Shown piece after piece: positions 1 to 41,790 of a stretch of 41,790 nt of DNA. This DNA is from an uncultured Bacteroidales bacterium (lineage in GTDB: Bacteria > Bacteroidota > Bacteroidia > Bacteroidales > Paludibacteraceae), in contig CACZRD010000090.1 in the NCBI GenBank assembly GCA_902783545.1, forward strand, positions 1 to 41,790, given 5' to 3'. The notes under the pieces were generated by a model, which worked only from the letters and a program-made list of their open reading frames with translations, was not told where the DNA came from and searched no databases. Both the position numbers and the translations under genes were made by a program. Each line of letters begins with the position of its first letter. Within the stretch, counting starts at the first letter, position 1.

Positions 1-1410
1 GTGGCTCTCGTCATGCTCCTCATGCTCAGCCTCACCATGGTGATGGTGGTGATGGTGATGCTCGCTGCTCCAGGTGTTCTGGAAGATGGCGTTGAGGTAG
101 CCGTTAGCCTGCGAAGCCTTCCAATTGCTGCGTCCGTAGGTATTCATCTGGTCGTGATACGAACCCGCGGCGATGATGCCCAGCGACATACCCGACTCCT
201 CGTCAAAGACGATGCCGTTCTTCATGAAGCCTTCCACCCTGTCCGTACGCAGGTCGATGAGGTAGGGTGTATGGTGTACGGTGTATGGTGTATGGTGCGT
301 GGGGCGTTGTCCGCCGTGGCGCTCGTCATGCAGGCCGCGGACGAGCAGCTGGAAGGTGTATTCGTCATTCTTGTAGTACCAGCGGTTGAGCAGGTTCAGA
401 TTACGGTTAAGCGGCATGTCGAGCACGCCGTCATGGTTGTCGTCCATCGGGAACGCGCCTTCCTGATAGTGTGCGAGCACCCCCGTGGAGAGCGTACCGA
501 GCATCGGATCGTCGGGGATAGGTATATCCCATCCGCCAGTCAGGTTCGCCTCGGCGTGCAGCTCGGTGTTCAGCATCAGGTTCACCGCCACCGGCTGTTG
601 CGTCTGGGGTTTGAGGTACTCGACATTGATCTGTCCGGTGATGGCTTCGTAGCCGTTGATGACCGACGAGGTGCCCTTGCTGATCTGCACGGCGTCCATC
701 CACGAGCCGGGTATATACTCCATCCCGAAGGACTGCGCCAGTCCGCGCACGGCAGGGGTGTTCTCGGTGAGCAGCTGCACGTAGGTACCGCTCAGCCCGA
801 GGAGTTTGATCTGCTTGGCTCCGGTGGCGGCATCGGCGTACGACACATCGACGGAAGCGGTGGTCTCGAAGCTCTCGCTCAGGTTACAGCAGGCGGCGCG
901 GCATAGCTCGCCCTGCCCGAAGGACTGCACATCGAACGCCGCGAAGCGTGACTTGAGCACCGACTGCCGGCGCGCCTCGATGGTCACCTCATCCAGCTGT
1001 TGGTCGTCAGGGACGAGCACGATCATCAGGGGTTTGCGGTCACGCACACGGGTGGTGTCATTGCGGTAGCCGAGGAACGAGGTGACCAGCAGTTTGGTCT
1101 GACGGATCGGTTCGATCTCGAACAGTCCGTTGGCATCGGTCGTTGTGCCGACGGTCGTCTCCGCCCACCATACGTTTGCGCCGGCGAGAGGCTCGCCTTG
1201 GTCGTCATAGACGATGCCTTGCAGGTGTGCCTGCACGGGTAAGGACAGCAACATGAGCAATGCCACCTGAGCCGCTTTGGCGCAGCCGGATGCCAGCGGG
1301 CAACCGTTGCAGCCTTTCGCACAGTCCGCACGCCGCTCACGGCGCACGACAAGCCACATGCCGACAGCAGCACCCAAAATAATCAACATAGTTAAAATCT
1401 TCTGTATCAT
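1..1410 (-). CDS. TonB-dependent receptor with an N-terminal FeoB-associated Cys-rich segment (3' end cut by window edge)
   Basis: Outer-membrane TonB-dependent transporter; about 470 residues are visible and most of the barrel lies outside the window. Reading the minus strand from the ATG at 1410: residues 1-22 are a hydrophobic helix, then a basic stretch and a Cys cluster (DCAKGCNGCPLASGC, residues 29-43) typical of FeoB-associated Cys-rich membrane proteins. A second hydrophobic stretch ending LSLPVQA (about 47-61) looks like the receptor's own signal peptide. It is followed by a carboxypeptidase-regulatory-like domain (GIVYDDQGEPLAGANVWW, about 65-150) and a plug with AVQISKGTSSVINGYEAITG around residues 235-255. 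No stop separates the Cys-rich part from the receptor, and no ATG sits at a sensible receptor start (Met53 would leave a 9-residue signal). A loop near the window edge has eight consecutive His followed by a Glu/His-rich stretch, suggesting a metal ligand. It lies downstream of feoB on the same strand, across a 577-bp repeat-rich gap. The receptor call is firm; the substrate is inferred. Confidence 0.85.
   Translation of the reverse strand, partial: MIQKILTMLIILGAAVGMWLVVRRERRADCAKGCNGCPLASGCAKAAQVALLMLLSLPVQAHLQGIVYDDQGEPLAGANVWWAETTVGTTTDANGLFEIEPIRQTKLLVTSFLGYRNDTTRVRDRKPLMIVLVPDDQQLDEVTIEARRQSVLKSRFAAFDVQSFGQGELCRAACCNLSESFETTASVDVSYADAATGAKQIKLLGLSGTYVQLLTENTPAVRGLAQSFGMEYIPGSWMDAVQISKGTSSVINGYEAITGQINVEYLKPQTQQPVAVNLMLNTELHAEANLTGGWDIPIPDDPMLGTLSTGVLAHYQEGAFPMDDNHDGVLDMPLNRNLNLLNRWYYKNDEYTFQLLVRGLHDERHGGQRPTHHTPYTVHHTPYLIDLRTDRVEGFMKNGIVFDEESGMSLGIIAAGSYHDQMNTYGRSNWKASQANGYLNAIFQNTWSSEHHHHHHHHGEAEHEEHDESH
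266..300. repeat. 7-bp tandem repeat inside the TonB receptor gene
   Basis: Five consecutive heptamers GGTGTAT/GGTGTAC/GGTGTAT/GGTGTAT/GGTGCGT. On the coding strand they read as HHTPYTVHHTPY within a predicted extracellular loop and keep the frame open. They belong to the heptamer-repeat class seen at five other sites in the window. Confidence 0.85.
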
Positions 1411-1436
1411 TTATTCAACATTATTAACATTCTATC

Positions 1437-1981
1437 TAAAAGAACATAAACCTACATCAACACCCCTATGGGCAATAAACCTAAATTGCAATGGTTTTAG
1501 TAAATCAAAAATACGCAGCCCCAGTCGTCCTCCTTCGGATGCCGCCCGACGATCGCCATCTTGATGCGTGCCTTTTGAGCATGCTCAACGCCCCGCCTCA
1601 ACCTGCCGCTCCGGTCAGTCAGCCTTTATAAGTCTGCCTGACGGCTGCTTACAAAAAATGCTTCGCTAAAAAATGCCAAAAATCCATGCGGATGACAATG
1701 ACGGACTATTTTAAGTCAACTACAATCAGTAACGCATCTTGATCATTGTAATATTTTTGGTATTTTTTTGTTTATTTTTGTAAGGCGGCAGACAATTCTG
1801 TCAGGAATTGGCTGGTGGGTAAGCGGGCGAGAGGGCTATGGGAGCTTGCTCACGATAGACCTGTCGGACGATTCCCCACAGCTGCCATTGGGCAGCGTGC
1901 CGCCGCATTTTTGATTAAACAAACAACATCGAAAAGATCGCTTTGGGTTTATTGCCCTGTTTATTTCGGTTTATTTTCTTA
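1437..1981. repeat. Gene-free region bounded by long imperfect inverted repeats (MITE-like element 1)
   Basis: The region between feoB and the receptor gene holds no supportable gene. Its left arm (1437-1482) contains AACATAAACCTACATCAAC and GGGCAATAAACC. The right arm (1945-1981) is the reverse complement of a closely similar sequence, including GGTTTATTGCCC and CGGTTTATTTTCTTA. The same AATAAACC-type ends recur at 7181-7434, 25987-26468 and 26687-26777. No transposase is present, so a non-autonomous element or repeated regulatory hairpin is the likeliest reading. Confidence 0.5.
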
Positions 1982-1987
1982 TATTCT

Positions 1988-3658
1988 TCATAACACCAAA
2001 TTGCACACAAACGCCGCGAGCCAGGCAACGAGCAGCGAGTTAACCACGGAGAACGCAGCCCAGCGCCAGCCGACCTCCTTGCGCAGCGTGGATACCGTCG
2101 CCACGCAGGGGAAGTACAGCAGAATGAACACCAGGAACGCATAGGCGGTGCCCGGGGCGAGCGCCATAGTCGTCAGATCCGAGCCGAACAGGATAGCGAA
2201 TGTGGCGGCGATGGCTTCCTTGGCTGGGATACCGGTCATCAGGCACACGCACATCTGCCAGTCGAAGCCCAGCGGCGCCATCACGGGTTCGAGCCAGTGA
2301 CCGATAGCCGCCAGCCATGAGTGCTCGATATCCGTCACATTGCCCGCAGGGAAGAACTCCAGCGCCCAGATGATGATCGAGGCGAAGAGCACGACGGTGG
2401 TGATCTTCTTGAGGAAATCCTTGACGCGGAACCACACGTGCGATATGATCGAGCGCAACGACGGCATCCGGAAGTCCGGAAGTTCGTTCACGCAGTCGTC
2501 CTCACCGGTGCGGAACCACTTGGTCTTCTTCAGCACGAACGCCATGACGAAACTCAGCAGCATACCGAGCAGGTACAGCGAGCCGAGGATCAGCGCATGA
2601 TGGTGCTTGAAGAACGTGGTGATGAGTAGGATATACACCGGCAGACGCGCCGAGCAGCTCATGAACGGTACCATCAGCATCGTCACGGCGCGGTTCTTGG
2701 GATTAGGTATCTGGTCGCGCGCAGCGATGATAGCCGGCACGTTGCAGTCGAAGCCCATGAGCAGCGGGAAGAAACTCCGGCCGTGCAAGCCCATGAGGTG
2801 CATGATTCGGTCCATGAGGAAGTTCACACGCGCCGTGTAACCTATATCCTCGATCAGGCTCAGGCAGGCGAACAGGATGATAATGTTCGGCAGGGCGGTG
2901 ACGAGCGAGCCGACACCCTGCACCACGCCGTCAGCCAGCAGGCTACGCAGCCAGCCATCGGGCATATGCGTAACAATAAGGTCATAGAGCCAGTCCACTC
3001 CACCCTGCATCCAGTCCTGTATAGGTCCGCCGATGGCGAACGTCGCCCAGAACACCGCTGCCATGACGGCAAAGAAGATCGGAAAGCCCGTCCACTTGCT
3101 GGTCAGCAGGCGGTTGATACGCTCCTCCCACGTGGCGGTATCCGTCTCGGGGTGAACGAGCACCTGCATGAGCAAACCTTCCATATACGCGTGCCACGCC
3201 TGTTCGTCACTCTGCTCCCAGCCGTGGACGATGAAATGCTGTCGGCTGTTAGTTGTTAGCCATTGGCTGTTGGCGTGCAGCATCTCGGAGAGTTCGCTGA
3301 TGCCTTCGCCCGTGACGGTGGACACAAGTAGTGTCGGCACACCGGTCTGCTCACGGAACACCGCGAGGTCGAGGCTGTGACCTGTCTGGAGCAAGAGGTC
3401 GTACCTATTGATGGCTATGATCATCGGGTGCCCGTGCTCCATGAACGACGGTGTCATCTGCAAGCACTCCCTGAGCCGCAGCGCATCCACCACCTGCAGC
3501 ACCACATCCGTCGGCGTGGTCAGCTCGTCCATCTGCTCGTGGGACGAGCACTCCGCAAACACCCTGTCCGGCGACGCAAGACGCTCAATGACAGCACTCT
3601 TGCCGCTGCCGTCAAGGCCGACTACGGTTATATATAATGGTTTTGTATTCATTGTCAT
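1988..3658 (-). CDS. feoB: FeoB-family Fe(II)/divalent-metal transporter with a shortened G domain
   Basis: Inner-membrane ferrous-iron (or Mn) transporter. The transport core is intact: GFDCNVPAIIAARD and PFMSCSARLPVY are the first gate motifs, GIPAKEAIAATFAILFG the second, and the hydrophobic helices continue to the C terminus. The N-terminal G domain is odd. G1 is GLDGSGKS rather than the usual GNPNSGKT, G4 (NRYD) and a G5-like STVTG are present, but only about 35 residues separate G1 from the VVDA strand, against roughly 85 in E. coli FeoB. The switch I Thr and the DLPG (G3) motif are therefore missing. No FeoA domain is attached. At about 555 residues it is short for the family. The start is taken at 3658 (or ATG 3652), because codons upstream to 3751 overlap the promoter. 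A heptamer repeat lies between the G domain and the membrane part. It is transcribed divergently from the DUF2723 gene. Porphyromonas has a Mn-dedicated FeoB2, so the metal is uncertain. Confidence 0.9.
   Translation of the reverse strand: MTMNTKPLYITVVGLDGSGKSAVIERLASPDRVFAECSSHEQMDELTTPTDVVLQVVDALRLRECLQMTPSFMEHGHPMIIAINRYDLLLQTGHSLDLAVFREQTGVPTLLVSTVTGEGISELSEMLHANSQWLTTNSRQHFIVHGWEQSDEQAWHAYMEGLLMQVLVHPETDTATWEERINRLLTSKWTGFPIFFAVMAAVFWATFAIGGPIQDWMQGGVDWLYDLIVTHMPDGWLRSLLADGVVQGVGSLVTALPNIIILFACLSLIEDIGYTARVNFLMDRIMHLMGLHGRSFFPLLMGFDCNVPAIIAARDQIPNPKNRAVTMLMVPFMSCSARLPVYILLITTFFKHHHALILGSLYLLGMLLSFVMAFVLKKTKWFRTGEDDCVNELPDFRMPSLRSIISHVWFRVKDFLKKITTVVLFASIIIWALEFFPAGNVTDIEHSWLAAIGHWLEPVMAPLGFDWQMCVCLMTGIPAKEAIAATFAILFGSDLTTMALAPGTAYAFLVFILLYFPCVATVSTLRKEVGWRWAAFSVVNSLLVAWLAAFVCNLVL
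3245..3272. repeat. 7-bp tandem repeat inside feoB
   Basis: Units GCTGTTA/GTTGTTA/GCCATTG/GCTGTTG. Read on the coding strand they give NSQWLTTNS, inserted just after the G5 region and in frame. The unit is the complement of the AGCCAAC unit in the DUF2723 gene and matches GGCTGTT upstream of sdhB. Confidence 0.75.
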
Positions 3659-3712
3659 CCGTTCTATCCGTCTAATCCGTGGGCGAATTACATCCCTCAC
3701 ACGAAAAACGAT

Positions 3713-3744
3713 GCAAAGATACAACAATTTTTTGATATTTGCAA
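3713..3744 (-). promoter_or_regulatory. feoB promoter (Bacteroidetes type)
   Basis: On the minus strand TTGC (3741-3744) is followed by 19 bases and TATCTTTGC (3713-3721), matching the Bacteroidetes -33/-7 consensus (TTG, TAnnTTTG). Transcription would start near 3706, about 50 bases before the start codon. Confidence 0.75.
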
Positions 3745-3785
3745 TAACCATTTATTGGTATTTTCGCAAAAAACAGCCGAAAGAC

Positions 3786-3817
3786 TTGCAAATATGAGTT
3801 TTTTTTTGTACCTTTGC
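3786..3817 (+). promoter_or_regulatory. Promoter of the DUF2723 gene (Bacteroidetes type)
   Basis: TTGC (3786-3789), 19 bases, TACCTTTGC (3809-3817), about 30 bases before the ATG at 3848. It is back to back with the feoB promoter, the two -33 boxes lying about 42 bases apart, so the two genes may influence each other's transcription. Confidence 0.8.
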
Positions 3818-3847
3818 GTGTTTTTGTGCGAATTAACAAACGATAAT

Positions 3848-6800
3848 ATGGAAAAACAATTCAAGTTGTGGAACGTGATAGTAGGCTGGCTGGTGTTTGC
3901 CGTCGCTGCTGCCACGTATCTGCTGACTATCGAGCCCACCGCCTCGTTCTGGGACTGCGGTGAGTTCATCTCATCGGCTGACAAGCTCGATGTAGGTCAC
4001 CCACCCGGAGCACCGTTCTTCATGCTGATGGGTCACTTCTTCTCGCTGTTCGCGAGCGACGCCTCGCATGTGGCAATGTGCGTGAACGCCCTTTCTGCAT
4101 TGGCAAGTGCTTTCACTATCCTGTTCTTGTTCTGGACTATCACCGCGCTGGCGAAGAAACTCGTGGCGCCGGACAGCGTAGCGCATATCATTGCCCTGCT
4201 GGGTGCAGGTGCGGTAGGTGCGCTGGCCTATACGTTCAGCGACACGTTCTGGTTCTCGGCGGTCGAGGGCGAGGTGTATGCTTCGTCATCGCTGTTCACG
4301 GCGGTCGTGTTCTGGCTTATCCTCAAGTGGTACGACCACGCCGATGAGGACGGCTCGGACAAATGGCTGATACTCATTGCTTACCTGATGGGGCTCAGTA
4401 TCGGTGTGCACCTGTTGAACCTGCTGACTATACCGGCTATCGTGCTCGTCTATTACTTCCGTAAGTACGAGTTCTCGTGGGGTGGCGTGATCCTCGCCTT
4501 CCTTGCGTCGGTAGCTATCCTTGCGTTCGTGCTGTACGGCATTATCCCGGGCGTACCGACCATCGCCGGCTGGTTTGAGTTGGCGTTCGTCAACGGAATG
4601 GGTCTGCCGTTCAATACGGGCTTGGCAGTCTATCTGGTGCTGCTGGCTGCTGCACTGGTCTGGGCGGTAGTATGCACAGCCAATGACCAACAGCCAACAG
4701 CCAATGGCCAACAGATCATCGCCTTCCTCTGCGCATTCACGCTCGCCGGCACGCCGTTCTTGCGTGAGAGCGTGCTCATCGGTGTGCTCGTGGTAGCTGC
4801 GTTGGCGGCTATCCTGTTTGCCAAGCGGGAGCTGGTATCACCGCGTCTGCTGAACACCGCTTCGCTCATGATCGCAGTGATCATCATCGGCTACAGTTCG
4901 TACGCCGCACTGGTCATCCGTTCGAATGCCGACACCCCGATGGATCAGAACTCGCCGGACAACGTCTTCTCGCTCAAGTATTACCTCAACCGCGAGCAGT
5001 ACGGCGATACGCCGCTGCTGTACGGTCAGACCTACAATGCGCCCGTCGAGCTGGAGATTCGCGGAAACATGTGTATCCCCGTGGAGAAACAAGGGCACGC
5101 GCAGTACGCTCCCGCGCCGCGCGTGGAGGGCGAGAAAGACCACTATGCCATCACCGGTTACAAGACGCAGTACGTGTACATGAAGGAGTTCATGATGCTC
5201 TTCCCGCGTATGTGGTCGGCGCAGGGCTCGCACGTGGCTGCCTACAAGGAGTGGGCGGACATCAAGGGTCGCCGTGTGCGCTACGAATACTGCGGACAGC
5301 AGAAGACGGAGTACGTACCGACCTTCGGTGAGAACCTGCGGTTCTTCTTCCGTTACCAGGTGAACTACATGTACTGGCGGTACTTCATGTGGAACTTCTC
5401 CGGCCGTCAGAACGACCTGCAAGGCTACGGCGAGATCCACAAGGGCAACTGGATCACCGGCTTCCACTTGATCGACAACGCGATGCTCGGCGATCAGGAT
5501 GCGCTGCCCGCCGAGCTCAAGGAGAACAAAGCCCACAACGTGTATTACATGCTGCCGCTGCTGCTCGGACTGATCGGTATCATTTGGCAGGCCACCAAAT
5601 CCAACACGAAGTCAGCAACACAAAGTCAGCAACACGCAGTCCTCAACACGAAGTCCGAAAAGGACTACGTCGGTCTCCGCTCGTTCGCTATCACGGCATT
5701 GTTGTTCCTGCTGACGGGCTTGGCTATCGTCGTCTATCTGAACCAGACGCCTTATCAGCCGCGTGAGCGTGACTACGCGTATGCCGGTTCGTTCTATGCG
5801 TTCTGTATATGGATCGGCTTCGGCGTGCTGGCGCTGATTGACAGTATCTCGCAATCGCTGAAGTCCGAGTCAGGCAAAGCACTGGCTGCAACTGCTGTGA
5901 CCCTGGTAGCCCTGCTCGTACCGGCGCAGATGGCTTCGCAGAACTGGGACGATCACGACCGTTCGCAGCGCTACGTCTGCCGCGACTTCGGAGCGAACTA
6001 CCTCATGTCCTGCAAGCCGAACGGTATTATCTTCTCCAACGGCGACAACGATACCTTCCCGCTCTGGTACAACCAGGAGGTCGAGGGCGTCGGCACCGAC
6101 CTGCGCGTATGTAACCTCTCGTACCTGCAGACCGACTGGTATATATCGCAGATGAAACGCCCGTACTACGACTCGCCGGCGCTGCCTATCTCGTGGGAGT
6201 ACAAGGACTTCATGCCCGGCACGAACGAAGTCGTATGGACGGACAACCGCCTCGGGCAACCGCTGGAGGTAAGCAAGGCGTTCCAGTTCCTGCGCTCGGA
6301 TGACCCGAAGACCAAGAACCGCGAGGGCGACAACTACCTGCCTGCCGACCAGCTCTACGTGCTTGCGCCGGACAGCAGCCACATCAACTTCAAGAAAGCC
6401 CGCCGGTTCACCCGCTCGGAGATGATGATCATGGAGATGCTCAGTCAGAACAACTGGCAGCGTCCGATGTACTTCGCCGTGAGCGTGGGGCCGGACTATT
6501 ACATGGGCTTGGAGCCGTACTTCGAGTGCACGGGCATGGCGTACCGCATCACGCCTAACCGCTCGCCGAACAACCAGCCGCGCGTGGCTGTCGAAGAGAT
6601 GTACGACAATATGATGAACAAGTTCCGCTACGGCAACTGCAATGCCGAGGGTATCTATCTGGATGAGAACACCCTGCGCATGTGCCGCACGCACCGGATG
6701 ATGTTCTCGCAGCTGGCAGAGGTGCTCGTCAACCGCCATGATTACGAGCGCGCGACAGCCGTGCTGGACAAAGCCTTTGCGGAGCTGCCCGGACAGAACG

Positions 6801-7075
6801 TAGGCTACGACTACACAGTGGCATCGATGGCGCTGCTGTACGTGCGTATGGGCGAGAATGAGAAAGCCGTGCCTATTCTGCGTGCCGTGGCACAGAACAG
6901 TGCCGAGTACCTCCAGTGGGGCAAGAGCATGAGCAAGGAGCACCGCAAGGCGATGAAGAGCACGCTGGAGCATCATGATGCCGTACTCGGATATATCCTC
7001 CAGCAGTGCGAGCGCAACGGCCTGCACGAGATCGTTGAGGACTACTATCACATCTACGAAGAATCCGGCAACTAA
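3848..7075 (+). CDS. DUF2723 (TMEM260-type) polytopic membrane protein, putative glycosyltransferase
   Basis: A 1,075-residue inner-membrane protein. Residues 1-400 hold around ten hydrophobic helices and the family's N-terminal signature LTIEPTASFWDCGEF followed by GHPPGAP. Further helices follow around residues 560-690, then a soluble C-terminal part (about 720-1075) with FSNGDNDTFPLWYNQ and a helical, TPR-like tail. This matches the DUF2723 family (PF11028), which includes human TMEM260, reported to be a protein O-mannosyltransferase. A role in glycosylating exported proteins is plausible here, next to a large secreted-protein locus, but is inference. The ATG at 3848 is chosen over the upstream open frame from 3755 because the promoter lies at 3786-3817. 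Two repeat tracts, at 4678-4712 and 5602-5657, encode Q/N/T/S-rich loops between helices. The gene stands alone and ends at a strong terminator. Confidence 0.9.
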   Translation: MEKQFKLWNVIVGWLVFAVAAATYLLTIEPTASFWDCGEFISSADKLDVGHPPGAPFFMLMGHFFSLFASDASHVAMCVNALSALASAFTILFLFWTITALAKKLVAPDSVAHIIALLGAGAVGALAYTFSDTFWFSAVEGEVYASSSLFTAVVFWLILKWYDHADEDGSDKWLILIAYLMGLSIGVHLLNLLTIPAIVLVYYFRKYEFSWGGVILAFLASVAILAFVLYGIIPGVPTIAGWFELAFVNGMGLPFNTGLAVYLVLLAAALVWAVVCTANDQQPTANGQQIIAFLCAFTLAGTPFLRESVLIGVLVVAALAAILFAKRELVSPRLLNTASLMIAVIIIGYSSYAALVIRSNADTPMDQNSPDNVFSLKYYLNREQYGDTPLLYGQTYNAPVELEIRGNMCIPVEKQGHAQYAPAPRVEGEKDHYAITGYKTQYVYMKEFMMLFPRMWSAQGSHVAAYKEWADIKGRRVRYEYCGQQKTEYVPTFGENLRFFFRYQVNYMYWRYFMWNFSGRQNDLQGYGEIHKGNWITGFHLIDNAMLGDQDALPAELKENKAHNVYYMLPLLLGLIGIIWQATKSNTKSATQSQQHAVLNTKSEKDYVGLRSFAITALLFLLTGLAIVVYLNQTPYQPRERDYAYAGSFYAFCIWIGFGVLALIDSISQSLKSESGKALAATAVTLVALLVPAQMASQNWDDHDRSQRYVCRDFGANYLMSCKPNGIIFSNGDNDTFPLWYNQEVEGVGTDLRVCNLSYLQTDWYISQMKRPYYDSPALPISWEYKDFMPGTNEVVWTDNRLGQPLEVSKAFQFLRSDDPKTKNREGDNYLPADQLYVLAPDSSHINFKKARRFTRSEMMIMEMLSQNNWQRPMYFAVSVGPDYYMGLEPYFECTGMAYRITPNRSPNNQPRVAVEEMYDNMMNKFRYGNCNAEGIYLDENTLRMCRTHRMMFSQLAEVLVNRHDYERATAVLDKAFAELPGQNVGYDYTVASMALLYVRMGENEKAVPILRAVAQNSAEYLQWGKSMSKEHRKAMKSTLEHHDAVLGYILQQCERNGLHEIVEDYYHIYEESGN
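4678..4712. repeat. 7-bp tandem repeat in the DUF2723 gene
   Basis: Five units AGCCAAT/GACCAAC/AGCCAAC/AGCCAAT/GGCCAAC, encoding TANDQQPTANGQQ between two predicted membrane helices. The frame is kept. Confidence 0.85.
5602..5657. repeat. 14-bp (2 x 7) tandem repeat in the DUF2723 gene
   Basis: Four 14-mers: CAACACGAAGTCAG, CAACACAAAGTCAG, CAACACGCAGTCCT, CAACACGAAGTCCG. They encode a Ser/Thr/Gln/Lys-rich loop (NTKSATQSQQHAVLNTKSE) just before a membrane helix. The length is a double heptamer, so it probably belongs to the same repeat class. Confidence 0.85.
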
Positions 7076-7094
7076 CTCATCCGCTTCTTCACCC

Positions 7095-7136
7095 ATCGCC
7101 CATATATGGCTCCGGCTGTGTATGGGCGATTTTTTT
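7095..7136 (+). terminator. Rho-independent terminator after the DUF2723 gene
   Basis: Perfect 10-bp stem ATCGCCCATA/TATGGGCGAT with a 16-base loop followed by a run of T, starting 20 bases after the stop codon. Confidence 0.9.
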
Positions 7137-7180
7137 ATGGCTTCATTTTCCTGACAGTTGTAAGGTTTTTGCAGGGGAAA

Positions 7181-7434
7181 TTTAGGAAAATAAACCTAAA
7201 TAAACCGTAGAGAATATTACATTGATTTAGTTTAATTAGCTTAATTCGTGAACCTTAAAAGGATTCTTCTGCTATTTATGTTTCTGTCCGAGGTTGGCTG
7301 TTCATGCGCAGCATGTGTGCCTTAGACTGATTAGTCGCACGTCAAGCTTGCTTGTAAGGGGGACTAAACAGGCTAAGACACATAGCACGGTAGTGACAGA
7401 CAACCGAGGGGTTTATGTAGGTTTATTTTCTTAA
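7181..7434. repeat. MITE-like element 2: inverted AATAAACC ends around a structured repeat
   Basis: The left arm has GGAAAATAAACCTAAATAAA (from 7185). The right arm (7408-7434) reads GGTTTATGTAGGTTTATTTT, which is nearly its reverse complement. Between them lies the structured repeat 7288-7409. The element sits between two convergent genes and beyond both their terminators, so it is not an obvious leader of either. No protein-coding frame is supportable. Confidence 0.55.
7288..7409 (+). ncRNA. Candidate structured RNA / repeat element, copy 1
   Basis: It can fold as a four-way junction. P1 is GGTTGGCTGT (7292-7301) with ACAGACAACC (7396-7405), nine pairs out of ten. P2 is the hairpin CATGC-GCA-GCATG. 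P3 is a long arm made of TGTG/CACA, CTTAG/CTAAG and TTAGTC/GACTAA. P4 is the hairpin CAC-GGTA-GTG. A second copy at 26324-26445 is similar throughout and keeps the pairing through compensating changes. No promoter of the local type was found just upstream. It may be an RNA or only the DNA hairpin core of a mobile repeat; orientation is arbitrary. Confidence 0.5.
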
Positions 7435-7512
7435 AGTAATCGCATCCGTAATAATGTAGGTTTATTTTCTTAAAGTAATCGCATCCGTAATAATGTAGGT
7501 TTATTTTCTCAA
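7416..7512. repeat. 39-bp direct tandem repeat, 2.5 copies
   Basis: Units start at 7416, 7455 and 7494, each beginning TGTAGGTTTATTTTC. The first two are identical over their full 39 bases (continuing TTAAAGTAATCGCATCCG), and the third stops at about 7512. The repeat has amplified the right end of element 2. Confidence 0.95.
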
Positions 7513-7525
7513 GTCCCCATCAACA

Positions 7526-7559
7526 CAAAAGCGGCGCATCGTAACGACGCGCCGCCTTT
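7526..7559 (-). terminator. Terminator after the 2,969-residue protein gene
   Basis: GC-rich stem GCGGCGCATCG/CGACGCGCCGC (7531-7555), one non-canonical pair, followed on the minus strand by TTTTGTG. It lies 20 bases beyond the stop codon at 7576. Confidence 0.9.
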
Positions 7560-7575
7560 GTAATAGTAGCAAATA

Positions 7576-10500
7576 CTACTTGACAACCAGTTTGGCGTTA
7601 TATACGCCCGTGGCATCAGTCAAGCGAACGAGGTAGATACCTGCGGTCGGCATACCCGGGAGGGTGATCTGACCGTTGTACTGCTGACGGAATGCCACAG
7701 CACCCGTAGCCGTTATTACCTCAACCTCGGCGTTGCTGAACGTACCAACAACCTGTACCGGCTGGCCTACACCTACGAGGTTCGGCTCCAGAGCCAAGCT
7801 GTTAGCGAAGATGTTATCCACAGCGTCAGCGTAATCAACGTTGATGGTGATGACAGCCTCACCGCAGCCAAGCGTGATCGTACGTGTGTATTGACCGCGT
7901 CCGGTGCCTACAGGCAGCAGTTCTTGGCCATTGAGTACGTACGGCAGGTTGGTGGACGAAACGGTATCGCTCAACTCGTAGGTCTGCGTTGTCGTGTTCG
8001 GCTTAGCCACCAGCAGGTGGAGCGTCACGATCGAGTCGCAGCCGTAGATAGTCTTCAGACCTTGCTCACCGTGCGGTGTTGAGTAGTCGCCCGGATTGCG
8101 CAAGCCGCCGAACAGGCCTTCGTCATATACCTCACCCTCGCATATTGCAGCGCGGAAGAATACATAACTCTCCTTGACGTTGATGATCTCAACAGCAGCG
8201 ATCGAGTCGCAGCCACGCTCGTTGATGACGGTGTCAGCATATACACCATCCTCAGAAAGTGCCTGATACTTCTCGGTGAAGTCATAGGTCTGACCCGGGC
8301 AGAGATATACCTTCAGGGTCTCACCCGTCAAGATCTCACTTACTGTCAAGTGCAGCGTTACGATAGAGTCGCAACCTGTTACAAGCGACGGGAACGTCTC
8401 GGTCTTGTTGGTCGATGTATAGTACTTCTCGCCGTTGAACTCGTAGTACGATCCTTGGCAGATAGTCTCTACGATATCCGTGTATTGTTTCGGATTAACG
8501 GTAACGTTCAGTACAACCGTCGAGTCGCAACCGATAGCGGATTGCAGTTTCCGCTTATATACGCCGGTCTTGGTAGCAACGAAGTTGAAGTCGTTCTCGT
8601 TGTACTCGTCGCCCTCGCACAGAGTAACACCACTCAGTGTGTTCACCGACTCGTCCTCTACCTCGATGGTCAGACGCTCAATGAGGTCTTTCACATCGTT
8701 CTTCTTTGCAGGAGTGAAGCGCTCGAACGAGTTCGTTCCGGCAGGCAACAAGTCTGCATCGATGTCGAAGTTGTAGCCTTCATAATCCTCCCAACGGCAG
8801 ATATTGTCACTGTTGGTAACAAGTTCGTAGCGGTTGAGTTGGATATTATCCAGCAATACAATGTTCTTTGATCCTTGTACCTGCTTGTCAGTATATGAGT
8901 AGATATAGAAAGCTACCCGGATGGTCTGACCAGCGTACTTCGAGAAGTCGATATACTTCGTCAAGAAGTTACCATTTGCATAGAACTGATTGAAGTTATA
9001 CTCGTCATCAGCATCCGTACTCCAGATAGTAGCATTTTCTTCCTTCCATGTATCACCGTCATCGGTCGAGACAACCACAATGAATTTCTCGAGCACGTCG
9101 GTATTCGGATTCGGAATATTGCTACTCTGTGCACGCAGAGCGATATCGAAGCTCAGCAAGAGTTGGTCATCGGCATTAGCGCTGAGGTCAATCTCCGGAG
9201 AGATGAGCCAGTGCTTAGCGGAGCTAGTTGAAGAAGACGACGCATTATTGGTAGTCAAGTTCGCATATATCTGCTGGTTCGATCCGATGTTGACACGCCA
9301 GTCGTACGAAGCCGTTGCACCTGCCTCGGTCAGCACTTTCTCGCCACTGAACACTTCTTCAACCGTAGCAGAATTGCTACGCCACCAGTTCTTCGGCATA
9401 GTCGTCTTGACTGCATTGAAGTCCTCGTTGAAGCGAACAACATAATCCGTAGTAAACATGCCTGTAGTACCCCATTCGGACTCTTCGCCTCCCGCTTCGT
9501 TGCAGATATGTTTGAGGCGGAAGAAATAGGTGGTACCCGGGGTCAGATTGTTGATATCAGCAAACGCTTGATCCTTAATCTTCTGGTCATAAACGATTGT
9601 TGTATCCACAAACTCTTCGTTTGTAGCCACTTGGACTTGGACATTCGCATTCTCAGTCAATGCACTCCAACGAATCATCGCAGATGTGGATGTCACGTTT
9701 TCGGCACGCTGACCAGTTACCGGCAAGCAGAAGTCACCCTTGATGATCTCCAAATCATCTACAAAGAAGTAACTTGCTGCTGTCGGTTTTGGAGCTACGA
9801 TAGCGATACGTCCCTTGCCGACGTACTTAGCCAACGGCAGAGCGTACTCTTGCCAGTACTCATTACCGGTAGGATCATCATATGCATAAACACCCGCATT
9901 TGCCTCCCATACTTGGTCATAGGTAATGGTATCCATCGGGACGAAGGTCTCAATGTCTGCAGGATCGCTCATCACACCGACAATCAACGTACGGCTATAT
10001 GTACTATTTTTAGCATACAGCTTGTTTTTGTTAGCATTCGTCGAGTGATTTCTCCAATAGAAGTAAGCTGCACGACCCCAGAAGTGGAGCTTCATCGAGT
10101 CAAGTTCAAAGCCGAGTTCCGGTAATACAGCATATGTATTATAAATACTTGCTGTCGAATAGAAGCGGAGTGAACGATCCGTTACAGCCTCACCACGAGC
10201 ATACGTATATGACGTAGAGTTGGAAATAACATACGGAGCGTTCGTAGCCGCACCAACGCCGATACCTTCTTCCCAGCATTCAGGAATGACGTAAGTAGCC
10301 GAAGTTCCCCATTGATAGAGGTTGTCCGTGAAGTTCCAGTAGGCTTCAGCCTCATCTGCCGGTTTACACGGCGTCGTGAAGTCGAGCGTTACTGCCTTAC
10401 TCAGATCCTCGCCACAAACAGTTTGAACGCTGATCGTATACGCTGTCTGTGCCTCAAGCGTGTCGATCTTGTACGACGAGGTGTTAACCACACTTGTAGC

Positions 10501-13500
10501 ATACGGCTCGGTCTTCCCCTTCTCGGTGATGGTTACCTTGAAGCTCGACTTCGGCGACAACCAGTTGAACTCAGCCGTGTTGTACTTGAGGGTAGCCTTG
10601 TCAAGAGCCAACTTGGTCACATTGGTACAAGCATTCGGATCTACCGTTTCAACCGTCACATCATCCACCCAAACTGTGTTATAATCGCCGGAACCGGCAA
10701 GGATAATATATTTACCCTTAGCGCCATACAGCGGAACAACTACCTCACGCCACCAATTGGTTCCTTCGGGATCTACTGCTTTAGTAGCATCCTTCTCTGT
10801 AACCTCCGGCAGGACATACTTGGTCAGTTCTTCGAATGTGGACATATCATACGGATCAGTAGCCACTCCTACATAGATAGTATGTTTGTACGAACCGGAT
10901 GCATAAGTGGTATATATAACAGAATCTACAGCGTCATTCACTTTAGAAGGTGTTATATATAAATCACGTGCCATGAAACTTATTTGAAGGTTGTCATAAT
11001 CGGCATCCTCGATAACAGGGAGTACGGCGTACGGACCATATCCCGGGTGAGCAGTGGTATTCGAATAGAAGTACATTACACTATCACCTGAGTAAGCCCT
11101 ACGTGCCGTTACAAGACCATTAGTCTTAGTGTTACCGTTAAGATACGGCGCATTACCGACAGTAGCCAGTCCGGTCCATACGTTGTTCACCATCCACGTC
11201 AGCGGAATCTTGTTGGAACCTGTCGGAGCTTGTGCCTTCCGCGGCTCACCATTCTCAAATGTCCATTTGGCGTCTGCCAGATTGACATGATAGAGTGTTG
11301 TAGCCGTTACCGGACCGCGCCATTCGCTGAGGTCATCAACGCCACAGTTCGCACGAACGTAGAAGTCGTACGTTGTACTCGGCTGCAGGCCTTCAACTAC
11401 GAATACGTTGGTGTCTGCCTGAAGAATAGTCATGTTTGCTATCTCAGCGTCCTTCAGACCATAAGCAACATCCCACTTCGTATTGTCACCCTGAAGTTGC
11501 TCCCAACTCAGTTTGGCGGAAGTGTCATACATATTGCCTACGTTCAGGTTATCCGGCTTGAAGCATGTCGGCACAAGCGAAACTTCGATATCATCCACAT
11601 AGACGCCACCGTATGATGAAGCACCATTACCACCGAAGCCGATAAATACGATATACTTACCGCTACCATTATACTTCTCACTGATTATACAGCTATACTT
11701 AGCATACGTAGCAACTGTAGTGATAATGGTATCCAACGGCTGGAAGGTTGCCAACAATGTATCTAAACTCTCTACCTCATCTGCTATACCAACTACCATT
11801 TTACGGTTCGGAGCAGAAGAAGTAGCTGCAGCATTGGCTTTATACCAGAAGGAGAGCATTGCTTTCTTCAGATCCACATCCATTTGCGGCATAGCCGTAT
11901 AAGAGAGGACATAAGAAGTAGCGGCACTGCTATACATATACAATGCACGTGTACTTCCGTTATTACCACCGGTTGTGGTATAAGGATAAGAAGCGTTCTC
12001 ATTCTCGGTAATAGTACCCTTGCTGTCAGTATAAGATACCCAGCAAGACGGGTGGTTCTTAGTACCACTTGCGCATTTTTCGAAATCTTCTGTATAAGGC
12101 AGGCTGTAGAACGGCGGACATGTCGTCGTGAACAAACGGGCATTGGACCATGCACTGGTGTCTGCTTCTCCACAAATTGTGCGAACATATACATAGTAGT
12201 TGGTCAACATCTTCAGGCCATCTACTGATGCTACTGTATCAACGATGTTCTTTACTATATTCACAACTTTTGCTTTCGCCTCGTTCGGAGCCACCTTAGT
12301 TTCCGTAACAGCAAGTTCGTATGCTGCACCGGTATTGTTCCATTTGAAGCGTGCATACGTGTCGCTCAACGAATCTGCTATGATAGTAGAAGGAGCAGCA
12401 CAAGCAGGAATCAAATCGAAGCGGATATTGTCAATGAATGCCTCATTATAGTTCTCTCCGCTCTCAGAGAGGAACATTACCTGTTTGCCTTTTGCGCCCG
12501 TTACATAGTCTCCGTCATAGCTATCGAACGGAATCGTGTAGGTAAACAAGCCCGTCGAATCAGTCGTATAGTTGAGACCGGTGATAGTTGTAATCGGAGC
12601 AAAAGTACTCAGGTCAGAAGCATTGCTAATAATACCAACGGTAATGCTCTTCACATTGGATGCTGTGGTAGAGTTGGTACATGCATCGAACGTGATTTGG
12701 TACTTGCTGATATCCTCTACATCCAGAGGCGGCATAATAGCATATGCACCGTCCGTAGAAGTGGTATTGTATATACGGAGCAAGAACCTGAATTTGCCTG
12801 TTTCCGAACCATAACGTGTCGGTATACTCGTTCCGTTCATACAACCCAATGTCCAGCACCCCAATACCGTTGCCTCAGAGAAGTCTTCTACACCATATAC
12901 TTCCGGTGTCTGTGCCAAACAAGTAGTACGGAAGGATGCGCTTTCTGACCACGTCGTCGGAGTTGCACCGCAAATAGTACGAACATATGCATAGTAAATT
13001 TTATTCAGCTCGAGCGCATCATTGCGGAAAATCAACGATGTCTGATCGGTCTCCTGAGCAGAAATCCTCTTGCCTGTTGTATCGGCAGAGTTAGGATTGA
13101 TGTTCTCTTTCAATACCAACACCTCATACTTGTCGGCATTGGTCTTGCTCCAAGTAAAGGTAGCACCGTTGATGGTCGGTTCAGAAGTCGTGAGACTGAA
13201 CAGTTTCTCACAATCCTGAATATAATTAACGGCAATGTCATCTAAATAATAGTGACAGCTCTTACCATCACGCTCGTAATTACGCTTGAAGGCGATATAT
13301 TTTCCTGCTCCTTCATACTTGTCAAACTTGACAAGAGCACCCTTCCAGGCAGTACCTACGACGTTCACGCTATCCACTACCTCGAAGGTGGTAATATCGT
13401 TCGGGTCGGTCATCACACCTACTTGCAGCATCGAGTTCTGCGTTGTGCTGTAACCTTTCACATAGAATTCGACTTGCAACTCCTTTACAGGCGCAGCCAT

Positions 13501-16485
13501 GACTGGCAGTGCCGTCCAGATCTGGTTCTGGACAGTAGAAGACGTATTGGTATAAAGGACAAACGCGGATGCGCTGCTGTGTCCGTAAGACGACCCACGT
13601 GTAATATAGGGATAATAGGAATTAGATTCTCCTTCGTGACCACCATTATAAACATATTTTGGTGCACTCCAGCAATAAGGGATAAATCCGGTTGAGCTAC
13701 CGGTCTTGTATTCCGGATTCTCGAAGTCCTCAACGAACGGCAGCGGGTTCTCCGGCACACACTCCGTAGTGAAACTCAACCAGTCGGACAGTTCATACTC
13801 CGTATCGCACTCCGGCGAAACCATATAGGTGTATTCGCTGTGAGGCTGTAGATTATTAGCCACAAACGTTGTCTGCTCAACAATCTGGTCAACAAGCAGT
13901 TCGTCCTTCGAATCCTTGATGCGGATCTGCCATTTCGACATACCGTTTGCACCCCAAGAGATAGTTGCCGAGTTATGCGATACCTCTACCTTCGGGTTGG
14001 AAATCGGATTACACTCACCTAAAGGATAGATATTAATCCAGTCGAGGTACTGGTTGGAGTAATATACATATGCCCATCCATAACCGCTACCGCTAAGCGA
14101 ACCGCTCTCATAGGGATTATCGGATTCAACAGCCTGAATAGCGATAATCTTACCTTCTCCCTTGTATTTCTCGAACGAGCAAGAGAACGGTTGATACTCC
14201 GTAGCCGAAGTAGCCTCGAAGGTAGCAATCGTGTCGAAGGTCGATATATCATACGGGTCCGTCAAGATACCGACAGCTACGCGTGAAGAGTTCTCAACCG
14301 AACTGCTGTAGCGCTTCATGTAGAACTTGAGCAGTACTTTGCTCAGATCCTCTACTTCCGGCAACGCGATATAATTACCGTATTTATGCGTGTAACCGTA
14401 TATCGCCGGATCGCCGGTAGTCACGCGGTTGCCTTCCTTGCGCATGTAGATATAGTGACCGGTAGATTTGCCTTCCTGCGAAGTTGTACCGGACGAAAGT
14501 GCCGTATAAGACTTGTTCTGTCCGTAACCGTTCGGAGCGGTCAGGGTAGCTGTAATGATGCTGTTCGGATAGTTGTAGGTGACACCGTTGTTGCTGAACG
14601 GATAGAGCGTCCTTTCGCTCCATGTGTTCTGCGTGTCCTCCCAGTCAATACGATAGGGCATCATGCTGTTATCCAAGAACATTGGCAGACGGGTCATAGC
14701 CGGCAGCGACCAGTCACCAGCCACACCGCCATTACCGACAGCCTGCGTGAATACCTCCAGCATCAGGCCGGATGTTCCTTCGGGCATATCGACATGGATA
14801 GTGCTTGCTGTCTGATTCAATACCGACAGAAGTTTGTCGCTCTCCTCCATTTCTGCAGGATCTTCAACAATCTGACCCTTAGAGTTCGTCACACGTTTGG
14901 TAACCAATACATTGTACGGAAGACCATGTGCATCGAGCGTCAGGTCAAAGCCCTTAGCCGAAACTTTCGAAATCTTGATATCGCTAGGCCAAATAGGAGC
15001 ATCTGACTGCTTGATGACAATGTTGTCAATATAGAAACGGTTGTTCTTGTCCTTGAAGTCCGAAGCAAAAGCCACATACTTGCCTTCGCCCTGATACTTG
15101 GCCAATGAGACACCGAACTTGTTGAACTCCTGCGAACCATAGATATAACACGTATCTATCGCCTCAAACGTAGTGAAATCCTCCGGATCGGTCATCACAC
15201 CTACGATGATACCACTTGCGTAGTTATCACCTACAGACTGATAAGCAGTACCCCAGAAGCTGACAAACACGTCATTAAGGTTCGCTACATTCAACTCCGG
15301 CGTAGCCGCATATACATACTGACCGGCAGGGATATCCGTACCCAAACTGCGTGCGCCGGTGAAGGCGAGACAGAAGTTCTGGTCGTAAGCATACTGTCCG
15401 GCAGTTGACGTTCCTGGCTCGGTATTGGTATTCACGAACGGCATGTACTCCATCGTCACGCCATCGTCACGCTTGATACTCGTACCGAATGACCAATAGG
15501 AGATATGGCTCACAGAACCGGACTTGTACTCGAAGTCCTCACCAGCCGTAAAGAACTGCTTCAACGGAAGATCTGCAAAGTTCTTCGTGCGGAAGGATTC
15601 ATTCGACCAATCGCTGACCGTCTGCTGGCAATACGAACGTACATACAAGTAGTAGGTCTTGTTACGGCTGAGCGTAATATCCAGATCGGTTGTCGAGAAT
15701 GCGAACTGGTCGTCTGTCAGGAAACCTGCATACACGATGTCCGCCGGATCAACCGTCTCTATCGACTCGATTTCCGATTTTGACAGTACCACCTCAAACG
15801 AGTCGGTATCGAAGCTGGCATTCCAGCTGACGGTAGCCGATGTGGTGGTCAGACCGGAAACGACAAAACCGTACGGGTTCTCGCACGTAGGCATCGGACG
15901 AACCTCAATGTTATCCAATACTACACCACGACCGAAGCGGTCTGTCACCTCAAACATCACCTGATAGGTTTCGCTCTGACTGGTGAGTTGGATGGTGTCT
16001 TTCTGCCACTTGGTAATCTTCTTGTTGAATTCCGGATTACCGTTACGTCCGTCCAGACGCACCCAGTTGTCATTTGCCTGCGAGCGATAATAGACCTTCA
16101 GTTGGTCAAAGTCGCCCGAACGCTGCTGTTGTGCGTGGCTAAACACGAGGATGGGCTGGAACACTTTGTTCTGACTCAAGTCCATCACAGGTGAGATCAA
16201 ACGAGTGGTATAACCGATGGTCGATTGCGTGTTGTTACGCAACGACAGGATGTACTCCCCGTTCTCCTGCACGGATTTGGGGTAATCCGCATCTTCGGCC
16301 TTCTCAATCGTCCAAGGGTGCTCGCCATAGACCTCACTGTCTACGAACTCTTGCGTCCACCCTTCAGGCAACTGACCACTTTCGAAATCAACTTTCTGCA
16401 CGTAGATACTCTCGGTATCCGCGGCACTTAATGATAATACCGATGCTGCCATCAGCAATACCATCGAGAGAAAAGTTTTTTTCAT
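7576..16485 (-). CDS. Giant modular T9SS-secreted adhesin-like protein (2,969 residues)
   Basis: Residues 1-22 are a clean signal peptide (MKKTFLSMVLLMAASVLSLS). Nine repeats of about 270-310 residues follow, starting near 22, 308, 598, 915, 1200, 1460, 1735, 2045 and 2347. The first eight are a jelly-roll 'choice-of-anchor J'-type domain (DFE/WTFENG start, ending in DDI/DNI motifs such as YVDDIEVSL) plus a fibronectin III domain ending YVRTICG...W; the ninth lacks the Fn3 part. From about 2617 come roughly 70-residue Cys repeats with GCDSIVTLHLTV-type cores, five in all. The last ~75 residues are a T9SS type A-like sorting domain ending GIYLVRLTDATGVYNAKLVVK without its final residue. The protein should be exported by Sec, carried across the outer membrane by T9SS and displayed on the cell surface. 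Ligand unknown. No promoter of the local consensus was seen in the 181-bp gap upstream, so it may be read from the operon starting near 25743. Confidence 0.9.
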   Translation of the reverse strand: MKKTFLSMVLLMAASVLSLSAADTESIYVQKVDFESGQLPEGWTQEFVDSEVYGEHPWTIEKAEDADYPKSVQENGEYILSLRNNTQSTIGYTTRLISPVMDLSQNKVFQPILVFSHAQQQRSGDFDQLKVYYRSQANDNWVRLDGRNGNPEFNKKITKWQKDTIQLTSQSETYQVMFEVTDRFGRGVVLDNIEVRPMPTCENPYGFVVSGLTTTSATVSWNASFDTDSFEVVLSKSEIESIETVDPADIVYAGFLTDDQFAFSTTDLDITLSRNKTYYLYVRSYCQQTVSDWSNESFRTKNFADLPLKQFFTAGEDFEYKSGSVSHISYWSFGTSIKRDDGVTMEYMPFVNTNTEPGTSTAGQYAYDQNFCLAFTGARSLGTDIPAGQYVYAATPELNVANLNDVFVSFWGTAYQSVGDNYASGIIVGVMTDPEDFTTFEAIDTCYIYGSQEFNKFGVSLAKYQGEGKYVAFASDFKDKNNRFYIDNIVIKQSDAPIWPSDIKISKVSAKGFDLTLDAHGLPYNVLVTKRVTNSKGQIVEDPAEMEESDKLLSVLNQTASTIHVDMPEGTSGLMLEVFTQAVGNGGVAGDWSLPAMTRLPMFLDNSMMPYRIDWEDTQNTWSERTLYPFSNNGVTYNYPNSIITATLTAPNGYGQNKSYTALSSGTTSQEGKSTGHYIYMRKEGNRVTTGDPAIYGYTHKYGNYIALPEVEDLSKVLLKFYMKRYSSSVENSSRVAVGILTDPYDISTFDTIATFEATSATEYQPFSCSFEKYKGEGKIIAIQAVESDNPYESGSLSGSGYGWAYVYYSNQYLDWINIYPLGECNPISNPKVEVSHNSATISWGANGMSKWQIRIKDSKDELLVDQIVEQTTFVANNLQPHSEYTYMVSPECDTEYELSDWLSFTTECVPENPLPFVEDFENPEYKTGSSTGFIPYCWSAPKYVYNGGHEGESNSYYPYITRGSSYGHSSASAFVLYTNTSSTVQNQIWTALPVMAAPVKELQVEFYVKGYSTTQNSMLQVGVMTDPNDITTFEVVDSVNVVGTAWKGALVKFDKYEGAGKYIAFKRNYERDGKSCHYYLDDIAVNYIQDCEKLFSLTTSEPTINGATFTWSKTNADKYEVLVLKENINPNSADTTGKRISAQETDQTSLIFRNDALELNKIYYAYVRTICGATPTTWSESASFRTTCLAQTPEVYGVEDFSEATVLGCWTLGCMNGTSIPTRYGSETGKFRFLLRIYNTTSTDGAYAIMPPLDVEDISKYQITFDACTNSTTASNVKSITVGIISNASDLSTFAPITTITGLNYTTDSTGLFTYTIPFDSYDGDYVTGAKGKQVMFLSESGENYNEAFIDNIRFDLIPACAAPSTIIADSLSDTYARFKWNNTGAAYELAVTETKVAPNEAKAKVVNIVKNIVDTVASVDGLKMLTNYYVYVRTICGEADTSAWSNARLFTTTCPPFYSLPYTEDFEKCASGTKNHPSCWVSYTDSKGTITENENASYPYTTTGGNNGSTRALYMYSSAATSYVLSYTAMPQMDVDLKKAMLSFWYKANAAATSSAPNRKMVVGIADEVESLDTLLATFQPLDTIITTVATYAKYSCIISEKYNGSGKYIVFIGFGGNGASSYGGVYVDDIEVSLVPTCFKPDNLNVGNMYDTSAKLSWEQLQGDNTKWDVAYGLKDAEIANMTILQADTNVFVVEGLQPSTTYDFYVRANCGVDDLSEWRGPVTATTLYHVNLADAKWTFENGEPRKAQAPTGSNKIPLTWMVNNVWTGLATVGNAPYLNGNTKTNGLVTARRAYSGDSVMYFYSNTTAHPGYGPYAVLPVIEDADYDNLQISFMARDLYITPSKVNDAVDSVIYTTYASGSYKHTIYVGVATDPYDMSTFEELTKYVLPEVTEKDATKAVDPEGTNWWREVVVPLYGAKGKYIILAGSGDYNTVWVDDVTVETVDPNACTNVTKLALDKATLKYNTAEFNWLSPKSSFKVTITEKGKTEPYATSVVNTSSYKIDTLEAQTAYTISVQTVCGEDLSKAVTLDFTTPCKPADEAEAYWNFTDNLYQWGTSATYVIPECWEEGIGVGAATNAPYVISNSTSYTYARGEAVTDRSLRFYSTASIYNTYAVLPELGFELDSMKLHFWGRAAYFYWRNHSTNANKNKLYAKNSTYSRTLIVGVMSDPADIETFVPMDTITYDQVWEANAGVYAYDDPTGNEYWQEYALPLAKYVGKGRIAIVAPKPTAASYFFVDDLEIIKGDFCLPVTGQRAENVTSTSAMIRWSALTENANVQVQVATNEEFVDTTIVYDQKIKDQAFADINNLTPGTTYFFRLKHICNEAGGEESEWGTTGMFTTDYVVRFNEDFNAVKTTMPKNWWRSNSATVEEVFSGEKVLTEAGATASYDWRVNIGSNQQIYANLTTNNASSSSTSSAKHWLISPEIDLSANADDQLLLSFDIALRAQSSNIPNPNTDVLEKFIVVVSTDDGDTWKEENATIWSTDADDEYNFNQFYANGNFLTKYIDFSKYAGQTIRVAFYIYSYTDKQVQGSKNIVLLDNIQLNRYELVTNSDNICRWEDYEGYNFDIDADLLPAGTNSFERFTPAKKNDVKDLIERLTIEVEDESVNTLSGVTLCEGDEYNENDFNFVATKTGVYKRKLQSAIGCDSTVVLNVTVNPKQYTDIVETICQGSYYEFNGEKYYTSTNKTETFPSLVTGCDSIVTLHLTVSEILTGETLKVYLCPGQTYDFTEKYQALSEDGVYADTVINERGCDSIAAVEIINVKESYVFFRAAICEGEVYDEGLFGGLRNPGDYSTPHGEQGLKTIYGCDSIVTLHLLVAKPNTTTQTYELSDTVSSTNLPYVLNGQELLPVGTGRGQYTRTITLGCGEAVITINVDYADAVDNIFANSLALEPNLVGVGQPVQVVGTFSNAEVEVITATGAVAFRQQYNGQITLPGMPTAGIYLVRLTDATGVYNAKLVVK

Positions 16486-16575
16486 ACCTTAAAGATTTAG
16501 TTAATAATAATATAATGAACTCCTTTTTGAGTTTTCTTTCTTTATAAATTATTATAGCACCCTTCTCCTTTTGGG

Positions 16576-16600
16576 TCCCCAAAATTTTAATTTTTGGGGA
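16576..16600. terminator. Perfect hairpin between barrel gene and giant adhesin gene
   Basis: TCCCCAAAA (16576-16584) pairs perfectly with TTTTGGGGA (16592-16600) around a 7-base loop. No long T run follows on the minus strand, so it may be an attenuator or processing hairpin rather than a strong terminator. Confidence 0.45.
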
Positions 16601-16623
16601 GAGCGAAGGCCTTGTCGCGCTTT

Positions 16624-16640
16624 ATGTCACATGGTGACAT
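16624..16640. repeat. Perfect short inverted repeat downstream of the barrel gene
   Basis: ATGTCAC-ATG-GTGACAT, a 7-bp stem with a 3-base loop, 27 bases past the stop codon of the 316-residue barrel gene. Together with the hairpin at 16576-16600 it makes this gap unusually structured. Confidence 0.6.
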
Positions 16641-16666
16641 CTGTAGCGCCAAGCGCCGAACGCGAT

Positions 16667-17617
16667 TTATTTCCAGCACATGCAATGCTTGGGCTTGGGT
16701 GTTATGTCAAACAGCACCGTCAGTCGCACGCCTACCCGCAACCGGTGCGCATCGTGCGCAGCCAGCGAGGTGTCAAGCATACTGCCGAAGCGGATGTTCT
16801 GCTTCACGTTCTCCTGCGTCTGGGTCAGCGGGTTGGTGTTCACTGCCGAGTAGTCCACCAGCGGACTGCTGCTCCGCGCCTCATACTTCGTCAGCGGCAG
16901 ATCATAGCCTACAAACACTCCCGCACGCATCTTGATCACCCGCATCGGCAGCGGTATATTCACACCTGCCTCAGTCTCCAGTGCCACCTCGTTGGTGGCG
17001 GACAGCATCACTCCTTGTCCTGTATATGTATCGCCCGCCCAGAAGCCGTAGTACGGCGTCTCGCGTATAGGCTCGATGAAGCGGTCATACTCGCCCTGGG
17101 CGTACATCTGTGCCTTGAATCCGATGGTGTTAATCAAGGGTGCAGTGCGGAATGCCGCTCCCACACCTACGTACCACATATCCTCGGACTGATAGCCTAT
17201 CTGCAGCGGTACGACAACACGCAGTTGACGCTGCTGCTCACTCAGGTCGCTGAACTGATAGCGGTAGGTCAGCGCCTCGCCCATGCGGTCAACACGCGCA
17301 AACGCATCGGTATATTCGCCCATCCATATGTTCGTGATCATATAATCCGCGCCGACACCTATATTGACGAACCAGCCTTTGGCGTTCAGCTCATACAGCA
17401 GGTGTCCGCCACCGCCGCCGCCGAACTTCGTCTTGATCTCTTTGCCGCCGGGCAGCATGTTCGCCTCCACACCGTTCAGGCTCAATCCCAGCCAGTGTGT
17501 GACCGGCGCAGAGCCCTTGTAACGCGGTGGCGTGAGCGAGGTGTTCTTGCGCGTAGCAGCCTCCGACGCTACGGTCAGAAGCATACACATCAGCACTATG
17601 GTCACTCTCTTTGTCAT
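16667..17617 (-). CDS. Outer-membrane beta-barrel protein (316 residues), paralogue of the upstream OmpA-type barrel
   Basis: Signal peptide (MTKRVTIVLMCMLLTVASEA) followed by alternating amphipathic beta strands to the C terminus. It resembles the barrel half of the OmpA-family protein at 20723-22525. Both have a poly-Gly strand followed by a YE motif (KFGGGGGGHLLYEL here, FVGGGGGLLGVGYEY there), a central PLQIGY/PLMLGG strand, an MRAGVFVGYD/MRAAVFADYG strand and a final VGVRLTVLF/VGVKFTALL strand. It has no C-terminal OmpA domain. The ATG overlaps the stop codon of the preceding T9SS cargo gene by 4 bases (ATGA), so the two are translationally coupled. By analogy with PorP/SprF proteins encoded beside their adhesins, it may help export or anchor that partner; this is inference. 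Confidence 0.75.
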   Translation of the reverse strand: MTKRVTIVLMCMLLTVASEAATRKNTSLTPPRYKGSAPVTHWLGLSLNGVEANMLPGGKEIKTKFGGGGGGHLLYELNAKGWFVNIGVGADYMITNIWMGEYTDAFARVDRMGEALTYRYQFSDLSEQQRQLRVVVPLQIGYQSEDMWYVGVGAAFRTAPLINTIGFKAQMYAQGEYDRFIEPIRETPYYGFWAGDTYTGQGVMLSATNEVALETEAGVNIPLPMRVIKMRAGVFVGYDLPLTKYEARSSSPLVDYSAVNTNPLTQTQENVKQNIRFGSMLDTSLAAHDAHRLRVGVRLTVLFDITPKPKHCMCWK

Positions 17618-20600
17618 GGCACCACGATCTTTACCGCTCTATGCGTTGTCCGGTTCACTAATATATACACTCCGGCTGCTGTGATTACAGGGCGCTCATT
17701 CGCCACCGACTGCATCACCACACGTCCCGTCACGTCGTACAGCGTCCATGCTCCATCCGTCGCATCCCATACATTATCCACCGCCAGCACGCCTGCCGTA
17801 TAGGTTATCGGGCAAGCTGCTACCGTCACGCCGTCACCCGTACGCGTGAGCAGAACGGAGTACTGCGCACCCAGGTCGGATTCCGATACGATGATATAGG
17901 ACTGCTGCGCGCCGGGGATCAACTGCCCGTCTTTGTACCACTGGTAACTGCTGAACTCGTAGCCGCCGTTGTAGTCGGCATTCAGCAGGGCGATGAAGCC
18001 GTCCTTCTGTGCGATGATTGCTGAAGGATACTGCACCTCCACCGTCAGCGGCACGTCGGGCGCGGGGCAACGGGGCGTACCCAGCTGCATCACGGCGTCG
18101 TACGAGCCGGGCGTCACACTGTCGGGCAGCTCGATCTGTACCTCATCCTCTCCGCCGAAAGCGTACGACGGCTCAAATCCTGCCGTCACGCCGTCTGCAC
18201 CGAAGAGGATATACACACTATCCAGCCTACCCTGCTCCACCTGTACCGGCACGTTCAGTACGTTGGCATCCGCACATACACTCACAGCACCGTCCACCGC
18301 TACGATCAGCCGCGGTTCAACCTCCAGATGCAGTGTCACGATGCTGTCCACGTTTGGCCATTGCTCGCTCTTCAGCGATGCCTCGTACGTACCCGAGGCT
18401 GTTATCTGACGATCGCCGAGTTGGAAGTAGCCACCCTCGCAGAACGAGGTGTCCACCACAAACTGCGTCTCGTGGATGTGCACATGATTGAGCACCTCAC
18501 AGTCACCAACAATCGTTATATCATCAAATTCATATGGTTCCCAATATACCCTGCCGTTCCACATCGAGCCCTTGGGCAGGTGTACCTCTTGCTCTGTCGT
18601 GGACACATCTGGCAGTTGGAGATTGGCTATCTGTAGTGTATCGACGCATGCACCGTCGGATATCGATGCGATAATCAACGGCAGGAACGCACCTCCCGTA
18701 GCAGAATAGATATGTACGATGGAGTCCGCATTGGACACAACGGTCTCGCCGTCGCCGAAGTCCCAGATCACCTCCTGAACCCTTTCGTTGTTGGTATATA
18801 CTGTATCGGTGCGATGATCCTGATTCCAGCGTTCGATATTCTTGTAGTAGATATAGGATTTGTTGTAGAACGTCACGGCGTTCTGGCAATGCGCGCCGTT
18901 ATTCCATTTGTAATCCGCCTGCGCTACAGGGTAACGAGGTATACCGCAGGCATCCAAGGTGTAGTAACACTTGTCGTTGGTCTTCGATATAACATCCACA
19001 TTATACAGCAGGGTATCCATCGGCTCGATAGTGAAGGTCTGTGCACGAGACAGTACGTTGGAGCGGTCACTTGGCAAGTACCATTCATAGTCAAAACCTG
19101 CCGGAGCGGTGAACGAGGTGGTAGGATTATTCTCGCCACAGTTCAAGCCTGATAGCTCACCGGACTCACAGTCCAGTGTAAAATAGGCATAACTGTAGTG
19201 TCCGCCTGCCGTACAGTCGGCAGTCGTCAGCGAGACAAGGATGGTCTTACCTATATAATCGCGCAAGTTAACAGCAACTTCCGTCCACTCCTTCCACATC
19301 ACCTCGCCGTTACCTACAGCGTGCCAGCCGGTCTGGTCACCATAGCCGACATGGAAGTTGGCCTTGCCGCAACCTCCGGGTAGTTGCTGCCATCTCGTCT
19401 TGCCTTTCTCACGATACTCTATCGACAGCGAGAAGCTGGACTGGGTCTCTAAGTCATGAGAGGGCACAGGCTGGTTGAGCACGATCGCGTAACGCAGTTT
19501 AAGGATAGCTCCTTCGCCTTCGGGGACATTGTACAGATACTCTATACATTCAGCCTCCGCGCCATAGTACCAATTACCCAAGCGCACTGATGCCAACGCA
19601 TCATCGGGCTTGGTCTTAAGCTGGTTATCGGTACGGGGATCCGTCTCGTTTGGCACATAATGCAGCGTATGACGGCTCTCAATGGCATCATAGCCATAAT
19701 CCGCCAACTGCTTGGTGGCTTTGGGATTACCCGTAGTACCGATATACGTGGTGCACTGGCTCGGGTCATCCAGAGCAAGATAGTTGATGCACCGTCCCGG
19801 AAGGAAGTAGAACGGCGTATAGAGCACATACTCACTCACACCGTTTTCGCCACAGTGTGAACGTACATATATCTGCGCCATGCCTTCTGACAAGCCGTCT
19901 ATGTTAATACGCTTCAGCGTCACATGGTCATAGAACTGCCACGTACCTGCCTCGTAGTCATATACGCGAGCATCGTACCAGTCGGCATCGCCCTGCCACG
20001 ACACAACCATCGTTGTGCCGTTCATCGTACGGGTGAACTTCGTAGGCGGCGGGCATTCGTCTTCCTTAGGGATAATACTGATGTTATCTACGCATCCCGA
20101 AGGAGGAATGACTTTTGCATTCTTGGCGTTCGTCCACACGATAGCCAGTTTGTAGGTACCGCCGTCGGTGGAGAAGTTCACCTTGGCCTGACGCCATATC
20201 GAGGTCGTGTTGAACACTGTGTCTATACTGTACTCGTCCACCCAACTCGGGCGAAGAGCCGCAGCCGTGTAGGTCTGCACATCCTCCGGCACCCAGCATA
20301 CCCATATACCTTCGCCACTGGCGGCACGGCCTTGGGCGAGCCAGTCGAAGAACAGGGTGTATTCACCTTCGGGCAAGGTCAGTGTACGGACTGCCACAGC
20401 GTACATGTTCGTGCTGCCGCTGTACGTAGTATGCTCGCCGTCATCTGAGATGAACAGACCGTACGCGCCGTCACGCGTCGTGTTGGCGGCTGCACCCATA
20501 TACCACTTGTTCGGACATTTGTCTGCACGCGGGCCGTCATTGAGCAACCACTGCGCACGCTCCTCGGCATCCTCAAAGTCGCACTGGTACACAACCTGCC

Positions 20601-20682
20601 CTGCCATCGGCAGCGACAGCAGCAGGCACAATGCTACGAGCACGTTCCTCCACAATTCCGTATGTACTCTTCCGTCTTTCAT
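17614..20682 (-). CDS. T9SS-secreted multidomain surface protein (1,022 residues), paralogue A
   Basis: Signal peptide (hydrophobic core NVLVALCLLLSLPMAG, residues 13-28). An N-terminal jelly-roll region with DWLAQG and SGCVDNISI precedes an Fn3-like part (about 210-290). A conserved middle follows with ASVRLGNWYYGAE and KEWTEVAVNLRDY, a PKD domain (VIWDFGDGETV, about 637), a GCDS-like repeat degraded to PNVDSIVTLHLEV, an Ig-like segment (SYQWYKDGQLIPGA) and a T9SS type A-like C-terminal domain ending GVYILVNRTTHRAVKIVVP. It aligns over its length with the 1,023-residue protein at 22543-25614: the same domain order, the same ASVRLGNW and W.DW/EWT motifs and almost the same length. It overlaps the next barrel gene by 4 bases. 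Function unknown; a surface-exposed structural or binding role is likely. No catalytic motif was seen. Confidence 0.85.
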   Translation of the reverse strand: MKDGRVHTELWRNVLVALCLLLSLPMAGQVVYQCDFEDAEERAQWLLNDGPRADKCPNKWYMGAAANTTRDGAYGLFISDDGEHTTYSGSTNMYAVAVRTLTLPEGEYTLFFDWLAQGRAASGEGIWVCWVPEDVQTYTAAALRPSWVDEYSIDTVFNTTSIWRQAKVNFSTDGGTYKLAIVWTNAKNAKVIPPSGCVDNISIIPKEDECPPPTKFTRTMNGTTMVVSWQGDADWYDARVYDYEAGTWQFYDHVTLKRINIDGLSEGMAQIYVRSHCGENGVSEYVLYTPFYFLPGRCINYLALDDPSQCTTYIGTTGNPKATKQLADYGYDAIESRHTLHYVPNETDPRTDNQLKTKPDDALASVRLGNWYYGAEAECIEYLYNVPEGEGAILKLRYAIVLNQPVPSHDLETQSSFSLSIEYREKGKTRWQQLPGGCGKANFHVGYGDQTGWHAVGNGEVMWKEWTEVAVNLRDYIGKTILVSLTTADCTAGGHYSYAYFTLDCESGELSGLNCGENNPTTSFTAPAGFDYEWYLPSDRSNVLSRAQTFTIEPMDTLLYNVDVISKTNDKCYYTLDACGIPRYPVAQADYKWNNGAHCQNAVTFYNKSYIYYKNIERWNQDHRTDTVYTNNERVQEVIWDFGDGETVVSNADSIVHIYSATGGAFLPLIIASISDGACVDTLQIANLQLPDVSTTEQEVHLPKGSMWNGRVYWEPYEFDDITIVGDCEVLNHVHIHETQFVVDTSFCEGGYFQLGDRQITASGTYEASLKSEQWPNVDSIVTLHLEVEPRLIVAVDGAVSVCADANVLNVPVQVEQGRLDSVYILFGADGVTAGFEPSYAFGGEDEVQIELPDSVTPGSYDAVMQLGTPRCPAPDVPLTVEVQYPSAIIAQKDGFIALLNADYNGGYEFSSYQWYKDGQLIPGAQQSYIIVSESDLGAQYSVLLTRTGDGVTVAACPITYTAGVLAVDNVWDATDGAWTLYDVTGRVVMQSVANERPVITAAGVYILVNRTTHRAVKIVVP

Positions 20683-20722
20683 CTTTTAGCGCAAGCGGTC
20701 TTTTTTCTTTCAGCGCAGCGGT

Positions 20723-22525
20723 CTATAATATCACGAACTCTACACGTCTGTTCTGTGCACGACCTTCCTCGGTGTCGTTCGTAGCCACAGGCTCCGTACG
20801 TCCCTTGCCTTCCGCCTCGACACGCTCGGGAGCGATGCCGCGTCTGATCAACTCCTGACGCACGCTCTTCGCACGCTGCTCCGACAGGCTCTGGTTGAAC
20901 TTGTCCGAACCGACATTATCCGTATGACCGGTGATGCGGATGCGCATCTCGGGATACTCTATGAGCAGGTTATACAGGTTCTGCAACTCCGGTTCCGACT
21001 CGGGCAGTATGGTTGCCTTGTTCGTCGCGAAGAACAGGTTACGCATCACGATCGGACGTTTCTTCTCTATCGGCTCCAGACGGTAGGTCTTCTCGCCACC
21101 TATATCTTCTATCGTCTCGGCATACGTCACGTGATCTGCCGCCTTGATGCGGATACGCAGCGGCATGTTGAGCGGCAGGCGCTGGCTTGCGTAGCCCGTG
21201 ATCGAGTCCGTCTGAACGGAGGCGACAGTCTTCTTGTCGTTGCTGTTGATGAACTGCACATCGGCAGCTAACATTGCATCGGTCTTCGCGTCACGCACAT
21301 AGAGCCGGAAGTCCGGACGCGGCGTCAGGCTCATCGACAGCGTGTCACCCCACTCGCCGTGGTCGTAGGTGCGCGTCGTGGTGATATAATCCGGATGCGA
21401 CAGCTTCAGGTCGTACGGGCCGGATGCGATCTTCGCTATCATCACACCCTTGGCGTTCGTCACGCGGCGTGTGGTACGCGGTTTCTTGCCTTGCAGCGGA
21501 GTGATCTCCACAGCCGCGGCACCGATACCCTGGTTCGTCGCGCTGTCCGTGACAAACAGCACCATCGCCGGCTTGGCGGGTTTGGGCTGCTGGGGTTTGT
21601 TCATCTGCAGCAGGGCGGTGAACTTCACGCCTACGAGCAGGCTGTTCAGTCCGCCTCGTGCCCAGTCGGAGCAGTGCAGCGAACGCATCGTCAGGTTCTG
21701 CTCATCGACCATTGCCATCGCTCCTTCGGGCGACTGCCCCATACTTACTATACCATAATCCGCGAACACGGCCGCACGCATGTGCAGCGGGTGCTTGCGC
21801 GCGTTATTGCGCTCGTTCCACTCCTTGCCCAGCAGACCGTTGATGTTCACGCCTATCTCTGCCGAGGCGGCTACATCCAGTCCGTAGCCCGTCTTGCCCT
21901 TGGCTGCGTACGGCAGGTCGTTCTCCGCACCGTGCGCCGGCATGTTCGTCCACTCGGGGTCGTAAGCGTTATAGTCGGTGATGGAGGTGGAGTAACTGCC
22001 TTTCTGGCTGTAGTTACCCAGCACGGTGTAACCTACCTTCGCACCGGCCATCAGGTACCATGTGTCCCAGCGTCCGCCAAGCATCAGGGGCACCATCACC
22101 TGTCCCACTACATGGTTCTCCTTCAGCGGGTCGGCTATCGTGTAGTGCTTGGTCTGGTTGTAACCGTCGCCCATCATCGCCACGTCGTACGGCATCGGGA
22201 ACGTCACCTTGTCCTGCGAGGTGAACATCCTCAGCTCCGCGCCGGCGTCCAGGATGAAGTTGTCGTAGCGGTACTCGTAGCCTACGCCGAGCAGGCCACC
22301 GCCGCCGCCCACGAACTTACTGTTGTCGTAGTTGTTCATTAGGCCGCTGTAGCCTCCACCGCCCCAGAACGCCACATGGTGGAGGTTACGCGTCGCGCCT
22401 TTCCACTCCTTGCTGGAGCTCTTACTGCTCTTGCTGTTCTTGCTATTCTTCTTCGCCGGCGCCGCCATCATCACTTGGCTCGCCAACAGCAATATACCTA
22501 ATATATAACAGATATTCTTTCTCAT
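20723..22525 (-). CDS. OmpA-family protein: N-terminal beta-barrel, carboxypeptidase-like linker, C-terminal peptidoglycan-binding domain
   Basis: 600 residues. Signal peptide (about 1-22), a Lys/Ser/Asn low-complexity stretch (KKNSKNSKSSKSSSKEW), then a barrel (about 45-315) homologous to the 316-residue barrel encoded downstream. Next come a carboxypeptidase-regulatory-like domain (about 320-400, FVTDSATNQGIGAAAVEI) and an OmpA domain (about 493-600) with RNLFFATNKATILP, ITGHTDNVGSDKFNQSLSEQ and the binding-site residues in GRTEPVATNDTEEGRAQNRR. The OmpA domain should bind peptidoglycan and tie the barrel to the wall. The gene lies 17 bases after a T9SS cargo gene and 40 bases before its paralogue, in one minus-strand operon. 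It lacks the TPR and WD40 parts of the T9SS component PorE, so it is not that protein. Confidence 0.88.
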   Translation of the reverse strand: MRKNICYILGILLLASQVMMAAPAKKNSKNSKSSKSSSKEWKGATRNLHHVAFWGGGGYSGLMNNYDNSKFVGGGGGLLGVGYEYRYDNFILDAGAELRMFTSQDKVTFPMPYDVAMMGDGYNQTKHYTIADPLKENHVVGQVMVPLMLGGRWDTWYLMAGAKVGYTVLGNYSQKGSYSTSITDYNAYDPEWTNMPAHGAENDLPYAAKGKTGYGLDVAASAEIGVNINGLLGKEWNERNNARKHPLHMRAAVFADYGIVSMGQSPEGAMAMVDEQNLTMRSLHCSDWARGGLNSLLVGVKFTALLQMNKPQQPKPAKPAMVLFVTDSATNQGIGAAAVEITPLQGKKPRTTRRVTNAKGVMIAKIASGPYDLKLSHPDYITTTRTYDHGEWGDTLSMSLTPRPDFRLYVRDAKTDAMLAADVQFINSNDKKTVASVQTDSITGYASQRLPLNMPLRIRIKAADHVTYAETIEDIGGEKTYRLEPIEKKRPIVMRNLFFATNKATILPESEPELQNLYNLLIEYPEMRIRITGHTDNVGSDKFNQSLSEQRAKSVRQELIRRGIAPERVEAEGKGRTEPVATNDTEEGRAQNRRVEFVIL

Positions 22526-22542
22526 TGTTTCGTCCTCCCCTA

Positions 22543-25500
22543 TTAATCAATTACACCAATATGACATATATGCGTTTGCCCGTTCATCACCACCTGCACC
22601 ACATACACACCCGCCGGCGCATTGATCGTCAGGCTGTTCTCTCCCTCGCTGAGCGCCGCAGTGAGCACCACCTCGCCAAACGCGTTGACGATCGTCGCGT
22701 TAGCCGCAGCACTGACCTTGATCGTCAGCGTACCGCCCGAGCGCACGGGTGACGGATAGACGTACAGCACATCTTTCGTCTCGCTGGCAGCGGGCAGGAA
22801 CGGACATGTAGCTACATGCTCACCGTTGCTCACACGCGTCATTTCCAGGTGGTAGTGCGCCTCGGGATCCAAGCCGCCCTGCAGATACAGGTAGGCGAGG
22901 TTCGCTCCCGCGATAGGCTCGCCTTCCTTATACCACTGGAAGTCCGTGAACACATGCTTGGCGGAGTCGGTCTCCAGTGTCGCAGCGTTCTTGAGCGACA
23001 GTACATCGTCCCAGCGCTGATAAACCCAGCCCGGCATACATACGCTCACTGCCGCTTCCTCCACTACCGAGCAGCCGAAGTCGTTGAAGAACTCCAGCAC
23101 GAACTGCCCGCCGTTCAGACCGGTGATCGAGTCCGCTGTCTGCGGAGCGCCACCGTTCACGGTGTAGTATTCGTAACCCGTACCGCTGATGAAGATCGCA
23201 CCGGAGTTAGGCTCGTCACTCATCTCGCGGATGGTCACATCCGGCCGGATGGAATCCAGCACGGTGACGTTGCACCATACCGTCGAGTCACAACCGTACT
23301 GGTTGGTATAGAAGCGGTAGAACTTACCCGATTCGCGCGACTTATAGGTCTGTCCGTCCACGGTCAGCGGCACCTCGGCACATACAATGGTGTCCGGCGC
23401 CTGCTCCGTGCTCTGCGGAGCCAGATGCAGGTTCAGATATACCGTTGAGTCACAACCGGCAACCGTCTTCCACACATTCACATATTCGCGTTCCTCGCCG
23501 GCGAACTGCGGGCCGAACACTATATAGCCGCCCTCGCAGATGGTTGTATCAATATGCAGCACAGTATCACCTATAGCAGGGATAACGATCGTGATCGTTG
23601 TATCATCCACACAGCGTCCCTCGGCAATAGCTGCCGCCAGGGTCACCTCATACGTGCCACCCTCGTTGGGGAAGATCACTACGGGGTTACGCTCCGAGCC
23701 GTATTGGCCGTTGCCGAACGTCCACTCATATTCATCACACGGCCAGTCATAATGGTATTCTATCACATTATCGAAACGCGTCATGATATGGCTCTTGTTC
23801 GTAAAGCGCACGCGGTTCTGGCAGTTATTCGGCTCATACTTCCACCCGAAGTCCGAGATAGGATACCTCGGCAGACACGACGAATAGAGGTCAAAGCCGC
23901 AACTCTGCTCCTCAAGATAGACCAGGTGGCAGCGATAGGTGGACGTATCCGACGGCTCGATGAGCAGTGTCTGTCCGTCTCCCGAAAGCATGGACTCGGG
24001 CACGGGGTTGTCATACTTGTCGAACCACTCGTACGCAAATCCGTTCGGCGCAGCGATGGACATCTGCGCATCATCGCCGCAGCTCGTACTGGTGATTCGC
24101 GCAGCGGCACATCCCATGGTGAAATAGGCATAGCCGAAGTGTCCGCTCCAGTTGCAGTCACGCGTTGTCAGACGGATCGTCAGACGCTCGCCGTCGTACG
24201 CATCGAGGTTCAGACCGATGGTTGTCCAGTCTTTCCACGTTACGCCTCCGGTGTTATTCCAGCCGGGACGGTTGGAGTCGGCAAAGAAGTCCGCCATACC
24301 GCACGTCGGATCGATCAGCACCCCGTCCTCATCCAAGATCTCCAGGTTGAAGTGCGGTTGATCGGCCTCTCCGTGACCGGGATCCTCCAAAACAACAGCA
24401 TACTTCAGCAGCAAAATCGAGGCATTCTCTCCGTCCACTACGTATGAATACGACAGCGACTCACCTTCCGCGCCCACATTCCAGTTACCCAGACGCACCG
24501 ATGCCACCTCATCCTCCGGAACGATCTTCAACCGGCCGGCGGTACGGGGGTCATACTCATCCGGATCCCAATTCACTGTGTGACGCATGTATTTCGGATC
24601 GTCCGTGTAAGACGTGTCCACTACGCCCTCGTTCATGTACGGATCCTTGAAAGTACCATACGTCGCCGTCACATCCTCGCCGTACAGATCCACAATATTG
24701 ATGCAGTGACGATCGGGATAGTACACGCCAAACGATGTGCGGTAGTTGTACGCACTGGTGTCTGTCTCATTACATACGCCGCGAACGCGGATATCGTATG
24801 CACCTTCGTCCAGACCCTCTATCACGAACCGCTCGTCACGGATACCGGTCTGCACCGACCAGCGCTCACGGCCGTAACGCCTGTACTCTACGCAGTACTG
24901 GGCACTGGTGCCCGTCCACGTTACAATCACCGAGTCACCCACCACCTCGGCCTGCACATTGGCAGGCATAGCGCAGTTTCGCGTAGTGACCTGGATATTA
25001 TCTACACAAGCGGATATAGGGTTAGGCAGCTTGGCATTGCGATTCTTGTTGCGCCATGCGAAGTACAGACGATACACACGCGTGCCGTTGGAGTTGAACT
25101 CTATCATCTCATGCTGCCAGCGGCTGCGACTGCGCATCACGCGGTAGTCGGGCTTGGCGAAGCTCTGGATGTAATCCGGCCACTCTGCACGCGCATAGTT
25201 ACAGTCCATGCTGGTCATCTGCTGGGCTATACCGATGCCGGCGCACATATACGTCTCATCTCCACCCAGACAGCGCCAGTCGAACGACAGCACATAGTAT
25301 CCCTGGGGGATAGTGAAATCCAGATAGGCATAACACGTGTTCCATACCGTGTCGAACGTACAAGTCTCACCCTCGTCGTAGGATATATACAGCGAACGCT
25401 TGCCCTCGCTCTTCACGGCTGTGCCAATCATCCAGCGCTCCTTGCAGCGCGTGGTATCCGCACCGTCGTTCAGATGCCAGTCCTTTAACTTGATACTGTC

Positions 25501-25614
25501 GCCTAATTCAAATCCCATGGAATAGGTACCCGGCAACACGACCGGATACATATACGCCGACACAAGCATCAGCATGCTTGCTGCTAAGATTCTGTACTTT
25601 CGGAGTCCTTTCAT
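22543..25614 (-). CDS. T9SS-secreted multidomain surface protein (1,023 residues), paralogue B; first gene of the operon
   Basis: Signal peptide (KYRILAASMLMLVSAYMYPV), an N-terminal jelly-roll region (FDWRCLGGDETYMC, CVDNIQV), an Fn3-like part (about 215-300) and a middle with ASVRLGNWNVGAEGE and WKDWTTIGLNLDAYDGE. A PKD domain follows (about 615-665, YEWTFGNGQYGSERNPV), two GCDSTVYLNLHL-type repeats (about 720-790), an Ig-like FQWYKEGEPIAGANL segment and a T9SS type A-like domain (last ~75 residues, starting YVYPSPVRSGGTLTIKV). It is paralogous to the protein at 17614-20682. Each paralogue is followed directly by a homologous barrel gene, suggesting duplication of a cargo-plus-barrel unit. 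It is driven by the promoter at 25750-25781 with a leader of about 130 bases. Function not known. Confidence 0.87.
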   Translation of the reverse strand: MKGLRKYRILAASMLMLVSAYMYPVVLPGTYSMGFELGDSIKLKDWHLNDGADTTRCKERWMIGTAVKSEGKRSLYISYDEGETCTFDTVWNTCYAYLDFTIPQGYYVLSFDWRCLGGDETYMCAGIGIAQQMTSMDCNYARAEWPDYIQSFAKPDYRVMRSRSRWQHEMIEFNSNGTRVYRLYFAWRNKNRNAKLPNPISACVDNIQVTTRNCAMPANVQAEVVGDSVIVTWTGTSAQYCVEYRRYGRERWSVQTGIRDERFVIEGLDEGAYDIRVRGVCNETDTSAYNYRTSFGVYYPDRHCINIVDLYGEDVTATYGTFKDPYMNEGVVDTSYTDDPKYMRHTVNWDPDEYDPRTAGRLKIVPEDEVASVRLGNWNVGAEGESLSYSYVVDGENASILLLKYAVVLEDPGHGEADQPHFNLEILDEDGVLIDPTCGMADFFADSNRPGWNNTGGVTWKDWTTIGLNLDAYDGERLTIRLTTRDCNWSGHFGYAYFTMGCAAARITSTSCGDDAQMSIAAPNGFAYEWFDKYDNPVPESMLSGDGQTLLIEPSDTSTYRCHLVYLEEQSCGFDLYSSCLPRYPISDFGWKYEPNNCQNRVRFTNKSHIMTRFDNVIEYHYDWPCDEYEWTFGNGQYGSERNPVVIFPNEGGTYEVTLAAAIAEGRCVDDTTITIVIPAIGDTVLHIDTTICEGGYIVFGPQFAGEEREYVNVWKTVAGCDSTVYLNLHLAPQSTEQAPDTIVCAEVPLTVDGQTYKSRESGKFYRFYTNQYGCDSTVWCNVTVLDSIRPDVTIREMSDEPNSGAIFISGTGYEYYTVNGGAPQTADSITGLNGGQFVLEFFNDFGCSVVEEAAVSVCMPGWVYQRWDDVLSLKNAATLETDSAKHVFTDFQWYKEGEPIAGANLAYLYLQGGLDPEAHYHLEMTRVSNGEHVATCPFLPAASETKDVLYVYPSPVRSGGTLTIKVSAAANATIVNAFGEVVLTAALSEGENSLTINAPAGVYVVQVVMNGQTHICHIGVID

Positions 25615-25707
25615 AAAACCGATCTTTCAAAAACAGTCCCTTCAAAAGTCAGGTTATTACTGCTTTTCTTCAAAACTAATACACTTCAGGTTTAGCGTAT
25701 CTTCCCA

Positions 25708-25729
25708 CGCCGGAAGAGCCCCTCCGGCT
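25708..25729. promoter_or_regulatory. Leader hairpin of the surface-protein operon
   Basis: GCCGGA and TCCGGC arms around AGAGCCCC lie between the promoter and the start codon at 25614. The role is unknown; an attenuator or mRNA-stability hairpin is possible. Confidence 0.4.
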
Positions 25730-25749
25730 TAAAAAGACAAAAACCGGCT

Positions 25750-25781
25750 GCAAATTTACGCAAAAATTATCAAAATAGCAA
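25750..25781 (-). promoter_or_regulatory. Promoter of the surface-protein operon
   Basis: On the minus strand TTGC (25778-25781), 19 bases, TAAATTTGC (25750-25758). It lies about 135 bases before the first gene. No comparable box was found between the five genes that follow. Confidence 0.75.
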
Positions 25782-25986
25782 CTTTTTTACACAAAAACGT
25801 CCTTTTCTTTTGCATTTTGTTACACAAACATTGCAGTACCTTTCATAATGTTACGCTTTTTTCCACTCCCTCAGAATCCGGAACTAAGGCGAGTTGAGGG
25901 TGTCTTGAGCCATTGTTAGTCCGATGTTAGTCCGTTGTCGTATGCATCTCGCGACCACCCCGAACTTGACAATACCGTGACAGAAC

Positions 25987-26468
25987 TTTAAGAAAATAAA
26001 CATACATAAACACTGCTTGGATGTTTGCTTGTGCCACGCACAATATGAATCTTTGTCCGTCCGGTCTGCTCACAAACGCGTTTGCACCAGCCCGACCGTA
26101 CAAATCTTCACCTCTTCGAGGCGCAAACACCCAATCAGCCATAAACCCAAATAAACTACGTAGATCAAATATTCGAGTGCGGAAAATGCGGAACTATCGG
26201 AAATAGTAGATTCTTCCTTCCGTAAATTCCGTGATTTCTTATCTCGCTCTGCTCGAACGATTATTTCCGTACTCAGCACGAAATATTCATCGTAATGGGA
26301 TCGTTGTTATTTAGGTTTATTGCCGAAGTTGGCTGTTCATGCATAGCATGTGTGGGTTAGAATGTTTAGTCGCACGTCAAGCTCGCTTTTAAGGGTGACG
26401 AAACAAGCTAAGGCACAAAGCACGATAGTGCAACAGACAACTGAGGGGTTTATTTAGGTTTATTTTCC
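25987..26468. repeat. MITE-like element 3, composite, with inverted AATAAAC ends
   Basis: The left end (25987-26011) reads TTTAAGAAAATAAACATACA and the right end (26446-26468) GGGTTTATTTAGGTTTATTT, close to its reverse complement. A nested inner pair is present: ATAAACCCAAATAAAC near 26140 and TTATTTAGGTTTATTGCC near 26306. The right half contains copy 2 of the structured repeat. Short open frames here have no recognisable features. The rest of the 1.2-kb gap holds promoters and leaders. Confidence 0.5.
26324..26445 (+). ncRNA. Candidate structured RNA / repeat element, copy 2
   Basis: Second copy of the element at 7288-7409. P1 is AGTTGGCTGT (26327-26336) with ACAGACAACT (26433-26442); its outer pair is A-T here and G-C in copy 1. 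P2 is CATGC-ATA-GCATG, with a changed loop and the same stem. P4 is GCAC-GATA-GTGC, one pair longer than in copy 1. P3 keeps TGTG/CACA and TTAG/CTAA. Flanking sequence (GAGGGGTTTATNTAGGTTTA) is also shared with copy 1, which implies the unit moved as a block. RNA or DNA function is undecided. Confidence 0.5.
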
Positions 26469-26556
26469 AAAACCTCAATACGGGAAACTTTCCTCCCCAC
26501 AATCGGAACATCCACTATAAAAAACAGAGAATTCTGCAACTTTCTTCGCAAAAAAT

Positions 26557-26588
26557 TTGCAATTATCAAAAACTTTCACTACCTTTGT
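26557..26588 (+). promoter_or_regulatory. tig promoter (Bacteroidetes type)
   Basis: TTGC (26557-26560), 19 bases, TACCTTTGT (26580-26588). The predicted start near 26595 leaves a leader of about 220 bases before the ATG at 26815. Confidence 0.75.
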
Positions 26589-26597
26589 AGGCTTTTT

Positions 26598-26679
26598 ATG
26601 CGCCGCCACCGGCTGATGCCCGATGGCTAACCACGAAGAGCCGGATTAGGACTTCCCGAATGACGGGAAACGCGTACAT
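26598..26679 (+). promoter_or_regulatory. Structured 5' leader upstream of tig, unknown class
   Basis: Starting about 10 bases after the predicted -7 box: an outer pairing ATGCGC (26598-26603) with GCG-TA-CAT (26672-26679), a stem CCGGCT (26609-26614) with AGCCGG (26639-26644), and a perfect stem TTCCCG-AATGA-CGGGAA (26653-26669). This is a three-way-junction shape like a riboswitch or regulatory leader. I could not match it to a known class. It could also be an independent small RNA. Confidence 0.4.
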
Positions 26680-26686
26680 TGAGGTA

Positions 26687-26777
26687 TTTAGAAAATAAAC
26701 ATACATAAACCCAAATTAACCGCAGGGTAAATGCCAATGATTTTGTTCATTGAAATTTATTTAGGTTTATTTTCTAA
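26687..26777. repeat. MITE-like element 4, short hairpin repeat just before tig
   Basis: TTTAGAAAATAAACATACAT (from 26687) and ATTTAGGTTTATTTTCTAA (26759-26777) form imperfect inverted repeats around about 50 bases. The right arm ends 37 bases before the tig start codon, so it lies in the tig leader and could fold there. Confidence 0.55.
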
Positions 26778-26814
26778 CAACAACTCCCACGCAGATAACA
26801 AAAAAACTAACGAT

Positions 26815-28158
26815 ATGCAAATCAATCACTCTGAAATCAAAGACCTCACCTCGGTCATCACGCTGACCCTTCAGCCCGCTGACTACGAGGAGGCAGTAAC
26901 CAAACAGATCCGTCAGATCCGTCAGAAGGCGGATATCCCGGGCTTCCGCAAAGGTATGGTGCCCGCCGGACTGATCAAGAAGATGTACGGCAAGAGCGTA
27001 CTCGCCGACGTACTGAACAACAAGATCGCCGAAGAGCTCAACAAGTACATTGAGCAGCAGAAACTCCACATCCTCGGTGATCCACTGCCCAACGACGAAC
27101 TCACGCCGACCATGGATCTCGATAACGACACCGAGTTTACCTTCGCCTTCGACATCGCAGTGCCCGAGGAGTTTGACGCCAAGCTCACCGCTAAGAACAA
27201 ACTGACGGCATACACCATCACCGTGGACGACAAGATGGTCGAAAACCAGGTCAACTCCTACGCCGAGCGCTTCGGCGAGTATGTCGATGCCGACAAGGCC
27301 GAGGACGGCGATGTGCTCCGCGGTACGCTGACCGAGCAGAAGGACGGCGGCATCGTCAAGGAGAACGCCATCCTCAATCCGCAATACATGGCGGATAAGA
27401 AGCAAGCCAAGCTCTTCAAGGGCGCCAAGGTAGGTGACATCATCACCTTCAACCCGATGAAGGCGTTCCAGAACGAGACCGAGGTAGCCTCGCTGCTCGA
27501 CCTGAAGAAAGATGAGGTCAAGGACCTGAACAGCGACTTCACCCTCACGCTCACCTCGATCACCCGCCACAAAGCCGCAGCTATCGACGCTGAGCTCTTC
27601 GCTAAGGTCTATGCTGCCGACGCACCGAAGGACGAGGCGGAGTTCCGCGCCCGCGTGAAAGCAGAGATCGAGGGTAACATGGCCGAGGATGCGAAGTATA
27701 AGTTCGGACTCGACGCCAAAGCCGCTATCCTCAAGAAAGCCGGCGAGTTTGCACTTCCGGAAGCTTTCCTCAAACGCTGGGTAGCTGCTACCAACAAAGA
27801 CATGAAACCCGAGGATCTCGACCGCGACTTCCCCGAGATGCTCAAGCAGCTCCGCTGGCAGCTCGCCAAGGACCAGCTGATGAAGGAGTACGACATCAAG
27901 GTCGAGAAGGAGGACGTGGAGGCGTACGCCCGCGAGGTGGCACGCATGCAGTTCATGCAGTACGGCATGATGCACGTCGAGGAGCAGTACCTCAAGTCCT
28001 TCGCTGACAATATCCTCAAGGACGAGAACCAACTTCGCGGCATCGTGGAGCGCGTGGCGGAGAACAAGATCTACGACCACCTGCGCACCGTTGCCAAGAT
28101 CGAAGAGAAGCAGATCTCGTACGACGACTTCGGCAAACTCATGCGCGAGAATGCTTGA
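26815..28158 (+). CDS. tig: Trigger factor (ribosome-associated chaperone)
   Basis: 447 residues, normal for the family. The N-terminal ribosome-binding domain carries the loop signature GFRKGMVPAGLIKKMYG (GFRxGxxP). A central FKBP-like region is divergent, as is common in Bacteroidetes, and a helical chaperone domain follows (about 240-447). It holds nascent chains at the ribosome exit tunnel and helps them fold. The start is ATG 26815 (MQINHSEIK); the longer open frame from 26731 would translate the inverted repeat of element 4 and is rejected. A leader of about 220 bases with structured segments precedes it. Its stop overlaps the aroB start by 8 bases, indicating co-transcription. Confidence 0.95.
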   Translation: MQINHSEIKDLTSVITLTLQPADYEEAVTKQIRQIRQKADIPGFRKGMVPAGLIKKMYGKSVLADVLNNKIAEELNKYIEQQKLHILGDPLPNDELTPTMDLDNDTEFTFAFDIAVPEEFDAKLTAKNKLTAYTITVDDKMVENQVNSYAERFGEYVDADKAEDGDVLRGTLTEQKDGGIVKENAILNPQYMADKKQAKLFKGAKVGDIITFNPMKAFQNETEVASLLDLKKDEVKDLNSDFTLTLTSITRHKAAAIDAELFAKVYAADAPKDEAEFRARVKAEIEGNMAEDAKYKFGLDAKAAILKKAGEFALPEAFLKRWVAATNKDMKPEDLDRDFPEMLKQLRWQLAKDQLMKEYDIKVEKEDVEAYAREVARMQFMQYGMMHVEEQYLKSFADNILKDENQLRGIVERVAENKIYDHLRTVAKIEEKQISYDDFGKLMRENA

Positions 28159-29242
28159 TCTGAGCCGATACGACCGTATATTTATCCTGACTGACGAGCA
28201 GGTAGCATCATGCTGCCTGCTCGCGTTTTATGATGTCCTCAGCCATCACCAATCACCAATCACCAATCTCCAATCACCAATCTCCAATCAGCTATCTATG
28301 GCTGATCAATTGGTGCTGCCGGCAGGCGAGCAGCACAAGACCCTCGCCTCCGTCCAGCGGATCTGGGACTGGCTGCTCGCGCAGCACGCTACGCGTGCGA
28401 GTCTGTTGATTAACCTCGGCGGCGGTGTGATCTGCGACCTTGGCGGTTTTGCCGCAGCTACGTACATGCGTGGCATCGACTACGTCAATGTCCCCACCAC
28501 CCTGCTGGCTATGGTCGATGCTGCATCCGGCGGCAAGACCGGCTTCGACTACGGCACGCCGCTCGTCAAGAATGCTATAGGCGTCTTCGCCCATCCCGTG
28601 CAGACCATCATCGAGCCGCGCCTGCTCGCCACTCTGCCGCCTGAACAGATCCTCTCCGGCTACGCCGAGATGATCAAACACGCGCTGCTGCAGAGCCCCG
28701 AGGCGTTCGGCGAACTGCTGGACTGCGACCTGCGTGAGGTGACCTCACCCGCCTTCGGCGAACTCATCAGGCAATCCATAGTTTTCAAAGCCTCCATCGT
28801 CGCCCAAGACCCCAACGACCACGGCATACGCCAAGCCCTGAACTTCGGCCACACCATCGGCCACGCTATCGAAGCTCTGCTCCTCTCCAAATGCCAAAAT
28901 GGTAAAATAACAAATGACAAATCCACAAATAACAAATGCCTTCATGGCTACTGCGTCATGTACGGCCTCGTCGCCGAAGCTTATCTCTCGCACATGATCT
29001 GCGGCCTGCCCGCCGAGACGGTGAGCACCCTCAGCCGCCTGATGCTTGAGAACTACGGCGCCGCACCTGTCACCTGTTCGGACTATGAATCCCTGCTCGC
29101 CCTCATGCAGCATGACAAGAAAAACCGCGAGCAAGGCACAATCACTTGCACCTTGCTCCGTTCGATAGGTCAACCTGTGACAGGTCAGCCCGTCACCCCC
29201 GCCCAACTCCGCGAATCCCTCGAATACCTCTGCTCCTTGTAG
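28151..29242 (+). CDS. aroB: 3-dehydroquinate synthase
   Basis: 363 residues. Second step of the shikimate pathway: DAHP to 3-dehydroquinate, cytoplasmic, NAD- and metal-dependent. It shows the NAD-binding GGGVICDLGGFAAATYMRG, the conserved TLLAMVDAASGGKTGFD, and the metal ligands in GYAEMIKHAL (Glu), NFGHTIGHAIE (His) and HGYCVMYGL (His). The start at 28151 overlaps tig by 8 bases. Two heptamer-like repeats are inserted in frame: one replaces the N-terminal region before LPAGEQHKT (residues about 32-46, HHQSPITNLQSPISNQ), and one lies directly between the two His ligands (KCQNGKITNDKSTNNKC). All expected catalytic motifs remain, so the enzyme is probably active. Confidence 0.95.
   Translation: MLDLSRYDRIFILTDEQVASCCLLAFYDVLSHHQSPITNLQSPISNQLSMADQLVLPAGEQHKTLASVQRIWDWLLAQHATRASLLINLGGGVICDLGGFAAATYMRGIDYVNVPTTLLAMVDAASGGKTGFDYGTPLVKNAIGVFAHPVQTIIEPRLLATLPPEQILSGYAEMIKHALLQSPEAFGELLDCDLREVTSPAFGELIRQSIVFKASIVAQDPNDHGIRQALNFGHTIGHAIEALLLSKCQNGKITNDKSTNNKCLHGYCVMYGLVAEAYLSHMICGLPAETVSTLSRLMLENYGAAPVTCSDYESLLALMQHDKKNREQGTITCTLLRSIGQPVTGQPVTPAQLRESLEYLCSL
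28246..28287. repeat. 7-bp tandem repeat in aroB (N-terminal)
   Basis: Six perfect-period heptamers: TCACCAA x3, TCTCCAA, TCACCAA, TCTCCAA. The total of 42 bases is a multiple of 3, so the aroB frame is kept. Confidence 0.95.
28887..28940. repeat. Degenerate 7/8-bp tandem repeat in aroB (between metal-ligand His motifs)
   Basis: Units such as CCAAATG, CCAAAAT, AACAAATG, ACAAATC, CACAAAT, AACAAATG. It is much richer in A than the surrounding aroB sequence, is absent from typical AroB at this place, and encodes a Asn/Lys/Thr-rich loop. Confidence 0.7.
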
Positions 29243-29302
29243 AGCATAGTTGGCAAATTACTGTTTCTTTGCAACAATTACACATCCCACGTGTCATAAT
29301 GT

Positions 29303-29334
29303 TTGCGATTTTGAACAAAATATTGTAATTTTGT
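29303..29334 (+). promoter_or_regulatory. hipBA promoter (Bacteroidetes type)
   Basis: TTGC (29303-29306), 19 bases, TAATTTTGT (29326-29334). It lies between the aroB stop and the hipB ATG at 29374 and gives a short leader. Confidence 0.75.
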
Positions 29335-29358
29335 ACACGATTATAAACATTATACACG
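29334..29358. promoter_or_regulatory. Possible HipB operator
   Basis: Two TACACG direct repeats (29334-29339 and 29353-29358) flank ATTATAAACATTA and overlap the predicted transcription start. HipB antitoxins usually repress their own promoter at repeated or palindromic sites, so this is the natural candidate. The assignment is inference. Confidence 0.35.
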
Positions 29359-29373
29359 CCTCATCATCTGTCT

Positions 29374-29682
29374 ATGAAACGTCCACTACTACCCAAGCAT
29401 GCACGTATGTTATCCTCATTGGGAGAAAACATCCGTCTGGCGCGTCTGCGCCGCGAACTGTCATCGGAGCAGATTGCCGAACGCGCCGGTATAGCGCGTG
29501 GGACACTCGTCAAGGTTGAGAAAGGTGACGAGGGGGTAGCACTCGGCATCTACTTCCGCGTACTGATAGCCCTCAATATGGCCGATGACATCCTTTTGCT
29601 TGCCAAGGACGACATCCTCGGTCGCAAATTGCAAGACATAGGTCTCACCACGCGCGAACGCGCGCCTAAACGCGCACAATAA
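29374..29682 (+). CDS. hipB: HipB-like antitoxin, XRE-family HTH regulator
   Basis: 102 residues with a helix-turn-helix (about 17-70: LGENIRLARLRRELSSEQIA, then AGIARGTLVKVEKGDEGV) of the XRE/Cro type, and a basic tail (TTRERAPKRAQ). It is encoded 8 bases upstream of a HipA kinase, the standard antitoxin-toxin arrangement. It is expected to bind the operator and to neutralise HipA. ATG 29374 is the first start after the promoter; Met12 is an alternative. E. coli HipB is of similar size. Confidence 0.85.
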   Translation: MKRPLLPKHARMLSSLGENIRLARLRRELSSEQIAERAGIARGTLVKVEKGDEGVALGIYFRVLIALNMADDILLLAKDDILGRKLQDIGLTTRERAPKRAQ

Positions 29683-29690
29683 CTGATACT

Positions 29691-30926
29691 ATGGCACAAA
29701 CGATAGATATCTATATAGACGACCTGTACTGCCCCGAACCGCAACGAATAGGATTGCTGCATGCAGAGCCGTCCAAAGGACGTGAAGTCTTTGATTTCGA
29801 GTTCGATGACAGATGGCTGCATGATGGCCGTCCGTATATTCTGGATCCCGACCTGCAACTTTATAAGGGACGACAGTTCCTTGAAGAGGGCAAGAGTAAC
29901 TTCGGCATCTTTCTGGACTCCTCGCCCGACCGTTGGGGACGTTTGCTGCTTGACCGGCGCGAGGCTATACGCGCCAGGATGGAGAGCCGACAGCCGCGTA
30001 CGCTGCTGGAGAGCGATTACCTGTTAGGGGTATTTGACGAATGCCGCATGGGCGCACTGCGGTTCAAGACCCGAACTGATGGAGGATATATGGATAGTGA
30101 TCCCGAACTCAGCATTCCGCCTATTGCATCGCTGCGCGAACTGGAACACGCCTCATGGCAATTGGAGCATGATGACACAACCGCCGCCAGCCGATGGATA
30201 CAACTGCTGCTGGCTCCGGGCTCATCACTGGGCGGCGCACGCCCGAAGGCAAATGTACGGGACAACAACGGTCATCTGTGGATCGCCAAGTTCCCCAGCC
30301 GTCATGACACCACGAATGTCGGCGCATGGGAGATGGTAGCCATGACGCTTGCTGGCAGATGTAACATACAAGTGGCACCATACTCCGCACAAGCGTTCAG
30401 CAACCGATTCAGCACCTTCCTCACACGCCGTTTTGACCGTACGGACGACAATCGCCGTATTCACTTCACATCAGCAATGACGATGCTTGGTTACAGCGAC
30501 GGCCAAACGGACGGATGCAGTTACCTGGAGATGGCGGAATGGATTAGTCAGCATTGCTGCCATGTGGAGGACAATCTCGCCCAGCTATGGCAACGCATCG
30601 TATTCAACATTGCTATCAGCAACAGCGATGATCACCTGCGTAACCACGGGTTTCTGCTGACGCGCGATGGATGGACACTCTCGCCGGCGTACGATCTCAA
30701 CCCACAGATGAAGGCTACAGGGCTATGCCTGAACATCAACGAGAAAGACAATAGTTTGGATTACCGTCTGGCTAAGGATGTCGCACCGTTCTTCGGCGTA
30801 TCCGACACCAAGGCGGATAGTATTATACAGAATACTAAACACGTCGTATCCTCATGGCGCAGCCTTGCCGGCAAACAAGGTATCCCACGCGCCGAACAAG
30901 AACTGATGGCAACAGCATTCCACTAA
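29691..30926 (+). CDS. hipA: HipA-like serine/threonine kinase toxin
   Basis: 411 residues, full length for HipA. It has an N-terminal HipA domain with FLDSSPDRWGRLLLDRRE, the Gly-rich loop GSSLGGARPKANV that in E. coli HipA precedes the regulatory Ser region, a Lys strand LWIAKFPS, the catalytic loop ISNSDDHLRNHGFLL and the metal-binding SPAYDLNP. All kinase motifs appear intact. E. coli HipA phosphorylates glutamyl-tRNA synthetase and causes growth arrest and persistence; the target here is not known. It is co-transcribed with hipB and ends at a bidirectional terminator shared with sdhB. Confidence 0.88.
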   Translation: MAQTIDIYIDDLYCPEPQRIGLLHAEPSKGREVFDFEFDDRWLHDGRPYILDPDLQLYKGRQFLEEGKSNFGIFLDSSPDRWGRLLLDRREAIRARMESRQPRTLLESDYLLGVFDECRMGALRFKTRTDGGYMDSDPELSIPPIASLRELEHASWQLEHDDTTAASRWIQLLLAPGSSLGGARPKANVRDNNGHLWIAKFPSRHDTTNVGAWEMVAMTLAGRCNIQVAPYSAQAFSNRFSTFLTRRFDRTDDNRRIHFTSAMTMLGYSDGQTDGCSYLEMAEWISQHCCHVEDNLAQLWQRIVFNIAISNSDDHLRNHGFLLTRDGWTLSPAYDLNPQMKATGLCLNINEKDNSLDYRLAKDVAPFFGVSDTKADSIIQNTKHVVSSWRSLAGKQGIPRAEQELMATAFH

Positions 30927-30931
30927 ACACA

Positions 30932-30959
30932 AAAAGTGCGCCATCACTGACGCACCTTT
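30932..30959. terminator. Bidirectional terminator between hipA and sdhB
   Basis: AAAAAGTGCG and CGCACCTTT flank a stem GTGCG/CGCAC (30936-30940 and 30951-30955) with A/T tails on both sides, six bases after the hipA stop and about 20 after the sdhB stop. Confidence 0.75.
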
Positions 30960-30980
30960 CATGTTATTGTCTCCCGACCG

Positions 30981-31736
30981 TTAGTCGCTGAACTTCGCGC
31001 AGAGGAACTCTCTGTTCAGGCGTGCGATGTTAGCCAGGCTGACCTGCTTCGGGCACTCGGCAGCGCAAGCGCCGGTGTTCGTACAGTTACCGAAGCCCAG
31101 CTCATCCATCTTAGCCACCATCGCTTTGGCGCGAGCCTTAGCCTCGATCTTACCCTGCGGGAGCAGAGCGAGCTGGCTGACCTTGGCAGCCACGAACAGC
31201 ATCGCCGAACCGTTCTTGCAGGCAGCAGCGCAGGCGCCGCAGCCGATACAGCTGGCAGCATCCATCGCCTCGTCAGCAGCGGGCTTGGGGATAGGTATAG
31301 CGTTAGCGTCGGGCACACCGCCGGTGTTCACGCTGATGAAGCCGCCGGCAGCCATGATCTTGTCGTACGCCTTACGGTCAACCATCAGGTCTTTGATCAC
31401 GGGGAATGCGTGGCTGCGCCACGGCTCAACGGTGATCGTGTCGCCGTCATTGAACTTACGCATGTGCAGCTGGCAGGTTGTGATAGCACTGTCGGGTCCG
31501 TGAGGGTGACCGTTGACGTACATTGAGCACATACCGCATATACCCTCGCGGCAGTCATGATCGAACGCGATCGGATCTTTGTGCTCACTGATCAGTTGCT
31601 CGTTCAGAATGTCCATCATCTCAAGGAACGACGCACCTTGGAAGATGTGTTTGAGTTCGTAGGTCTCAAAGTAACCTTTTGCTTTCGGTCCGGCTTGTCT
31701 CCAAACGCGAACCTTGATGTTGATGTAGCTGTCCAT
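30981..31736 (-). CDS. sdhB: Succinate dehydrogenase / fumarate reductase iron-sulfur subunit
   Basis: 251 residues. It carries the three iron-sulfur clusters that pass electrons between the flavoprotein SdhA/FrdA and quinone in the membrane subunit. The 2Fe-2S ferredoxin part contains [16 protein letters not shown] with a later Cys (TTCQLH). The C-terminal part has [15 protein letters not shown] and [16 protein letters not shown]. Length and motifs fit the Bacteroidetes type B enzyme. In most Bacteroidetes the order is sdhC-sdhA-sdhB; here sdhB has its own promoter and neither partner is within the window on either side. It is flanked by hipA (convergent) and a surface-protein operon. Confidence 0.95.
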
Positions 31737-31763
31737 CTTATGTAGTGTTGATTATTTACTCTT

Positions 31764-31805
31764 GGCTGTTGGCTGTTAGCTTTGGGCCTTTAGCCGTTTG
31801 CGGCT
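31764..31805. repeat. 7-bp tandem repeat in the sdhB leader
   Basis: Units GGCTGTT, GGCTGTT, AGCTTTG, GGCCTTT, AGCCGTT, TGCGGCT: period 7 with decay. It lies between the sdhB promoter and start codon, so it is transcribed at the 5' end of the mRNA. The first two units are the complement of those in the DUF2723 gene. Confidence 0.7.
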
Positions 31806-31806
31806 A

Positions 31807-31837
31807 CAAAATTACGAAAAAATTTTGAATTATGCAA
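31807..31837 (-). promoter_or_regulatory. sdhB promoter (Bacteroidetes type)
   Basis: On the minus strand TTGC (31834-31837), 19 bases, TAATTTTG (31807-31814), about 70 bases before the start codon. Confidence 0.8.
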
Positions 31838-31880
31838 ATAATTTATCATTTTTTTCGTAATTTTCTATATTTTATAGATT

Positions 31881-31970
31881 TTCCAGAACTGCCAAAACTG
31901 CCAGAGCTGCCAGTTTTTCTAGATTTTCCAGAGCTTCCAGAACTTCCAGATCATCCAGCTATTCCAGTGC
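31881..31970. repeat. 9-bp tandem repeat across the 3' end of the small membrane-protein gene
   Basis: Ten units of nine bases: TTCCAGAAC, TGCCAAAAC, TGCCAGAGC, TGCCAGTTT, TTCTAGATT, TTCCAGAGC, TTCCAGAAC, TTCCAGATC, ATCCAGCTA, TTCCAGTGC. The repeat contains the stop codon of the gene at 31951-32736. Beyond the stop the same frame would read SGSSGSSGKSRKTGSSGS and on for about 15 more codons. Confidence 0.85.
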
Positions 31971-32736
31971 TTTCCTCCTTGCGGCGCAGGGCTACGCGTA
32001 GCGCGTAGCCTGCGGCAAGCAGTGCCAGCATCGCGAGCGGCATATCGCCCACCGGTACAGGTGGCTCGGGGTTGGCACCCGGGTCTGGGTTCTCATCTCC
32101 CGGGAAATCCATCTTTGCACGACGAATAACGCCTATCTTCTGCGACGTCACATCGCTTGCCTCAAGCGATCCGACTTCGGTCACAGCATTGTGCTTGGTA
32201 GGCACGTAGATCGCACCGCTATAGGCGAGTGTTGCGTAGCTGACGCCACCGCCTAAGCTACCGCCAGCATAGGCATAGTTGTTGTTGCTGTTGCTGCTGC
32301 GACGGATGATCGCACCTGTATTACCGCCACCGCTGATGCCGCCACCGCCATAGGAGTGAACGGTAGCCTTGCTGGTCTGGTGGACGCGGTACGAGGTGCT
32401 ACCCATCTGCGCCTTCGGTGCCGGCGTATAGCTGACTGAATGCTGATAGCTGGCGGCTGGTTTGTACATCAGCGTACCGCGACGCGGCGACTGATAGAAC
32501 GATGGTCCGCTGCCGGCTTCCGGAGCCGGAGCCTGCGGCATATACACCACCTCGGGGGCGAAGCTCTGATCGTTCTGCTTGCCTCCTACGATGGCGTACA
32601 GTGCCAGCAGTGCCCAACCGCATAGCACAATCACGCCAATCGTTACGACAATGATCTTTCTGCGTTTGCTCTCACCCGGCAGACCGGCCTCAAACGCAAG
32701 CTCAGTGCGTTTCATTCCTTGTTGAAGCGTTTCCAT
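31951..32736 (-). CDS. Small Gly/Ser-rich protein with N- and C-terminal membrane segments
   Basis: 261 residues, not recognised as a named family. A cytoplasmic-looking N terminus (about 1-27) is followed by a strong helix (IIVVTIGVIVLCGWALLALYAIV, less its last residues, about 28-50). Then comes a Pro/Tyr/Gly/Ser-rich low-complexity region with SYGGGGISGGGNTG and SNSNNNYAYAGGSLGGG. The C-terminal end has three parts: PEPPVPVGDMP, a hydrophobic helix (LAMLALLAAGYALRVAL) and a basic RRKEE tail. That layout resembles C-terminal sorting signals such as LPXTG or GlyGly-CTERM, but membership is unproven. It begins 20 bases after the giant InlB-repeat gene and is surely co-transcribed with it, so a role in anchoring or assembling that protein is the best guess. 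Confidence 0.7.
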   Translation of the reverse strand: METLQQGMKRTELAFEAGLPGESKRRKIIVVTIGVIVLCGWALLALYAIVGGKQNDQSFAPEVVYMPQAPAPEAGSGPSFYQSPRRGTLMYKPAASYQHSVSYTPAPKAQMGSTSYRVHQTSKATVHSYGGGGISGGGNTGAIIRRSSNSNNNYAYAGGSLGGGVSYATLAYSGAIYVPTKHNAVTEVGSLEASDVTSQKIGVIRRAKMDFPGDENPDPGANPEPPVPVGDMPLAMLALLAAGYALRVALRRKEESTGIAG

Positions 32737-32756
32737 GGTTTGTGTTTCCTTTCTGA

Positions 32757-35700
32757 TTAACGGTTCAACATATCATCAAACTGCACCGGCTTGCCGGTCA
32801 TGTCATATACCTTGCCGTTGCGGAGGATGTACAGCAACCCATCGTGGAAGAACTTACGCGGAGCGTTCGGGTCTTCTCCTGTGTGGTTGATCACCGTAGG
32901 TGTATCCTCTACTTTCTTGCGGCGCAAGAGCACATTGATCGAGAAGCGCGTGTTGGTGTACAGCTGTTGCGTCGTCTCAATGCTGTAGTTGCTGAGCAGC
33001 AGGTTAGTAGTCGTACCCGTCTCGGCATCATGCAGATAGACTGCCTCCACCTCATCAATCGGATAGCGATCATTGAGCGAGAAGGTGTATGTACCTGCAT
33101 CGCGGCAATATACGCCTACCGGCAACCAGTTCTCTCTTGCCGTCTTGTCTTTCACGGCACGGAAGGCGAGTCTGCATGTATCGGTATGCATGTAGATCTG
33201 CGGTCGTTCGGTGTTGAAGGTTGCGAACTTCAGCAGGTCATGACCTGTCTTGTAGCCGCCGGCATAGTTCGGACGCAGACGCAGTGCTGTCTGGTCGCTA
33301 TAGCCGTTGCCTTCGATTACCACGCCCACGAAGATCGATGCATTCTCGTTAACGCTACGTGCACGCAAGAATGCTGCGTCATGACGTACCGGAGCGGATG
33401 CTGCTTGCGTGAACGTAAGCGAGCCCGGACCGGAACCTTGGATGAACACAGCGATGAACGGAGGAATGTCATCAATATTTTTAAGAAGTATCGGCGAATA
33501 GGTGATAGCACCGGCATTGAACGTCGGAACATAGGCGTACAATCCATCGATAGGCTCATCATCACCACTGCCCGAGTCGCGACGCGGTGCCGGATTACTC
33601 GTGTTCGTGCCGTCACCACCCGTAGTCGAGCCTTCGTCAAACGCTGAGATAGCCATCTTACTCCACGGCGTCTGTGCACTGTACTGGTTATACATGGACT
33701 GCGGTACCTGGAGCGAGATCATTGACAGACTACTTATGCCATCAAAGGTTGCATTTGTAGCGCTGACGAACTGCGTCGATTCGATGCGGAATGTTCTCAA
33801 TTCGGTGCATCCGGCAAATGCTTGCGAAGCAAGATTCGTTACAGGCCCCACAATTGTTACAGTCACCAGATTCGTGCATTGTCCAAAGGCGTATTTGCCT
33901 ATCTTCTGCACCTCACCACCTATCTTGACGTTCTGTATAAACTGACGGTGTCCTGCCCATGGCACAGCGTCCAGACTTGAGAAGTCAACCATCTGTCCTC
34001 CGCCGGTCAGTACCATCGTACCATCCGCATACAGAGTCCAATCTATACCATTCTCTACCGTTCCTCTCTCTACGACCTCGCCGGTAGGATCGTCTCCACC
34101 TTGTGTCGGATCGTCAATATCCGGACGGGTGATGTGCTCCCATTCGACATCCACAGCATCAGCTGCGGTAGCATCGAACGATGTGAGGTACGGGTGCGCG
34201 ATGAGGTTCCAGTTGTCGTCAAGAGCGGTGAAGTAACCCTCAAACTCTTCCAGCGGAACGTTTACTTGGTGTTTGGCTATTTCGGCTTGGGTGAGGTTGT
34301 CCTTGGGCACAGCCATCGGGAACACAAGTTCCTTCGGCTTTGATGTGCTGACAGCTATGTTATAGCCCTTACCAGCCTTAATCACATCACCTTCAATATC
34401 CTTCCAGTGACCCGGCCAGTATATATAACTGCCTTCGGCAGCACGCGTCTCGCCATCGTACTCACGGAGCCGGAAATCGACATTGAGCCTTGCAGGCGTA
34501 TTGCTGTTCGCCCAATGTACATCCGACAGCGCGCAATCATACGGCAGTGAGAAGAAGTAGTAGCGGTCGTTCTTTATTCGGCGCGTTACAAGCAGTTTCT
34601 TATCAGTCTCCGTATTCTCTTCATTCAGTATGAGGTCACCCACCAATTCAGACGTCGGCACGCGCTCATCTTCTACGCGGTACGTAAGCGTATTAACGGT
34701 ATATTCTGTACCGCTTGGTACGACGAGTGTACCGCCCGGATAGATTGTGAGGTCACCTACCTGAGGAACATCGTGTGTCGCGCCATCAGCTGCTTTGGTC
34801 AGTGTCGCGCCGTTGAGCACAAGCACCTCGCATTCCGCACAACGGGCAATACTCTGGTTATAAAGAGGGTGATCATTATCATCCTTAACAATCTCATTAA
34901 AGATTGCATCAGTCGTGCTATGTGCTCCACTAACAATGATAGGCACTTTAGCATTGGTACTTGCCAGTAACTTACCCTTATCATCACCGTCATCCTCACC
35001 ACCGATCAGGTTGAACTGCAATTGCAAGCACGTGTATTTGTCGAGGTTAGTGATAGGTATCTCATACAGGTTCTCAGTACCTGTCTCAACGCCTTGTACA
35101 TAGTCGGATAGTGCACCGTTTCCACCGAGATCCACCCAGTTCTTGTAATAATCGCTGTAATTGAACGAACCCAAGTCTTGGTAGGAGTTACAGGTTGACG
35201 GGCTATCGTCGGTTACGCCGGCATCAGCGTACGTGCTGTTTGCCACACAGACGGTACGTCCACGCCATTCGTCAGACGTAAATGAACCAAAGGATGAACC
35301 ATCATTAGCAGTAACGGCATTTTCACCCGAAACAACTTCCTTATAACGGAAGAGCACGCAACGACCGGAATGAACACTGATAATAGAATCATCCAGATTG
35401 ATGCCGAACGCATTAAGCAATGCAATAGAGTCAGAAGTCGTTACCGGCGACTTACTAGATGCGTCATAGAACGCATTGAAAACTGTATCGCTTGGCGATC
35501 TGTGGTAATCCATATTCTGGATAGTACCAGCCCATGCTTTTTCACCACGGCAGTTGTTTGTTGTCGGAGGTGTTTCTTTTGATCCGAAGATATCAATAAT
35601 CTCTCCATCCTTTATTAAGTACAGCGGGTCATTACCGGAGAAATCAAACTTTGGTAACACCTTGCCGCCATACGACTTGGAGCCGTCACATTCTATCCAA

Positions 35701-38700
35701 CGCGGGTTCTCATCTGCGCCGGACTTTGCTGCCATGTTATTTAAGAATGTGTTGGAGCAAGAATATATAGCCTGCGTCGATAAGGGGCGTGTAAAGAATA
35801 TGATCTCCTGACCGGATTTGATTGTACCAAGTCCTGACAGATCATACGTCTTGTCATTTGGTTCAGAGTGAGTATTATTGCTATTACCAATACAATACAT
35901 GAATATACTATACTTCGCCAACGATATATCATTCTCTGTACCGTTATAGATAGACAGCAACTTCATGTCACCCGCACCCTCGAAGTACTTCGCGAAGAAC
36001 AACTCGGTAGCGTTAAGGGCTATACCTGTACCGTTACCATGCTCCTCCTCACCGGCAATGGTAATGATAGGATGCATGTCTTCCGGCTTGTCAACCAGAA
36101 TAACCGCTGCATCTTCTTTCCACTCCACGACATCAATTGTCGGACCGTACGTGCGGAATGTACCGGTTACGGCACAAGCAACATCACTGCTGTTAGGCGT
36201 GAGTCTGTACCAATAATCGGTCTCTTGATCCAAACCTGACATGGTGTAGGGTGACGCAGTAGCCGTTGCAGACTTGTACGGTGTTCCTGTCATCGCGGAG
36301 TTCTTATAGACGTCAATCTTCATCTCCGTCGCATTGCTTACCCACGAGAAGGTCGCATCAGCGCGGCGTGCGCCAACACGTACATTCTGCGGCTGGCTGT
36401 TACAGCCTGTGGAAACAATATAGAATGTTGTTACCATCTTAAATTGTCCGAACTGCGTACCGTACGCCAATATGCGGCCTTCGGCATAATCCGCGTGATT
36501 CGGGTTAGCAATCGTGTATTGCACGCCATCGGTGGTTGTGAGCAGCCATTCGGTGTTAGCGGCATTCGCCTCAGTCAATTTCGTATTATTGTGAATACCG
36601 GTAGCATCCGCATCGAGACTTCCGTACAGACAGAGGTTATTGTTACCTACCAGACGTACGCAGTTACCTGCTGTCGCATAGCGTCCGCTTGCCACTGCCT
36701 TCAGATTATATACAACCGTCGAAGGAGAGGTCGCTACCGCTGTCGGCGTAGTTGTATTGTCTGGCGTAACTTCTACACCATCAAACAGACCTGCCTTTCC
36801 AGTCATATTCGCCGGCAGAGCGTACCACTTGCTGTCCTTCTTTGTTATGATCAGGAACTCATCCGGCAGCGAGCGACCGTTGACGGTGATCGTCTTCGTT
36901 ACGTCACCAGCCGTGAGGGTGATCGTGCCACTCTCCGTCGCGCCCGCGCTCGCAGGCATGTACTCTATAGTAAGAGTGGTGGTCAAACCTTCCACCGGTA
37001 CAGTTGTTGCAGCGAGCGATACGCTGAATTTACCGTTATCCGAGCTTGCCGACAGAGTGGTAGCCGCATCAAAGCCTCTTGCCTTCACCTCGATAGCGGT
37101 CTTCACCTTCTGTCCATTAGCCGCTGTCAGCCACTTGCCGCTCTTCGCACTAATGCTTGCGCCGCAAGAGGTCGTGTAGCCGGTGTAGGATGAGCCACTA
37201 CCGCCGCCACCGCTACCGCTACCTTTCCTGTAGAGGTATATGCTGTTTTGTCCGCCATCCTTGTAGAAGCGGAAGTAACCTTGCGTGTTGTAATGGAACA
37301 CGGCACCCGCAGCAATAGCGATATCAATATCTGATGAACTGCTAAATGTTATTGTTAGCGGGTAGTTTTCTGCCGTTGATTTAGTTGTTGTAGCAGAAAG
37401 ACCGTTGCTGTTACCTGTGTGATAATTGTATTTCCCGTCTTTCGTTTGGAGAAGATACTTGCCGGCTGTAGCACTTTCAACGATAGTAACATTATAGGTA
37501 TCGCCCCACGTTGCAGCCACAACTTTTCCGCTGAGGTTATCACCCGGATCAACAGCTGTATTTTGTTTGCCCAGACCATCCGTACCACCTACACGGCCGT
37601 CAGCAAATTTGGCACTGCTGTAAGCAATCAGGTAGTCACCAGCCCAGTTCGTCGGAGCAGACTCTACTAACTCGTAATCGCCGCTACCACTTCCGCTGCC
37701 ACTACCACTACCACTGCCTGCATTAGCATATACGGCATAGTAGATCAGGTTGCTTGTGCCCATGGTTGCCGAGTTAATCATCGTCGTCGGGGCATCGTCT
37801 GTCTCAGTGAACGCTTCAGTGCTCCAGCCGATGAATTCCTTGTCATCGCAATCAACGGTTGCCGATGCCGGGAAGGCGATCGTCTCACCTTGGATATACT
37901 CAACCTTCATGCTCTCGTCACCGTTCTGACTCCAGGTTACGGTATATACGGTCTTCTTCGTGAATGTCACCGTCACAGTCACAGCCTCAGCCGGCATCGT
38001 GAACTGCTTGTTCGTCACGGTGACTTCACCGCCGCCTGCTTTCGTCACAACGATGGACGTGAGGTCGTAATGGCTGTCTGCGGAAACATCTACAGTAACA
38101 TTCTGACCAAACTCAGCCTTGTTTGCCGGTGTGGTCGAAGCGGTACCACCTTCCGCCGGAGTAACGACAACGGTGATGTTGTAGGTCTTGATTGCCCAAA
38201 CGGCGTAGAGCGTGGTGGTCTTCTTCTTGAATGTTACCTGCTCCTCGTCATCATAAGCCTTTGCGCCACTTGCCGTCGTTGCCCAGCCTTGGAAGTCGTA
38301 GCCTTCGTGTGTGAAGGTGTTCTTTGTCAGTTTTGTTGCAGTGTTGTACGGGATTGTCTGATCAGCCATCGTACCCTCACCGCCGTTAGCATCGAATTTC
38401 ACCGTCACATTCTCCGGTATCTCGCACGACGTAGCGTAGTTGCTGTAGCTTGAGCCGCTGCCCGCGGTGATAACTACATTATCAATGTACGCGCGCTTGG
38501 ATGTTGTACCGATTTCAATAGCTGAAGATGAAGTAGCAGCAGAGAATGACAACTCAAAGTGTCTGAACTCGCTTATGGATAGATCATCGTCTTCAATCAA
38601 TTGCTTTGTGCCATCATCATCTGCAACTTGAACATATACATCACCGCCATCACTACTCGTTGAGCCGTATGCCCTCACATCCAATGCTACAGTAAATGCG

Positions 38701-41700
38701 ATTGAAAGGTCAAGGGACTTAGTGGTGATATAGCCGCTAGCGCTACTCGAACCGAACTTCAATCCTCCATGTTTACTCTTATACGCCTTATCTGTGGCTC
38801 CTGAGAAGTTCGCAAATGTTGTAGTGGAAATTGCTGATGATGCATCACTTGAGCTCGTATTATCAAACTCCTCGTTAATCAGTTCTCCACTACCACCTCC
38901 ATTGTTCTCTTCCGCAAACACAGCGTAGTAGGTTGTGGCGTTGTTAGCCGGTGTAGTCTTCGTCGTCGGGTCGGTGAAGAGGTCATCCGGAGCGGTAGTC
39001 TCGTTCTCGTAATCCTCATGAGCAGTCCATCCGACAAACACCTTCGATCCGTCGCAATCATCGCTGGTAGGCGCATCGATGCCGGTAAGCGCAACGCCTG
39101 CATAGTGTGTCTCGGTCGATGTTGAGCCAGCCACATCCCATGTTACGGTGTACTTGGTATCCTCAGTCACGGTTACTGTTACCTTCACATTATCATCCGG
39201 CATAGTGAATGTACCACTATTGCCGTTGACAGCCACACTACCGCCTGTTGAGAGCGTGATGCTGGTCAGCGAGTAATGCGTATCCGGAGTGACAGCTACC
39301 GTTACCGTTGTGCCATAGTTCACGTTCTGCGGAGTGGTTGCTGAACTGTTAATCTGAACAGTAGCCTTTCCGGCAGGCACTACTTCGTACGATACCTGAT
39401 GGCTGTTCGCCGCCCATATAGCGTAGAGGGTAACATCTTTCTTGTACGTTACCGATCCTTGGTTTGCGTAGGTCGCTGTGGTAGCCGTGCTCGACTCCGA
39501 CCAACCGAGGAAGTGGTGACCTGTCGGCGCTGTGAACGTATTGGCATTCAGATTAGTCGCCTCGCCCCAGTTCACTACTTGCGCAGCCATGTTACCCGAA
39601 CCGCCGTTCGCGTTGAAGGTAATCGTTACCGTTGACTCATGCGTACAGGATGTAGCGTATTCGGAATAAGATGTTCCACCTCCCGTCGTTTTTGTAAAGT
39701 TGATTGTGATCGATGTTATGTACGAAACCGAAGAACCATTGGTTATCTTAAAGTATCCTCCCGTACCATCTGACGTTGGTTGCGCAGAAGTTCCCTTGTA
39801 TGTGGATGCAATATTATTGGTACTTCCGCTTCCGTACGTAATGGAGTTGATGGTTCCTAAATCAGTTGTATTATATAGGACGCCCGCTCCGCTGCCTGAC
39901 TTCCTGAATTGAATCGGATTTCCGGAATTGGAACTTTTCATTACTCCGTTTGACGTAAAGCTGACAGATAAGGTTCCCGTTCCTCCAACCTCATTTGCTG
40001 TTGCCGAGGCTGAACGCTCATTATAACTTCCGGCGAAATTATTTCCAGTCAGTTCGAGTGTGTATGTCTTAGATGAATTCGAAGAACTTGCCGTCGCAAA
40101 CACTGCGTAGTAGTTGGTGGTATTGTTGCTCGGCATCGTCTTCGTTGACGCATCGGTGAAGAGGTCATTCGGGGCTGTAGCCGATTCGCCGCTAATCTGC
40201 GTAGCTGTCCAACCCATAAATACCTTCGAGTCGTCACAGTCGGCGGATGTCGGATCCGTTGCCAGACCGGTCAAAGCCTCACCGGCATAGTTCTGTTCAG
40301 CCTTCTTACTTGTGCCGTTGACAATCCAGTTGACGGTGTACTTCGTATCTTCGGTCAACGTAACAGAAACAGTTACATCGTAGTCCGGCATTGTGAATGA
40401 CCGGCTATTGCCCGAACCGTTGACAGTCACTGAACCGCCGGTACCGCTGACTGTTACAGTGCCCACAGAGAAGTGCGAGTTCGTCGGAGTAATAGCAATC
40501 GTTACCGTTGAACCGAAGTCCACATTGTTCACAGGTGAGGTGGTGCTACTGTTCACGGTAAACGTTCCGCCGTTTGTCGGTTGAGTGAACGTCACGCTGT
40601 GTTTGTTAACCTGCCAAACGGCGTAGAGCGTGGTTGCTGCGGTGATGGTTATATTGCCGCCATCGGTGTAGGCAGCCGATGTAGCGTTCTTGTCCGTTGA
40701 CCAGCCTTGGAACGTGTAACCCGTGCGCGAGAAACCGATTGTATTGATCGCTGTCAGAGCAGTTGCCACGTTATACGTCACGTCTTGCGTTGCTGTAGCA
40801 GGTGTGGCGCTTCCGTCGTTGGCATTGAACGTGATACGCACAAGACCCGTAACTGTGAACAGGCTTGTTGTCACATCGTTCGGGCAGTGGGTTGCATCGC
40901 CCGTCCAATGTACAGTCACGGTTGCTGTACCTGCGCTGAGAGGCGTTACCCTACCAGTTCCATCTACTTGCAGCACATTCTCGTTGTTTGACTTGTATGT
41001 CGCTGTGCCATAAGTCGTACCGGTTATCGTCGGTGCGGCAGTCTTGCCTCCACCTGCCGTCAGGCTGTACGATCCGTAGCTTACTGTCGGGTCTGCCCAC
41101 GACTCACAACCTATAGGTGTAGCGGTTGCCGTGCCGGCAGTGCTCTCACAAGTTGTTGCCGTTGCATTGGCAACCACAGACGCCGTGTACTCCAGACCAT
41201 TAACCAAACCTGTGATAACGCAGGTATTTGTTGAACCGGAAAGCGTAACAGCCCCTATCTCAGCAGGATCAGCGCACTCGGTAGTGTAACCCTGACCCTT
41301 GCCGATGGTTACGGTGTAACCGTTTGTAGCACTAGCATCATTCGTCCATGTGAGCGTTATCGTTCCGTCAGACGGCACTACAGTGACGCTTGGCTGCGTG
41401 AGGCTACCCGTACAATGGCAATCATCCGGATCACTGTCGTAGGTGGTAGAGCCACCACCTCCACCACCGGAGGAACCATAGTTAATAGTGACTCCACAAA
41501 TGTAGATAGAGTTGGTTGTACATGTTACTGTGATTTGTGGAGCTCCTGTAGGTGTTGAGCCAGAGAAGTCAAATGTCAAGTTGCGTGCAGTGGTACCACC
41601 CGAAGTGCTCACGCTGTTGCTGACATCATTGCCATCAACGGTCATCTTGATGGTTCCTGCTCCCTTACTTGAGTTCGTACAATAACTTACAACGATAGAA

Positions 41701-41790
41701 GTGATGTTACTGTACGACGTAGGACAAGTGGCGTTTGCTCCTGTAGTGCCGGTTGTCACCTGAACACCGCTATTACTATAGCCGTTACCA
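32757..41790 (-). CDS. Giant InlB-repeat / LRR surface protein, N terminus outside window
   Basis: About 3,010 residues are visible. The frame stays open to the last base of the window, so the GTG at 41759 is not the true start, and signal peptide and N terminus are missing. In order: Fn3-like (about 125-215); Ig-like with YKSNNENVLQVDGTGRVTPL (about 215-300); three InlB-type repeats (ITFNANGGSGN...LYAIWAA type, near 315-390, 717-793 and 1130-1203), each followed by a YTVTW...YYAVFA-type partner; a GSGSGSGSGSG linker (about 1360); Ig and jelly-roll parts; a lamin-tail-like segment (near 1930, ELFFAKYFEGAGDMKLLSIY); a BspA-like LRR (near 2653, IGKYAFGQCTNLVTVTI). The end is FFHDGLLYILRNGKVYDMTG, a short form seen on many Bacteroidales secreted proteins rather than a clear T9SS domain. 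Surface location is likely; ligand unknown. Confidence 0.85.
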   Translation of the reverse strand, partial: GNGYSNSGVQVTTGTTGANATCPTSYSNITSIVVSYCTNSSKGAGTIKMTVDGNDVSNSVSTSGGTTARNLTFDFSGSTPTGAPQITVTCTTNSIYICGVTINYGSSGGGGGGSTTYDSDPDDCHCTGSLTQPSVTVVPSDGTITLTWTNDASATNGYTVTIGKGQGYTTECADPAEIGAVTLSGSTNTCVITGLVNGLEYTASVVANATATTCESTAGTATATPIGCESWADPTVSYGSYSLTAGGGKTAAPTITGTTYGTATYKSNNENVLQVDGTGRVTPLSAGTATVTVHWTGDATHCPNDVTTSLFTVTGLVRITFNANDGSATPATATQDVTYNVATALTAINTIGFSRTGYTFQGWSTDKNATSAAYTDGGNITITAATTLYAVWQVNKHSVTFTQPTNGGTFTVNSSTTSPVNNVDFGSTVTIAITPTNSHFSVGTVTVSGTGGSVTVNGSGNSRSFTMPDYDVTVSVTLTEDTKYTVNWIVNGTSKKAEQNYAGEALTGLATDPTSADCDDSKVFMGWTATQISGESATAPNDLFTDASTKTMPSNNTTNYYAVFATASSSNSSKTYTLELTGNNFAGSYNERSASATANEVGGTGTLSVSFTSNGVMKSSNSGNPIQFRKSGSGAGVLYNTTDLGTINSITYGSGSTNNIASTYKGTSAQPTSDGTGGYFKITNGSSVSYITSITINFTKTTGGGTSYSEYATSCTHESTVTITFNANGGSGNMAAQVVNWGEATNLNANTFTAPTGHHFLGWSESSTATTATYANQGSVTYKKDVTLYAIWAANSHQVSYEVVPAGKATVQINSSATTPQNVNYGTTVTVAVTPDTHYSLTSITLSTGGSVAVNGNSGTFTMPDDNVKVTVTVTEDTKYTVTWDVAGSTSTETHYAGVALTGIDAPTSDDCDGSKVFVGWTAHEDYENETTAPDDLFTDPTTKTTPANNATTYYAVFAEENNGGGSGELINEEFDNTSSSDASSAISTTTFANFSGATDKAYKSKHGGLKFGSSSASGYITTKSLDLSIAFTVALDVRAYGSTSSDGGDVYVQVADDDGTKQLIEDDDLSISEFRHFELSFSAATSSSAIEIGTTSKRAYIDNVVITAGSGSSYSNYATSCEIPENVTVKFDANGGEGTMADQTIPYNTATKLTKNTFTHEGYDFQGWATTASGAKAYDDEEQVTFKKKTTTLYAVWAIKTYNITVVVTPAEGGTASTTPANKAEFGQNVTVDVSADSHYDLTSIVVTKAGGGEVTVTNKQFTMPAEAVTVTVTFTKKTVYTVTWSQNGDESMKVEYIQGETIAFPASATVDCDDKEFIGWSTEAFTETDDAPTTMINSATMGTSNLIYYAVYANAGSGSGSGSGSGSGDYELVESAPTNWAGDYLIAYSSAKFADGRVGGTDGLGKQNTAVDPGDNLSGKVVAATWGDTYNVTIVESATAGKYLLQTKDGKYNYHTGNSNGLSATTTKSTAENYPLTITFSSSSDIDIAIAAGAVFHYNTQGYFRFYKDGGQNSIYLYRKGSGSGGGGSGSSYTGYTTSCGASISAKSGKWLTAANGQKVKTAIEVKARGFDAATTLSASSDNGKFSVSLAATTVPVEGLTTTLTIEYMPASAGATESGTITLTAGDVTKTITVNGRSLPDEFLIITKKDSKWYALPANMTGKAGLFDGVEVTPDNTTTPTAVATSPSTVVYNLKAVASGRYATAGNCVRLVGNNNLCLYGSLDADATGIHNNTKLTEANAANTEWLLTTTDGVQYTIANPNHADYAEGRILAYGTQFGQFKMVTTFYIVSTGCNSQPQNVRVGARRADATFSWVSNATEMKIDVYKNSAMTGTPYKSATATASPYTMSGLDQETDYWYRLTPNSSDVACAVTGTFRTYGPTIDVVEWKEDAAVILVDKPEDMHPIITIAGEEEHGNGTGIALNATELFFAKYFEGAGDMKLLSIYNGTENDISLAKYSIFMYCIGNSNNTHSEPNDKTYDLSGLGTIKSGQEIIFFTRPLSTQAIYSCSNTFLNNMAAKSGADENPRWIECDGSKSYGGKVLPKFDFSGNDPLYLIKDGEIIDIFGSKETPPTTNNCRGEKAWAGTIQNMDYHRSPSDTVFNAFYDASSKSPVTTSDSIALLNAFGINLDDSIISVHSGRCVLFRYKEVVSGENAVTANDGSSFGSFTSDEWRGRTVCVANSTYADAGVTDDSPSTCNSYQDLGSFNYSDYYKNWVDLGGNGALSDYVQGVETGTENLYEIPITNLDKYTCLQLQFNLIGGEDDGDDKGKLLASTNAKVPIIVSGAHSTTDAIFNEIVKDDNDHPLYNQSIARCAECEVLVLNGATLTKAADGATHDVPQVGDLTIYPGGTLVVPSGTEYTVNTLTYRVEDERVPTSELVGDLILNEENTETDKKLLVTRRIKNDRYYFFSLPYDCALSDVHWANSNTPARLNVDFRLREYDGETRAAEGSYIYWPGHWKDIEGDVIKAGKGYNIAVSTSKPKELVFPMAVPKDNLTQAEIAKHQVNVPLEEFEGYFTALDDNWNLIAHPYLTSFDATAADAVDVEWEHITRPDIDDPTQGGDDPTGEVVERGTVENGIDWTLYADGTMVLTGGGQMVDFSSLDAVPWAGHRQFIQNVKIGGEVQKIGKYAFGQCTNLVTVTIVGPVTNLASQAFAGCTELRTFRIESTQFVSATNATFDGISSLSMISLQVPQSMYNQYSAQTPWSKMAISAFDEGSTTGGDGTNTSNPAPRRDSGSGDDEPIDGLYAYVPTFNAGAITYSPILLKNIDDIPPFIAVFIQGSGPGSLTFTQAASAPVRHDAAFLRARSVNENASIFVGVVIEGNGYSDQTALRLRPNYAGGYKTGHDLLKFATFNTERPQIYMHTDTCRLAFRAVKDKTARENWLPVGVYCRDAGTYTFSLNDRYPIDEVEAVYLHDAETGTTTNLLLSNYSIETTQQLYTNTRFSINVLLRRKKVEDTPTVINHTGEDPNAPRKFFHDGLLYILRNGKVYDMTGKPVQFDDMLNR

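Follow-up and report, generated by a model that had tools for sequence, protein, structure and literature searches.

Two copies of an element of about 120 nt lie in the 41,790-nucleotide stretch of DNA analyzed here (the window), which belongs to an uncultured Bacteroidales bacterium. The question raised by this locus is whether the copies encode a structured RNA or represent a mobile DNA hairpin, two options that a previous sequence-only reading had set side by side. The element is likely a mobile DNA repeat. Its copies form a family with a common architecture and covarying stems, they occupy some orthologous sites and are missing from others, and their mismatches are strand-specific. As a whole, these features are best explained, with some reservation, by a dispersed mobile repeat that harbors four-way-junction modules.

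Copies in the Window and Distribution among Genomes

Both copies were confirmed at 7288-7409 and 26324-26445, and their alignment shows a P1 stem, a P2 hairpin, a long P3 arm, and a P4 hairpin in common. The flank GAGGGGTTTAT-TAGGTTTA is present at both. On reading, the reported differences between them also stand: the compensatory P1 pair changes from G-C in copy 1 to A-T in copy 2, the P4 stem of copy 2 is longer by one G-C pair, and the P2 loop is GCA in one copy and ATA in the other. The long open frames around copy 1 converge and those around copy 2 diverge, as had been described. The description of a two-copy element is an undercount, with at least eight copies in the same genome, i.e., four close copies, diverged ones on contigs C89, C105, and C100, and the minus-strand module at 26006-26140. 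Related repeat sequence is borne by the ends of contigs C3, C105, and C141. The features of the window are collected in Table 1.

Table 1. Junction modules, repeats, and related structures in the window, with the evidence for each.
Feature	Position	Strand	Evidence
Four-way-junction module, copy 1 (P1, P2 hairpin, P3 arm, P4 hairpin)	7286..7416	+	R1 match, 126.8 bits (R1 training row); alignment
P3 apex, ACGTCAAGCTTGCTTGTAAG, 20-mer common to several phyla	7339..7358	+	Sequence; collection scan
Terminal inverted repeat at the left of the copy-1 unit; junction module not seen here	7186..7206	-	Repeat comparison, R1 scan
Right outer repeat of copy-1 unit, GTTTATGTAGGTTTATTTTC	7411..7430	+	
Two more TAGGTTTATTTTC copies, 39 bp apart, within a tandem duplication	7457..7508	+	Sequence
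Four-way-junction module, copy 2; right member of a head-to-head pair	26321..26453	+	R1 match, 134.3 bits (R1 training row)
Left partner of copy 2; architecture alike, arm sequences very different	26006..26140	-	R1 match, 47.9 bits (not a training row); fold
Left outer repeat of copy-2 unit	25992..26011	-	
Right outer repeat of copy-2 unit	26448..26467	+	
Like unit without junction modules; orthologous G001 unit has both	26687..26775	+	Repeat and site comparison
Additional junction-like structure, flank different (TTTTTTGTAAG); left member of a head-to-head pair	1506..1658	-	Scripted fold; no R1 match up to E 1
Right partner of the 1506..1658 structure, apex GGGAGCTTGCTC	1775..1913	+	Scripted fold; no R1 match up to E 1

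A covariance-model search returned many further copies, in 64 of 151 genomes of the same genus (E 0.01), with a per-genome maximum of 15 matches at this threshold, some of which are the reverse strand of the same place. In an order-wide draw, two of 295 genomes match (E 1e-4), both from this genus. The Rfam scan of the window yielded no family at gathering score; the sole Rfam match of the copy 1 region, mir-2300 (E 0.15), was rejected as a chance match. No match was obtained among phages with copy 1 as the query or among plasmids with copy 2 as the query, and among viral contigs the apex is present in one stretch.

Fold and Covariation

The module, about 130 nt in length, is a four-way junction formed by a closing stem with three arms. 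When copy 1 is folded alone with RNA energies, a single long hairpin is preferred over the junction; the junction assignment rests on copy 2 and on comparative data. The fold z-scores of the + strands of the two window copies are -3.9 and -2.7. Both-sided changes occur in 47 of 47 pairs (150 alignment rows, some being reverse-strand matches of the same places), and the covariation score is 0.597 vs 0.189 for shuffled and at most 0.098 for slid controls; the R1 alignment was fitted to the model's own structure and includes reverse-strand matches of some places. In alignment A2, the P2 register fits six of ten rows. The covariation supports a conserved fold, as a structured ncRNA would also show, and lends support to the earlier proposal that the structure is under selection.

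The scripted counts employ 127 of 154 matches, leaving out 26 reverse-strand matches of places already counted and, by oversight, one forward copy (L228); L159 and L227 appear to be the same place. The alignment holds 126 of the 127 copies, and 90 were kept once rows of at least 85% identity had been removed. The three-hairpin fold is recovered in 82 of these 90 non-redundant copies with DNA energies and in 70 with RNA energies.

Unit Layout and Insertion Sites

Copies are commonly paired. Among 19 sets of neighbors no more than 260 bp apart, 17 are head-to-head, two are tandem, and none is tail-to-tail. Terminal inverted repeats bound the units, as in miniature elements of the MITE type, and a full unit comprises an outer inverted repeat, an outward module, a short center, a second outward module, and the other outer inverted repeat. 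A repeat of roughly 15-20 bp stands on both sides of each module in near-direct copies, which allows the loss of the module between them.

Orthologous sites were readable for 22 of 30 loci. In 18 of the 22, the orthologous genes are 3-92 bp apart with no element, while the remaining four hold one; R1 matches three of the four, and the one in G002 was judged by eye. The arms differ at the occupied sites in G001 and G002, and the G001 element is also in the opposite orientation. The module-free unit at 26687-26775 corresponds to a G001 site that has both modules. Element sites show gain and loss across genomes. No target-site duplication is evident by eye in the Bacteroidales units, nor was any movement seen.

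The senses of the genes around the copies are mixed (++ 50, -- 28, +- 18, and -+ 16; for 15 copies one of the two flanking gene calls is missing). This mixed orientation led to the rejection of a strict 5′ leader or riboswitch.

Single-Stranded DNA or RNA

Mismatches within the stems differ between the strands. In the 90 copies, G-T amounts to 151 vs 31 for A-C, and A-G plus G-G to 384 vs 9 for C-T plus C-C; in the 27 copies of head-to-head pairs the corresponding counts are 34 vs 8 and 127 vs 4. This pattern fits the folding of one strand. Purine-rich unpaired or misaligned columns may supply part of the A-G excess. G-T accounts for only about 4% of the standard pairs.

The loops were tallied in 82 copies. 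Triloops are GNA in 66 of 97 cases, and tetraloops are GNNA in 38 of 54, with a third base that is R in 18 and Y in 20; for P2 alone, the third base of GNNA is a purine in 13 of 19. Of the 75 P3 tetraloops, 72 have ends that are complementary (C..G or T..A). A set of stable DNA loops (cGNNAg, cGNABg, cCNNGg, and gCNNGc) is named in a title in the reference lists of published work (PMC5090098, PMC6811676). The loops of the element are largely of stable DNA kinds, and single-stranded DNA is therefore favored over RNA, although loop type is suggestive only because RNA also forms GNA loops and G-U pairs. The selected form is probably single-stranded DNA of one strand, accessible during replication or within an excision intermediate, and not RNA.

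The alternative, a structured RNA such as an sRNA or a UTR element that has spread as a repeat, with the strand asymmetry marking the transcribed strand, appears unlikely. It would be in line with selection acting on one strand. The apex loop is stable in RNA as well, as a G(CUUG)C tetraloop. Of the copies, which are not independent, 71 share the sense of their downstream gene and 48 oppose it. A cousin of the element, Clostridiales-1, is entered in Rfam as an sRNA and is graded "probably" RNA in a statement of a 2010 paper (PMC2864571). However, one copy of each head-to-head pair would be antisense to any read-through transcript, every gene arrangement occurs around the copies, the GNNA loops extend beyond GNRA, the G-T share is low, and three-hairpin folds are rarer with RNA than with DNA energies. 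Between the two options of the sequence-only reading, the mobile DNA hairpin is the better fit and the structured RNA the poorer one: the copies are dispersed, form outward inverted pairs, occupy some orthologous sites but not others, have no strict orientation to genes, and carry mostly DNA-type loops.

Candidates for Mobilization

The proposal of a REP-like hairpin mobilized in trans is not supported in the strict sense of Y1/RAYT mobilization, with no Y1_Tnp match in the element's own genome (78% complete) and no association in the genus. A Y1 HUH transposase acting on single-stranded DNA, as for REP/RAYT or IS200/IS605-type elements, leaves strand-specific hairpin structure and dispersed copies, the very traces seen here, and some Y1_Tnp match (E 0.001) is present in 26 of the 64 element genomes. 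Yet such an origin is highly improbable. Some match occurs in 52 of 151 genomes, in 39 of them over the cut-off, and most of these are weak. The element is not associated with any Y1 match across the 151 genomes (26 have both, p 0.22) or with matches of at least 34 bits (three of ten genomes have the element, p 0.52), and the two strongest matches (G159 and G027) sit in element-free genomes. An ordinary MITE, whose terminal repeats would be acted on, perhaps in trans, by a DDE transposase, is a better candidate but still a somewhat unlikely one; GxxExxY, a nuclease gene found near copies, would then be a passenger, and the junction arms would affect only stability or expression. The terminal inverted repeats are as expected of a MITE. 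In other taxa, 61 of 95 elements with the P3 apex, mostly from Lachnospiraceae, have a clear inverted repeat, and the flanks of these 61 match over 8 bp at 0.412 vs 0.286 when shuffled (z 5.8), with 8/8 bp agreement in L072, L152, and L167; such a signal may mark target-site duplication in those taxa. Against the MITE, no transposase was found among the 13 recurrent ORF clusters near copies. One cluster is GxxExxY, and a Pfam search with representatives of the other 12 found no transposase, three being without a family; the recurrent neighbors include Melibiase, TonB plug, amidohydrolase, LRR, DeoR, fn3, epimerase, and VWA proteins. Moreover, a MITE does not need a strand-specific junction under covariation.

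One clade of GxxExxY genes lies inside junction units. This association was analyzed in 60 stretches fetched around a part of the GxxExxY matches of about 99-113 bits, which were split at 65% identity to the L267 protein into groups A and B; five places with a previously known junction were left out, while G157:C11, also known before, was kept. Group C consists of the 30 loci returned for the best-scoring GxxExxY matches. An R1 match (E 0.05) is present in 18 of 23 loci of clade A, 14 of 37 of group B, and two of the 30 top-scoring ones, as well as in none of 30 loci of the control gene, IVP. The association in group B is partial, with most matches at 20-37 bits. Conversely, a close relative of the L267 protein occurs at seven of 88 junction-chosen loci, and most copies have no GxxExxY nearby. 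In the element's own genome, only one GxxExxY gene was found, and no R1 match falls within its locus.

The GxxExxY protein corresponds to Pfam PF13366. Residues E43, D83, E93, K95, and Q107 are invariant across ten proteins, and the AlphaFold model has a pLDDT of 93. Its nearest folds are SSO0001, followed by, among others, LHK-Exo, the Cas4-family ACE1, and lambda exonuclease; SSO0001 alone reaches E 0.001, with TM-scores of 0.44-0.52 by query length, and the others rank lower. A sequence search for relatives of solved structure returned none. On the basis of the predicted catalytic E, D, and ExK residues and the modeled fold, GxxExxY is assigned as a PD-(D/E)XK enzyme of RecB/Cas4-like type. 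Viral contigs contain no close relative; an alignment query retrieved six from them at 29-37% identity.

It is hypothesized that GxxExxY moves the element. The nuclease, carried by the complete element, would recognize or trim the folded junction at excision or insertion, while the more numerous gene-less copies would be served in trans. This scheme of a complete element and dependents is put forward tentatively. The open-licence literature yielded no description of the element or of GxxExxY mobility.

Relation to Known Systems

The element resembles MITEs in being short, mostly gene-free, intergenic, bounded by inverted ends, and variably present at orthologous sites. In contrast to MITEs, it conserves a four-way junction that folds on one strand, its recurrent neighbors include no parent DDE transposase, and inspection by eye revealed no target duplication in this genus. 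REP/BIME sequences are likewise palindromic extragenic repeats, often in inverted pairs, but they form a short hairpin rather than a junction of about 130 nt, and the element is not associated with Y1 transposase. Integron attC sites conserve structure more than sequence and fold one DNA strand, as the element probably does; the attC core-site motifs were not seen in it on reading. The intervening sequences of 23S rRNA (IVP, PF05635) comprise a small gene bounded by complementary ends, a layout akin to that of the GxxExxY units; however, the 30 IVP loci hold no junction.

Lachnospiraceae, Planctomycetes, and Flavobacteriales also contain the P3 apex, ACGTCAAGCTYGCTTGTAAG, usually on hairpin arms, as do three copies of the Rfam family Clostridiales-1 (RF01699). 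A broader proposal is speculative and, on balance, unlikely: a transposase-free mobile class in which strand-specific single-stranded four-way-junction ends are recognized by GxxExxY and the apex module has been acquired by unrelated repeats of several phyla, with Clostridiales-1 belonging to this class as DNA rather than RNA. If it is right, a conserved hairpin-arm module would link mobile repeats of Bacteroidota, Lachnospiraceae, and Planctomycetes, the little-studied GxxExxY family would gain a testable substrate, and at least one Rfam family would become a matter of DNA rather than RNA biology. Combined, the strand test (G-T/A-C and purine/pyrimidine mismatches) and the loop test offer an inexpensive means of putting this question to other orphan "RNA" motifs.

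Clostridiales-1 shares with the window family a closing stem, three arms, a GCTTGC apex on the long arm, GAA triloops, and a dispersed, multicopy distribution. It differs in phylum, arm order, and arm sequences and is filed as RNA, and the window scores below its gathering score. Two of twelve genomes contain 33 and 48 matches to it. In copies chosen from 30 loci, three-hairpin folds are formed by 22 of 23 with RNA energies and by 21 with DNA energies, and the commonest loop is gCTTGc.

Distribution and Structural Conservation

The element folds as a four-way junction of ~130 nt, with a closing stem (P1) and arms P2, P3 (long, with an apex), and P4. The two window copies described in the sequence-only reading are present as described and are not due to chance. 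However, the element is not restricted to two copies: the genome (GCA_902783545.1) has four close ones and, by covariance-model search, a third copy in the window and diverged copies on contigs C89, C105, and C100. Related repeat sequence at the ends of three contigs suggests further copies in this genome. With at most one mismatch allowed, the genome contains 26 instances of the flanking word TAGGTTTATTTTC and none of a reversed control.

The same reading had asked for a covariance-model search over related genomes and had claimed a selected structure. A model built from ten copies matches in 64 of 151 same-genus genomes (E up to 0.01). In an order-wide draw of 295 genomes (E up to 1e-4, strict filters), two matched, both from the same genus, and no others. 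The search listed 154 matches in 89 sources, of which 127 were kept; those set aside were 26 on the reverse strand and a single forward copy. Selection on the structure is borne out by changes on both sides of all 47 pairs (147 distinct aligned rows) and a covariation score of 0.597 versus 0.189 for shuffled and 0.057–0.098 for slid controls. Because the alignment is biased toward the model and includes some reverse-strand rows, the slid controls and the 90-row mismatch table carry most weight. The element is real and selected, is broader than first viewed, and is most likely mobile. One copy queried against phages and another against plasmids gave no match, and strict gene-linked orientation of the copies was not seen.

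Architecture of the Unit

A complete unit consists of a short centre between two outward-facing modules, with an outer repeat at each end. Neighbouring modules at most 260 bp apart are head-to-head in 17 cases, tandem in 2, and tail-to-tail in 0. The outer repeat adjoining copy 1 is multiplied by a 39-bp tandem duplication. Elsewhere in the window, a unit with the same outer repeats as the copy units encloses two head-to-head junction-like structures, which are flanked differently (TTTTTGTAAG ... CATTTTTG or GTATTTTTG). In genome G000 (contig C135, locus L051), the P3 apex of a junction copy is split by an insertion holding GTTCCCCCATGACTGGGGGAAAC.

Features of the junction element and its surroundings in the window
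Feature	Position	Strand	Remark
Unit enclosing junction-like structures	1440-1981
Junction-like structure	1506-1658	minus	Other flank; no match to covariance model
Junction-like structure	1775-1913	plus	Other flank; no match to covariance model
Left terminal repeat of copy 1	7186-7206		Copy 1 itself is the right half
Copy 1	7288-7409
Tandem duplication of outer repeat	7411-7508
Third junction copy	26006-26140	minus	Matches covariance model; head-to-head with copy 2
Copy 2, as paired module	26321-26453	plus	First described as 26324-26445
Site aligning with G001	26687-26775

Strand and Nucleic Acid

Selection on duplex cruciforms would predict equal numbers of G-T and A-C mismatches. Among 90 nonredundant copies, G-T mismatches number 151 versus 31 for A-C, and A-G plus G-G mismatches number 384 versus 9 for C-T plus C-C; per copy, G-T exceeds A-C in 64, is lower in 7, and is equal in 19. 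In head-to-head pairs, whose orientation is set by the pair itself (n = 27 copies), the corresponding counts are 34 versus 8 and 127 versus 4. This asymmetry, including that of the head-to-head copies, argues that a single strand is read.

The selected form is probably one strand of DNA; that the element acts as RNA is considered unlikely. The triloops of P2 and P4 are GNA in 66/97 cases with DNA energies (82 copies) and 54/82 with RNA energies (70 copies), and GNNA accounts for 38/54 and 36/52 tetraloops, respectively. The third GNNA base is a purine in 18 and a pyrimidine in 20 under DNA energies (20 and 16 under RNA energies); by arm, purines prevail in P2 (13 versus 6) and pyrimidines in P4 (14 versus 5). 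The ends of the P3 tetraloops are complementary (C..G or T..A) in 72/75 (DNA) and 58/60 (RNA). G-T pairs make up ~4% of standard pairs. A 2002 study by Nakano et al. names d(cGNNAg), d(cGNABg), d(cCNNGg), and d(gCNNGc) in its title. DNA hairpins with a GAA loop melt at higher temperature than first- or third-base variants, according to an excerpt of PMC5090098. The loop types are thus suggestive of DNA, short of proof.

The GxxExxY Nuclease

A GxxExxY gene (TIGR04256, PF13366) lies between the modules in two units, and in the unit of locus L302 (806-1948) a CatA-like O-acetyltransferase (NF040637) stands alongside it. When loci were picked by GxxExxY, independently of the junction (model match at E 0.05), 18 of 23 clade A loci (at least 65% identity to the L267 protein) had a junction, within 300 bp in 16 and at 21-44 bp in 14. 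The junction was found in 14/37 other loci from the same fetch, 2/30 loci of best-scoring TIGR04256 matches, and 0/30 control IVP loci. Of the 32 junction-bearing loci in clade A and the rest of that fetch, 25 have the nearest junction pointing outward relative to the gene. Across genomes, the junction and any GxxExxY gene tend to co-occur: 52 have both, 12 the junction only, 31 GxxExxY only, and 56 neither (p 2.6e-8, kinship ignored). A Y1 transposase was rejected as partner, being unassociated with the junction in the same test (p 0.22).

The catalytic residues are invariant across ten proteins, and the AlphaFold model has a mean pLDDT of 93. In a fold search, SSO0001, a Cas4, is the sole match reaching E 0.001, followed by a restriction-endonuclease-like protein, LHK-Exo, the Cas4-family ACE1, and lambda exonuclease. 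Several of these neighbours act on DNA ends. GxxExxY may work on the junction, a mechanism that is the most testable of the new ideas.

Gain and Loss at Orthologous Sites

Thirty loci with the amidohydrolase/lipoprotein gene gap were taken, of which 22 were readable by script and eight were not. The gap is 3-92 bp and element-free in 18 of the 22 and holds the element in four (genomes G000, G001, G118, and G002), three called by model match and that of G002 by eye. The arms differ in G001 and G002, and the orientation is opposite in G001. The flanks of a further window site align with a G001 site bearing both modules, indicating that both were lost, or never gained, at repeats. Hairpins flanked by direct repeats are easily lost through replication slippage.

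Wider Relatives Carrying the Apex

Within a collection of 84,980 genomes, 107 stretches contain the apex ACGTCAAGCTYGCTTGTAAG (~1 expected by chance, an estimate), many being Lachnospiraceae repeats. For 50 nonredundant occurrences of 109 examined, the mean arm-stem score is 12.5 versus 3.2 for shuffled partners; 26 of the 50 lie above the 99th percentile, with a lowest score of 3. Mismatch asymmetry is weaker in these arms (G-T 32 versus A-C 17; A-G 15 versus C-T 1). Among the 61 of 95 apex elements with a clear inverted repeat, 8-bp flank agreement is 0.412 versus 0.286 in shuffles (z 5.8) and perfect in three. Rfam Clostridiales-1 accounts for 3 of 18 apex loci tested; it shares the three-armed plan of the junction family (23 copies folded) and is multicopy: among twelve genomes, one has 33 matches, another 48, and a third 0. 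No GxxExxY relatives were found in the Lachnospiraceae loci examined (at most 8 kb each); therefore, these repeats and the junction family may have only the apex in common, not the mover.

In L122, a Lachnospiraceae locus, the apex arm appears by eye inverted against the remainder of the element. Six Clostridiales-1 matches on one strand, spaced by ~120 bp, resemble a repeat array (genome G200, contig C34, 54705-55490). In four Bacteroidota loci (L106, L110, L034, and L163), the apex hairpin lies, by eye, directly 3′ of a tRNA-like 3′ end.
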